DNA of 41,751 nucleotides from a virus. The position numbers and the translations under genes were made by a program. Positions within the stretch are counted from its first letter, which is position 1. The number at the start of each line of letters is the position of its first letter. The notes below the pieces were generated by a model. It saw nothing but the letters and a program-made list of their open reading frames with translations. It was not told the origin of the DNA and made no database searches. The stretch is from IMG/VR virus record IMGVR_UViG_3300021961_005306, positions 1 to 41,751 of that record. One strand, given 5' to 3'. Positions 1-41,751 of the stretch are shown piece after piece.

Positions 1-970
1 ACTTGTTGTTGCTGGTGATGGTAGTATCCTCACTATTCGTATTCTAGATGGTGGGTATGGATATGAAACTGCTCCTGGTATAAGTGTCATCGATAAGACT
101 CATCATGGTGGTGGAGCTATTGCAAAAACCAAAATCGATGATCAGGGTAGACTCATCCAGATCTTCATGGTAGAGAAGGGTGAGGACTATTGCCCAACAA
201 CAGGAGCTAGTCCCAATACGCCACCTGGAGACGAATCTGACACTGGTGATGGAACTGGTGACGATGGAACTGATGGTGATGGAACTGGAGCAGATACAAC
301 TCCACCATTTATTACCTTTACTACTCCAGCTGATGATGCTGTAGGTGTTCAAACTTCGATCAGTGTATCAGTTTCTTTCAATGAAAGTATTCGTAGAGGC
401 GCTGGAGTTATTATCTTGAGAGAATCAAGAAGTAACGATGTTCATGAGATCATCCCAGTAGATGATGATAGAATCACCTTCATTTCAGATAAGATTATAA
501 GAATTGATCCAGATAAAGATCTTAAGTTTGAGACTGAGTATTTTATTACAATGTCTCGTGGATCTTTCGTTGATGAGGCTGGTAATAAGTTTGCTGGTAT
601 CGCAAGAACAGATACTTACAACTTTACAACTAGACCTTCCGCTGGACTTGGAAGTCAACCAGTTGGTATCGTAACTGATGTTATTCCTTGGAGACCTGGT
701 ATTGGATATACTGATGGCGATACTGGAGAAGTTGGTGGATGTACCTTCAATCTAGTGTTGACTCCTGCTGGATCTGTTGTTGGTATCACTGATCTTAAGT
801 GTCCTAATAAGTTTGATTCTATCCCAGATATCATAATAAATACCAATACTGGAAGAGGTGCGGAATTGAAAGCTGTTCTTGCATACAGTCCAGACTTTAC
901 GAGAGATCCTGGAATTGGTCCAGATCCTCAGACTTTGGTCATCAATGTTGTCGATTGTGTAGGTAAGTAA
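1..970 (+). CDS. Structural protein with bacterial Ig-like domain (5' truncated)
   Basis: The reading frame is open from base 2, so the gene starts upstream of the window; the first in-window ATG (167) is internal. A low-complexity Asp/Gly/Thr linker (about 235-300) is followed by an Ig-like domain of the Big_5/SbsA type. It opens with TPPFITFTTPADDAVGV, continues with FNESI, and closes with the usual FETEYFITM and YNFTT strands. Such modules decorate phage tail and baseplate proteins, often binding surfaces or bridging partners. The next gene starts 1 base after the stop, and three more structural-looking genes follow, so this is probably the end of a late virion operon. The exact protein (baseplate, whisker or decoration) cannot be named from this fragment. 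Confidence 0.75.
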   Translation, partial: LVVAGDGSILTIRILDGGYGYETAPGISVIDKTHHGGGAIAKTKIDDQGRLIQIFMVEKGEDYCPTTGASPNTPPGDESDTGDGTGDDGTDGDGTGADTTPPFITFTTPADDAVGVQTSISVSVSFNESIRRGAGVIILRESRSNDVHEIIPVDDDRITFISDKIIRIDPDKDLKFETEYFITMSRGSFVDEAGNKFAGIARTDTYNFTTRPSAGLGSQPVGIVTDVIPWRPGIGYTDGDTGEVGGCTFNLVLTPAGSVVGITDLKCPNKFDSIPDIIINTNTGRGAELKAVLAYSPDFTRDPGIGPDPQTLVINVVDCVGK

Positions 971-971
971 A

Positions 972-1556
972 ATGGCTAAAGAGACTCAAAAGTACAATAC
1001 AAAAGAATTTTTCTCAAACAATCCTGGATTCAGGTTTGAATCTGGGGTAAAAATTCCTGATGGCGATCTTAAAGGTAAGACAGTAGATTGGGGAACAATT
1101 ACAGATAATGGTCAGGGAATTTTTTATTACACCGATGGATATAAAAAAGATATTTGCCATGGTACAAGTTACGAAATTTGTGGTGTAAGAAGTGAAGAGA
1201 AGGATTACGCTAAGATATTGACCGCTGCATCTGGACATATCTTGATTGATGCCCAAGATGGTGATATAATCCTTAAGGGTAGAAATATTCGTCTTACTGC
1301 AGAAGATGGTCAGGGAGAGATTACGTTAGTATCTGGTAAACATGTTTATATTAAAGCAGCAGTAACTCATATTAAGGGAACTAATGTTAACATATTAGCA
1401 AGTAACAATTTATCCGCTGGTGGTACATTCGTTGAGTCTAGTGGAGCTGTAAGTAATGAATCAGGAACTCAGACGGATATGTTCCAAGGATCATTCTTGG
1501 GCAAAATATTCAAGTGGATCGACAAGTTTAAAGATTTCTTAGGGAAGTGTGAATAA
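972..1556 (+). CDS. Baseplate needle-like beta-helix protein
   Basis: The 194-residue protein has a central stretch (about residues 80-150) of short alternating beta repeats (HILIDAQDGDIILKGRNIRLTA, then GEITLVSGKHVYIKAAVTHIKG). This periodicity is characteristic of the triple-stranded beta-helix of gp5/VgrG-type spikes and needles. No lysozyme or OB-fold hub domain is visible, so it resembles a free-standing needle segment rather than a complete gp5. The C-terminal 25 residues are amphipathic and Lys/Phe rich. The stop codon overlaps the start of the next structural gene (TAATG), implying coupled translation in a tail operon. The beta-helix is seen in the repeats; the role at the baseplate tip is inference. 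Confidence 0.6.
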   Translation: MAKETQKYNTKEFFSNNPGFRFESGVKIPDGDLKGKTVDWGTITDNGQGIFYYTDGYKKDICHGTSYEICGVRSEEKDYAKILTAASGHILIDAQDGDIILKGRNIRLTAEDGQGEITLVSGKHVYIKAAVTHIKGTNVNILASNNLSAGGTFVESSGAVSNESGTQTDMFQGSFLGKIFKWIDKFKDFLGKCE

Positions 1557-2443
1557 TGTCAGCATCATCTTCTATTTCATATATTGGAGATAAACAAGTA
1601 ATTGGATATCTTGATACATCTTTTTTAAATATTAGTGATAAGTTACTTCCTGGAACATTAGTTGCTAATGGTCCATGCTATTTTGGTATGCCTATGGCAA
1701 TCGGTGTTGCTCGTGCAACCGTTATGATTGGTCCCCCAGTTGCTGCTTCTTTGCCAGCATCACTTGAGGTAACTGGTATTGCAAACATCTTTGGATCCTT
1801 CAATGTTTTTGCCATCAGTACATTCCAAGGATTGACAACAAAACTGGGAACTACCATTAAAAATGCTCTTAGTTTGAAAAATGGTATTGATGTTAAGAAC
1901 GCAGTAAATATTTCAAACGCTGTTGGTCTTGATAATGCCAACAGAAACACTAATGGAATTCTGCATGTTGCTGGGGTAATTAAGTGTGCATGGTTGGATG
2001 CAAAGATTGCCGCTGCAATGGCATCTCCACCAAAAGGATTTGATATGCACCACCCAACGAAACCAGGGTGGAGATTGACGCATATCTGTATCGAAGGTCC
2101 AGAAGCTGCAGTTTATTATCGTGGTAAGTTGGAGGGTGGAAATATGATAGAACTGCCCGATTATTGGAGAGGGTTGGTTGATGCAGAAACTATTTCGGTA
2201 CAACTGACACCAATAGGAGTATGGCAAGAACTATCATATGAGTTATCCGATTGGGGGACCAAAATTAAAGTGTTAAATAATTCTGGCAGTGCAATCAATT
2301 GTAGTTATGTTGTCTTCGGAGAAAGAAAAGACGTTGATAAAATCGTTGTTGAATATGAAGGAAAGATTGAAGACTATCCAGGCAGAGACCAACGATCAAT
2401 CGTTGGATATCATTATGACTATCGAGAAGGAGTGAACGGATAA
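1556..2443 (+). CDS. Fibre-like virion protein with HPxKPGxRLxHxCIEGPE C-terminal motif
   Basis: The 295-residue protein begins with a hydrophobic, Gly/Ala-rich region. A repetitive segment follows (about 100-145: KNGIDVKNAVNISNAVGL), typical of fibre shafts. From residue 163 it carries HHPTKPGWRLTHICIEGPEAAVYYRGKL, a motif I recognise from the C-termini of many phage tail-fibre and structural proteins, followed by a beta-rich domain. It overlaps the neighbours at both ends (TAATG), so it is co-translated with the flanking structural genes. Its likely role is a short fibre or baseplate appendage; the receptor or partner is unknown. Confidence 0.6.
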   Translation: MSASSSISYIGDKQVIGYLDTSFLNISDKLLPGTLVANGPCYFGMPMAIGVARATVMIGPPVAASLPASLEVTGIANIFGSFNVFAISTFQGLTTKLGTTIKNALSLKNGIDVKNAVNISNAVGLDNANRNTNGILHVAGVIKCAWLDAKIAAAMASPPKGFDMHHPTKPGWRLTHICIEGPEAAVYYRGKLEGGNMIELPDYWRGLVDAETISVQLTPIGVWQELSYELSDWGTKIKVLNNSGSAINCSYVVFGERKDVDKIVVEYEGKIEDYPGRDQRSIVGYHYDYREGVNG

Positions 2444-4053
2444 TGCCAAAGGCTGATCCCCAAAAGATTTCAAAAAGACTCAGAGATCAAGCAAAAGATC
2501 AAGATCGTCAGAGAGCCCAACTGTTAGAGCAGTTGACTATCACTGATGCTATCATCGACGAATATGATGAATTGATCCTGAAGTTGGATGGATTGAATCC
2601 AGAACTCATTGAAGAAATTAATGTAAAGATCAAAGCAGTTGCTGATGCATATAAGGCAAGAATTTCTGCTGGTTGTAGAAACGATCTCGCATGGGTTGCT
2701 GTACAAGAAAATAGTTTCTGGACTAGAATTAGTGGTAGTCCAGGAAGAGTTACAGTAACAACCTATGAGTGTAAGAAGGATCCTGCTCAACGGGTTCAAC
2801 TTAACAACTATGGTATTAAGTATTACAGACACCCCAAAAATAGAGAGTATGGTGCGGGTGTAGTCGATGAGATTCAAGATGCAAGCATTGATAAACTAAC
2901 ATCAGTTCTAGTTCTATTTGGTGATTCTGCTGGTAGTTATAGTAGTGTTATTCGAGTAGGAGACTATATTACTGATGATCTTGAAGAACCACAGGTTTGG
3001 CCTACTGGAAACTTACCCAGAGTAGTTAGTGTCGGAACAACAAATTACCCTGGGGAACAGAGTGTAGTAAGTGGATTCTGTACTGCTGGTGTTTCCAGAC
3101 TGTATGGTGATGGTGTCGTTGGTGTATTATCGGACTTCAACGTAGGCGATTATGTTATCGCTGAGGGATATTTCCCACTGAATACTACTATTACTGGATT
3201 CGGAGAAGCCGAATATCAACAAGATTTCATTGATGATGTTGGTGTGACAACTACGATCACCACGTCAATTTTCTATGCAGATTTGAGTAATGTTGCTATT
3301 GGGGAAACAAACAATCATGACTTTACTGTTGGTATCGTCTCATCATACAATGCAGTGTTCCTAAGCACATCTACAGATGTTGGTGCTGCCCGTAGTTCGT
3401 TCTTAATTGTTAGACCACCAGATGCGGAAGATTTAGACTTTGAAGTAACAAAGAATCCTATCGATCCTGTTGAGATTGGTATGGTTAAGGGAAAGAAGAC
3501 TGGTAAGGGACACAAGGTTCAACTAATTAATAATGGTGATCCAGACAGAGTTAAAAACTGGCACTCAGTAAGAGAAGATCCAGAACCACCAGTTGGCGCT
3601 GGATATGAAGAGTATTGGACAGGAAACTTTGCATGGCCTACGTTAGAAACCACATCAATTACTGGATATGCTGGTAGTATTCCTATCTTTTCTTCGTTTA
3701 TTAACTATGCCAGCGAGGGACAGAGGGTTTCTATTAGTGTTGGAACTACTACCCCACAATCAAAGATTGGTACAACTGCAGTAAGTCCAACCAATCCAGG
3801 TGGTAGCGGATGTAGTGCATTAGACTCCGCAATTTCTAGTGCAGAGTCCCAAATGAATGCGAAGATTGCAGAGAATACTCCAAAGGTAAATCATAATCTT
3901 GGGGGTACGCAGGCTCTTAGAAATCTAAGAGATGAGGAAGAAACCCAAGCATGGGGTTATCTGCAGGGGATTGCATACATCAACGATAAAAAGAAGAAGC
4001 TAAATAATAGTGCGACCGCAATCGGTGATTTTAATTGGAGTACTATTGAATGA
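2443..4053 (+). CDS. Virion structural protein, coiled-coil N-terminus
   Basis: The 536-residue protein starts with a charged helical segment (residues 1-70, KISKRLRDQAKDQDRQRAQLLEQL) predicted to form a coiled coil. A long beta-rich body full of Gly/Thr/Val follows, and a second helical stretch near residues 455-520. There is no catalytic motif. The composition and its place at the end of the tail operon fit a large cyanomyovirus virion protein, but I cannot assign a T4 homologue. The stop overlaps the start of an oxygenase gene by 4 bases, tying that enzyme to the structural operon. Confidence 0.6.
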   Translation: MPKADPQKISKRLRDQAKDQDRQRAQLLEQLTITDAIIDEYDELILKLDGLNPELIEEINVKIKAVADAYKARISAGCRNDLAWVAVQENSFWTRISGSPGRVTVTTYECKKDPAQRVQLNNYGIKYYRHPKNREYGAGVVDEIQDASIDKLTSVLVLFGDSAGSYSSVIRVGDYITDDLEEPQVWPTGNLPRVVSVGTTNYPGEQSVVSGFCTAGVSRLYGDGVVGVLSDFNVGDYVIAEGYFPLNTTITGFGEAEYQQDFIDDVGVTTTITTSIFYADLSNVAIGETNNHDFTVGIVSSYNAVFLSTSTDVGAARSSFLIVRPPDAEDLDFEVTKNPIDPVEIGMVKGKKTGKGHKVQLINNGDPDRVKNWHSVREDPEPPVGAGYEEYWTGNFAWPTLETTSITGYAGSIPIFSSFINYASEGQRVSISVGTTTPQSKIGTTAVSPTNPGGSGCSALDSAISSAESQMNAKIAENTPKVNHNLGGTQALRNLRDEEETQAWGYLQGIAYINDKKKKLNNSATAIGDFNWSTIE

Positions 4054-4715
4054 TTGAAATTGATGCAAGTAAAGAATCTTTGGACTGGTCAAAGTATGAC
4101 CTTGCCAAAGATGAAATCTTTGTTATTGACAATCTATTTCCGTGGTGGTTTGTAGAACATCTAGACACAACACTACTTCATGGATTTGGATGGCAGTACG
4201 GATTATGTAGCAGTCACAAAAAGAATGCAGATGGCACTCCAAACTTTGAGTATGATAAGGGAGCAGATGAAGAGTTTGAAGTTCCTTGCTTCAAACAATC
4301 AATCTATCCACCAAGATCCGAATCTTCTTCAGATCCCAGTTATGGAATGATCTTCAAAGCAGTTATGTCTACTCTTCCATTTGAAGTAGAATTGGGAGAA
4401 ATTTTGGTTAATGGTCAACAATATATCCACAACACTGCAGTTCATCAAGACTGTAGTTGTGATAATGGAATTAGTTTCATTTACTATGTCAATAGAAAAT
4501 GGAAAGAATCTTGGGGTGGAGCAACTAGAGTACAAACAGAAGATGGTTGGGTAGAAATATTCCCCAAACCAGGAAGAGTGTGTTTATTCAAGGGAAACAT
4601 TCCACATCACGGAATGCCACCAAATGATACTTATCGTGGTCTTAGAGCAACACTAGTCTATAAGACTATGAGAAAAATCCCGTTACCAGCAACTAGAAAA
4701 AACACTATACTATGA
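4050..4715 (+). CDS. 2OG-Fe(II) oxygenase (prolyl-hydroxylase-like)
   Basis: The 221-residue enzyme has the double-stranded beta-helix signature of the 2-oxoglutarate/Fe(II) dioxygenases. The metal motif HxD is H132-Q-D134. WGGATRV follows in the position of the usual GGxL/T strand. The distal His is H186/H187 (GNIPHHGMPP), with an Arg (R196 or R199) in YRGLRATLVYK for 2-oxoglutarate. Family members hydroxylate proteins, nucleic acids or small molecules; the substrate here is unknown. It overlaps the upstream structural gene and the downstream oxygenase gene by 4 bases each, so it is probably expressed late with virion genes. Confidence 0.85.
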   Translation: MIEIDASKESLDWSKYDLAKDEIFVIDNLFPWWFVEHLDTTLLHGFGWQYGLCSSHKKNADGTPNFEYDKGADEEFEVPCFKQSIYPPRSESSSDPSYGMIFKAVMSTLPFEVELGEILVNGQQYIHNTAVHQDCSCDNGISFIYYVNRKWKESWGGATRVQTEDGWVEIFPKPGRVCLFKGNIPHHGMPPNDTYRGLRATLVYKTMRKIPLPATRKNTIL

Positions 4716-5227
4716 AGAAAGAACTTTTTGCTATTCCAGTTTTCATTGACAAGATTGATTTTGAAATCTTTAAGTTTCCAGAAGAAAAATTTGAACCGAC
4801 TTGGGATTCTAATACACCAACAACATTTGGTAAGAATCATCCATTGACTGAAGAATCTTTTGGTCATCTATGTGAAGTTATAACTAGAAACCTATCTGGA
4901 GGAAATGTTCTTGGAGCAAATCCAAGAATAGGAAATATGTGGAGAAATAAGTACACTGAAAATGACTATCAAGATGTACATATCCATGCACGTTGCCAAT
5001 GGAGTTTCATCATTTATGAAACGATGCAATCTCAGACTTCTTTTTTGAATCCTTCAATCAAAGATATCCAAAACCAAATTGGCAACACATGTGGTGAGTT
5101 TCCTCTGGATTATAAACCAGATCTAGGACCAGGAGATATTATCATATTCCCATCATTTTTGTTTCATTCTGTCAATAGAGGTGCAGGCGGAACATCCATT
5201 TCGGGTAATATATACATGGAGTACTGA
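4712..5227 (+). CDS. Putative 2OG-Fe(II) oxygenase, HxH type
   Basis: The 171-residue protein resembles the TIGR02466-type putative oxygenases of cyanophages. It has DVHIHARCQWSFIIYE (H90-x-H92 in place of HxD) and GPGDIIIFPSFLFHSV with the distal H152. The Arg that normally anchors 2-oxoglutarate just before the last strand (RxSIxxN) is replaced by GGTSISGN; the nearest Arg is R156. It is a paralogue of the gene at 6413-6964, which shares LWRN/MWRN, xHIHxxxQWSFIIYE and IIIFPSFxxH. The fold call is firm, but activity is uncertain because of the altered ligands. Confidence 0.7.
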   Translation: MKKELFAIPVFIDKIDFEIFKFPEEKFEPTWDSNTPTTFGKNHPLTEESFGHLCEVITRNLSGGNVLGANPRIGNMWRNKYTENDYQDVHIHARCQWSFIIYETMQSQTSFLNPSIKDIQNQIGNTCGEFPLDYKPDLGPGDIIIFPSFLFHSVNRGAGGTSISGNIYMEY

Positions 5228-5235
5228 GTAAAGTC

Positions 5236-5580
5236 ATGGGAATGTTTGATGTGATACATTCTTCTTATTCTAAGTTTAAGGGAGAGTATCAGACAAAAGA
5301 CTTAAATTGCTTTATGGCGGAATATTGGTTATCGCCTAAAGGAGAGTTATATGAAATTGATTATTCTGGTACTTCGGACTGTGTAGATATTCCAGAGGAG
5401 GAGAGAACTGCTCCATGGAATGTATTTGAATTTGTCCCAAACGGGAATCATGGGAAAATAAAGCCCACAGATTACTATAAGTATGTTAGAATGTATAATG
5501 AAGATGACGAAATCGTCCTTCATGTAAAAAAAGGAAAAGTCGTAGCGTTTCAAAAAAATGACAGAAAAGAGTGGGAATGA
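5236..5580 (+). CDS. Conserved small phage protein (MGMFD type)
   Basis: The 114-residue protein begins with MGMFDVIHSSY, an opening shared by many phage hypothetical proteins. Its short beta-rich, acidic body ends in a Lys-rich tail. There is no signal peptide, membrane segment or catalytic motif. It sits 8 bases after an oxygenase gene and overlaps the next gene by 23 bases. The function is unknown. Confidence 0.7.
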   Translation: MGMFDVIHSSYSKFKGEYQTKDLNCFMAEYWLSPKGELYEIDYSGTSDCVDIPEEERTAPWNVFEFVPNGNHGKIKPTDYYKYVRMYNEDDEIVLHVKKGKVVAFQKNDRKEWE

Positions 5581-5752
5581 ACTATTGTTAGATAACTTAA
5601 ATGTATTTGGAGCTGCTATTGCTCAACTGCAAGATCGACTGAAAAAACTTGAAGCACGAGTGGAAAGTATTAAGGTTGATGTAGACGCCAATACATTTAA
5701 TATTAATACCATGTATGATGAACTCATGACTAAGGAGGAATCCGATGACTAA
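5558..5752 (+). CDS. Small coiled-coil protein
   Basis: The 64 residues are almost entirely helical and heptad-like (IAQLQDRLKKLEARVESIKVDVDANTFNINTMYDELM), with an acidic end. It probably forms an oligomeric coiled coil. It overlaps the neighbours at both ends, and the start of the following gene lies inside its last codons. The function is unknown. Confidence 0.6.
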   Translation: MTEKSGNELLLDNLNVFGAAIAQLQDRLKKLEARVESIKVDVDANTFNINTMYDELMTKEESDD

Positions 5753-5882
5753 AAGAACTTTTGTAGACAAGAATGGCAACTCATGGGAGTGGGAAGAAAC
5801 TCCTGAGGTTCTCAAAGCGATTGAAAAGATCAACGGATCTACCTTCGTACTGCAACCACCCCCACGCAAACCCAAAGCTTGA
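5745..5882 (+). CDS. Small hypothetical protein (45 aa)
   Basis: The ATG is placed 6 bases after a strong Shine-Dalgarno AAGGAGG (5732-5738), and the ORF overlaps the preceding stop by 8 bases. The product starts MTKRTFVDKNGNSWEWEETPE and ends in a Pro/Lys-rich tail (QPPPRKPKA). No domain was recognised. Its stop codon lies inside the -35 box of the promoter that drives the tRNA island. Confidence 0.6.
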   Translation: MTKRTFVDKNGNSWEWEETPEVLKAIEKINGSTFVLQPPPRKPKA

Positions 5883-5907
5883 CACGAGGGGGTCGGTCCC
5901 ATATAAT
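5879..5907 (+). promoter_or_regulatory. Consensus sigma70 promoter of the tRNA island
   Basis: TTGACA (5879-5884) and TATAAT (5902-5907) are both exact consensus, separated by 17 bases. The -35 box overlaps the end of the upstream gene. Transcription would start near 5914, just ahead of a 50-residue ORF and four tRNAs. Confidence 0.85.
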
Positions 5908-5929
5908 AGGTAGGTAATCAATTGAAGAC

Positions 5930-6082
5930 ATGAAGTTTCGGGTTACCTACCAACGACCAAAGAAAAAAGGTCAATCCATTCAAAACGCAGTTTTCTATGA
6001 ACTTGAAGATGCAATTCGCTGGGAAAAACATGTCCAATCTATCGGGTGTACGAATACAGAAGTCATTCCTGTGATGAATTGA
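5930..6082 (+). CDS. Small basic hypothetical protein (50 aa)
   Basis: The product starts MKFRVTYQRPKKKGQSIQNA and contains an aromatic/helical segment (VFYELEDAIRWEKHVQSIGC). It looks like a small conserved cyanophage protein of the kind found at tRNA clusters; I cannot name a family. It is the first gene after the consensus promoter and ends 5 bases before tRNA-Ile. Confidence 0.55.
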   Translation: MKFRVTYQRPKKKGQSIQNAVFYELEDAIRWEKHVQSIGCTNTEVIPVMN

Positions 6083-6087
6083 CTTCT

Positions 6088-6159
6088 GGGATTGTCGCCT
6101 AATGGTTAAGGCCCTCTGCTTATAACGGAGTGAATCGGGTTCAATTCCCGACAGTCCTA
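6088..6159 (+). tRNA. tRNA-Ile (UAU)
   Basis: A complete cloverleaf is visible. The acceptor stem is GGGATTG with CAGTCCT (first pair G-U), the D stem GCCT/AGGC, the anticodon stem CTCTG/CGGAG, the loop CTTATAA, and the T arm TCGGG-TTCAATT-CCCGA; the discriminator is A. The anticodon TAT reads AUA, a codon normally served in bacteria by a lysidine-modified CAU tRNA. No CCA is encoded. Confidence 0.85.
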
Positions 6160-6161
6160 TC

Positions 6162-6234
6162 GCTCCTTTAGCAATCTGGTGAATGCACCGAACTCATAAT
6201 TCGGCTAAGGTGGGTTCGATCCCCTCAAGGAGCA
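6162..6234 (+). tRNA. tRNA with CAU anticodon (Met or Ile2)
   Basis: The acceptor stem GCTCCTT/AAGGAGC is perfect. The anticodon stem is CCGAA/TTCGG with loop CTCATAA, and the discriminator is A. The T arm is less regular (GGTGGGTTCGATCCCCTC region) but recognisable. CAU could mean elongator Met or an isoleucine tRNA whose C34 becomes lysidine; sequence alone does not decide. Confidence 0.8.
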
Positions 6235-6238
6235 CCTC

Positions 6239-6310
6239 GGGAGATTAGCTCAGCGGTAGAGCAACGTGCTGATAACGCGGAGGTCGGTGGTTCAAATCCA
6301 CCATTTCCCA
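6239..6310 (+). tRNA. tRNA-Ile (GAU)
   Basis: The acceptor stem GGGAGAT/ATTTCCC contains one G-U pair. The D arm is GCTC-AGCGGTA-GAGC, the anticodon loop CTGATAA gives GAU, and the T arm is GGTGG-TTCAAAT-CCACC. The anticodon stem has an A-G mismatch at its first pair. The discriminator is A and no CCA is encoded. Confidence 0.85.
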
Positions 6311-6314
6311 CCTC

Positions 6315-6398
6315 GGGACGGTGATGAAATTGGTAAACATAACTGACTTAAAATCAGTCGGACGTTAGTCCTTGCGGGTTCAATTCCCGCTCGTCCTA
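6315..6398 (+). tRNA. tRNA-Leu (UAA)
   Basis: A class II tRNA with a long variable arm (GGAC-GTTA-GTCC). The anticodon stem is ACTGA/TCAGT around the loop CTTAAAA (UAA), the T arm GCGGG-TTCAATT-CCCGC, and the acceptor stem GGGACGG/TCGTCCT has terminal G-U pairs. The discriminator is A. Confidence 0.88.
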
Positions 6399-6412
6399 TT
6401 ACAAAAAACATC

Positions 6413-6964
6413 ATGAAAAATCAAGTCGATCTATTTTCAGTTCCTTTCTTTATTGATGAGGTTGATCTAGAAAAAATTCAATTGATTGATGAGGAGCAGA
6501 GGCCAACTTTCCGTAGTGGATTGAAAACTAGTATACGCTGTAATAGACAGATCAGTTCCGATACAATTGCCTATCTTTCTGAAGTTGTTGCACGAAATAT
6601 TGATACATTAGGAATTCGATATGGTAGTGCCGTAATTGGAGAACTTTGGAGAAACACTTATACAAAATCTGATTTTCAAGATCCACATATTCATCCATTT
6701 TCACAATGGAGTTTTATTATTTACGAAACAGTAAGTCAATCAAAAACTGTATTTTTAAATCCATATAGATTTCGTGTTCAGACACAAATGTCGATGTATG
6801 ATGATTACTTTCGTGAAGACTGGGTGCCACAACTAAAACCAGGGCAAATTATTATTTTTCCATCTTTTATTGAACATTATGTTCTTACTGGAAATGAAGG
6901 ATCAACCATCGCAGGCAACGTGTTTCTAGGTCCTATAAATATTGACGATCAGGATCAAACCTGA
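6413..6964 (+). CDS. Putative 2OG-Fe(II) oxygenase, HxH type, lacking the 2OG Arg
   Basis: The 183-residue protein is a paralogue of the gene at 4712-5227. It has DPHIHPFSQWSFIIYE (H92-x-H94) and GQIIIFPSFIEHYV (distal H155). The segment where the 2-oxoglutarate-binding Arg should be reads LTGNEGSTIAGNV, with no Arg at all. It sits alone between two groups of tRNA genes, and its 3' end carries the next sigma70 promoter. It may be a catalytically altered member. The fold assignment rests on shared motifs; the function is unknown. Confidence 0.65.
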   Translation: MKNQVDLFSVPFFIDEVDLEKIQLIDEEQRPTFRSGLKTSIRCNRQISSDTIAYLSEVVARNIDTLGIRYGSAVIGELWRNTYTKSDFQDPHIHPFSQWSFIIYETVSQSKTVFLNPYRFRVQTQMSMYDDYFREDWVPQLKPGQIIIFPSFIEHYVLTGNEGSTIAGNVFLGPINIDDQDQT

Positions 6965-6970
6965 TATAAT
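6942..6970 (+). promoter_or_regulatory. Sigma70 promoter for tRNA-Thr and tmRNA
   Basis: TTGACG (6942-6947) and an exact TATAAT (6965-6970) are 17 bases apart. The -10 box lies just after the oxygenase stop codon. Transcription would begin about 3 bases before tRNA-Thr. Confidence 0.8.
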
Positions 6971-6979
6971 ATATTTCTT

Positions 6980-7053
6980 GCCTCCGTAGCTCAGCTGGAT
7001 AGAGCAACGGTTTTGTAAACCGTAGGTCGTCGGTTCAAGTCCGACCGTGGGCT
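6980..7053 (+). tRNA. tRNA-Thr (UGU)
   Basis: The anticodon stem is ACGGT/ACCGT around the loop TTTGTAA (anticodon UGU). The D arm is GCTC-AGCTGGATA-GAGC and the T arm GTCGG-TTCAAGT-CCGAC. The acceptor stem GCCTCCG/CGTGGGC has one C-U mismatch and one U-G pair, and the discriminator is U. The tmRNA acceptor segment begins within a few bases of its end. Confidence 0.8.
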
Positions 7054-7340
7054 TTCCTCTTCGGAGGAATAGGTGGTGTTACCGCTATTTCGGACAGGGG
7101 TTCGATTCCCCTCGACTCCACTCATGGGGTCGCAATGGTCTCGACGGGGTTGTAGGAACATGACTGAAACCTGCTTGGATAAGCAACAAATAGATGCCGA
7201 AAACATCGCACCTGCGAACAATATTGTTCGCTTCTCCCGTCAAGCAGCTCCTGTTGCTGCCTGACCTATATACGGAGAGCGGGGTTAAGTTAGCCTTGTT
7301 ACCCAAATAACTCTTTGAGGGTGAAATGCCCTCTACCTAA
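7054..7340 (+). ncRNA. ssrA: tmRNA, circularly permuted (two-piece type)
   Basis: The acceptor part comes first. It has the tmRNA signature ATTTCGGAC (7087-7095), the T arm AGGGG-TTCGATT-CCCCT (7096-7112), then CGACTCC (7113-7119) and discriminator A7120. After 5 bases (CTCAT) comes GGGGTCG (7126-7132). It pairs fully with CGACTCC and makes the G3-U70 pair recognised by alanyl-tRNA synthetase. The coding part then shows GGTCTCGACGGGG (7137-7149, the conserved 5' tmRNA motif). The tag frame is resumed at GCG 7214 and reads ANNIVRFSRQAAPVAA, stop TGA 7262-7264. GGAACAU (7155-7161) can pair with GUGUUACC (7076-7083, one bulged A) as helix P2 between the two parts. A UUCG hairpin (7055-7068) begins the unit and a GAGGG/CCCTC hairpin (7317-7333) lies near the end. 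Both outer ends are approximate. The permuted two-piece form is known from marine Synechococcus and Prochlorococcus. Confidence 0.9.
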
Positions 7341-7357
7341 AGTATATCTACTGATAA

Positions 7358-7534
7358 ATGAAAATTAATCTTTGGTATTGCGAACATACACAAAAATGGC
7401 GTTGGACTCTTACTGATGACCATCGACCAATTATACGACAAGAATCTGGCCAACAACCATTTCTTCGTGATGCCATGAATGATGTTGCAAATACTGTAGA
7501 GTATATGATGGAATGCGTCCAAAGGCATGATTAA
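7358..7534 (+). CDS. Small hypothetical protein (58 aa)
   Basis: The ORF lies between tmRNA and tRNA-Ala. The product begins MKINLWYCEHTQKWRWTLTDD; a helical C-terminal half follows (DAMNDVANTVEYMMECVQRHD). The Trp-rich N-terminal strand pattern resembles small cyanophage proteins of unknown role. There is no obvious Shine-Dalgarno, so confidence is moderate. Confidence 0.5.
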   Translation: MKINLWYCEHTQKWRWTLTDDHRPIIRQESGQQPFLRDAMNDVANTVEYMMECVQRHD

Positions 7535-7535
7535 A

Positions 7536-7608
7536 GGGGAATTAGCTCAGTTGGTAGAGCGCCTGCTTTGCAAGCAGGATGTCAGCGGTTCGAGTCCGCT
7601 ATTCTCCA
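7536..7608 (+). tRNA. tRNA-Ala (UGC)
   Basis: The acceptor stem GGGGAAT/ATTCTCC contains the G3-U70 alanine identity pair. The anticodon stem is CCTGC/GCAGG with loop TTTGCAA (UGC), the D arm GCTC-AGTTGGTA-GAGC, and the T arm AGCGG-TTCGAGT-CCGCT. The discriminator is A. It is notable that the phage supplies both tRNA-Ala and the alanine-accepting tmRNA. Confidence 0.92.
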
Positions 7609-7625
7609 TATCGAAGTAAAATAAT

Positions 7626-8330
7626 ATGTTTGAACTAAATCCAGCACTAGACATTACAGTAATTAAAGATATTGGTCCAAATAGAATATCTGCTGTAACG
7701 ATAGATAATTTTTATTTGGATCCATATGAGGTTCGTAGATACGTAGATAATGCAAGACAAGATCCAGAAAATGTACAATCCGTTCATCATTATGGAGACA
7801 GATTGTATGTGCCAACAAAAGAAATATCTAAGAATGTAAAGCCTATATTTGATGAATTGTGTTTTGATTCTGATATATGGGGCAATAAAGAAGTTGATAA
7901 AACGGTATATCAAAAAAATTGGAATGATCTAGGATTAATTGTAAATCTAAATGATGAAGAAAATATTTTAGCAAATCCTTTGGGCATTATTCCACACCAA
8001 GATACGTACACGACTTATAGGTGCCCCAATCATTTTGGATGTGTAGTTTATCTAAACACGCCAGATGAATGTAAAGGCGGAACTCTTCTGTATAGTTTCA
8101 TGGATGACATGACTGTTGATGAAAGTATAATGAAGATATGGGAAGATGAAAAAGATTTTGACATGATGAGGATGAATGTAGACCACGCAATATCACTAAA
8201 GTGTGAATTTAGATTAAACATGGCATGGAATAGATGTGTATTATATCCATCAGATATTCTACATTGTCCAGAAATGGAAAGAGGTTGGTTTGTTGATCAT
8301 CAAAGGCTTGCACAAGTAATGTTCTTGTAG
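7626..8330 (+). CDS. 2OG-Fe(II) oxygenase-like protein (DUF6445 type)
   Basis: The 234-residue protein starts with a segment typical of DUF6445 (VTIDNFYLDPYEVRRYV). The iron motif is IIPHQDTY (H124-x-D126), then CVVYLNTPDECKGGTLLY, NRCVLYPSDILHCPE (distal H213) and a late Arg (R227, DHQRLAQVMFL). All ligands expected of the superfamily are present. It shares this architecture with the gene at 15441-16202, on the other side of the giant fibre gene. A terminator follows its stop codon. The substrate is unknown. Confidence 0.75.
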   Translation: MFELNPALDITVIKDIGPNRISAVTIDNFYLDPYEVRRYVDNARQDPENVQSVHHYGDRLYVPTKEISKNVKPIFDELCFDSDIWGNKEVDKTVYQKNWNDLGLIVNLNDEENILANPLGIIPHQDTYTTYRCPNHFGCVVYLNTPDECKGGTLLYSFMDDMTVDESIMKIWEDEKDFDMMRMNVDHAISLKCEFRLNMAWNRCVLYPSDILHCPEMERGWFVDHQRLAQVMFL

Positions 8331-8383
8331 TATAATAATCAAGTGTGAAGGAAGTGCGCCACACATCGGTTCGTGGTAGTATG

Positions 8384-8405
8384 CCTCCCTACGGGGAGGT
8401 TTTTT
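8384..8405 (+). terminator. Intrinsic terminator
   Basis: CCTCCC (8384-8389), loop TACG, GGGAGG (8394-8399), then six T. It separates the RNA island and oxygenase transcript from the tail-fibre gene. Confidence 0.88.
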
Positions 8406-8410
8406 ACTGT

Positions 8411-8417
8411 CTAAATA
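8411..8417 (+). promoter_or_regulatory. Late promoter (CTAAATA)
   Basis: CTAAATA follows the terminator and stands 31 bases before the fibre ATG. T4-like phages use a TATAAATA-type late -10 element and cyanophages a CTAAATA form; no -35 is needed. Confidence 0.65.
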
Positions 8418-8448
8418 CATCAGACAGATACTAGCTTGAGCACATAAA

Positions 8449-11400
8449 ATGCCTCTATCAAGATTAGAAAATTTTCTCAAGAACGCTGAAGGTAATATTC
8501 TTTACGTTAATTCAAGCGACTTTGATGCTACTGACAGTATTGAGAACAGAGGAAACTCACAGACACGTCCGTTCAAGACTATTCAGAGAGCGCTGATTGA
8601 GGCGGCAAGATTCTCATATCAGACAGGAAAAAATAACGATAAGATTGATAGAACAACAATTCTTGTATATCCTGGTACACACTATATTGATAATAGACCT
8701 GGATATACAGTAATTAATAATAGTGGTGCTGCAGAATATAGAGTAAGAAAGAACGCTGGTTGGCAAGTATCGTCTCTATCTCAGTTCACAACTGAAACTA
8801 ACTTTGACGTTCTTGATCCAAACAACGAACTTTATAAGTATAACTCCACTGAAGGTGGTGTAATCCTGCCTCGTGGTACTTCAATTATTGGTCTAGATCT
8901 TCGTAAGACCAAGATTCGTCCTCTATATGTACCAGATCCAGAGGATACACAACAAACGTATGGTGGTATCCTTCGTGTAACGGGTACTTGTTACTTCACA
9001 GCATTTACTATCTTTGACGCAGATATTGCAAAGACTGCTTACTACGACTATGATAGTAATACAAAGACCCCAACGTACTCTCACCACAAACTAGCTGCAT
9101 TTACCTATGCAGATGGTGTTAATAGTGTCGTCATCAATGGTGTTGACAGTGGTCTAACTGACCTAGACATGTACTATTATAAGGTATCCAGAGCGTATGG
9201 TGACGCATCTGGTAGACCTGTTGGTACATTCCCAACCTTCGATGACTTTGAACCAAACGTAGACGAATTTAGAATCGTTGGTGACCTTGCTGCTGACCCA
9301 GTTGGTATTAGTTCCATCAAGGCTGGTGATGGTAACACCTCCAGTAACATTATTACAGTTAATACCACAAGACCACACGGACTATTTAAAGATACTCCTG
9401 TTCTTATTGCTGGTATTACTACAAGTATCAACTCATATAATGGTTCTTTCTTAGTTGAGGAAGTATTAACTGACAATCAGTTCAGATATCTTGCCCCAAG
9501 TGCTCCATCAAATGCACTACCAACTGCACAAGAAATTCAGAACTCTTCAGTTATCATTGAACCAGATACCGTTGGTTCTGCATCTCCATATATCTTCAAC
9601 TGTTCGCTACGTTCTGTATATGGTCTGAATGGACTAGATTGTGACGGTGACAAGGCAACTGGATTTAAATCCATGGTTGCTGCACAGTTCACTGGTATTT
9701 CTATTCAAAAGGATGACAATGCGTTCATTCTGTATAACCCAGATACCGCCATCTTTAACGATGACGTAACCGTATCTGAGTCAGATCGTCCTCTACACTC
9801 AAACTCTAGAGCGATCTACAAACCATCTTATGAATCCTCTCACATGAGAGTGAGGAACAACGCTGTTGTTCAGTTGGTTTCTATCTTCGCTATTGCATAT
9901 GCACGTCACTTCCATGCAGAAAGAGGTGGTGACGCATCTATTACTAACTCTAACTCCAACTTCGGTCAAACTGCACTTGAGGCATCTGGTTTCAGACCAG
10001 AGTCCTTCAATCGTGACGATGTTGGATATATTACTCACATCATTCCACCTAGAGAGATTGCAGAAGAAGAGGGTACATCTTCATGGCTGACTCTCGATAC
10101 AGCAAAAACCATTGGTGTTGGCGTAACTGAAAGACTATACATTTACAACTACAATACTGAAGAGATCGTACCACCTGCACAGGTTGACTCTTTCCGAGTT
10201 GGTGCTAGAAGAGGTGATACTTTAAACCTGAGTATTGTTAATACTCTATCTGGCCAGGCAGTTCAGGAGACATTCTCGACTCCTATCATGATGCAGGTGA
10301 ACAGTGGTATTGCCACATCTGCAGAGAAAGTATATAAGGTAATTAGAAATTCTGGTGTTAACGCTATTATTTCTAACGTATTCTTACTTGAAGCACAACA
10401 TCAGTTAGTTCTCGGTGAAAAGATCAGAATCTTCAGTAACACTGGTGAAACTCCTAACGGAGTAACAAATGATAAGATTTACTACGCTATTGCTGGTGGT
10501 ACTCTTGCTCCAGACAGGATTCAGATTGCATCAACCTATAACGATGCTCTTGCTCGTAGACCTATTACTGGCATCTCAAATGGTGGTGGTAAACTAAGTG
10601 TTGTATCGAAAGTTTCCGATAAGAACCCAGGAGATCCTGGACATCCTATTCAGTGGGACGCCACTAACAGTCAGTGGTATATTTTAGGATCACAATACGA
10701 ACAAAATAATACTATCTTTAGGGCATTCAAAACCATTGGTGTTGGTGTCATTGGTGGAGAAACTGGTACTACATATGTCAAACGTAGAGTAGACAACAGA
10801 TCTCTGTTAGATAGAATCTATAGAGCCAGATATGTTATTCCTAAGGAACATACGGATGCTCGTGCTCCTAAGCCTGGTTTTATTCTTCAGGAATCAAAAT
10901 CAGTTGGTATTGGTAGTGCATCATTCTTGACCGCAGATCTATCAAACCCAACTCAACTCAAGAACCTTAAGATTATTAAGAATGCCACATATAGTGGAAG
11001 CACACTAACATTTACAACCGAACTTCAACATAGACTACAAAAAGGTGATCTGGTTAAAATTACCAATGTATCTAGTGCCAACAATACATCTGCTTTAAAC
11101 AGGGTTGGATATAATGGTGAACATCTGGTAGCACAGGTTCTAACAAATAAACAGTTTACTGTTGCTGGAATTACTACTGATCCTGGTGTATTCCTCAACC
11201 AAGTCAACCAAAGAACCACACAACAACAGATTGAAGATCTACCAACTGTACAGAGATCCAAGTCCTCAGATACATTTACTGTTTATAGAGTACAGGAAGC
11301 AAAACCACACGTTCCTGGCATCTCTGGTCAGGATGGTATCTACAACATCACGATGATTTGTGGATCCATTGCCCTAGATAAAGATCTTGGATTTGGTGTA

Positions 11401-14400
11401 TCGTTCAAGTCATTCTCTCAAGATGTTAGAAACCTCTACCCACAACAGGATAGAGACAACTATCAATCCGATCCACAACCATCTGCAACTCACGCTAGTG
11501 CAGATATTGTTGGTAATGTTGTAACTAATGATAGAAAGAAATCAGTTACTCGTGAAGCACTTTCGTACTTCATGCAGGGTCAACAGGTTGGTTATGCTGT
11601 AACTGGTGCAGTAATCACTGGTACAGGTAACACTACGATTACTCTTTATACTGATGTTGAACACCAGTTCAATCAAATTAAGAGTCTATCTATCATTGAT
11701 CCTGGTTCTGGATATAACAATGGATCTGGTATTGCTACCGTAATCTATGCTGCAGATCTAGAAAACAATGCTCTTAGTGGAAGAGGTGCTGCGGCTGAGG
11801 TACAAATTTCTGCTGCTGGTACAGTAACCAGTGTCAAACTAATTGATGGTGGTACTAACTATGGTATTGGTAATACCATGACGATCTCTGCTTTCCCAGC
11901 AGGATCACCCACAACAAATGCATCGGTTGAAGTTGATGCGATCTTCAATAATATTGGTGATGCTCTAACACTATCTGGATTTGAGGATCCTGCACATAAT
12001 GGAACCTTTAAGATCGTAGACATCCCTACTGCTAAATCAATCTCTGTTGAAATTGGAACCTATAGAAGTCCTGGTCCATACTATACAGAAAGAGATGATA
12101 GAAGATATCCAACCTACCATCTTGCAAATATTGGTGTAGGAATTACATATCTACATGTTTTAGATAGAACTACTGGTGATGCTCAGATATTAGTTGACGC
12201 AAATCACACCCTTGTATCTGGTAACTGTTTCACTATTCATGGAACAAACAACCCACTATTTGATAATAGACTATTTGTTGTCGATGATGTTGATGGGAAT
12301 AATCCTTTACAGAGCATTCACTTCAATGTTGGTATTATCACCAGTGGTATTTCAACTGCATATGGCATAGAGAATGCTAGATTGTTTGGTACTGGTATTA
12401 GTGCTAATGCCAAGACTCTTGGACTTGGTGAGAATAACCTTGCTGGAAGATCTTCATACTTCTATGCTGGTATCAGCACAACTCTTGCTGCTCCACTTAC
12501 AACTACCGATACAACTATTACTCTTACTGATACTTCTGGTTTCCGTAAGGGAGATTACTGCATCATTAATGGTGAGATTGTAAGATTCGTTAACGAGAAT
12601 ATTAACAGTATTCTTCGTGGTCAGTTCGGTACACTTGCTTCTCCTGCAATCACTGGAACTACCATTAAGAAGATTAATGTTCTTCCAATGGAACTGCGTA
12701 GACCATCCATTCTACGTGCTTCTGGTCATACATTTGAGTATCTTGGTTATGGTTCTGGTAACTATTCAACATCTCTGCCACAGAAACAGGATCGCGTTCT
12801 AAACGACGCAGAAACCCTTGCGGCACAGAAGAAAGAACTAGATGGTGGTACAGTCGTCTACACTGGTATGAACGACTCTGGTGACTTCTACACTGGATAT
12901 AAGAGACTATCTTCTATCACTGGTGAGGAAGAAATCATTGAGGCACCTGTATTTACATATACTGGTGATGACGCCGAAGCAGAAGGTTCTAAGAGAACAT
13001 CTGGCGTATTTGATGAAGTTCTCGTTAGAGAATCAATCACGGTTGAAGGTGGAGATAACAACAACAGAACATCACAATTCTATGGACCTGTTAACTTCAC
13101 ACAGAAACTAACAAACAACTCCACAGAAGGTATTGAAACTGTTAACTTCTTCCTAAGAGGTGATGCTCCACAGGGTAAACTTCTCACCGTTGGTATCTCA
13201 ACTCCTACTGGAACTAAGAGATCGGGTGACCTGTCCTTCACTGGTATTCCTGATGCTGGTGGTTATGTTGGTCATATCTTTGCTGAAGGTGAGTGGAGAA
13301 GATTCGGAGCAGTTTCACAGGAAAGAGACAGATCCTTCTACAAGTTTGATCAACTAGGTATTGGTCAATCTGGTATTGGTATCTTCAACTTTAGAGATGC
13401 TCTTGAAGTTAATGGTGTTGCTAAGGTTAAGGATCTCTATGTATCTGGTATCGTTACCTTTGCTTCTAACCAGACATTCTCTGGTGTTACCTATGACACC
13501 ATCACAATCAGACAACTTGCTAACTTCTGGGGATACAATACAACTGGTGGTATTTCACCACAGGGTATTCCTTGGGAGAACTATGGATATTATACCATTG
13601 TTGATGAAGGCGGTGTAGCAAGACTGAACGACATTGAAGTCGTTGGTACTGCAGTAACCTTCAAACCTGCGGCACAAATTAAGATCGAAGGTCCAATTGA
13701 TTCTACCTTTGCTGGTGTAAGTACATTCGTTGGTACACTTGACGTTGGTAACATCGAGTCCGATGGTGGTACTATCAACGTAACATTCCTGAATGCGGTA
13801 CAAGCAGGTATTGATACTCTTGCAGTACATAATGACTTGTTCGCTAGAAACGGAATGTTCACCAATTTCTCTGCAGAGATTGGTGCTGTAACTAACGGAC
13901 TATATGTTGATGTAGGTATTACAACTCTGGCTCATATTGAAGAAGAGTATGTAAACGTATCTAGAGTTTATACTGGTATTGTAACTAACCTATCGGTATC
14001 GAACTATATCGTAACACCACAACTATATGCTGCAAACGCAATTACCACAAATACAACTGGTACTAATGCGATCTTCGAGAATATCACTGGTGTTGCAGTA
14101 ACGGCAACTGACTTACACTTTACTGATGACCTCTTTGGTCCAGACATGTATGTTCAGAATGGTATCGTTACTTCGATCCAATCGAGATACATTGGTGGTC
14201 TAGGTAATGCTGGTCCTGGTCAAGCATCACTTCAGGTCAATATTAACTCTGGTATTATCACATCGCTGGTTGGTTACGCTGGTACTTTCCAGGAAATTTA
14301 CATGAATCCAAGTGGTAGAATTACCGCACCATTCATGTATGCCAACACTGGTATTATTACCAACCTATCGGCAGGTAATAGTAAGAACATGACCATTGAT

Positions 14401-15381
14401 GCTGGTGATCAGGGTACGTTAAGAGCGTTCACTTATACCTCAGTTGCTGGTCAAGGTGTTGCACCATTCATTGTTGCATCAAGCACAAAAGTTACCAACC
14501 TTAACGCTGATTTCCTTGATGGTTATACTACATCTTGGGATGATCAGAGTGGAAATACTGTTGTTGTAAGACAGAACGGTGATTCTAAGTTTGATGTAGT
14601 ATATGCAAACTCATTCAACGGTGGTTCTGCACTACTTACTGCCCTAACAGTTAATGGAACCTCTACATTAAATGGAGCAGTTAATATTAATGGCAACCTG
14701 ACAGTACCAAGTGGTTCAAATATCACTGGAACACTGAATGGTAATGCTTCGACTGCGACTCTTGCTACTCACGTTGTTGGTAGTGGTGGTAGACTTCTGT
14801 ATAACAATTCAACCAACAATACCACAACATCTGGTAACCTAACATTTAACGGATCTACACTAACAGTATCCAACTTGACAGTTACTGGTACATTTACGGG
14901 TAGTGTCAGTGGTAATGCTGCTACTGCGACTCTTGCAACAAATGTTGTTGGTAGTGGTGGTAGAATACTCTACAACAGTTCCAATAACAGTACGACCACT
15001 TCAAGTAGTCTAACTTTTGATGGTTCAAATCTACGTGTTGGTGGAGACATCACTGCATTCGCTTCTGATATTAGACTGAAGACTAATATCAAACCAATTG
15101 AAAATGCCATCGCTAAAGTTCTTGGACTCAGTGGATTTACTTATGAATTCAATGAGATTGGCGTTAATCATGGATTCGCTGCTGGTGTAAGACATGCTGG
15201 TGTTTCTGCACAAGAAATCGAAGCAGTTCTACCAGAAGCAGTTGCACCTGCTGCAATGGCTGAGGGTTATCTAACTGTTAAGTATGAGAAGATTGTTCCA
15301 CTTCTAATTGAAGCAATTAAGGAACAACAATCCCAGATTGAAGATCTCAAGTCTAGAATCGAATCCCTAGAAGGTAAGTGA
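8449..15381 (+). CDS. Giant tail fibre with C-terminal S74 intramolecular chaperone
   Basis: The 2,310-residue protein starts MPLSRLENFLKNAEGNILYVNSSDFDATDSIENRG, followed by a pectate-lyase-like opening (RPFKTIQRALIEAARF, TILVYPGTHY). Such openings are typical of beta-helical cyanophage fibres. The body is a very long Gly/Thr/Val-rich beta structure. Near the end are two copies of a 57-residue module, then DIRLKTNIKPIENAI, which is the Ser-Asp-x-Arg-Leu-Lys start of the Peptidase_S74 chaperone. It closes with a coiled coil (EAIKEQQSQIEDLKSRIESLEG). In this family the chaperone trimerises the fibre and then cuts itself off at the Ser, with the Lys as partner. The gene has its own terminator-flanked unit and late promoter, so it is probably a major adsorption fibre. 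Confidence 0.85.
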   Translation: MPLSRLENFLKNAEGNILYVNSSDFDATDSIENRGNSQTRPFKTIQRALIEAARFSYQTGKNNDKIDRTTILVYPGTHYIDNRPGYTVINNSGAAEYRVRKNAGWQVSSLSQFTTETNFDVLDPNNELYKYNSTEGGVILPRGTSIIGLDLRKTKIRPLYVPDPEDTQQTYGGILRVTGTCYFTAFTIFDADIAKTAYYDYDSNTKTPTYSHHKLAAFTYADGVNSVVINGVDSGLTDLDMYYYKVSRAYGDASGRPVGTFPTFDDFEPNVDEFRIVGDLAADPVGISSIKAGDGNTSSNIITVNTTRPHGLFKDTPVLIAGITTSINSYNGSFLVEEVLTDNQFRYLAPSAPSNALPTAQEIQNSSVIIEPDTVGSASPYIFNCSLRSVYGLNGLDCDGDKATGFKSMVAAQFTGISIQKDDNAFILYNPDTAIFNDDVTVSESDRPLHSNSRAIYKPSYESSHMRVRNNAVVQLVSIFAIAYARHFHAERGGDASITNSNSNFGQTALEASGFRPESFNRDDVGYITHIIPPREIAEEEGTSSWLTLDTAKTIGVGVTERLYIYNYNTEEIVPPAQVDSFRVGARRGDTLNLSIVNTLSGQAVQETFSTPIMMQVNSGIATSAEKVYKVIRNSGVNAIISNVFLLEAQHQLVLGEKIRIFSNTGETPNGVTNDKIYYAIAGGTLAPDRIQIASTYNDALARRPITGISNGGGKLSVVSKVSDKNPGDPGHPIQWDATNSQWYILGSQYEQNNTIFRAFKTIGVGVIGGETGTTYVKRRVDNRSLLDRIYRARYVIPKEHTDARAPKPGFILQESKSVGIGSASFLTADLSNPTQLKNLKIIKNATYSGSTLTFTTELQHRLQKGDLVKITNVSSANNTSALNRVGYNGEHLVAQVLTNKQFTVAGITTDPGVFLNQVNQRTTQQQIEDLPTVQRSKSSDTFTVYRVQEAKPHVPGISGQDGIYNITMICGSIALDKDLGFGVSFKSFSQDVRNLYPQQDRDNYQSDPQPSATHASADIVGNVVTNDRKKSVTREALSYFMQGQQVGYAVTGAVITGTGNTTITLYTDVEHQFNQIKSLSIIDPGSGYNNGSGIATVIYAADLENNALSGRGAAAEVQISAAGTVTSVKLIDGGTNYGIGNTMTISAFPAGSPTTNASVEVDAIFNNIGDALTLSGFEDPAHNGTFKIVDIPTAKSISVEIGTYRSPGPYYTERDDRRYPTYHLANIGVGITYLHVLDRTTGDAQILVDANHTLVSGNCFTIHGTNNPLFDNRLFVVDDVDGNNPLQSIHFNVGIITSGISTAYGIENARLFGTGISANAKTLGLGENNLAGRSSYFYAGISTTLAAPLTTTDTTITLTDTSGFRKGDYCIINGEIVRFVNENINSILRGQFGTLASPAITGTTIKKINVLPMELRRPSILRASGHTFEYLGYGSGNYSTSLPQKQDRVLNDAETLAAQKKELDGGTVVYTGMNDSGDFYTGYKRLSSITGEEEIIEAPVFTYTGDDAEAEGSKRTSGVFDEVLVRESITVEGGDNNNRTSQFYGPVNFTQKLTNNSTEGIETVNFFLRGDAPQGKLLTVGISTPTGTKRSGDLSFTGIPDAGGYVGHIFAEGEWRRFGAVSQERDRSFYKFDQLGIGQSGIGIFNFRDALEVNGVAKVKDLYVSGIVTFASNQTFSGVTYDTITIRQLANFWGYNTTGGISPQGIPWENYGYYTIVDEGGVARLNDIEVVGTAVTFKPAAQIKIEGPIDSTFAGVSTFVGTLDVGNIESDGGTINVTFLNAVQAGIDTLAVHNDLFARNGMFTNFSAEIGAVTNGLYVDVGITTLAHIEEEYVNVSRVYTGIVTNLSVSNYIVTPQLYAANAITTNTTGTNAIFENITGVAVTATDLHFTDDLFGPDMYVQNGIVTSIQSRYIGGLGNAGPGQASLQVNINSGIITSLVGYAGTFQEIYMNPSGRITAPFMYANTGIITNLSAGNSKNMTIDAGDQGTLRAFTYTSVAGQGVAPFIVASSTKVTNLNADFLDGYTTSWDDQSGNTVVVRQNGDSKFDVVYANSFNGGSALLTALTVNGTSTLNGAVNINGNLTVPSGSNITGTLNGNASTATLATHVVGSGGRLLYNNSTNNTTTSGNLTFNGSTLTVSNLTVTGTFTGSVSGNAATATLATNVVGSGGRILYNSSNNSTTTSSSLTFDGSNLRVGGDITAFASDIRLKTNIKPIENAIAKVLGLSGFTYEFNEIGVNHGFAAGVRHAGVSAQEIEAVLPEAVAPAAMAEGYLTVKYEKIVPLLIEAIKEQQSQIEDLKSRIESLEGK
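14740..15080 (+). repeat. Tandem repeat in the fibre gene (171-base unit)
   Basis: Two adjacent copies, the first 14740-14910 and the second from 14911. They encode GNASTATLATHVVGSGGRLL and GNAATATLATNVVGSGGRIL followed by similar Asn/Thr/Ser-rich strands. The second copy runs into the S74 chaperone domain. They are likely repeat shaft modules, which can expand or contract by recombination. Confidence 0.75.
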
Positions 15382-15387
15382 TCCATA

Positions 15388-15411
15388 GGTGGTGGGGTTC
15401 GCTCCACCACC
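15388..15411 (+). terminator. Strong hairpin after the fibre gene
   Basis: GGTGGTGGGG, loop TTCG, CTCCACCACC form a 10-pair stem with one G-U. It is followed by an A-rich rather than T-rich tail, so it may act as a 3' end stabiliser or a weak terminator. Confidence 0.6.
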
Positions 15412-15414
15412 CAA

Positions 15415-15422
15415 AATAAATA
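15415..15422 (+). promoter_or_regulatory. Late promoter-like element (AATAAATA)
   Basis: AATAAATA follows the hairpin directly and lies 18 bases before the next ATG. The same octamer occurs at 21973-21980 and 27896-27903, each just before a gene. Confidence 0.5.
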
Positions 15423-15440
15423 ATAAAAAAGGACTATGAT

Positions 15441-16202
15441 ATGAATCTAAATTTTGTAACACCTGAAGATAGTAAGGTGTCTGAGGATTTGTTATACGAC
15501 TGTATACGAATAGGACCAGATCAAAATCATCCAATTATCACTGTAGATAATGTTCTGGTAGATCCTGATAGATTTATCAAAAGGTACGTTGAAGGTACTG
15601 CCTTGCCTTTCAATGATGGAAGAAACCCAGAAGAAGTATTTCCTGGTTGGCAGGTACATCTTGGTACAAAGTTTGAAGATCTAAGCATTCTAGTAACGTA
15701 CTTTATTAACCAGTTTTCAGACTTCAAAGAGTGCAATCCATATCATATGGATTTCAGTTATCAACTGAATGTGATGTACTCTGATGTTAAGTGTAAAAGA
15801 TTGCAGATACAACCGCATGTGGATCCTGCAATGTTTGCTTTCGTTCTATATCTGAACCCAGAAGAAGAATGTAGGGGAGGAACTTCATTCTACAATCATA
15901 AACATTGTGGAATTGCCAACATGGAACATGTTGATAAGAAGTTTAAACGTAGTGAACAATATTGGAACTACAAAGAATGGCAATATGATTTCTATAATGA
16001 AAAGAAAGATGATGAAGTTGAGTTAGATACTGGATTGATTGAAGATGTATATGAAGAAGAATATCATGTAAAGATGAAACACAATAGACTAGTAATCTAT
16101 CCATCATATTTGTGGCATAGTGCTGTAATTGCTCCAGGAATGTTTAAGGACAACCCTAGAGTTTCCATTTCGGGATTCATTAAACCAGATTACTTTATAT
16201 GA
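15441..16202 (+). CDS. 2OG-Fe(II) oxygenase-like protein (DUF6445 type)
   Basis: The 253-residue protein has ITVDNVLVDPDRFIKRYV near the start. The iron motif is IQPHVDPAMF (H126-x-D128), then FVLYLNPEEECRGGTSFYN, NRLVIYPSYLWHSAV (distal H226) and NPRVSISGF (R240). All superfamily ligands are present. An acidic insert (about residues 165-210) distinguishes it from the relative at 7626-8330. It overlaps the next oxygenase by 4 bases, so the two are co-translated. The substrate is unknown; its position after the fibre gene suggests late expression. Confidence 0.8.
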   Translation: MNLNFVTPEDSKVSEDLLYDCIRIGPDQNHPIITVDNVLVDPDRFIKRYVEGTALPFNDGRNPEEVFPGWQVHLGTKFEDLSILVTYFINQFSDFKECNPYHMDFSYQLNVMYSDVKCKRLQIQPHVDPAMFAFVLYLNPEEECRGGTSFYNHKHCGIANMEHVDKKFKRSEQYWNYKEWQYDFYNEKKDDEVELDTGLIEDVYEEEYHVKMKHNRLVIYPSYLWHSAVIAPGMFKDNPRVSISGFIKPDYFI

Positions 16203-16756
16203 TGAGATTTACTGATTATTTGTTTGATTATCATGGTGTGCTATCTCTAACTGATCATGAAAGATTAATCGAATTATGTGATTCATTTGACTTCCCATCA
16301 TGTGAATATCCAACAGAATCAGATTATGATTTAACTGGATATAGATCACAGGTATTACTCAATAAAGATCATGGTGAGATATATGATCTGATCCATAAGG
16401 CGATGATACGCACCATGCCTAAGGTCTACAAGGACTTTGGAGACCTATTGCCATCGGTGTACGATAAATATAGCGGTTACTGGTTGTGTAAGTATCCTGA
16501 GGGTGGATTTCTGTCCTATCACTCCGATTCTGATGGAGATGCAGCATCTCTAACTTTATCATTTAATATAAATGATGACTATGAAGGCGGAGAGATATGT
16601 TTTTGGAGAGATACATATATGAATACTTGTGCCAATACAATGCACGTTTATCCAAGTAATTTGTTATACCCACACGAAGTAAAACCAGTAAAGAAAGGAA
16701 TAAGATATAGCGTTATTTCTTGGTTTGGTTATCAAAAAGGATTAGACTGGAGTTAA
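16199..16756 (+). CDS. 2OG-Fe(II) oxygenase (P4Hc-like)
   Basis: The 185-residue prolyl-4-hydroxylase-like domain has YPEGGFLSYHSDSDG (H108-x-D110), SFNINDDYEGGEICFW, NTMHVYPSNLLYPHEV (H159) and GIRYSVISWFG (R169). This is the full set of catalytic residues in the normal spacing. It is the most canonical of the window's oxygenases. It overlaps the upstream oxygenase, and the following gene begins 2 bases downstream. The target is unknown; P4H relatives hydroxylate proline in proteins. Confidence 0.88.
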   Translation: MMRFTDYLFDYHGVLSLTDHERLIELCDSFDFPSCEYPTESDYDLTGYRSQVLLNKDHGEIYDLIHKAMIRTMPKVYKDFGDLLPSVYDKYSGYWLCKYPEGGFLSYHSDSDGDAASLTLSFNINDDYEGGEICFWRDTYMNTCANTMHVYPSNLLYPHEVKPVKKGIRYSVISWFGYQKGLDWS

Positions 16757-16758
16757 AG

Positions 16759-17910
16759 ATGGTCAATTTAGAACTTCTAGAAAGATTGGTAAATAGTGGA
16801 CAATTCCCATCCTTGGTATGTAAGGATGATATTGCCAACGTCCAGAAGATTGTAGATGCGAATCCAGCATTCTTTGAAAAACCTTGGACCCAAAAGGGAT
16901 CAAGGAGAAGAGATGAAGGTGTGTACTTTGAGATGAGTGAATCCGAAGAGAAACTATATTGTTTCACGAAAAAGATTCCAATCAACATTACACAGTATCA
17001 GGCTCATGATGGTACGATTTACGATAGTCCACTATTCAAATACATTGCTCCAGTTGTAGGTCTTAAGTTTAAATCATCGGATCCAACACATCCAGATGAA
17101 GTATTGAGTGTAAATGGAGACATTCCACTCTTTCCAACAACTATTGACATGATTTGCCAACTTGCTGCACAAGTTACTGGCAATCCAGATACCAATAAAT
17201 TACGAGATGTTTTAGATCTATTGGATTTTTCTGCTGATATTGAACTGAAGGAAATTCCAGAAGCAAATGCTCATTTAACAAACCAAACACTAGAGGATCC
17301 TCCAGCGAGACCATATTCTGCTGAGTCGTTAGATGAAACTGTTGCATGGGATCATGATGTGTCGAATATGATCTTAAACAATCACACTAGAACATTTAGA
17401 ATTAGTGTAAGTAAGCAACACGACTTCGGTCCTGAGAAACTAAGACAGGTTGTAGAGTATATGATGCCTACTGCTGCAACGAAGATTAGAAAAAACACAG
17501 AGTCAGTTCTTAATGTATTGGCATCAGAATCTTTTGTGGATGATACTCTGGTCAACAACATTGAAGTTGAATTTACATCGGAAGGTTTGTCACAACAGTT
17601 AACATTCCAGATAGGTTCATATAGATCAAAACTCTCGTCAATAGGTAGTTCTCCCCAGGATAACTACGCCAGATACAGCCAAAAATGTGCAGATCATAAC
17701 AATTCAATAGCTAATATATTAGAGAGATCTACTAGATATAATTGGTGTCCACCTCAGTGGAATGAAGAATTATCCCTTTGGGAAGAATCTAATCTCGCTG
17801 AAAATATCCACGGAGTTCTAACAATAACACCCACATCTACGGGTACAATTTGTAAGGAATCATACGGATACAGTGGACCCAAAAATGGACCTCAGCCTAC
17901 GAATAGTTAA
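16759..17910 (+). CDS. Hypothetical protein (383 aa)
   Basis: I chose the ATG just after the oxygenase stop (product MVNLELLERLVNSGQFPSLV) rather than an earlier in-frame ATG buried in the oxygenase gene. The N-terminal 170 residues look globular. The middle is a charged, Pro-rich segment (EDPPARPYSAESLDETVAWD) and the C-terminal part ends in low-complexity Thr/Gly/Pro sequence. No family was recognised. The size and the neighbouring oxygenase and fibre genes would suit a virion or virion-associated protein, but that is inference. Confidence 0.6.
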   Translation: MVNLELLERLVNSGQFPSLVCKDDIANVQKIVDANPAFFEKPWTQKGSRRRDEGVYFEMSESEEKLYCFTKKIPINITQYQAHDGTIYDSPLFKYIAPVVGLKFKSSDPTHPDEVLSVNGDIPLFPTTIDMICQLAAQVTGNPDTNKLRDVLDLLDFSADIELKEIPEANAHLTNQTLEDPPARPYSAESLDETVAWDHDVSNMILNNHTRTFRISVSKQHDFGPEKLRQVVEYMMPTAATKIRKNTESVLNVLASESFVDDTLVNNIEVEFTSEGLSQQLTFQIGSYRSKLSSIGSSPQDNYARYSQKCADHNNSIANILERSTRYNWCPPQWNEELSLWEESNLAENIHGVLTITPTSTGTICKESYGYSGPKNGPQPTNS

Positions 17911-18414
17911 ATGCAGAACATAAACACTGTGGTGTTAAGTTTGACCGTAGCAGTTATAGATTATCTCTATATGAATAGAGATATACAACGTTTTTGGGTG
18001 CTTGAGGAGATTGCTCGGGCACCCTATTTTTCTTTTTTGAGTGTCTTACATTTAAGAGAATCTTTAGGTTTACGTGGACCAAACCACATATACTTAATGA
18101 AGGAACATTTCGAGCAGACATTAAATGAAACGGAACACCTGGAATATATGGAGTTTCTTGGCGGCAATGCTTATTGGGGTGATCGTTTTTTCGCCAAACA
18201 CTTGGTTATGGTCTATTATTGGATTATGGTCTTTTATTATCTTATTGATCCTAAGTCGGCATATGATTTAAACGCAAAAGTCGAACTGCACGCCACCGAG
18301 ACATATTTAAATTACCTATCCGATCATCCAGATGATGAGAAAATCGCAACAATAGCGTGCGATGAGATGAATCACTATGTAGAATTACTACGTGCTATGG
18401 AGAAAATCTCATGA
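17911..18414 (+). CDS. Plastoquinol terminal oxidase (PTOX)
   Basis: The 167-residue di-iron oxidase belongs to the alternative oxidase/PTOX family, which passes electrons from plastoquinol to oxygen at the thylakoid membrane. Ligand motifs are in order: FWVLEEIARAPYFSFLSVLHL (E32 or E33), LNETEHLEYM (E73 or E75, H76), KVELHATETY (E125, H127) and CDEMNHYVEL (E152, H155). A hydrophobic helix (FAKHLVMVYYWIMVFYYLI) fits membrane binding. It is shorter than plastid PTOX, as I recall cyanophage copies to be. The role usually proposed is to relieve over-reduction of the electron chain during infection. The ATG abuts the previous stop, and the end overlaps a zinc-ribbon gene by 4 bases. Confidence 0.92.
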   Translation: MQNINTVVLSLTVAVIDYLYMNRDIQRFWVLEEIARAPYFSFLSVLHLRESLGLRGPNHIYLMKEHFEQTLNETEHLEYMEFLGGNAYWGDRFFAKHLVMVYYWIMVFYYLIDPKSAYDLNAKVELHATETYLNYLSDHPDDEKIATIACDEMNHYVELLRAMEKIS

Positions 18415-18581
18415 TTTACCCACTAACACTTAGAGACTGCCCTCATTGCCATAAGAGTTTGGTTGACGCTGAAATCAGTGAACCAATCAAACAATTCTGT
18501 GAAACTGGTGCATTCCATTCCAAATTACTATTTGGTGATGATGGGTGGGTTTGTCCACATTGCAATGGAGTGGTAGAATAG
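18411..18581 (+). CDS. Small zinc-ribbon protein (56 aa)
   Basis: The ATG overlaps the PTOX stop. Two CPHC knuckles (residues 10-13 and 48-51) flank a short loop, so the protein can bind one zinc ion. There are no other motifs. It is probably translated together with PTOX. The role is unknown. Confidence 0.65.
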   Translation: MIYPLTLRDCPHCHKSLVDAEISEPIKQFCETGAFHSKLLFGDDGWVCPHCNGVVE

Positions 18582-18582
18582 A

Positions 18583-18789
18583 GTGAACGCAGAACATCAG
18601 TGCTGGAACTTTGTAATGTCGTCATTGGCAAGAATATATGGAGTTAATAAAACAAACAGTGAAGAAAACTTTCATGCATTCGCATTAGAATGGTGTGACG
18701 AACATGACTATAAATGTGATATCCATCTCGATGATTTGAATAAGGTTGATCGGTATTTCAAAAACAAGTATGAATCTTGGGAGAAGTAA
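18583..18789 (+). CDS. Small acidic hypothetical protein (68 aa, GTG start)
   Basis: The start is GTG 1 base after the upstream stop; an internal ATG at codon 12 is possible. The product is mainly helical and acidic (NSEENFHAFALEWCDEHDYKC; IHLDDLNKVDRYFKNKYESW). It ends directly before gnd, so it is part of the PTOX-gnd operon. No family was recognised. Confidence 0.55.
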   Translation: MNAEHQCWNFVMSSLARIYGVNKTNSEENFHAFALEWCDEHDYKCDIHLDDLNKVDRYFKNKYESWEK

Positions 18790-19830
18790 ATGAAAGTAGG
18801 ACTAATTGGACTCGGAAGAATGGGCGAAGGAATGTCTCGCCGTATGAGAACGAGAGGAGGAATTGAAGTCTGGGGTTATCGGAGGAATTATGCTAAAGCA
18901 CAAGAAGCATACGAAAGTGGGTATGTGGATGGCGTTACAACTAGTATTGAAGGCCTTGTTAAAGTAGTCAAACAAAAGAAAAATGGTGGAATACAACCTG
19001 GTATTTTCCAAATGGTTGTTCCTGCAGAAAACGTAGAGGAGACGATTAATGAGTTACTACGATATTGTGATAAAGGAGATATTATTATTGATCATGGCAA
19101 TAGCAATTTTAAAGACAGTCGGAAAAGAGCAGAGCGGTTGGCAAAACTTGGTGTCCAATATATTGATTGCGGCACTAGCGGCGGTGTTTATGGTATGGAT
19201 CGTGGATACTGTCTTATGGTTGGTGGCGGAAATACTGCGGTCACCACTTGTCAAAGCATTTTTGATGCCCTCGCCCCAGGAATTGATGCTGCCCCCAGGA
19301 CTCAACCTAACTCATGGGTAAGTCAAGCAGAGAAGGGTTGGTTACATTGTGGTGGACCTGGAGCAGGACATTTTGTAAAAATGGTACATAACGGGATCGA
19401 ATATGGAATCATGCAATCGTATGCTGAGGGGTTTAATATCTTGCATTCTGGCAATCTTGGTTCCCTATATGTCAGAGGAGGAGATGCTGAGGTGGCTCCG
19501 ATGTCAGACCCAGAGAGTTATTGTTACGATATTGACGTTGCTCAAGTGGCTGAGTTATGGCGTCGCGGTAGCGTGGTTGGCAGCTGGTTATTGGATCTTA
19601 CTGCTGATGTGTTACGGAGCGATAGTAAGCTTGAACGATTCGCTGGAGGGGTATCCGATAGCGGTGAGGGTCGTTGGACTGTTTCTGCCGCTGTGGATTT
19701 GGGTGTACCCGCTCCTGTCATTTCCACTGCGCTTTATGAAAGATTTAATTCACGCGGTCTGGGTTCTTTCGCGTCCAAAATTTTAAACGGTATGCGGTAT
19801 ATGTTTGGTGGGCATCATACCAGAGGTTAA
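18790..19830 (+). CDS. gnd: 6-phosphogluconate dehydrogenase, short form
   Basis: The 346-residue enzyme oxidatively decarboxylates 6-phosphogluconate to ribulose-5-phosphate, yielding NADPH or NADH. Visible motifs are the Rossmann GLIGLGRMGEGMSRRM (residues 4-19), DHGNSNFKDS (101-110), DCGTSGGVYGMDRGYCLMVGG (126-146), and GPGAGHFVKMVHNGIEYG with the catalytic pair K197 and E204. The length fits the short Gnd type rather than the ~470-residue E. coli type. Cyanophage gnd is known as an auxiliary metabolic gene that pushes carbon through the oxidative pentose phosphate path, giving NADPH and ribose for nucleotide synthesis. It stands 15 codons' distance or less from PTOX-linked genes and is probably co-transcribed with them. 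Confidence 0.95.
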   Translation: MKVGLIGLGRMGEGMSRRMRTRGGIEVWGYRRNYAKAQEAYESGYVDGVTTSIEGLVKVVKQKKNGGIQPGIFQMVVPAENVEETINELLRYCDKGDIIIDHGNSNFKDSRKRAERLAKLGVQYIDCGTSGGVYGMDRGYCLMVGGGNTAVTTCQSIFDALAPGIDAAPRTQPNSWVSQAEKGWLHCGGPGAGHFVKMVHNGIEYGIMQSYAEGFNILHSGNLGSLYVRGGDAEVAPMSDPESYCYDIDVAQVAELWRRGSVVGSWLLDLTADVLRSDSKLERFAGGVSDSGEGRWTVSAAVDLGVPAPVISTALYERFNSRGLGSFASKILNGMRYMFGGHHTRG

Positions 19831-19832
19831 TT

Positions 19833-20033
19833 ATGTGGGAGAAACACATGAATACCCTAAAAAAGAAAATGGAACTATTGCGTATTAAAGAAACAATCGA
19901 AAGTGCATTGTTTGAGTATTATTCCAATAAAGGAATGGATGTTCCTAATTGGCATATGGATAAAGATCCACAATGGTGGAAAGATTACCTCAGAGAATTA
20001 TCTGGGGATCATGAAGAAAACGATGATTGGTAA
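19833..20033 (+). CDS. Small helical hypothetical protein (66 aa)
   Basis: The product is charged and helical (KKKMELLRIKETIESALFEYY), followed by a Trp-rich acidic end (PNWHMDKDPQWWKDYLRELSG). A second ATG at 19848, with GGAG 8 bases upstream, could be the true start. It follows gnd by 2 bases. No family was recognised. Confidence 0.6.
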   Translation: MWEKHMNTLKKKMELLRIKETIESALFEYYSNKGMDVPNWHMDKDPQWWKDYLRELSGDHEENDDW

Positions 20034-20038
20034 CAACG

Positions 20039-20185
20039 ATGGAACATTTACTTGGTAGATTTCTTATGGTATTGGCAGTGCCATTTGTACTGTCTACAAT
20101 ATGGTTCGGATTCAAAAAAAATGGTGGATATTATGATACCGACCAATATGATGGGGATGGAACTGCTCATAAGGTATTAAAATGA
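20039..20185 (+). CDS. Small membrane protein (48 aa)
   Basis: It has one clear membrane helix near the N-terminus (LLGRFLMVLAVPFVLSTIWFGF) and then a polar Gly/Tyr/Asp tail. Its stop overlaps the ATG of the next membrane protein, so the two are coupled. The function is unknown. Confidence 0.6.
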   Translation: MEHLLGRFLMVLAVPFVLSTIWFGFKKNGGYYDTDQYDGDGTAHKVLK

Positions 20186-20340
20186 TGCATCAATTAGGAC
20201 ACTTTGCCAATTTGGCATTAAATAACCCCTTCATTCTGGGAATGATGGGGTTTTCTTTAGTATTTGTTCCTATCTTAGGAATGTGGGCAGTTCATGAATA
20301 TAATTGGCAACACTGGGAACCATTCAATAAAAAACATTAG
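20182..20340 (+). CDS. Small membrane protein (52 aa)
   Basis: It has a single membrane segment (NPFILGMMGFSLVFVPILGMWAV), a His-rich N-terminus and a Trp/His tail. It overlaps the preceding membrane gene by 4 bases and, tail to tail, the glycine-rich minus-strand gene by 4 bases. The function is unknown. Confidence 0.6.
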   Translation: MMHQLGHFANLALNNPFILGMMGFSLVFVPILGMWAVHEYNWQHWEPFNKKH

Positions 20341-21938
20341 GTATATCTATAACCACTGTGACTAGTGGTGAACTTGTCGCGGTTATTTCCACCGCCTCCT
20401 CCACCATTTCCGCCATTTCCTCTACGGTCGCCTCTCCAACCGCAACCGTGTTGTTCACCATTTCCATCATTTCCACGGCCTCCTTGGGCGCCACCCGCTC
20501 CTGGTTGACCCCAACTACCTCCGTTTCCTCCATTACCACCGTTGCCACCATTTCCGCCGCCTCTACTATTACCACCACGGCCACCTTGTCCACCTTGACC
20601 ACCGCCCCATCCTGCAGCGTGAGTATCTACCCAGGATGATCCATTCCAAGCATAACCTCTTCCCCATCCACCATTGCCTCCACGGCCACCTTCTCCACCA
20701 TTGCCACCATCATTACGGCAGTCTCTTGCTCTACCCCAACAGAAATATCCTGCACATTTAATTGTGCCAGAGTGGCCACCACCGCCACCATTACCACCAC
20801 GGCCACCTGCACCTCCGCCACCACCAGCACCTTTAATTCTGTTTCTCCAAACATCTTCTGGAATTAGAACTGGTGATGCTAAGTGAATACCCCAACCACC
20901 ATCATTGCCTCTGCCTCCATTAGCAAGTCCTGGTTGTCCTGGTTCACCCATAGCAAATCCACCACCTTGGGTAGTCATTTGAATGACACCTTGACCACTG
21001 TTGTTGAATCTCAAGGCGGGATTATCAATATTAACCGCACCTGCGGATCCACTAAGTCTAAATGCCTTAGGTAATGGTGCAGTCCATAATTGATCGCCAA
21101 AGACTTCCCATCTCATCTGAAGGTGAGCAAAGTTTCCACCACCTTCAGCAAAGACAGCACTTACAACGTTTCTAAACTGACTGAAACTAATTTGTCCGCC
21201 AGAAGGAACACCACTGTTTTGTGGAATATCAACAATTCTCTGACCTCTATAATACGATCTAATATTTCCACCACCACCAAAATTAGAATTTAATGTGCCA
21301 ATATTAATAGAACCAGATGAAAACAATCTATTATAGGTTAGGTTTACGAATCCACCAGAAAGAATATCTAGAGGGAACTCAGAAAGTGTTTTGATCTGAT
21401 CTTCAGCACCAATCGAAAGAGATGCTAATTCAGAATCATATGTCATTGGAACAAGTTGACCGTCTTGTTCTACATAAATTTTATTCTTGTCTCCATTATA
21501 TTTTGGAACCCAAGAGGATAACCACTTTACACAATCTCTACAGTCTCTAGTTGATGTTACTGCCTGTCCTTCATGTGGACATCTACATACAGCATTTACA
21601 TATAATGCACCAGAATTAGTAAACTTACTTGATATTAATTGATCTACTTCAGAATCAAGTTCATATGTAGAAAAGTCAATTAATTCTTCAGTTGTCTGTA
21701 GTATTACTGCTCTCTCACCATTCTCTCTAGTCTCATCATATTCTTCTTCTCTATACCAAGTAACAACAGGAAAATCACCAACAGTAGAAAGACTCTTATA
21801 TACAGATTCTACCAGAGCAGCATTATATACTACGGGAGCAAACTCATTAACGAATGTTCCCTCTCTAAATGATTTATCATATTCATTCTCAAGTCTAGTT
21901 TGTAACTCTATCCACTCTTGATTTGTGCTCTTTTCCAT
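20337..21938 (-). CDS. Glycine-rich adhesin-like tail fibre protein
   Basis: The 533-residue protein is the only gene read leftward. Residues 1-190 form an acidic globular domain with a Cys cluster (CRCPHEG...CRDCVKWL), and residues 190-330 are beta-rich. From about 330 the protein becomes extremely glycine rich (runs such as GGGGGAGGRGGNGGGGG, NGGNGGNGGNGG) with scattered Trp and Cys, and ends NRDKFTTSHSGYRYT. Gly-rich blocks like these form polyglycine-II bundles in gp38-type adhesins of T-even-like phages, where the loops between runs bind the receptor. An adhesin at a fibre tip is therefore the likely role. It has a late promoter shared head to head with the 22005 gene. Confidence 0.7.
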   Translation of the reverse strand: MEKSTNQEWIELQTRLENEYDKSFREGTFVNEFAPVVYNAALVESVYKSLSTVGDFPVVTWYREEEYDETRENGERAVILQTTEELIDFSTYELDSEVDQLISSKFTNSGALYVNAVCRCPHEGQAVTSTRDCRDCVKWLSSWVPKYNGDKNKIYVEQDGQLVPMTYDSELASLSIGAEDQIKTLSEFPLDILSGGFVNLTYNRLFSSGSINIGTLNSNFGGGGNIRSYYRGQRIVDIPQNSGVPSGGQISFSQFRNVVSAVFAEGGGNFAHLQMRWEVFGDQLWTAPLPKAFRLSGSAGAVNIDNPALRFNNSGQGVIQMTTQGGGFAMGEPGQPGLANGGRGNDGGWGIHLASPVLIPEDVWRNRIKGAGGGGGAGGRGGNGGGGGHSGTIKCAGYFCWGRARDCRNDGGNGGEGGRGGNGGWGRGYAWNGSSWVDTHAAGWGGGQGGQGGRGGNSRGGGNGGNGGNGGNGGSWGQPGAGGAQGGRGNDGNGEQHGCGWRGDRRGNGGNGGGGGGNNRDKFTTSHSGYRYT

Positions 21939-21963
21939 GCCATCTTGAGACTATATCCTGCCC

Positions 21964-21980
21964 TATTTATTGAATAAATA
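21964..21980. promoter_or_regulatory. Palindromic divergent late promoter
   Basis: TATTTATT-G-AATAAATA is a perfect 8+1+8 palindrome. Read right, AATAAATA ends 25 bases before the ATG at 22005; read left, the same octamer ends 26 bases before the adhesin ATG. One sequence can serve as late -10 element for both strands. Confidence 0.65.
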
Positions 21981-22004
21981 CTGAAGAGTCGTTATTACAA
22001 CATT

Positions 22005-22163
22005 ATGTCTGACCACGCTAAGTCACTTACGGAACGTAAGATTGCACTGGAAAAAGAACTTCTAGATATGCAGAAACTCTTTGAATCTAAGAAAGAAGAG
22101 TATCTTAAGATCTCAGGAGCATTAGAGATGCTAGAGATCTTAGATAAAGAGCAAGCTGATTGA
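22005..22163 (+). CDS. Small coiled-coil protein (52 aa)
   Basis: The product (MSDHAKSLTERKIALEKELL, then DMQKLFESKKEEYLKISGALEMLEIL) is a continuous charged helix with heptad-like spacing. It is transcribed from the palindromic promoter and followed by a hairpin. It may act as an oligomeric tail or scaffold component, but there is no direct evidence. Confidence 0.55.
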   Translation: MSDHAKSLTERKIALEKELLDMQKLFESKKEEYLKISGALEMLEILDKEQAD

Positions 22164-22194
22164 ACTCTGACAGAGTTATTCTACGAGAATGCTG

Positions 22195-22217
22195 TGGGTC
22201 GGTCAAGTGCCGACCCA
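22195..22217 (+). terminator. Hairpin, possible terminator
   Basis: TGGGTCGG, loop TCAAGTG, CCGACCCA form a perfect 8-pair stem followed by a weakly T-rich stretch. It ends the 22005 unit. Confidence 0.55.
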
Positions 22218-22242
22218 TTACTTTTGCTTATGGGAAAAGGGG

Positions 22243-22271
22243 TTGACAATACCTCCAGAACCTGACATACT
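22243..22271 (+). promoter_or_regulatory. Sigma70 promoter of the HNH gene
   Basis: TTGACA (22243-22248), 17 bases, CATACT (22266-22271). The leader to the ATG is about 60 bases long and contains the Shine-Dalgarno GAGGAG (22322-22327). Confidence 0.7.
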
Positions 22272-22335
22272 TACTCATGTCGGACGGGTTACGACCCACG
22301 AAGACACTAACACTACACTCCGAGGAGTTACTATT

Positions 22336-23808
22336 ATGGCTAAAGAAGTTCCCGCAAACGAACTCAAGACTCGCAAAGTAATGACGAAGCAGATCTGCTT
22401 TGAGTCTTTGAAAGAGTTCCACAATACTGTTATCAAGACTGGTCGTGATTGCACGGTCCAACGTGAATCAGTCTGGAGAAACATCCCTGGCAAACAGTCC
22501 AAGTACATGAGTGCTATTGCACAGGGTTATTCTGATACTTCTACTTTCCATCTCATCAACCTCTACAAATCTGTTGATGTTCTTGAACCTCTTGCTTTGT
22601 CTTCTGGTGTTCACCAAGACATGCAATTCGTTGACCACATGAAGTCTTTCCTTGATAAAGGTTTTGACTGGGTTCACATCGACGGTGGTAATCGTTCCGA
22701 TACTATCATTGACTGGTATGATGACAAAGTTGCACTACAACCTGGCAACTATATTGTAGAAATCAATGGTGAACTGGTTCGTTATACCCTGAACAAAGAA
22801 GATTATTATACCTATGAGAAGGTAGTTGCAGAGTTCCCTGCATTTGCAGAATACATTGACTCTCAGACTATCAACATGATTGAGTATGTTGGTCTCAATC
22901 GTGAGGAACGTGCAGATCTATTCCGTCGCTTGAATGACAACGAGAACCTCAACACTGAGGAACTTCGTAACTGCAGCACCTCTGATATTTGTACCTGGGT
23001 TCGTAACCTCAACTACAAGTATCGTGACCTGTTTGTCAACAGTAACGAGAAGAAGACGTTTGTTCTTGAGTCGAATGCGATTCGCTACAAGTTCTGTGCA
23101 TATCTTGCATCTCTGAACAACTACTATACTTACCAAGGTACTTGTGATCCTTTCTCACCGAAGAGTCTCGACGCAGACTACAACTCCAACTCTATTGCTG
23201 AGGTAACGTTCAAAGATTTCAAGAAGTTCTTTGAGTCTACTTTCGTTCCCTTTGTGAAACATGTTGGTGACTTCACTCAACTCGGTGGTGCAAGGAATCG
23301 TCTCATTGACCTATACTGTGCCATGGTAGACATCTACAAAGATGGTAGCGAACTGCGTCGTCTTGACAACAATAAACTGGATTACCAATCCTATCTCGAA
23401 ACCTATCTTGAGTTGATTGGTAAGTATTGGGGAGACGAGAAGACTATGTATGAGACTGGTCGTTCTGCTTGCAAGTTCAAGGATCTCTACGGTGCAAATA
23501 CCAACTACAAAATGAAGCATCGTCTTGATTTGATTCGCAATGAGTTCATCCCTCTCCTGAAGAAACGCGGTCTGATTGTCACCAAAGACAAAGTTCGTTT
23601 CTTCCCTCCCGAGTGGCGTCGTCAACTCTGGTCTAAGCAATCTGGTAAATGTGCTCTGACTGGTTCTATCATTCCCATCACAGATGTTGAGAATGGTGAT
23701 AAGGTCCACATCGACCATATTGTTCCCCACTCTAAAGGTGGACTGACTACCCTTGAGAACGCACAACTGGTTCTCGCAGAAGCAAACCTCGCAAAAAGTA
23801 ACTCGTGA
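22336..23808 (+). CDS. DUF262-HNH endonuclease-like protein
   Basis: The 490-residue protein starts at the ATG after GAGGAG; upstream in-frame codons lie in the promoter. The N-terminal part follows the DUF262 (GmrS/ParB-like) pattern: VQRESVWR (41-48), KQSKYMSAIAQGY, FHLINLY, and HIDGGNRSDTIIDWY (114-128), which matches the DGQQR motif of the nucleotide-binding site. The C-terminus is an HNH nuclease: GKCALTGSIIPI, then HIDHIVPHSKGGLTTLENAQLV. This order resembles GmrSD-type, modification-dependent nucleases joined in one chain. In a phage it could degrade host or competitor DNA, or be a domesticated defence gene. The QQ of DGQQR is changed to GN. A sigma70 promoter and its own unit suggest early expression. 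Confidence 0.8.
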   Translation: MAKEVPANELKTRKVMTKQICFESLKEFHNTVIKTGRDCTVQRESVWRNIPGKQSKYMSAIAQGYSDTSTFHLINLYKSVDVLEPLALSSGVHQDMQFVDHMKSFLDKGFDWVHIDGGNRSDTIIDWYDDKVALQPGNYIVEINGELVRYTLNKEDYYTYEKVVAEFPAFAEYIDSQTINMIEYVGLNREERADLFRRLNDNENLNTEELRNCSTSDICTWVRNLNYKYRDLFVNSNEKKTFVLESNAIRYKFCAYLASLNNYYTYQGTCDPFSPKSLDADYNSNSIAEVTFKDFKKFFESTFVPFVKHVGDFTQLGGARNRLIDLYCAMVDIYKDGSELRRLDNNKLDYQSYLETYLELIGKYWGDEKTMYETGRSACKFKDLYGANTNYKMKHRLDLIRNEFIPLLKKRGLIVTKDKVRFFPPEWRRQLWSKQSGKCALTGSIIPITDVENGDKVHIDHIVPHSKGGLTTLENAQLVLAEANLAKSNS

Positions 23809-24308
23809 GTGAGGTTCAGGTTGTAGATAACTTCCTTCCTCAGGAAGTATTCAACAAACTCCAGGAGTTCGCCATGGGAGGCGAACTCCCCTGGTTTTAT
23901 TCTGATACATCTGTTGAGGAGAACGATGGTTGTCCACAGTATTCCCACACAGCGTATTTTCAGTGGAAACCAGTATCTTTTGCTTGGGACCATGTGTTTC
24001 CAACCATTATGCAAATCAACCCAATTGGTTTGTTTAGAGTAAAGTTTAATTCAACCTCAAGAACTGATAAAATTGTTGAAAAACCATTACACTACGACAT
24101 AACCAACGATGATGCAAGTGAAACGCCAGGATATATGATTTGTATACTCTACATCAACGATAATGACGGGTATACTTATTTTGAATCTGGTGATAAAATA
24201 GAATCAGTTGCAAACAGGGCAGTATTCATTCCAGGAAATACCAAACACGCTGGAACATCTTGCACTAATGCAAACAGACGAGTTGTATTAAACATTAATT
24301 TTGCGTAA
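23805..24308 (+). CDS. 2OG-Fe(II) oxygenase (GTG start)
   Basis: The 167-residue protein starts at a GTG overlapping the HNH stop. It has a P4H-like opening (VQVVDNFLPQEVFNKLQEF), KPLHYDI (H96-x-D98), YMICILYINDNDGYTYFESG, FIPGNTKHAGTS (H148) and NRRVVLNINF (R158/R159). All ligands are conserved. It is the first of four oxygenase genes with short or overlapping junctions. Confidence 0.85.
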   Translation: MSEVQVVDNFLPQEVFNKLQEFAMGGELPWFYSDTSVEENDGCPQYSHTAYFQWKPVSFAWDHVFPTIMQINPIGLFRVKFNSTSRTDKIVEKPLHYDITNDDASETPGYMICILYINDNDGYTYFESGDKIESVANRAVFIPGNTKHAGTSCTNANRRVVLNINFA

Positions 24309-24937
24309 TGGATTTATTTCCTACATTTGTTGAGGCATATGATCTCACTTCCTTTACTGAGGAGGTGAGATCTTTTCATGATGTTGTCATGAATGCCATA
24401 GAAGAGAACAAGAACAGTCAACATAGTCTTGCAGTTAATGGTAGAAGTAGTCACGGTGGATATGATCCACTTGCTGATCCAAAGTCTAGACCATTGTTAG
24501 AGATCTTCCAGTCATGTGTTGAGGATTACTCTGCAAAGGTTATGTCATGGCCTACTGTAATCACTGCTGGTTGGTATAATGTATTGCCTCCTGGTGGATT
24601 TACCAAAAGACATCGACATGAATGTAGTGTAGTTAGTGGTGCCTTCTACATTAAACTACCAGAGAATAGTGGTAATCTTTATTTTGTATCTCCAACGCAA
24701 CAATATAGAATGTCTGAGATGCACCTAGAACCAAACTGGTATCAACAGTATGAAGCAGAACTACATCTTCAAGAGAATTGGTTATATATTTTTCCTAGTT
24801 GGTTGGAACATGGCAGTAGACCAAACGAGAGTGATGAAGACAGGGTGACAGTTAGTTTTAACACATATTTAAATAATGATTCTGAGTCTGAAAGATTTCA
24901 GGATTATATGAAGAGAATTGGTTATGCAAATCCATGA
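24308..24937 (+). CDS. 2OG-Fe(II) oxygenase (TIGR02466-like)
   Basis: The 209-residue protein contains TKRHRHECSVVSGAFYIK (H102-x-H104), LYFVSP, WLYIFPSWLEHGSRP (H168) and EDRVTVSFNTYL (R179). This is the TIGR02466 pattern, with the 2-oxoglutarate Arg intact. It starts on the last base of the preceding stop and overlaps the next oxygenase by 14 bases. The substrate is unknown. Confidence 0.8.
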   Translation: MDLFPTFVEAYDLTSFTEEVRSFHDVVMNAIEENKNSQHSLAVNGRSSHGGYDPLADPKSRPLLEIFQSCVEDYSAKVMSWPTVITAGWYNVLPPGGFTKRHRHECSVVSGAFYIKLPENSGNLYFVSPTQQYRMSEMHLEPNWYQQYEAELHLQENWLYIFPSWLEHGSRPNESDEDRVTVSFNTYLNNDSESERFQDYMKRIGYANP

Positions 24938-25616
24938 TATTCTGCCAACCAATCTTGGTATAGAGATCTGTCCGTTTCATAATGAAGTAAAGACTTTAAT
25001 CTTAGATGAGATTGATAGTCATGGTAGTAATTATGAGTATAGAAAACCAAAGTCAAATACTCTAGAACATCTGGATTATTATTCTCCTCTTCATGCTGAT
25101 AAGTTCACCAAGTTTAGAGAATGGACACAAGAACAGGCAGGAATATATGCGAGAGATATACTTGGATATGATGTTAGTGATTTGGTTGTAACTGATAGTT
25201 GGATCAATATATGTAAACCAGGAGGACATCAAGTTCCTCACTATCACATCAATTCTTTTGTATGTGCTTTATATTATGTCAACTTTGATGATAACGTTGA
25301 TTCTCCAACATACTTCTGGCAACCCAATCCAACACAACCTCGTGACTTCCCTGTCATGTTGACACGAAAGAATCAAACAAAGTATAATTCTTTAAATGAG
25401 ATTGTAGGATTAGAGGGCACCTTACTTCTTTGGCCTTCCAATCTAATTCATGGTTATAAAACTAATTACACAGAAAATAGAATAACTATTTCTACCAATA
25501 TAATGCCAACAACAGTGGGATCATATAAAATAACCCCATTGAATAAAGAGGAAAGACATACACAAATGTTGGCACAAAGATCTGGACAATTATGGGACGT
25601 TCCTGAGTTTATTTGA
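24924..25616 (+). CDS. 2OG-Fe(II) oxygenase (TIGR02466-like), tandem copy 1
   Basis: The 230-residue protein starts at the ATG inside the end of the previous gene; a TTG two codons earlier is less likely. Motifs are VTDSWINICKPGGHQVPHYH (H106-x-H108), ALYYVNF, LLLWPSNLIHGY (H176) and ENRITISTNIMP (R186). It is very similar along its length to the next gene, so the pair arose by tandem duplication. Confidence 0.82.
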   Translation: MQIHDILPTNLGIEICPFHNEVKTLILDEIDSHGSNYEYRKPKSNTLEHLDYYSPLHADKFTKFREWTQEQAGIYARDILGYDVSDLVVTDSWINICKPGGHQVPHYHINSFVCALYYVNFDDNVDSPTYFWQPNPTQPRDFPVMLTRKNQTKYNSLNEIVGLEGTLLLWPSNLIHGYKTNYTENRITISTNIMPTTVGSYKITPLNKEERHTQMLAQRSGQLWDVPEFI

Positions 25617-25617
25617 T

Positions 25618-26334
25618 ATGGAAGTTGTAAGTATTCTGCCTCAACCACTGGGTATAGTTAAGTGCCCATTTCATGATGAAGTTAAAGAACTCATCAAACA
25701 AGAGATTGTAGCAAAACAGGATGGGAAATATGTTGAGATTAGTCCCAACTCTGATGAGTTAGTTCATATAGATTATTACTCTGTTCTTGATAGACCACAG
25801 TTTCTCAAACTGAGAGAATGGGTGGAGGAACAAGCAACAATCTTCATGGAAAATGTGCTTGGTGAGTATGTACAAGAAGGGTCAATCGTTACTGACAGTT
25901 GGATCAATATATGTGACAAGGGTGGATCACAGGCACCACACTATCACACCAATTCATATGTTACTGCGTTGTATTATGTGAATTTCAATGGTAATGAACA
26001 TGTACCAACATATTTCGCTAAAACAAGTGGTGTTCAGTTATTCCCAAACAACGCCAACTTGACTCTCCCTCAGCGTAAGAATACTCGATACAATCAGATG
26101 GATCAGGTGATAGCAGAGGAGGGAGATCTATTCTTATGGCCTTCTCACATCATTCATGGTTATAAAAGAAACGAGGGTGATAATAGAGTTACCATTGCCA
26201 TCAACGTGATGCCTAAGATGATGACCAACGGTGATTATGGTTGGAAGGTGGAAAGATTGAATGATGAAGATAGGTTACAGGCGATTGACAGAAAGAGAGA
26301 AGGTGATCTATGGTGGAGACCTGACTTTGAATGA
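25618..26334 (+). CDS. 2OG-Fe(II) oxygenase (TIGR02466-like), tandem copy 2
   Basis: The 238-residue paralogue of the preceding gene shares LGIxxCPFHxEVK, VTDSWINIC, ALYYVNF and LWPSxxIHGYK. Its metal motif is APHYHTNS (H108-x-H110), the distal His H180, and the Arg lies in DNRVTIAINV (R190). The C-terminal extension (KMMTNGDYGWKVERLND) differs from its twin. It overlaps the next gene, a membrane protein, by 4 bases. Confidence 0.82.
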   Translation: MEVVSILPQPLGIVKCPFHDEVKELIKQEIVAKQDGKYVEISPNSDELVHIDYYSVLDRPQFLKLREWVEEQATIFMENVLGEYVQEGSIVTDSWINICDKGGSQAPHYHTNSYVTALYYVNFNGNEHVPTYFAKTSGVQLFPNNANLTLPQRKNTRYNQMDQVIAEEGDLFLWPSHIIHGYKRNEGDNRVTIAINVMPKMMTNGDYGWKVERLNDEDRLQAIDRKREGDLWWRPDFE

Positions 26335-26756
26335 TCATGCCTAATCCATTTGAAACTGATTGGACAGCATATGTCAGGACTAGATCTGGCAGATTAATCA
26401 ATACAGATATTACAACGATCTCCAATAATATTGCAGATGCGACAGCAGAGGCATCATCACGATTTGGTTCCAATAATGTAACTCTCTATCCAAAGGGTTA
26501 TGTTCAACGTGCCACATCATCTGTGAGTGATGTTGGTAGTGTAGTTGGTGACTCTGCAGGAGGTTTTGGTGGTGTAATATTATTCTTATTTTGTGTCGCC
26601 TTTTGGCCTATTACTCTTGCGGTTCTGTTAATTATCCTCATCAAATCAGTATGGGGTAGACCATGGCACACTGCAATTCCTACAGTTATTGTATCTGAAC
26701 TGCCCTGGTGCATTAAAGGACCCCTCAGAAGACGTTTTAAGTGGTTGAATGATTGA
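26331..26756 (+). CDS. Membrane protein (141 aa)
   Basis: The N-terminal 75 residues are soluble and Asn/Thr/Ser rich. A long hydrophobic stretch follows (about 78-105, GGFGGVILFLFCVAFWPITLAVLLIILI), long enough for one or two membrane passes, and the tail is basic (KGPLRRRFKWLND). It might be a holin-like protein given the nearby RlpA-like enzyme, but this is not demonstrable. An alternative ATG lies 6 bases further on. Confidence 0.6.
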   Translation: MIMPNPFETDWTAYVRTRSGRLINTDITTISNNIADATAEASSRFGSNNVTLYPKGYVQRATSSVSDVGSVVGDSAGGFGGVILFLFCVAFWPITLAVLLIILIKSVWGRPWHTAIPTVIVSELPWCIKGPLRRRFKWLND

Positions 26757-26763
26757 ATATACT

Positions 26764-26822
26764 GTGACACTCAAAGAACCTGCACACAGACGCTTGTGGA
26801 GGGGTCTCAGATGTGCAATACT
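26764..26822 (+). promoter_or_regulatory. Early cassette promoter
   Basis: TTGTGG (26794-26799), 17 bases, AATACT (26817-26822), preceded by GTGACAC and CCTGCACACAGACGC. This is the arrangement found repeatedly after 32.5 kb. It lies where the upstream gene's reading frame ends. Confidence 0.65.
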
Positions 26823-26826
26823 AACA

Positions 26827-27249
26827 ATGTCGAAACAGTCAACTATGACAACTGTTGAAAAGTACACAAAACTCCTCTGTAGTGCTCTTGTAGACGATTT
26901 CAAACACTACAGTATTAAGAGTAACTATCGTCATCTCCAAACTTCTATTCTTGATCGAGATCTTCCCTCCGTAGAATATCTCCAAGAACGTATCAAGGAG
27001 TATCGTGATGATGAACATCTCTATGAGTATATCGTAGAGTCTGGCAAGAAATATCACAAGGTCATTATGGTTACTCCTCAGGGTAATCGTTCTGTTCATT
27101 GTTTCGTTGATAAAGAGACTGGTGATGTCTACAAGGCAGCATCTTGGTCTAAACCCGCAAAGGGTATTCGTTTCAATCTTCTCGATGAAGAATCTCGTGA
27201 ACGTTGTCTGATGGTTTCTGATTGGGCAGGAGGTTATCTTTACAAATGA
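26827..27249 (+). CDS. Hypothetical protein (about 140 aa)
   Basis: The ORF could be read from 26749, but a promoter occupies that segment, so the ATG at 26827 (or 26845, MTTVEKYTKLL) is preferred. The product is helical at first (YTKLLCSALVDDFKHYSI, YLQERIKEYRDDEHLYEYIV). It ends with a beta-rich domain (HKVIMVTPQGNRSVHCFVDKETGDVYKAA). No family was recognised. It overlaps the next gene by 4 bases. Confidence 0.65.
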   Translation: MSKQSTMTTVEKYTKLLCSALVDDFKHYSIKSNYRHLQTSILDRDLPSVEYLQERIKEYRDDEHLYEYIVESGKKYHKVIMVTPQGNRSVHCFVDKETGDVYKAASWSKPAKGIRFNLLDEESRERCLMVSDWAGGYLYK

Positions 27250-27401
27250 AAACGTCTTACTGGTTTCTCGCAGTCATTGCCATTCTCATGTATAATGGTT
27301 TCTTGATTCAACGAGACAATAAAATGTTTGATGCATACGATCGTGCGTGTGCTGAACTGCCCACTGGGCATCCTGATTGTGTATTTGCTAAAAAGAAATG
27401 A
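27246..27401 (+). CDS. Small membrane protein (51 aa)
   Basis: It has an N-terminal membrane helix (SYWFLAVIAILMYNGFLI) and a periplasm-like tail with two Cys (RACAELPTGHPDCVFAKKK). It overlaps both neighbours by 4 bases. The two Cys and the small size recall spanin- or holin-type lysis proteins, but no family was recognised. Confidence 0.6.
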   Translation: MKTSYWFLAVIAILMYNGFLIQRDNKMFDAYDRACAELPTGHPDCVFAKKK

Positions 27402-27598
27402 TAAAACAAATTAAATCCCAATGGTACTATGTCTTCTGGGGTATCATGGCAGCAGCAGTATGTGGAGGTCAAGTGTATGTTGGTCTAGGTTATCGTGAGA
27501 TGGCAGAGGCAACAAAAGGCACTGACATTCGTGTATCATGTGAACTGCCTGTGATCCCATATGTGGAATCTGGAGGTAACCGATCGAACTTTGAATGA
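27398..27598 (+). CDS. Small membrane protein (66 aa)
   Basis: It has an N-terminal membrane segment after a short basic head (MIKQIKSQWYYVFWGIMAAAVCGGQVYVGL), and a short soluble tail with one Cys. It overlaps the RlpA-like gene by 4 bases. It may be a lysis partner or an anchor; this is not shown. Confidence 0.6.
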   Translation: MIKQIKSQWYYVFWGIMAAAVCGGQVYVGLGYREMAEATKGTDIRVSCELPVIPYVESGGNRSNFE

Positions 27599-27897
27599 TG
27601 ATTGCTTCTTTACTCTGTGGGATTGCAACTTTCTATGGTATGGGTGATGGTTTCCATGGGCAACGAACTGCTAACGGAGAAACATTTAATGCTTATCGTT
27701 GGACTGCTGCTCATCCTTACTTGCCTATGGGAACTAAGATTCGAGTCACAAACCAAGATAACGGAAAACAGGTAATCGTTCGTATTAACGATCGTGGACC
27801 GTATTCTCATGCAGATCTGGATCTAAGTTATGCAGCATTCGCTCACATTGAATCCACACGCAAAGGTAATGCAACTGTTTGCTATCGTGTGGTATAA
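27595..27897 (+). CDS. RlpA-like double-psi beta-barrel protein
   Basis: The 100-residue protein is nearly a bare RlpA domain. In order it has ATFYG (11-15), FHGQRTANGE (20-29), TAAH (37-40), LPMGTKIRVTN (43-53), VRINDRGPY (62-70) with the catalytic-type D66, and DLDLSYAAF (74-82). RlpA proteins are lytic transglycosylases acting on peptidoglycan stripped of stem peptides. Only a short hydrophobic N-terminus (MMIASLLCGIA) precedes the domain, so export is unclear. A role in host lysis or in wall opening is plausible next to three small membrane proteins. The stop codon overlaps a late promoter-like element. Confidence 0.88.
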   Translation: MMIASLLCGIATFYGMGDGFHGQRTANGETFNAYRWTAAHPYLPMGTKIRVTNQDNGKQVIVRINDRGPYSHADLDLSYAAFAHIESTRKGNATVCYRVV

Positions 27898-27903
27898 TAA
27901 ATA
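27896..27903 (+). promoter_or_regulatory. Late promoter-like element (AATAAATA)
   Basis: The octamer lies 22 bases before the ATG at 27925 and overlaps the upstream stop codon. Confidence 0.5.
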
Positions 27904-27924
27904 CGAGGAAATCTTTAATTGATT

Positions 27925-28188
27925 ATGGCAGACCAACAATTTCAAATTCATAAACAAGACAGACTTGAGAAGCAACTCAAGGCAACTATGAGTTCATTAG
28001 GTGAACTTGACAAACGACTTAATGATCTTGAAGGACTAGTAATGGCAACGATGACTAAGTTGCAGTCTGACAATGTTCAACTGTTTAGTCTATTCTCTAC
28101 ACTGAATGAGTCTAAAATTGCTCAAGAAAAGTTCAATCTCGCTGCTGTACCAGCAAACCCATCAGATGCACCTCCATCCGATAATTGA
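27925..28188 (+). CDS. Coiled-coil protein (87 aa)
   Basis: The ATG (MADQQFQIHKQDRLEKQLKA) is preferred over a TTG two codons earlier. Residues 8-70 form a heptad-rich helix (LEKQLKATMSSLGELDKRLNDLEGLV), followed by a Pro/Ala/Ser tail. It could be an oligomeric tail-associated protein. No family was recognised. Confidence 0.6.
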   Translation: MADQQFQIHKQDRLEKQLKATMSSLGELDKRLNDLEGLVMATMTKLQSDNVQLFSLFSTLNESKIAQEKFNLAAVPANPSDAPPSDN

Positions 28189-28203
28189 ACTGTCCACTAC
28201 CCA

Positions 28204-28232
28204 TTGACACCGAACACCTGAACATCTATACT
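28204..28232 (+). promoter_or_regulatory. Sigma70 promoter, strong
   Basis: TTGACA (28204-28209), 17 bases, TATACT (28227-28232); the ATG follows 14 bases later. The preceding ACTGTCCACTACC matches the recurring early cassette. Confidence 0.8.
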
Positions 28233-28246
28233 ATAAAGGTTCTCAA

Positions 28247-28399
28247 ATGGAAATCATGAACGACTTTGAATACGAGTACAACGACTTCGATGAGTTGTAC
28301 GCTTCGATGATGGAAACTGATCCTGAAGATTGGTTGCCTTCCTCTGGTATTCGTGAGGAGTTTGATCCTGAAACTCTCAAACTTCTCGCACAATTCTGA
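28247..28399 (+). CDS. Small acidic protein (50 aa)
   Basis: The product is strongly acidic (MEIMNDFEYEYNDFDELYAS, then MMETDPEDWLP) and helical, ending DPETLKLLAQF. It is the only gene between a strong promoter and a terminator, so it is likely to be expressed at high level as a monocistronic early message. Such DNA-mimic-like acidity is common in phage takeover proteins, but no function can be shown. Confidence 0.65.
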   Translation: MEIMNDFEYEYNDFDELYASMMETDPEDWLPSSGIREEFDPETLKLLAQF

Positions 28400-28421
28400 T
28401 ACTGTGCCAGTTTGATGAAGT

Positions 28422-28452
28422 GTCCACTGTCTCTTGACGGTGGACTTTTTTT
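28422..28452 (+). terminator. Intrinsic terminator
   Basis: GTCCACTGTC, loop TCTT, GACGGTGGAC (10 pairs, one U-G), then seven T. A possible promoter, TTGACG (28434-28439) with CATGAT (28457-28462), overlaps it and would serve the helicase. Confidence 0.88.
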
Positions 28453-28484
28453 ATGTCATGATACTTGTATTGAATTGATTTGAG

Positions 28485-29723
28485 ATGCAACTTCGTCCCC
28501 ATCAATCTCGTGCGTGTGATTCTATGATCGCATACGATAAAGGTCAAATTATCTTCCCTACTGGTGGCGGCAAGACTCTCACCATGATCTATGATCTGAT
28601 TGAGAACTGCAAATATATTGACAACGGAATGACTACCGTTGTTGTAGCGCCCCGCATCCTTCTTGCTGAACAACTGTCCGCAGAGTTTCTGGAGTTTGTT
28701 GATACTAAGTACACGCATGTGATGCACGTTCACAGTGGTGAAACGCATCACTTCTCTACTACTAATCCTGAGAAGATTGCACTGTTCAACAACACTGCTC
28801 GTGCTGCAGGTGAGAATGTTCTGATCTTCACCACTTACAACTCTCTCGATCGTATTCGTCTCGCAGATATTGAGGTGAATACTATCTACTTCGATGAGGC
28901 ACATAACAGTGTTAAGAAGAACTTCTTCCCTGCAACTGAACACTTCTCTTATGAGACTGATCGTTGCTATTTCTTCACTGCAACTCCCAAACATTCTCTG
29001 ACTCCCAACAAACCAGGGATGAACATTCCTGAGGTTTATGGTCAGGTTATTAGTAAAGTTCCTGCACCTGAGTTGATTCAGGGTGGATTCATTATCCCTC
29101 CTAAAGTTAAGGCAACCAAGATCTCTACTCTTATCTCTAACGTCGCAGATCGTGACTGTAAGATGATCATTGAAATCCTCCGTGATGAGGATAACATGGA
29201 GAAGGTCATGGTTGCAGCAAAGGCAACCAAACACATTCAGAACCTGATGACACAAACTCAGTTCATGCCACTGTGCAATGCACTGGGATATGATGTCCTC
29301 TGGATTACTGCAAAGTGGGGTGCATTTATCAACGGTCAGAAGGTCAATCGTGAAGTATTCTTCGATACGATGAATGAGTGGGGTCAAGATCCTACTCGCA
29401 AGTTTATCATGTTCCACCACAGCATTCTCTCTGAGGGTATCAATGTGAGTGGTCTTACTGCTTGCATCTTGATGCGTAATATGGATGTGATTACTATGGC
29501 ACAGACCATCGGACGTGTTATCCGTCTGAACAAAGATGATGCATCCGATCTTCGCACTGGTAAGATTGCCGCAGGTGATCTAGACCAGTATCGCAAACCT
29601 TTCGGTAAGATGTTTGTTCCTGTGTACTCCAACGTTGGTATCAGCACTCAACGTACTTTGCAGAACGTTGTTGACACCATCTTCTGTCAAGGTGAACCCG
29701 CTATCAGTAAGGTCCGCAAATGA
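28485..29723 (+). CDS. SF2 DNA/RNA helicase
   Basis: The 412-residue protein has the helicase motifs in order: LRPHQSRA near the start, Walker A IIFPTGGGKT (P25-T31), VVVAPRILLAEQL, DEAH (137-140), FFTATP (163-168) and QTIGRVIR (340-347). The architecture is that of the T4 UvsW/type III restriction-like SF2 group, which remodels branched DNA or translocates on DNA. It is shorter than T4 UvsW, so I do not give a symbol. Antisense frames are open for about 350 codons, an artefact of codon usage. It overlaps the next gene by 4 bases. Confidence 0.88.
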   Translation: MQLRPHQSRACDSMIAYDKGQIIFPTGGGKTLTMIYDLIENCKYIDNGMTTVVVAPRILLAEQLSAEFLEFVDTKYTHVMHVHSGETHHFSTTNPEKIALFNNTARAAGENVLIFTTYNSLDRIRLADIEVNTIYFDEAHNSVKKNFFPATEHFSYETDRCYFFTATPKHSLTPNKPGMNIPEVYGQVISKVPAPELIQGGFIIPPKVKATKISTLISNVADRDCKMIIEILRDEDNMEKVMVAAKATKHIQNLMTQTQFMPLCNALGYDVLWITAKWGAFINGQKVNREVFFDTMNEWGQDPTRKFIMFHHSILSEGINVSGLTACILMRNMDVITMAQTIGRVIRLNKDDASDLRTGKIAAGDLDQYRKPFGKMFVPVYSNVGISTQRTLQNVVDTIFCQGEPAISKVRK

Positions 29724-30082
29724 GTAGTTTCCAGTATACTCAATCAGACATTCTTGATCCACAATTTATGCTCTCCTGGGTCTCACCTGATGGGATGTGG
29801 GCGATCATTCCATGTGGAAAACAGTGGATGATTATACATCATGGACAACAGATGGAACTATCACGTTCATTTGATATTGCCATGCGTAAGGTAGAACAAA
29901 TGAAAAAGTCTCAATCTGGTTCGCGGAAACGTACAAAGACCCCTGTGACACCAAAATCACAGAAAAACACAAAATCTAATTTAACAGATCCCAGTGGTGG
30001 CAAGGGATCTGGGCGGTCGAGTGGACGGTCAGACAAACCGCACACCATTCCCACCAATCCCCTGCTAGATGCACTATCCTAA
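29720..30082 (+). CDS. Hypothetical protein with Gly/Ser/Arg-rich tail (120 aa)
   Basis: Residues 1-70 form a small globular domain (MLSWVSPDGMWAIIPCGKQWMIIHHGQQ). Residues 70-120 are disordered and basic (SGSRKRTKTPVTPKSQKN, GGKGSGRSSGRSDKP), which suggests nucleic-acid contact. The disordered part contains an 18-base sequence repeated at 35878. No family was recognised. Confidence 0.6.
   Translation: MSSFQYTQSDILDPQFMLSWVSPDGMWAIIPCGKQWMIIHHGQQMELSRSFDIAMRKVEQMKKSQSGSRKRTKTPVTPKSQKNTKSNLTDPSGGKGSGRSSGRSDKPHTIPTNPLLDALS
29993..30010 (+). repeat. 18-base repeat, copy 1 (in coding sequence)
   Basis: AGTGGTGGCAAGGGATCT, identical to 35878-35895. Here it is flanked by AGATCCC so that AGATCCC/GGGATCT can form a stem. 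Confidence 0.7.
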
Positions 30083-30101
30083 TCAAGTTGAGGTTAATCG
30101 A

Positions 30102-30314
30102 ATGACTACTAAAACCAAACGCATTTGTGTGAGTCCATTGTCTCGTAAGGCGAAGAATCGTTTCGCTAATGAGATGGATCTCTTCCACACTTGTACAGTA
30201 GAGGATACTCGTGACATGAATGGTGTTACTTGGATGTTCCTCAAGTCATTGAACGGTAACTACTTCTTCTGGGTGCCAGAAGGTGGTAGCAAAGACTGGA
30301 AAGTTGAACGGTGA
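30102..30314 (+). CDS. Small hypothetical protein (70 aa)
   Basis: The ATG at 30102 with TTGAGG upstream is preferred over an earlier ATG that would overlap the previous gene. The product has a basic N-terminus (MTTKTKRICVSPLSRKAKNRF) and a beta-rich end (WMFLKSLNGNYFFWV). The function is unknown. Confidence 0.6.
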   Translation: MTTKTKRICVSPLSRKAKNRFANEMDLFHTCTVEDTRDMNGVTWMFLKSLNGNYFFWVPEGGSKDWKVER

Positions 30315-30499
30315 GTCTACCACCTAGATTCAGTTCTACCATTCTAGGTGAACAACAGTTATCACTTCTTCGGATTCTGATACAGTCCGAGATCAAATAT
30401 GCTCTCATGGAACAACAGAATGCTGATCCAGATATGTTAGAACAACAGTCAGAGATCTGCAAGATTGTCTATGAGAATCTAGTCCAAATGTCCACATGA
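30311..30499 (+). CDS. Small helical protein (62 aa, GTG start)
   Basis: GTG overlaps the previous stop. The product contains STILGEQQLSLLRILIQSEI and a Gln/Glu-rich helix. It overlaps the next ORF by 4 bases. The function is unknown. Confidence 0.55.
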   Translation: MSLPPRFSSTILGEQQLSLLRILIQSEIKYALMEQQNADPDMLEQQSEICKIVYENLVQMST

Positions 30500-30786
30500 T
30501 TGATCTACCAAACTTCCCACATGAACCACCAGGAAAAGAGTATTTCTACGAGCAGGTATGCTTTAAACGTGATGTTGTTGCAGTGTACCTTGTATGCAAT
30601 CGTAGGTGGGTGTATAATGGTGGTGATCCCTCTCGTACTATCTGGGGATTCTACAACACCAAAACCCGCAAATATCACGCTCCAATCAACTCATCAAAGG
30701 TAGGAGATGTGGTGGACATTGATTCCACAACTCCCTACACTTCCATGCAGATTAAACTATCACCACTAGAGGCATTCTTCCAATGA
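30496..30786 (+). CDS. Hypothetical protein (96 aa)
   Basis: The product is beta-rich with many aromatics (YFYEQVCFKRDVVAVYLVCN, RTIWGFYNTKTRKYHAPINS) and ends PYTSMQIKLSPLEAFFQ. It looks like a compact conserved cyanophage protein. It overlaps both neighbours by 4 bases. The function is unknown. Confidence 0.65.
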   Translation: MIDLPNFPHEPPGKEYFYEQVCFKRDVVAVYLVCNRRWVYNGGDPSRTIWGFYNTKTRKYHAPINSSKVGDVVDIDSTTPYTSMQIKLSPLEAFFQ

Positions 30787-31010
30787 AAATGATCGACAAA
30801 ATCCGTGAACAGTGTATCGACATGCTTGAAGAGCAGTATGCAACAAGGATGGAGATTCTTGTCAATGAAGAACTCTACGATGATGCACAGGCGATAGTTC
30901 AAGAGATGGTAGTTAAGGAGTATGGTGATAACGAGGCCTGGAGTTTCGTTGATGATCTAACTGATTATGATGCAGATGAACTCGGTATGCTTCAGTGGGA
31001 GGAGGAGTGA
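30783..31010 (+). CDS. Small acidic helical protein (75 aa)
   Basis: The product is helical and acidic (KIREQCIDMLEEQYATRMEI, LYDDAQAIVQEMVVKEYGDN) with a very acidic C-terminus (DYDADELGMLQWEEE). It is coupled to both neighbours by overlapping stop/start codons. The function is unknown. Confidence 0.6.
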   Translation: MKMIDKIREQCIDMLEEQYATRMEILVNEELYDDAQAIVQEMVVKEYGDNEAWSFVDDLTDYDADELGMLQWEEE

Positions 31011-31141
31011 TGAAACGCAAGGAGAATAAAAGTCCAGAAGAGATTCTAGGTTCAACTTCCAATCATATTAAATACTTACATAAACTTAAGCAGGACCTCA
31101 AAAGGTATCCTAAGCGTAAGATTCGCAAACCAAAGAAGTAG
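31010..31141 (+). CDS. Small basic protein (43 aa)
   Basis: The start overlaps the previous stop (TGATG) and has GGAGGAG immediately upstream. The product is Lys/Arg-rich (LKQDLKRYPKRKIRKPKK), so nucleic-acid binding is possible. Confidence 0.5.
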   Translation: MKRKENKSPEEILGSTSNHIKYLHKLKQDLKRYPKRKIRKPKK

Positions 31142-31154
31142 AGTGTATCACCAC

Positions 31155-31313
31155 ATGTATCATCTTAATTGCCACCTAACCGAGGAACAGTATGAGGTTC
31201 TGAGTGATGCTCTCTACCATTATGGTGAGAGTATATCTGATGGATACAAAGACATTATTCTAGATCAACTGGAGACTATACTTGAAGAACGTGCAAGAAA
31301 AATCATCGTCTAA
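31155..31313 (+). CDS. Small helical hypothetical protein (52 aa)
   Basis: MYHLNCHLTEEQYEVLSDAL is followed by a second helix ending ERARKIIV. Its end overlaps the next ORF in another frame. The function is unknown. Confidence 0.5.
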   Translation: MYHLNCHLTEEQYEVLSDALYHYGESISDGYKDIILDQLETILEERARKIIV

Positions 31314-31473
31314 GTTTCCATACGAAACATTTCCAATTAGACTACAGCATAAAGATGATAAAAGAGTCTGCTGGTTTCAATGTCAAGACCATGCAGATAC
31401 ATATATCAAACGACACAAATTGAAAAAGACCCAGTATGTACTGGAGGTCAAGAAATCACCTCGCAAGGGGTGA
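31291..31473 (+). CDS. Small basic hypothetical protein (about 60 aa)
   Basis: Translation may start at GTG 31291 or TTG 31282; no ATG is available. The product reads VQEKSSSKFPYETFPIRLQH, then CWFQCQDHADTYIKRHKLKK, a compact domain with a basic tail. An intrinsic terminator covers its last codons. Confidence 0.5.
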   Translation: MQEKSSSKFPYETFPIRLQHKDDKRVCWFQCQDHADTYIKRHKLKKTQYVLEVKKSPRKG

Positions 31474-31480
31474 TTTTTTT
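31453..31480 (+). terminator. Intrinsic terminator
   Basis: AATCACC/GGTGATT stem around TCGCAAGG, followed by a run of T. It closes the helicase-linked operon that began near 28485. Confidence 0.82.
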
Positions 31481-31523
31481 GTATCAATTTGCATTTTATA
31501 TAAAAGCATTCAAAAAACACCAC

Positions 31524-31598
31524 TTGTAGCGATTTGGGTGTGACTATATAAAAACTGGCACAAGACCCCTTGATTGTGATTTCTGAATGGTTTAATAT
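31524..31598 (+). promoter_or_regulatory. Tandem sigma70 promoters
   Basis: Promoter 1 is TTGTAG (31524-31529), 17 bases, TATAAA (31547-31552). Promoter 2 is TTGATT (31570-31575), 17 bases, TAATAT (31593-31598). The second would start transcription at or next to the A of the ATG at 31605. Confidence 0.6.
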
Positions 31599-31604
31599 AA
31601 AACC

Positions 31605-32504
31605 ATGAAGAACACACACCTAGAGCATCCTGAAGACACGATTTTATATAATCGTGAGGCATTCAACAATATGTTGAGGTTTCTTCGTGAACGCAATAGC
31701 AAACTGTCTGTAAAGTGGGACGGTGCTCCTGCTATTGTGTTCGGTACTAATCCCGAGAATGGTAAGTTCTTTGTGGGAACTAAGAGTGTATTCAATAAGA
31801 AGAAGATCAAGATCAATTATACTCACAATGATATAGAAGTTTATCATGGCGATAAACCTCACGTCGCATCTATTCTTCATATGTGCATGGAGAAGTTGCC
31901 TAAGGTTCGTGGTGTTTATCAAGGAGATTTTATTGGTTTCGGTGGAACTGATACCTTTGAACCCAATACTATAATGTATAAGTTTCCTGAAGAAGTCAAC
32001 CAATCCATTGTATTTGCTGCACATACCAGTTATGATGGCAATACAATGAAGGAGATGTGTGCATCTTTTGGTGCGGCATATTATATTCGAGAGAATGCCT
32101 TTGATGTGAAGTTTGTGAACACCAATGCATATGTTACCTCCCGTAGTCGTAGAGTTGATTGTCTTCTTACTCTTGCAGGTATGGTTAGCAATTTTGTTAG
32201 ATTCCCTGGAGAAAAAGAAGGACAAGAACTGAAAGTTGCAGTCAATAAGTGTATTCGTTTGCAACAGGATATTGACTGTGCAGGTATGTCTAAGATGCAA
32301 ACTTATCTCTACAAACTTATCATTCAGATCAAGCATTTGTTGATGGAAGGATTCTCCTCCTATGAGAACGTTCAGTGTATGTTTGAGGGTGTAGATTGTG
32401 AGCATGAGGGTTATGTTATGTCCAACCAGTTTGGTGCATTTAAGTTGGTGAATCGCCGTGAGTTTTCATACCGTAATTTCACCAAGAAAAAGAACTGGGT
32501 GTGA
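31605..32504 (+). CDS. Ligase-like nucleotidyltransferase
   Basis: The 299-residue protein carries motifs of the covalent nucleotidyltransferase (RNA/DNA ligase) superfamily. They are KWDGAPAIVFG (motif I, K37 as candidate AMP acceptor), GVYQGDFIGFG (motif III/IIIa region, 103-113), EHEGYVM (motif IV, E268-G-x-V) and FGAFKLVNRREF (motif V, K280). The distance between motifs III and IV is large because of a helical insert (about 185-260). There is no separate OB fold after motif V, so it is a minimal core. It may repair tRNA or DNA, or modify a phage protein by adenylylation. I believe related cyanophage genes are listed as a DUF family, but cannot check this. Nothing resembling a Shine-Dalgarno precedes the ATG. 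Confidence 0.7.
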   Translation: MKNTHLEHPEDTILYNREAFNNMLRFLRERNSKLSVKWDGAPAIVFGTNPENGKFFVGTKSVFNKKKIKINYTHNDIEVYHGDKPHVASILHMCMEKLPKVRGVYQGDFIGFGGTDTFEPNTIMYKFPEEVNQSIVFAAHTSYDGNTMKEMCASFGAAYYIRENAFDVKFVNTNAYVTSRSRRVDCLLTLAGMVSNFVRFPGEKEGQELKVAVNKCIRLQQDIDCAGMSKMQTYLYKLIIQIKHLLMEGFSSYENVQCMFEGVDCEHEGYVMSNQFGAFKLVNRREFSYRNFTKKKNWV

Positions 32505-32558
32505 CAGTTGCCGAACTGCACACTACCGCTTGCAATCGGCACCGATCGGTGCAATACT
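32501..32558 (+). promoter_or_regulatory. Early cassette promoter
   Basis: GTGACAGTTGCCGAACTGCAC, then CCGC, TTGCAA (32530-32535), 17 bases, AATACT (32553-32558). The leader TATAAGAGTCAAAGGAACAC carries the ribosome-binding AAAGGA. The -35 region starts at the preceding stop codon. Confidence 0.75.
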
Positions 32559-32581
32559 ATAAGAGTCAAAGGAACACACAC

Positions 32582-33007
32582 ATGGCAACTCGTTCACGCA
32601 TTGGTATCGAACTCTCCGATGGTTCTGTACTCTCTGCCTACCATCATTGGGATGGTTATCCTGAGTGGTTGGGTCGTATTCTGAAGACTCACTATAACAC
32701 TAAAGAGAAAGTTGCTGAACTGATTGATGGTGGTGACATGAGTTCTTGTTGGACTAATGAGCGTTGGAGTAACGATTTGCTAGATCGCCACCGTGAAGAG
32801 TATGGTCCTCAATATTACTCTCAACGTGGTGAAGATTCTCCTCCTCGTCTCGATTCTGATCTGTGTGAGTATCTCCTCCCCAATAATAGTGAAGAGTATG
32901 CTTACATCTTCCGTGATGGTGAGTGGTTGTGTTATAACATGCACGAGTTTGATGATAACAAACTACCTGAGATTGTTCAGATTTCTTCTGCAGCACTTGC
33001 GGTTTAG
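32582..33007 (+). CDS. Conserved phage protein (MATRSRIGI type, 141 aa)
   Basis: The true start is the ATG after the cassette leader; the frame is open further upstream only through promoter sequence. The product starts MATRSRIGIELSDGSVLSAY, then HHWDGYPEWLGRIL. I recognise this combination from many phages of marine hosts as a protein of unknown function. A conserved Trp/Asp pair and an acidic C-terminal half are visible. Confidence 0.75.
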   Translation: MATRSRIGIELSDGSVLSAYHHWDGYPEWLGRILKTHYNTKEKVAELIDGGDMSSCWTNERWSNDLLDRHREEYGPQYYSQRGEDSPPRLDSDLCEYLLPNNSEEYAYIFRDGEWLCYNMHEFDDNKLPEIVQISSAALAV

Positions 33008-33011
33008 TATT

Positions 33012-33209
33012 ATGCAAATCAACGAAAGATTGAACCAAGTTATTGACAACCTTACCAAGGCAGTTAATGTATGTTATGAGGTAGATAGTAGTTGTGAGGA
33101 TACAGAGAAATCTTATCCTTTTGCCACTGGTTATTCTAAGTCTGCAATGAATGTTGCAATTCAAGATCTAAGAATTATCATGGATTATCTGAACTCGGAT
33201 AACTATTAG
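33012..33209 (+). CDS. Small helical protein (65 aa)
   Basis: MQINERLNQVIDNLTKAVNV with a second helix (SAMNVAIQDLRIIMDYLNSD). It follows the previous gene by 4 bases in a different frame, so an apparent longer ORF through this region is not used. The function is unknown. Confidence 0.6.
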   Translation: MQINERLNQVIDNLTKAVNVCYEVDSSCEDTEKSYPFATGYSKSAMNVAIQDLRIIMDYLNSDNY

Positions 33210-33266
33210 GACAGTTGACGTGCTGGCACACTACCGCTTGTGGTGTGCCCCATTTCATGCAATACT
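33210..33266 (+). promoter_or_regulatory. Early cassette promoter
   Basis: GACAGTTGACGTGCTGGCAC, then CCGC, TTGTGG (33238-33243), 17 bases, AATACT (33261-33266). The leader is AAAAGAGTCAAAGAAACAC. Confidence 0.75.
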
Positions 33267-33291
33267 AAAAGAGTCAAAGAAACACACACAA

Positions 33292-33564
33292 ATGACTGAA
33301 TACATTTGCATCAGTTTCGGACCTTCTGAAGACGTTAATCGTCTCGGTTGGTGGAATCGTAAAGAACGATTCTCCACTCAACGAGCAGCAGAACGTTGTG
33401 GTCTTGATCAAATGCCTATTGCAGGCACTTTCGGTTATGTTGTTATTCGTGAGATGGAAGATGAGTGGGAGATTGTTGATGAGATCGGTCTTGCTGGTGC
33501 ATCTGTAACAGCAACTCGTTTCTCCTATTCTGTTCAACCTGCACCTGATCTTATCCTGGTTTGA
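33292..33564 (+). CDS. Small hypothetical protein (90 aa)
   Basis: The start is the ATG after the cassette leader. The product is MTEYICISFGPSEDVNRLGW, then an Arg/Gln-rich part and a beta-rich acidic end (VIREMEDEWEIVDEIGLAGA). It overlaps the next gene by 4 bases. The function is unknown. Confidence 0.65.
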   Translation: MTEYICISFGPSEDVNRLGWWNRKERFSTQRAAERCGLDQMPIAGTFGYVVIREMEDEWEIVDEIGLAGASVTATRFSYSVQPAPDLILV

Positions 33565-33755
33565 TTATGAACACTGGTTACACTCTCAACCGAGTTAATT
33601 TCACTAAGGATGAGGAAACTTGCATCCTTAAGTTTCTCAACCATGCACGAGAATGTGGGTATCCTAGTGCTAACGAACCATGGTATTCAGTCATTGACAG
33701 TATCATCCGAAAGTATTATGATTCTAATGTAAAAGAATACCAATCTCCACTGTGA
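33561..33755 (+). CDS. Small hypothetical protein (64 aa)
   Basis: The product (MNTGYTLNRVNFTKDEETCI from the third codon) continues with helical segments (LKFLNHARECGYPSANEPWY). It overlaps the previous gene by 4 bases. The function is unknown. Confidence 0.6.
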   Translation: MIMNTGYTLNRVNFTKDEETCILKFLNHARECGYPSANEPWYSVIDSIIRKYYDSNVKEYQSPL

Positions 33756-33809
33756 CAGTTGCCGAACTGCACACCATTTCCCCCATTGGGGTCGATTCTG
33801 TGTCATATT
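33753..33809 (+). promoter_or_regulatory. Early cassette promoter, divergent -10
   Basis: TGACAGTTGCCGAACTGCAC matches the upstream block of the 32.5 kb copy exactly. The rest is CCATTTCCCCCATTGGGG and CATATT (33804-33809). No -35 stands at 17 bases, and the ATG is only 6 bases past the -10. Confidence 0.55.
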
Positions 33810-33815
33810 AGGATC

Positions 33816-34136
33816 ATGGAAAACAACGCAACTCAAATGTCACTCTTTCGTCAAGGTTGGAAGGCAGAAGTATATTTTGGCAGTGAGTTGACTGCTCACC
33901 ACCTGAACACTCGTTCGGTGTATCGTTTCAAAGAGAATAGCGACATTGCTATCACTCACTCTGCAAAGTATGTTGATGATGGATCTGTGGATGTCTTCAC
34001 AGTTTCTTATCGTAAAGAGATCAATCCTCGTCACTCGGTTACTGAAACTGTTGAGACTTTTGATAACTGGTTGGATGCATACTACTGCGGTGTGCAGTGT
34101 GTGAACAACCTGAACATGGACCTCATCGCTAACTGA
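33816..34136 (+). CDS. Hypothetical protein (106 aa)
   Basis: The ATG follows the -10 element closely, so the message may be leaderless. The product is MENNATQMSLFRQGWKAEVY, a beta-rich body and a hydrophobic/aromatic end (FDNWLDAYYCGVQCVNNLNM). The function is unknown. Confidence 0.65.
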   Translation: MENNATQMSLFRQGWKAEVYFGSELTAHHLNTRSVYRFKENSDIAITHSAKYVDDGSVDVFTVSYRKEINPRHSVTETVETFDNWLDAYYCGVQCVNNLNMDLIAN

Positions 34137-34141
34137 AACTC

Positions 34142-34282
34142 ATGCGAATCGCACTCCTGATTGCTACACTCGCTCTTGGATGTAAGGTTGGTCTTGCTGC
34201 TCATGCAACAGTCAATGAGTTTCAAGAAATGCAGGCAGATCGCTTCTGCCAAGTTGATCCTAACTACTGCAACGCAAAATGA
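34142..34282 (+). CDS. Small exported or membrane protein (46 aa)
   Basis: It has an N-terminal hydrophobic segment (MRIALLIATLALGCKVGLAA) with a Cys that could make a weak lipobox (ALGC), and a short polar tail with two Cys. It overlaps the next gene by 4 bases. The function is unknown. Confidence 0.55.
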   Translation: MRIALLIATLALGCKVGLAAHATVNEFQEMQADRFCQVDPNYCNAK

Positions 34283-34533
34283 TTGATAACAACAATGGCA
34301 TCACATACAAACGCAACCTAAATGAGTTGGTTTGGTATCAAGAATGGATCTACAAGAATGGTCAATTTATCGGTGAGATTTTCACTGATATTGATGGCGA
34401 AGGATACAATCTTCGCAAGGTAGATGAGATCCAACTCGCTGACAATAGTGTAACAACTATCCTCAGCAATATTGCAAACTTTATGACAGTTTGCGACGCA
34501 AAAGATTTTGTTAATCAAGCAGGAGGACTTTGA
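34279..34533 (+). CDS. Small hypothetical protein (84 aa)
   Basis: MIDNNNGITYKRNLNELVWY and a beta-rich centre (YKNGQFIGEIFTDIDGEGYN) lead to a helix. Its last base is the first of the next ATG. The function is unknown. Confidence 0.6.
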   Translation: MIDNNNGITYKRNLNELVWYQEWIYKNGQFIGEIFTDIDGEGYNLRKVDEIQLADNSVTTILSNIANFMTVCDAKDFVNQAGGL

Positions 34534-34730
34534 TGAACTACGACTACAAAACTGTGCGACGTGATCGACTAGTCGATCTTGTGGGTGATTATCTGAGTGA
34601 TGAGGACACAACTCCAGATCAGTTCTATACTGAAATATTGGAAGAAGTGAAGTCATGGGTAGACTATCATGAGAAACATGCCGCGAAGTGCAATGCACTC
34701 TATGTCAAACTACATGGGTTGGCAAAGTAA
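34533..34730 (+). CDS. Small acidic helical protein (65 aa)
   Basis: The ATG has AGGAGG 6 bases upstream; a TTG one codon earlier is less likely. The product has three helices (RDRLVDLVGDYLSDEDTTPD, EILEEVKSWVDYHEKHAAKC). The function is unknown. Confidence 0.65.
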   Translation: MNYDYKTVRRDRLVDLVGDYLSDEDTTPDQFYTEILEEVKSWVDYHEKHAAKCNALYVKLHGLAK

Positions 34731-34736
34731 AATTGT

Positions 34737-34792
34737 GACAGTTATCGTACTGTCCACCATCGCTTGATTTCCGCACCGATCGGTGCAATACT
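34737..34792 (+). promoter_or_regulatory. Early cassette promoter
   Basis: GACAGT-TATCGT-ACTGTC inverted repeat, then CACCATCGC, TTGATT (34764-34769), 17 bases, AATACT (34787-34792). Between the boxes is GCACCGATCGGTGC, identical to the 32.5 kb copy. The leader TATAAGAGTCAAAGGAATCGC follows. Confidence 0.78.
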
Positions 34793-34817
34793 ATAAGAGT
34801 CAAAGGAATCGCATCAA

Positions 34818-35066
34818 ATGCAACTCACCTCCAAAGATGGCAACATGGTTGTTGACTTCTACCCCGTCAAGTTCCACGATGGAACTATCAACGAGTCCCG
34901 CATGATTAAGATTGTTTCGTTCATGGGTGGCACTCAATCTAAGTCTCTCATTAACAAGAAAGACTTCCAACGTGAGGTAGATTCTCGCGTCGAAGGTTAC
35001 GGTTACGATGTAACTGGGTTCAACGAGATTCCCCAGTTTCAAGGTGCTCTCGGGATGGCATGTTGA
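34818..35066 (+). CDS. Small hypothetical protein (82 aa)
   Basis: MQLTSKDGNMVVDFYPVKFH with a central basic helix (QSKSLINKKDFQREVDSRVE). It starts at the ATG after the cassette leader. The function is unknown. Confidence 0.65.
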   Translation: MQLTSKDGNMVVDFYPVKFHDGTINESRMIKIVSFMGGTQSKSLINKKDFQREVDSRVEGYGYDVTGFNEIPQFQGALGMAC

Positions 35067-35108
35067 TGTAAAACAATGTCCCTAATCAAACAACATTTGT
35101 ATAACAAA

Positions 35109-35309
35109 ATGCAATTCCAAGTTACTGACATCGAGTTTGATTTTGACTCTGATGATGATGACTTTCCTGAGCATGAGTTTAGTAACATTACCGACGAAAC
35201 TGTTGGTATGATTTGGGAAGCGGATGATGAAGATGATCTCATCGAAGAGATAACAGCAGCAACAGGATTTTGCATCAAAACTATCAACTATCGTCACGTT
35301 CTTAACTAA
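35109..35309 (+). CDS. Small very acidic protein (66 aa)
   Basis: I chose the internal ATG (MQFQVTDIEFDFDSDDDDFP), because this opening and the segment IWEADDEDDLIEEITAATGF match a small protein I know from many cyanophages. An upstream ATG (35076) adds 11 residues. Its charge suggests a protein-binding or DNA-mimic role, but none is shown. Confidence 0.65.
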   Translation: MQFQVTDIEFDFDSDDDDFPEHEFSNITDETVGMIWEADDEDDLIEEITAATGFCIKTINYRHVLN

Positions 35310-35311
35310 CA

Positions 35312-35482
35312 ATGACAATGCACACTTCCTACACTGATCGATACTCTGTCGAAGAGGCATATGATGGAGATTGGGATGATATTATGTCCCCAGATGCCTA
35401 CGAAGAGTATATTGAACGCAAACAGTTTGCTAAGTCGAACGGATACGCTTATCCTGCTTATCGTACACTGCACAACTACTAA
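35312..35482 (+). CDS. Small hypothetical protein (56 aa)
   Basis: The product starts MTMHTSYTDRYSVEEAYDGD, then acidic helices, and ends in a Tyr-rich segment (SNGYAYPAYRTLHNY). It follows the previous gene by 2 bases. The function is unknown. Confidence 0.55.
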   Translation: MTMHTSYTDRYSVEEAYDGDWDDIMSPDAYEEYIERKQFAKSNGYAYPAYRTLHNY

Positions 35483-35509
35483 TTTGCTACACTAATCTGA
35501 GGAACTATC

Positions 35510-35782
35510 ATGCTCAAGAAAGTATCATCCAACAAGGAAACTCCTTCTCCTGTTGTAGTGAACAAAGGAAAGCATGGGTATAACTGTTGGGTGTATGTAA
35601 GCACGATTCAGAAGAATCAAAACACTTACCATAAGTATAAAGTTGCCCACACATTTAAGAAAAAGTTTGTATCTAGGGAGGATGCACTTCTGTATGGTTG
35701 GGCAAAGATTAACGGATACAATGAGACAACGTTTGATGTACCAATGCGCCACAAGCCAAAGCATGATTTAGTAACAATCTAG
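35510..35782 (+). CDS. Small basic protein (90 aa)
   Basis: The product is Lys-rich (MLKKVSSNKETPSPVVVNKG; KVAHTFKKKFVSREDALLYG) with a conserved-looking YNCWVYVST strand. GAGGAAC precedes the ATG. It could bind nucleic acid, but no domain was recognised. Confidence 0.6.
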   Translation: MLKKVSSNKETPSPVVVNKGKHGYNCWVYVSTIQKNQNTYHKYKVAHTFKKKFVSREDALLYGWAKINGYNETTFDVPMRHKPKHDLVTI

Positions 35783-35812
35783 TTTGCTACACTTTCGCTT
35801 TTTTTGAGATCG

Positions 35813-35843
35813 GGGGCGTCGGGGATGACCTGATGCCCCTTTT
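35813..35843 (+). terminator. Intrinsic terminator
   Basis: GGGGCGTC pairs with GATGCCCC (8 pairs, one G-U) and is followed by four T. A seven-T run stands just upstream. Confidence 0.65.
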
Positions 35844-35877
35844 CAGTAAAATTGCAGGTTTTTGCTGTTTTTGATCT

Positions 35878-35895
35878 AGTGGTGGCAAGGGATCT
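35878..35895 (+). repeat. 18-base repeat, copy 2 (non-coding)
   Basis: AGTGGTGGCAAGGGATCT, identical to 29993-30010. It lies in a 250-base non-coding gap. The rest of that gap (35896-35960) holds no ORF. Confidence 0.7.
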
Positions 35896-35959
35896 CAGCG
35901 AGACAAATGTGAGACCTGCCAGGATACCACGAGACTAGGACAAAACGCAGCATGTGCCA

Positions 35960-36011
35960 ATCCACAAGGCGCACACCATTCTCCCCATTGGTCGCCATTT
36001 GCTGCAATACT
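35960..36011 (+). promoter_or_regulatory. Early cassette promoter, CCCCATTGG subtype
   Basis: CGCACACCATTCTCCCCATTG, then CCATTTGCTGC and AATACT (36006-36011). It lacks a -35 at normal distance but shares CCCCATTGG and CCATTTGCTGCAATACTAAG with the copy at 36.3 kb. Confidence 0.55.
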
Positions 36012-36033
36012 AAGATCAATCAAACGAAACGAA

Positions 36034-36246
36034 ATGAACCTCTATATCATCAACAACGTCCTCTCTGATTATACCTCTGGCATGTGTGTGATTGCTGCTG
36101 AATCGAAAGAACAATGCCGCGAATTGTTTATCTCTGAGTTCAGTGAGTATCATGCTGATGATTTCGATAAGTGGGGCAAGTTCACTGTCATCGAAAATGT
36201 GCAACATCCTGCTGGTGTTGTAGAGTATGTGTATGGAGGAGGTTAG
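36034..36246 (+). CDS. Small hypothetical protein (70 aa)
   Basis: MNLYIINNVLSDYTSGMCVI, then an acidic helix (ESKEQCRELFISEFSEYHAD) and a Val-rich end. The function is unknown; the fold may be small alpha/beta. Confidence 0.65.
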   Translation: MNLYIINNVLSDYTSGMCVIAAESKEQCRELFISEFSEYHADDFDKWGKFTVIENVQHPAGVVEYVYGGG

Positions 36247-36257
36247 TAAAGAGAAAT

Positions 36258-36316
36258 TGTGACAGTCGGCAGAGTGTCCACCATTTCCCCCATTGGTCCC
36301 CATTTGCTGCAATACT
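36258..36316 (+). promoter_or_regulatory. Early cassette promoter, CCCCATTGG subtype
   Basis: GTGACAGTCGGCAGAGTGTCC, ACCATTTCCCCCATTGGTCC, CCATTTGCTGC and AATACT (36311-36316), then the leader AAGAGAGTCAAAGAAC. Confidence 0.65.
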
Positions 36317-36340
36317 AAGAGAGTCAAAGAACGCCACGCA

Positions 36341-36574
36341 ATGCACGCTCTTCAAACCATGTCCTTCGCTGATCGTGAAATGTTTGCTTACAACAACTAT
36401 CAGGAGCGTAAGCAACAACAACTCGCTGCAATCGCACCTGAGTTGCGTATCAAATACTGCTTCGAGTTCCTGGAGCAATATGTTGCCGAAGGTGATGATC
36501 TGATGGCAGCAAAGTGTTACGATGGTATCGCTAAGTACAGCGACGTTCTTGACTACTCTGAGGCACATTACTGA
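36341..36574 (+). CDS. Small helical protein (77 aa)
   Basis: The start is the ATG after the leader (MHALQTMSFADREMFAYNNY). The body is helical with Gln/Glu-rich stretches (YQERKQQQLAAIAPELRI). Its last base begins the next micro-ORF. The function is unknown. Confidence 0.65.
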   Translation: MHALQTMSFADREMFAYNNYQERKQQQLAAIAPELRIKYCFEFLEQYVAEGDDLMAAKCYDGIAKYSDVLDYSEAHY

Positions 36575-36627
36575 TGACAACTGTTCTTCTTGGTTCACTA
36601 ATCATTCTCTGGTTCTTTACGAAATGA
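36574..36627 (+). CDS. Possible membrane micropeptide (17 aa)
   Basis: MTTVLLGSLIILWFFTK fills the gap between two genes exactly. It starts in the TGATG of the previous stop and ends in the ATGA of the next start. The sequence is a single membrane-length hydrophobic stretch with a polar N-terminus. It could be real or only a link for translational coupling. Confidence 0.4.
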   Translation: MTTVLLGSLIILWFFTK

Positions 36628-36809
36628 CTATCACCAAAGCACAAGCACTTTCACAGTTCAAGTATAACTGGAAAGTCGAAACATTGCGTACCAAATGGAA
36701 TAAAGATCTGGTTGCAAAACGTGAAGCATGGAATAACTTCACCGATGCACTTTGCAAAGAAGGATATATTACTGCATCGCAATATGATCGTTGGTCTAAC
36801 CCTTTCTGA
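36624..36809 (+). CDS. Small helical protein (61 aa)
   Basis: The start is the ATG in the ATGA overlap (MTITKAQALSQFKYNWKVET). The product is basic and Trp-rich (WNKDLVAKREAWNNFTDALC). The function is unknown. Confidence 0.6.
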   Translation: MTITKAQALSQFKYNWKVETLRTKWNKDLVAKREAWNNFTDALCKEGYITASQYDRWSNPF

Positions 36810-36824
36810 ACACACAAACAAACA

Positions 36825-37151
36825 ATGGAACTGACACAATCCTTTCCTCCTGTTGATGCCATGATCGAGAAACTCTCTGGTGTTGACTATAAGAAACAAC
36901 TGAATAAGTACATGGACATTGTTGAAACAATCTGTGTCTATGTTGCTGCAATCGCTACTGTCCTCATCGAAAAGATTCAAACTATGAAACTCACCACTCC
37001 TGACAAGTTCACCAAGTTCTTCTATCTTAACATCAACTTCCGTGCTACATCTGGTGATGAGATTATCGGTTTGAGTGTTGGCAATCGTTACATCGGTTTG
37101 TATAGCGATTCGATCAACTGGGGGATTCTAGACGAGAACGGCGCACTGTGA
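36825..37151 (+). CDS. Hypothetical protein (108 aa)
   Basis: MELTQSFPPVDAMIEKLSGV is followed by a hydrophobic helix (ICVYVAAIATVLIEKIQ) and a beta-rich end. An intrinsic terminator follows the stop by 3 bases. The function is unknown. Confidence 0.65.
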   Translation: MELTQSFPPVDAMIEKLSGVDYKKQLNKYMDIVETICVYVAAIATVLIEKIQTMKLTTPDKFTKFFYLNINFRATSGDEIIGLSVGNRYIGLYSDSINWGILDENGAL

Positions 37152-37154
37152 AGC

Positions 37155-37188
37155 AAAGGTGGACAGTCTTTGAACTGTCCACCTTTTT
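37155..37188 (+). terminator. Intrinsic terminator in the early cassette
   Basis: AAAGGTGGACAGT, loop CTTTGA, ACTGTCCACCTTT form a perfect 13-pair stem that runs into TTTTT. It is the clearest example of the GGACAGT-N6-ACTGTCC element present in weaker form at other copies. Confidence 0.9.
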
Positions 37189-37217
37189 CCCCAAAGGCAC
37201 CTGAAAGGTGCAATACT
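37189..37217 (+). promoter_or_regulatory. Early cassette promoter
   Basis: CCCCAAAGGCACCTGAAAGG, then TGC and AATACT (37212-37217). There is no good -35. The leader TATAAGAGTCAAAGGAATTG matches the other copies. Confidence 0.6.
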
Positions 37218-37243
37218 ATAAGAGTCAAAGGAATTGAACCCAA

Positions 37244-37462
37244 ATGACTTTCACTGATGCACTGATTGCCGCAGGTTATGTATTCGATGATGAGAATTAT
37301 GATGGTTGTTATGTAAAACAAGACTCTGCAGGTTTCATTCACTGTTATCAAGAAAATGCAGATGATGAGACTGACACTCTCTGGAATTATGTAAAGATGT
37401 CTGATGATTTTGATGTTATCACTGAGGTAACTTTCAATCCCGAAACTGACACCATCAACTGA
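37244..37462 (+). CDS. Small acidic protein (72 aa)
   Basis: MTFTDALIAAGYVFDDENYD and a strongly acidic middle (QENADDETDTLWNYVKMSDD). The start is the ATG after the leader. The function is unknown. Confidence 0.65.
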   Translation: MTFTDALIAAGYVFDDENYDGCYVKQDSAGFIHCYQENADDETDTLWNYVKMSDDFDVITEVTFNPETDTIN

Positions 37463-37470
37463 GAATTAAC

Positions 37471-37647
37471 ATGAAAACGTTCTACATCTCTGACGGCACT
37501 TTGTATCGCAATCGTCGCATGAGTAAGGTTGCATTGAGTGCATCTGATCGTTACTATTTGCGAAAGACGACATCATTTATTGATCGCGTCTGGGTGTATT
37601 TTAGTGGGATCGAAGATGACTTCCGTTTGCTTCATATGCCAATGTGA
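37471..37647 (+). CDS. Small basic protein (58 aa)
   Basis: MKTFYISDGTLYRNRRMSKV, then an aromatic/basic body (RKTTSFIDRVWVYFSGIEDD). It follows the previous gene by 8 bases and ends in a cassette terminator remnant. The function is unknown. Confidence 0.55.
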   Translation: MKTFYISDGTLYRNRRMSKVALSASDRYYLRKTTSFIDRVWVYFSGIEDDFRLLHMPM

Positions 37648-37693
37648 GAACTGTCCACCTTTTTCCCCAAACGCACTCAAAAGGTGCAATACT
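37648..37693 (+). promoter_or_regulatory. Early cassette promoter
   Basis: GAACTGTCCACCTTTTTCCC, CGCACTCAAAAGGTGC and AATACT (37688-37693), then TATAAGAGTCAAAGGAATCGC. It is nearly identical to the copy at 37.2 kb from ACTGTCC onward, but lacks the left arm of the hairpin. Confidence 0.65.
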
Positions 37694-37719
37694 ATAAGAG
37701 TCAAAGGAATCGCACTTAA

Positions 37720-37902
37720 ATGTCTCAACAACTCTCCGCAACAATCTATCGTCAACTGTTCACAGATGTTGAGTGGGATGCTATTTGTTCTGCGATGAAA
37801 GATTATGCAGATTATGGTGATGAAGAGTCTGCGATTGCCGACTCGATTGATGCAAAGATCACCAACATTTTTCGTCTGACCGATAACAATGTCACGGCGT
37901 AA
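37720..37902 (+). CDS. Small acidic protein (60 aa)
   Basis: MSQQLSATIYRQLFTDVEWD, continuing with an acidic helix (MKDYADYGDEESAIADSIDA). It starts after the leader. The function is unknown. Confidence 0.65.
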   Translation: MSQQLSATIYRQLFTDVEWDAICSAMKDYADYGDEESAIADSIDAKITNIFRLTDNNVTA

Positions 37903-37930
37903 GTATCTTACATTCAAGTCACCTAATCGC

Positions 37931-38044
37931 ATGAAAGTTCTAGGATTAGTTTTCATTTTGTTCTTCATCTTTAGTCCATCTGTTCGATACACTACGGGTG
38001 AAGTCTTTCACTTTGTAGGTAACACCATTCAAGGAAACAACTGA
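37931..38044 (+). CDS. Small membrane protein (37 aa)
   Basis: MKVLGLVFILFFIFSPSVRY is a membrane segment followed by a short polar tail. The MKVLGL start resembles a small cyanophage membrane protein I recall. A longer frame from 37889 would overlap the upstream gene. The function is unknown. Confidence 0.55.
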   Translation: MKVLGLVFILFFIFSPSVRYTTGEVFHFVGNTIQGNN

Positions 38045-38051
38045 GGACATT

Positions 38052-38228
38052 ATGTACATCGAAACTGACGAAGATCTGTTCAATCAAGCAATCGAAGTGA
38101 TGGAATTGTTAGAAGATTCTGTCGAGTATATTTGTGATGATCAGAAACTCTCTGGAGAGAAAGTATGGACAATGATTCATGAATTGTCACTGGCGAAGTT
38201 ACAACAATTCCCTTCCTATGATGACTGA
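38052..38228 (+). CDS. Small acidic helical protein (58 aa)
   Basis: MYIETDEDLFNQAIEVMELL, then DSVEYICDDQKLSGEKVWTM and a final helix. It overlaps the next gene by 11 bases. The function is unknown. Confidence 0.55.
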   Translation: MYIETDEDLFNQAIEVMELLEDSVEYICDDQKLSGEKVWTMIHELSLAKLQQFPSYDD

Positions 38229-38394
38229 AACCTTTCGCGTTCAAGTAGAAACCAACGACGGATGTTGTACCATTTGGTATGAACAATCTCGTGCAAAGAA
38301 TGCTTGTGATAAGATTCACAATCGCGTTCTTGATCAACTCGCTGGATTGAATCTTAAGAGAGTTGAAGTATCTCTGTCCCCTGCAACTATCTGA
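38218..38394 (+). CDS. Small hypothetical protein (58 aa)
   Basis: Two consecutive ATG codons are possible starts (MMTETFRVQVETNDGCCTIW). The fold looks alpha/beta with a helix (AKNACDKIHNRVLDQLAGLN). The function is unknown. Confidence 0.6.
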   Translation: MMTETFRVQVETNDGCCTIWYEQSRAKNACDKIHNRVLDQLAGLNLKRVEVSLSPATI

Positions 38395-38400
38395 TCTCCA

Positions 38401-38613
38401 ATGACACTCACTCAACCACAGATTGATAAACTGATTGAAGTCTATGCCACGGACATTGTTGATGGCATGGACATGCGTGATTTGTGTCAGTTTGCGATTG
38501 ACATGATTTGCTCTAATATGTGTGAGTACACTGAGGATGAATTAAAGAGTGAAATCAGTGAGATTTATGATGAAGAATATTGGGGCAATCTGGTGAATGA
38601 GGTAACTGAATAA
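38401..38613 (+). CDS. Small acidic protein (70 aa)
   Basis: MTLTQPQIDKLIEVYATDIV with helices and an acidic C-terminal half (EYTEDELKSEISEIYDEEYW). It resembles small cyanophage early proteins of unknown function. Confidence 0.65.
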   Translation: MTLTQPQIDKLIEVYATDIVDGMDMRDLCQFAIDMICSNMCEYTEDELKSEISEIYDEEYWGNLVNEVTE

Positions 38614-38614
38614 G

Positions 38615-38761
38615 ATGCGTATTGTCACCACTTACAACACACTCACAAGGGAAAAAGAGTACACAATTCTATACAGTAATGGAACAATCTTTTCATCTAA
38701 TTCTTTACTCCCAATAATCTCATTGCTTCAACCATCTTATACGAATCTCCCAGACAATTAA
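38615..38761 (+). CDS. Small hypothetical protein (48 aa)
   Basis: MRIVTTYNTLTREKEYTILY with a Ser/Leu-rich second half (LLPIISLLQPSYTNLPDN). It stands 1 base after the previous gene. The function is unknown. Confidence 0.5.
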   Translation: MRIVTTYNTLTREKEYTILYSNGTIFSSNSLLPIISLLQPSYTNLPDN

Positions 38762-38777
38762 CGCGCGCCGCTTCATC

Positions 38778-38924
38778 ATGAAACTCAAAGGATCTGCTAA
38801 CTGGACTACAGGAAAGAACTCACAAAAGTTATACAATGAGATCGTGAAGTTTCTTAATCATGAAGAACAAACTGCCATGAGCAAAGTGTATCTAAATGTT
38901 GACAATAGGTTAAAACGTGTATAA
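38778..38924 (+). CDS. Small basic protein (48 aa)
   Basis: MKLKGSANWTTGKNSQKLYN, a helical stretch and a basic end (VDNRLKRV). Its last codons contain the -35 and -10 region of the next promoter. The function is unknown. Confidence 0.5.
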   Translation: MKLKGSANWTTGKNSQKLYNEIVKFLNHEEQTAMSKVYLNVDNRLKRV

Positions 38925-38927
38925 AAT
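38899..38927 (+). promoter_or_regulatory. Sigma70 promoter
   Basis: TTGACA (38899-38904), 17 bases, TAAAAT (38922-38927). It overlaps the end of the upstream gene and serves the gene at 38953. Confidence 0.7.
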
Positions 38928-38952
38928 ACTATAGTGTTAATTAACCCCTCTC

Positions 38953-39147
38953 ATGTTACTTTCTAAACCGCAAGTTACTCGCTACCGTGTTACACTTGAC
39001 TTCACTGTTGATGATACAAACTGTGTGCATCCTCGTGATTGGAATTGGAAGGAATTGCTTGAACTGAAAGGTAATGAAAAAGTCAAGGAAGTTTATGTAG
39101 AAAACCTTGGCACTTATAATGTAAAGGGAGGGAAGAAGAATGGATGA
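38953..39147 (+). CDS. Small hypothetical protein (64 aa)
   Basis: MLLSKPQVTRYRVTLDFTVD, then a conserved-looking DWNWKELLELKGNEKVKEVY. It has a beta-alpha-beta pattern. It overlaps the next ORF by 8 bases. The function is unknown. Confidence 0.6.
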   Translation: MLLSKPQVTRYRVTLDFTVDDTNCVHPRDWNWKELLELKGNEKVKEVYVENLGTYNVKGGKKNG

Positions 39148-39238
39148 AGATCAACAAGAACTCGAAGAAGAGTGCTTAACTGAGTATGATGATTGTGTTG
39201 AGTATGATGTCATCGTAGATCTTGATTATGACCCCTAG
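39140..39238 (+). CDS. Very acidic small protein (32 aa)
   Basis: AGGGAGGG stands upstream. The product is almost half Asp/Glu (MDEDQQELEEECLTEYDDCV). It overlaps both neighbours. Confidence 0.45.
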   Translation: MDEDQQELEEECLTEYDDCVEYDVIVDLDYDP

Positions 39239-39455
39239 AAAGAATACATCTGCCTGGCGTCTCTGGTGTTATGCATTAGGACAAAAGACAGGAAAGACTA
39301 ATAAGGAGGCAGATACAGTTGCAGTTATTCGCACTGTTATTCTTGCCTCCTATTTTATTACTAATGTTGCCATCGTTTCTAATGCTGTACGACACTGGAA
39401 TGATGGTCAGAGTGATGGTAACTGTGTTGAATTAAAGTATAATAAAAATGGCTAA
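39228..39455 (+). CDS. Small membrane protein (75 aa)
   Basis: The ATG (MTPRKNTSAWRLWCYALGQK) is preferred over an upstream TTG. ALGQKTGKTNKEADTVAVIR followed by a membrane helix (TVILASYFITNVAIVSNAV) matches a small membrane protein I recall from cyanophages. The function is unknown. Confidence 0.65.
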   Translation: MTPRKNTSAWRLWCYALGQKTGKTNKEADTVAVIRTVILASYFITNVAIVSNAVRHWNDGQSDGNCVELKYNKNG

Positions 39456-39621
39456 AAAAACGTAGTTGAGTGTTTTATCTCGATGATACTTATGCTGTGT
39501 TTTTATGGTCTCAGGAGTCGTTATCTTAGCGGGCAGGCTACCACAAGACCTCCGAAATGTCAAGAGACTCGGAGCAACTCCCAGACCCCCCATATAAGAG
39601 ATCCTCATAGTAGCAAATGAC

Positions 39622-39650
39622 TTGACACATCTCAGAGAATTGTGTATACT
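39622..39650 (+). promoter_or_regulatory. Sigma70 promoter without a close gene
   Basis: TTGACA (39622-39627), 17 bases, TATACT (39645-39650). The first gene downstream starts 168 bases later, so a long leader or a small RNA is possible. Confidence 0.75.
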
Positions 39651-39722
39651 TACTCTGTGGAGTTTCAAAGGTGATTTGAGTAGCTATGGCTATCATACTC
39701 TGAGACCTTCTGGGAGCAGCAG

Positions 39723-39779
39723 TGGACAGTTTGTGAAGTGAACACAAAAGCCCCACAAGACCCTAGAGTGGTGTATTCT
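39723..39779 (+). promoter_or_regulatory. Early cassette promoter
   Basis: TGGACAGTTTGTGAAGTG, CCCCACAAGACCC and TATTCT (39774-39779), followed by the standard leader ATAAGAGTCAAAGGAACAC. There is no clear -35. Confidence 0.6.
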
Positions 39780-39817
39780 ATAAGAGTCAAAGGAACACAC
39801 ACAAACCACTCAGACAC

Positions 39818-40135
39818 ATGCGTAAGATCGAGAAGCAAATGAACACTGCAATTGCTACTCAGAAGGACTGGAAGAACGCTAACACTTCTGTTGAGAATCT
39901 CGATGGCGTTTCTTATGTCTACCTGCATGGCAATAAGATTGCTGAAGTCGGTGAAGGTTTCATCGTTCTTTATGATGGTGATCATCAGACTGCTACCACT
40001 AAGTCCCGTCTGAATGCTGTACTTTCTGAGAACGGACTGCCTGGTGAGCGTGTATATCAGAAGGATTATGTTTGGAACGTTCGTCTAACTGATGGCACTT
40101 CAATTCCTTTCTTCTCGGGTATGCGTCTCAACTGA
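39818..40135 (+). CDS. Hypothetical protein (105 aa)
   Basis: MRKIEKQMNTAIATQKDWKN, then a compact beta-rich domain (VSYVYLHGNKIAEVGEGFIV) ending PFFSGMRLN. I recognise its start from many cyanophages as a small conserved protein without known role. An alternative ATG lies at codon 8. Confidence 0.7.
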   Translation: MRKIEKQMNTAIATQKDWKNANTSVENLDGVSYVYLHGNKIAEVGEGFIVLYDGDHQTATTKSRLNAVLSENGLPGERVYQKDYVWNVRLTDGTSIPFFSGMRLN

Positions 40136-40185
40136 ACATCTCCCCTCTCAGTTACACTAACTCACTGACACTTCGCTACTCTCTC

Positions 40186-40410
40186 ATGACCAACATCAAC
40201 GTCGCTACCGCTACTCGTTTGGACCTTGTGATTGCTGACACTCAGGGGCATATTAAGTACACTGTGCTGAAGCCCTCGAAGCGTGGTGTGAAGGCATTGA
40301 GTGGCAAACGTGCATGGGCCAATGCTGCTCCCAAAGGGTCATTCATGCATGGGTCAGTGGAAGGAACTCCTGGTGTGGTTAGTAACAACAAGTGCAACAA
40401 AGTGATGTGA
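40186..40410 (+). CDS. Small basic protein (74 aa)
   Basis: MTNINVATATRLDLVIADTQ, then Lys/Gly-rich segments (VLKPSKRGVKALSGKRAWAN). It could bind nucleic acid. The 50 bases before it hold no promoter. The function is unknown. Confidence 0.6.
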   Translation: MTNINVATATRLDLVIADTQGHIKYTVLKPSKRGVKALSGKRAWANAAPKGSFMHGSVEGTPGVVSNNKCNKVM

Positions 40411-40426
40411 GTCCTTATAGCAGGGG

Positions 40427-40456
40427 TTGACAAATGTTGACCCCTTATGTTATACT
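40427..40456 (+). promoter_or_regulatory. Sigma70 promoter of a small RNA
   Basis: TTGACA (40427-40432), 18 bases, TATACT (40451-40456). Confidence 0.75.
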
Positions 40457-40462
40457 CTAAGA

Positions 40463-40576
40463 GCAGTAAATTCGGGTTAATTGTTATAGCGTCCCTGACG
40501 CGATGCTGTTTTAAAAACAGCTAACTACCCTAACCTACAACGGACCAAAAGGGAGATCGAAATATCTCCCTCTTTT
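40463..40576 (+). ncRNA. Candidate small structured RNA
   Basis: A stretch of about 110 bases lies between a good promoter and a terminator and has no ORF longer than 3 codons. It can fold into GCGTC-CCT-GACGC (40489-40501) and GCTGT-TTTAAAA-ACAGC (40505-40521), then the terminator stem. The second hairpin resembles an anticodon arm, but no complete cloverleaf is found. The role is unknown. Confidence 0.5.
40551..40576 (+). terminator. Intrinsic terminator
   Basis: GGGAGAT, loop CGAAAT, ATCTCCC (7 pairs), then TCTTTT. Confidence 0.8.
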
Positions 40577-40598
40577 AAAAATTTTTTCCAGGTATAAG

Positions 40599-40772
40599 AT
40601 GGTCAAAAAGATCGATATAGAATACATGGATCAGTTTGGTTATTGGAAGCATTATCAGACTAAACATCATGAACAAGACGCACGTAGAACTGCTCAGAAT
40701 AGAGCAAAGTCTACTGGTAAGAGGCATCGTCTTATGTGTGAAAATCAGCTATTAGATTTACTGGAACCATAA
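40599..40772 (+). CDS. Small basic protein (57 aa)
   Basis: MVKKIDIEYMDQFGYWKHYQ, then a basic helix (EQDARRTAQNRAKSTGKRHR). It is preceded and followed by AAAAATTTTTTCC tracts. The function is unknown. Confidence 0.6.
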   Translation: MVKKIDIEYMDQFGYWKHYQTKHHEQDARRTAQNRAKSTGKRHRLMCENQLLDLLEP

Positions 40773-40817
40773 AAATTTTTTCCCGTATAGATAAGACGTA
40801 GTATCCATTTGTATAAT

Positions 40818-41018
40818 ATGACACTGAACAATCAGTACATGCAATTGAACAATCAACTACTCTTTCATGTATACGAAAAGGATAACCGTGTAGTAGCTCA
40901 TACACTTACTGCAGATCAATTAGAAGAAGCACTGATTGATAAAAAGGTAGATCCTGCAATACATGATATTGTAGTATTACCTCCGAATAAAAATGAGGGT
41001 GAAGATGCTAGTTACTAA
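40818..41018 (+). CDS. Small hypothetical protein (66 aa)
   Basis: MTLNNQYMQLNNQLLFHVYE with a helix (HTLTADQLEEALIDKKVDPA) and an acidic tail. A TATAAT (40812-40817) ends directly at the ATG, without a -35 at 17 bases. If that -10 is used, translation would start at the later ATG (40839). Confidence 0.6.
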   Translation: MTLNNQYMQLNNQLLFHVYEKDNRVVAHTLTADQLEEALIDKKVDPAIHDIVVLPPNKNEGEDASY

Positions 41019-41058
41019 TTCTGGTTTTTATACATAAAGTTAATATCTCGATGGTTGT

Positions 41059-41208
41059 ATGAAAGTAGAATTAGAGGCATATTTTATCGATCTTATTATT
41101 GAAACAATTCAGTATAGAATTGATAATGATGAAAAACTAGAATACCATCCTAATGTTAGATCTGATCTTGAAGACTTATTATCGCTATTAGAAGATGAAT
41201 ACGTATAA
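41059..41208 (+). CDS. Small acidic helical protein (49 aa)
   Basis: MKVELEAYFIDLIIETIQYR followed by an acidic helix (RSDLEDLLSLLEDEYV). It overlaps the next ORF by 14 bases. The function is unknown. Confidence 0.55.
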   Translation: MKVELEAYFIDLIIETIQYRIDNDEKLEYHPNVRSDLEDLLSLLEDEYV

Positions 41209-41356
41209 TGTATATCTTGGTAAAGATCTTATCATGGAGAATGTAGATGAGTATGACTTAGAGCATAAACTTCTATTTGTCAAAGAATACTTTGATTGGT
41301 ATCGTGATGAAGAGTTAGCGGCTCGTAAATTAAAGGTTATACGAGTCGCTAAATAA
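41195..41356 (+). CDS. Small helical protein (53 aa)
   Basis: MNTYNVYLGKDLIMENVDEY, then a helix with many charges (LLFVKEYFDWYRDEELAARK). The start lies in the end of the previous gene. The function is unknown. Confidence 0.5.
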   Translation: MNTYNVYLGKDLIMENVDEYDLEHKLLFVKEYFDWYRDEELAARKLKVIRVAK

Positions 41357-41366
41357 ATTGTGACCA

Positions 41367-41395
41367 TTGCAATAATTGATTTGCTGTGGTAAAAT
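41367..41395 (+). promoter_or_regulatory. Sigma70 promoter
   Basis: TTGCAA (41367-41372), 17 bases, TAAAAT (41390-41395). The same TTGCAA -35 is used at 32530. GTGACC precedes it, similar to the early cassettes. Confidence 0.7.
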
Positions 41396-41418
41396 TACTA
41401 TCGTAAACTGACAACGTT

Positions 41419-41751
41419 ATGGCTAAAGGATTTACTGTAAAAGCAAACGCTCCTACTGTTAAGAAGGTCGATGATGATTTCGATCTCGCAGCAGCAAAGG
41501 AGATGATCAAAGGTAAAAGTATTGTATTCTGTCTCCCCGGCCGTGGAGTATCTTTTATCTTTCTGAAAGCATTTGTTCAACTCTGCTTTGATCTAGTACA
41601 AGCAGGTGCATCAATTCAAATTTCTCAAGATTATAGTTCCATGGTTAACTTTGCACGATGCAAGGTTCTTGGTGCTAACGTACTTCGTGGTCCCGACCAA
41701 GTACCCTGGGATGGTAAACTGAAGTATGATTATCAACTGTGGATCGACTCC
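41419..41751 (+). CDS. Glycosyltransferase-like protein (3' truncated)
   Basis: The visible 111 residues start MAKGFTVKANAPTVKKVDDD. They continue with SIVFCLPGRGVSFIFLKAFV, CFDLVQAGASIQISQDYSSM, VNFARCKVLGANVLRGPDQV, and YDYQLWIDS at the edge, where a DxD-type motif would follow. This matches the GT-A-like nucleotide-sugar transferases that cyanophages carry. The substrate is unknown. The gene continues past the window. Confidence 0.7.
   Translation, partial: MAKGFTVKANAPTVKKVDDDFDLAAAKEMIKGKSIVFCLPGRGVSFIFLKAFVQLCFDLVQAGASIQISQDYSSMVNFARCKVLGANVLRGPDQVPWDGKLKYDYQLWIDS

Follow-up and report, generated by a model that had tools for sequence, protein, structure and literature searches.

A cassette of about 75 bases recurs ahead of many genes in a T4-like cyanomyovirus fragment and in its relatives, and we propose, with a probability of about 0.78, that its copies are modular transcription-unit boundaries that double as recombination joints. 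The repeat family, its position, spacing and orientation, the co-variation of its terminators and one chimeric junction are computed results. From sequence, the cassette is probably a promoter that initiates transcription; this activity, its timing (early or other), termination and any protein binding to the palindromic block 1 are inferred.

Under this proposal, each cassette would take up the space between two genes, and the stop codon of the preceding gene often overlaps its 5′ end. Its middle would be a promoter of the host sigma-70 type, with the extended −10 TGC-AATACT and in many copies TTG at 17 bp, and its 3′ end a leader of ∼20–25 bases with the ribosome site AAAGGAA, followed by the next ATG. 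In a subset of copies, an intrinsic terminator of the upstream unit would be built into the promoter, its loop holding or adjoining the −35 and its T-run lying in the promoter spacer, so that one unit would end where the next starts. Homologous recombination between copies would add, delete and exchange modules of cassette plus gene, DNA methyltransferase modules included; it would swap whole modules because the same cassette, in one orientation, precedes many unrelated genes.

Cassette copies in the window

The window (the whole stretch of 41,751 nucleotides that was analysed) carries 11 cassette copies, all on the same strand. A sequence-only profile places them on the plus strand at 26763, 28403, 32500, 33210, 33751, 34734, 35953, 36258, 37162, 37637 and 39725; the palindromic 37162 copy, matched again on the minus strand, accounts for a twelfth profile match. 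The core GCAATACTATAAGAGTCAAAGGAA, allowing at most three mismatches, matched five times in the window, always on the plus strand, and never in 100 dinucleotide shuffles. A 20-base core gave six matches on the plus strand, none on the minus strand and none for the reversed-pattern control. The copies, with the palindromic element upstream of the promoter termed block 1, are as follows.

26763..26834, plus strand: cassette copy; −35 TTGTGG, 17-base spacer, TGC-AATACT (26817–26822); ahead of the DUF7717 ORF, which probably starts at 26827 or 26845
28186..28247, plus strand: partial copy, read from sequence and sub-threshold in the profile; block 1 right half, then TTGACA-N17-TATACT; ahead of a 50-aa ORF at 28247
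28403..28474, plus strand: overlooked copy; block 1, then hairpin GTCCACTGTC-TCTT-GACGGTGGAC (28422–28445) and T7; promoter with −35 TTGACG (28434–28439) straddling the hairpin loop and −10 CATGAT (28457–28462); ahead of uvsW at 28485
32500..32574, plus strand: cassette copy; −35 TTGCAA, spacer palindrome GCACCGATCGGTGC, −10 AATACT (32553–32558), leader; ORF start 32582
33207..33282, plus strand: cassette copy; −35 TTGTGG; ORF start 33292
33751..33821, plus strand: cassette copy, CCCCATTGG subtype; −10 (CATATT) and leader both diverged; ORF start 33816 or 33836
34734..34808, plus strand: cassette copy; −35 TTGATT, spacer palindrome, leader; ORF start 34818
35953..36024, plus strand: cassette copy, CCCCATTGG subtype; ORF start 36034
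36258..36332, plus strand: cassette copy, CCCCATTGG subtype; ORF start 36341
37155..37233, plus strand: cassette copy; block 1 forms an intrinsic terminator (13-pair hairpin, T-run); ORF start 37244
37637..37709, plus strand: cassette copy; block 1 left arm degenerate; ORF start 37720
39722..39795, plus strand: cassette copy; shortened −10 (GTGT-ATTCT), full leader; ORF start 39818

All ten full copies named in the original prediction were recovered at its coordinates, and one that it had overlooked (28403–28463) contains a hairpin folding at −18 kcal/mol (z −7.0). The partial copy that it placed near 28190 has a clean promoter and a profile score below threshold. A −35 TTG at 17 bases, claimed for four of the ten copies, is present in those at 26764, 32501, 33210 and 34737, and the two subtypes are distributed as described, GCACCGATCGGTGC in 32501 and 34737 and CCCCATTGG in 33753, 35960 and 36258. 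The leader TAAGAGTCAAAGGAA, presented as common to the copies, is exact in five of the ten and near-exact in 33210 and 36258, but strongly diverged in 26764, 33753 and 35960; the exact block 1 form ACAGT-N6-ACTGTCCACC is restricted to the copies at 34738 and 37163. The perfect 13-pair hairpin at 37155 is indeed a terminator candidate: a T-run follows it, and it folds at −20.7 kcal/mol (z −6.0). It is joined in the window by 28403, with a different hairpin, and by no other terminator-like copy.

Distribution across phages and hosts

The cassette family extends throughout Synechococcus T4-like phages, with 430 copies in 113 sequences and zero matches for reversed-pattern controls. Orientation was single in all 92 sequences with at least two copies, palindromes matched on both strands aside. 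Most genomes hold 5–11 copies within one 10–17 kb block, to which nearly all copies in complete ∼170-kb genomes are confined, with very few exceptions; the motif search of relatives that the original prediction had suggested found cassettes in the same region, and its reading of a recurring promoter plus leader ahead of many genes is supported. Syn9 has seven, located between genes.

A host origin was rejected, as the core was not found in 84,980 prokaryote genomes; the full cassette was absent from 151 host-family genomes. A plasmid search returned one short chance match, in Polaromonas, and an Rfam covariance-model scan of the cassette region gave no family above its threshold.

Predicted promoter, leader and fused terminators

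At its core, the cassette has an extended −10 promoter of sigma-70 type (TGC-AATACT), and a leader with a ribosome site follows. The extended −10 occurs in nearly all copies. Of 197 copies, 121 have a −35 TTG at a spacing of exactly 17 bp, and no other spacing accounts for more than 12; a sizeable minority have CCCCAA or CCCCAT in place of the TTG. An ORF with an ATG start follows 382 of 394 copies at a distance of no more than 80 bases, the median being 12 bases past the profile end.

Of 252 copies, 44 contain a recognisable intrinsic terminator and 208 do not; shuffled sequences gave 4. The TTG lies in or at the hairpin loop in 34 terminator copies, which have 19 different arms, and the arms on either side of the −35 co-vary strongly, pairing much better than arms that have been re-dealt (z −10.9). 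The spacer also shows a dyad (z −5.3); most copies have this dyad alone or none.

Downstream genes and probable module exchange

Downstream of the cassettes lie 56 unrelated protein clusters, and 34 near-identical cassette pairs precede different genes. For 160 of 260 copies, however, the closest relative belongs to another phage and precedes the same gene there; most copies were thus inherited with their gene, and mobility is occasional. The spreading module of the original prediction is partly supported, by the unrelated clusters, the near-identical pairs and one chimeric cassette, but not for the inherited majority.

The chimeric cassette comes from S-RIM12. In isolate Np_15_0310, a 1.39-kb module is flanked by two cassettes, and two other isolates have a single cassette, which agrees with the left copy as far as the −10 and from there on with the right one. 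As read from this junction, S-RIM12 isolates differ by gain or loss of a two-gene methyltransferase module via a chimeric cassette. The methyltransferase's 208-aa partner had no match in Pfam or PADLOC and no credible PDB match, and we therefore do not call it a restriction enzyme. Of 69 indel breakpoints, 15 fall inside cassettes (null 5.3, p 0.0025), a moderate enrichment in that the majority of indel ends lie outside them.

Relation to known systems

Arbiol 2010 and Comeau 2014 are said to describe PeSL (promoter-early stem-loop) cassettes in the T4-like phages RB49/phi1, PST and nt-1. In one account (PMC4503421), PeSLs are a repeated sigma-70-like promoter and stem-loop between small variable genes, whose copies recombine and shuffle genes. 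By analogy, the most fitting description of our cassettes seems to be PeSL counterparts in cyanophages: they appear to share the sigma-70-type promoter, the many copies within a hyperplastic region where genes are small and variable, and the inter-copy recombination that shuffles genes. The stem-loop trait is partial, with a T-run hairpin in the 44 copies noted above and a spacer dyad or none in most. RB49 promoters have a palindrome filling the 17-base spacer (TTGACA GGGGATCGGTGATCCCC TATAAT), and so do cyanophage cassettes, for example TTGATT TCCGCACCGATCGGTGC AATACT. The cyanophage units differ from PeSLs in the added block 1 and the use of an extended −10, and T-run terminators whose loop holds or touches the −35 form a cyanophage subset without an example among the RB49 promoters listed. 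Sequence kinship with RB49 PeSLs was rejected: because the cyanophage profile has no match in RB49 at E up to 10, the resemblance is one of architecture only, and the cassette would work as PeSLs do rather than be a relative of theirs. The published PeSL definition does not strictly demand common descent. Nor did the profile find the family in S-PM2, in agreement with the judgement that this phage is poor in PeSLs (PMC4503421).

Like T4 early promoters, the cassettes have sigma-70-type hexamers that host RNA polymerase would read; unlike them, they unite promoter, leader and boundary in one repeated unit. Cyanomyoviruses have no alt, modA, modB, motA or asi homologues (PMC2984593). Repeated intergenic elements acting as promoters are also described for the tailed halovirus HF2 (PMC8707807). 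HF2 is an archaeal virus, and its likeness to the cassettes is by description only.

Alternative readings

Block 1 has the consensus TGTG[AC]CAGTT-N4-6-AA[CG]TG-N1-2-CAC, and the original prediction took it for a terminator in general. On that basis a cassette might be an ordinary spacer, in which block 1 is the RNA terminator of the upstream gene in every copy and an unrelated promoter follows. The hairpin at 37155 and the palindromic consensus, which folds better than shuffled sequence, fit this reading, but we consider it unlikely: the arms vary independently (columns 16/25: G-C 106, G-G 91, C-G 15, C-C 13), re-dealt right arms pair no worse (z −1.4), most copies have no T-run after block 1 (hairpin with T-run in 4 of 252), and the left arm keeps a fixed distance of 52–54 from the −10, needless for a free-standing terminator. 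The co-variation and re-dealing tests also reject a conserved RNA hairpin. Block 1 looks like a sequence-specific site, conserved as sequence rather than as a hairpin, and we give close to an even chance to its being a dimeric DNA-binding site centred near −53 that would activate or repress the promoters and make the cassettes a regulon. The half-site TGTGNCASTT is highly conserved on both sides without co-variation, its distance to the −10 is near-constant, and the strict palindrome is almost confined to cassettes, with no control match in ∼2.8 Mb of phage DNA (S-PM2 has one, without a promoter). Against this, provision of a stop codon (TGA in GTGACAG) could explain part of the conservation, the upstream stop falling at one precise offset within block 1 in 83 of 303 cases. 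The putative binder is probably a protein, and more likely phage- than host-encoded; a host transcription-factor site was rejected, as three matches in 151 host-family genomes are about chance.

The timing of the promoters admits another reading. Doron 2016 (ISME J) reportedly found, in the Syn9 transcriptome, that early genes use a novel element and middle genes host-like promoters. Such elements are likewise described as conserved across T4-like cyanophages, and that work may already cover part of our finding. The cassettes could accordingly be host-like promoters of middle genes, the early class using another element; their sigma-70 character and the presence of uvsW and methyltransferase genes among those that follow them point this way. 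Most genes behind the cassettes, however, are small, have no assigned function and lie in a hypervariable block, as is typical of early regions, and the novel Syn9 early element could equally be block 1, so that we place this reading somewhat below even odds. That the cassette is a MITE-like or self-mobile transposing repeat is very improbable, despite its many copies per genome ahead of unrelated genes: it has one fixed orientation and a gene-boundary position, its closest relatives mostly precede the same gene, the chimeric junction is of the homologous recombination type, and no terminal repeats or target duplications were noticed in alignments.

Significance

As transcription-unit boundaries that double as recombination joints, the cassettes may have arisen independently of coliphage PeSLs, combining a terminator–promoter fusion (the −35 hexamer as loop, the T-run as spacer), a phage-specific block 1 operator for a putative phage protein, and a recombination joint exchanging DNA methyltransferase and other modules among ocean phages. 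We advance this combination tentatively, with the odds rather against it. Placing the −35 in the loop of a compact terminator is an unusual design. Early transcription control in this phage group has been described as unclear (PMC2984593), and the cassette provides a concrete, searchable marker of where gene modules meet in phages that rank among the most abundant groups in the ocean. It offers a mechanism by which variable regions gain and lose genes such as DNA methyltransferases, and extends promoter-plus-stem-loop swapping beyond enterobacterial and vibrio T4-like phages.

Window identity and gene content

Similarity of the window is restricted to T4-like phages of Synechococcus and Prochlorococcus and, together with a UvsW-like helicase and an encoded baseplate hub protein, identifies its source, on sequence grounds, as a cyanomyovirus. 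Because its relatives have genomes of ∼170 kb, this virus record of 41,751 bases is probably a fragment of a phage genome. It carries the following features:

7037-7333, plus strand: tmRNA gene in a phage (Rfam cyano_tmRNA, 194 bits, E 9e-55), adjoined by five tRNA genes (6088-6398 and 7536-7608)
20337-21938, minus strand: 533-aa ORF with only a weak PHROG match, the single long minus-strand ORF, flanked by plus-strand genes
22189-23808, plus strand: 539-aa ORF, C-terminus like endonuclease VII/HNH nucleases
27595-27897, plus strand: 100-aa ORF, PHROG match to a lipoprotein precursor, possibly RlpA-like
28485–29723: UvsW-like helicase, orthologue annotated UvsW

Distribution of the cassette

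The original prediction described a recurring cassette of inverted repeat (block 1), promoter and leader, and all its coordinates proved correct. The cassette core occurs in the window far more often than expected by chance; a profile built from the copies found 11 cassettes on the plus strand, among them an overlooked copy at 28403–28474, preceding uvsW.

The exact core matched 97 IMG/VR stretches, and the 34735–34815 copy used as a query hit 863 places in 274 phage records, every one a cyanophage. Profile searches of ∼1 Mb of fetched sequence yielded 430 copies in 113 sequences. The core had no match among 84,980 prokaryote genomes, nor the profile among 151 host-family genomes. Across 16 complete phage genomes and the window, cassettes share one orientation and nearly all are confined to a single block, 10–17 kb long and made up of small genes, the exceptions being P-SSM4 (two weak copies) and S-PM2 (none), the latter standing apart from its relatives. 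A weak cassette of the Prochlorococcus phage P-SSM4 (151180-151330), remote from the usual block, precedes an ORF resembling, at its start, the window's DUF6267 protein (31605-32504).

Predicted promoter and placement between genes

Aligned copies share an extended −10, chiefly TGC-AATACT or TGC-CATACT, with TTG exactly 17 bases upstream in 121 of 197 copies (other spacings, 0–12 each). Of 394 copies, 382 are followed within 80 bases by a long ORF with an ATG start, which typically opens 12 bases past the profile end. By this loose measure about half of random positions also qualify, but they lack the tight spacing to the start. Stop codons of the preceding genes favour two offsets: 83 of 303 copies have TGA within GTGACAG, and 40 have the stop in CAGTTGA. 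Annotated records agree, with cassettes occupying gaps between coding sequences.

Block 1 and predicted terminators

Block 1, originally proposed as a terminator, has the palindromic consensus TGTG[AC]CAGTT-N4–6-AA[CG]TG-N1–2-CAC. Its arms vary independently, unlike what an RNA stem would require (counts at the variable pair: G-C 106, G-G 91, C-G 15, C-C 13), and its pairing energy was no better than with right arms re-dealt among copies (z −1.4; co-variation and breakpoint tests used related sequences, so z and p values are indicative). The left arm lies a near-constant 52–54 bases from the −10. This spacing and the absence of co-variation fit a DNA site better than a terminator. In phages the strict palindrome hardly occurs outside cassettes, and hosts have it at a near-chance frequency, so any protein binding the putative site would more likely be phage-encoded. 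S-PM2 keeps one block-1-like palindrome, TGTGCCACTTTTTGAACTGGCACA (20050-20300), with no cassette promoter after it.

Intrinsic-terminator-like hairpins occur in 44 of 252 distinct copies (shuffled control, 4). In 34 of the 44, the loop contains or touches the −35 TTG, with the T-run filling the promoter spacer, as in AGACCCCT-TGAC-AGGGGTCT-TTTTTT. Window copy 28403 (−18 kcal/mol) has a hairpin of this kind, and in window copy 37155 block 1 itself forms the putative terminator (−20.7 kcal/mol). The hairpins comprise 19 distinct 5′ arms, each with a matching 3′ arm, and the −35-flanking arms pair far better than re-dealt ones (indicative z −10.9). Co-variation support is weaker for the spacer dyad GCACC..GGTGC, the first predicted subtype (indicative z −5.3).

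Relation to known systems

A 2016 Syn9 transcriptome study reportedly described a novel element of early genes and, for middle genes, promoters of host-like type; the cassette may be one of these. The closest known kind is the promoter-early stem-loop (PeSL) cassette of the RB49 group and other T4-like phages, and the RB49 promoters examined carry a palindrome in the spacer. In RB49 the cyanophage profile matches nothing, so the kinship is architectural. Few PeSLs were found in S-PM2, where their role was doubted (PMC4503421).

Inheritance and exchange

The clearest case of exchange comes from S-RIM12 isolates. Np_15_0310 has a cassette, a 208-aa ORF, an N6/N4 DNA methylase and a second cassette, whereas RW_01_0310 and RW_06_0310 lack both genes and carry a single cassette, matching the left Np_15_0310 copy as far as GTGCCATACT and from there on the right one. 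In place of the Dam-type methylase, PD-(D/E)XK-domain protein and other genes found elsewhere in the stretch ending at the uvsW cassette, Np_22_1112 has a different type II methylase module, likewise bordered by cassettes. Over eight comparisons, 15 of 69 breakpoints fell inside cassettes vs 5.3 expected (indicative p 0.0025).

Differing methyltransferase modules thus lie in or join the cassette-bordered stretch before uvsW in S-RIM12 isolates (L121:7568-10147, L149:6581-7932 and L155:8245-9607); one of the uncharacterised ORFs that accompany them has a PD-(D/E)XK domain.

Downstream genes fall into 56 unrelated clusters, assigned mechanically. The nearest relative of 160 of 260 copies precedes the same gene in another phage, and 34 cassette pairs at least 90% identical precede different genes, which suggests that cassettes are mostly inherited and sometimes exchanged.
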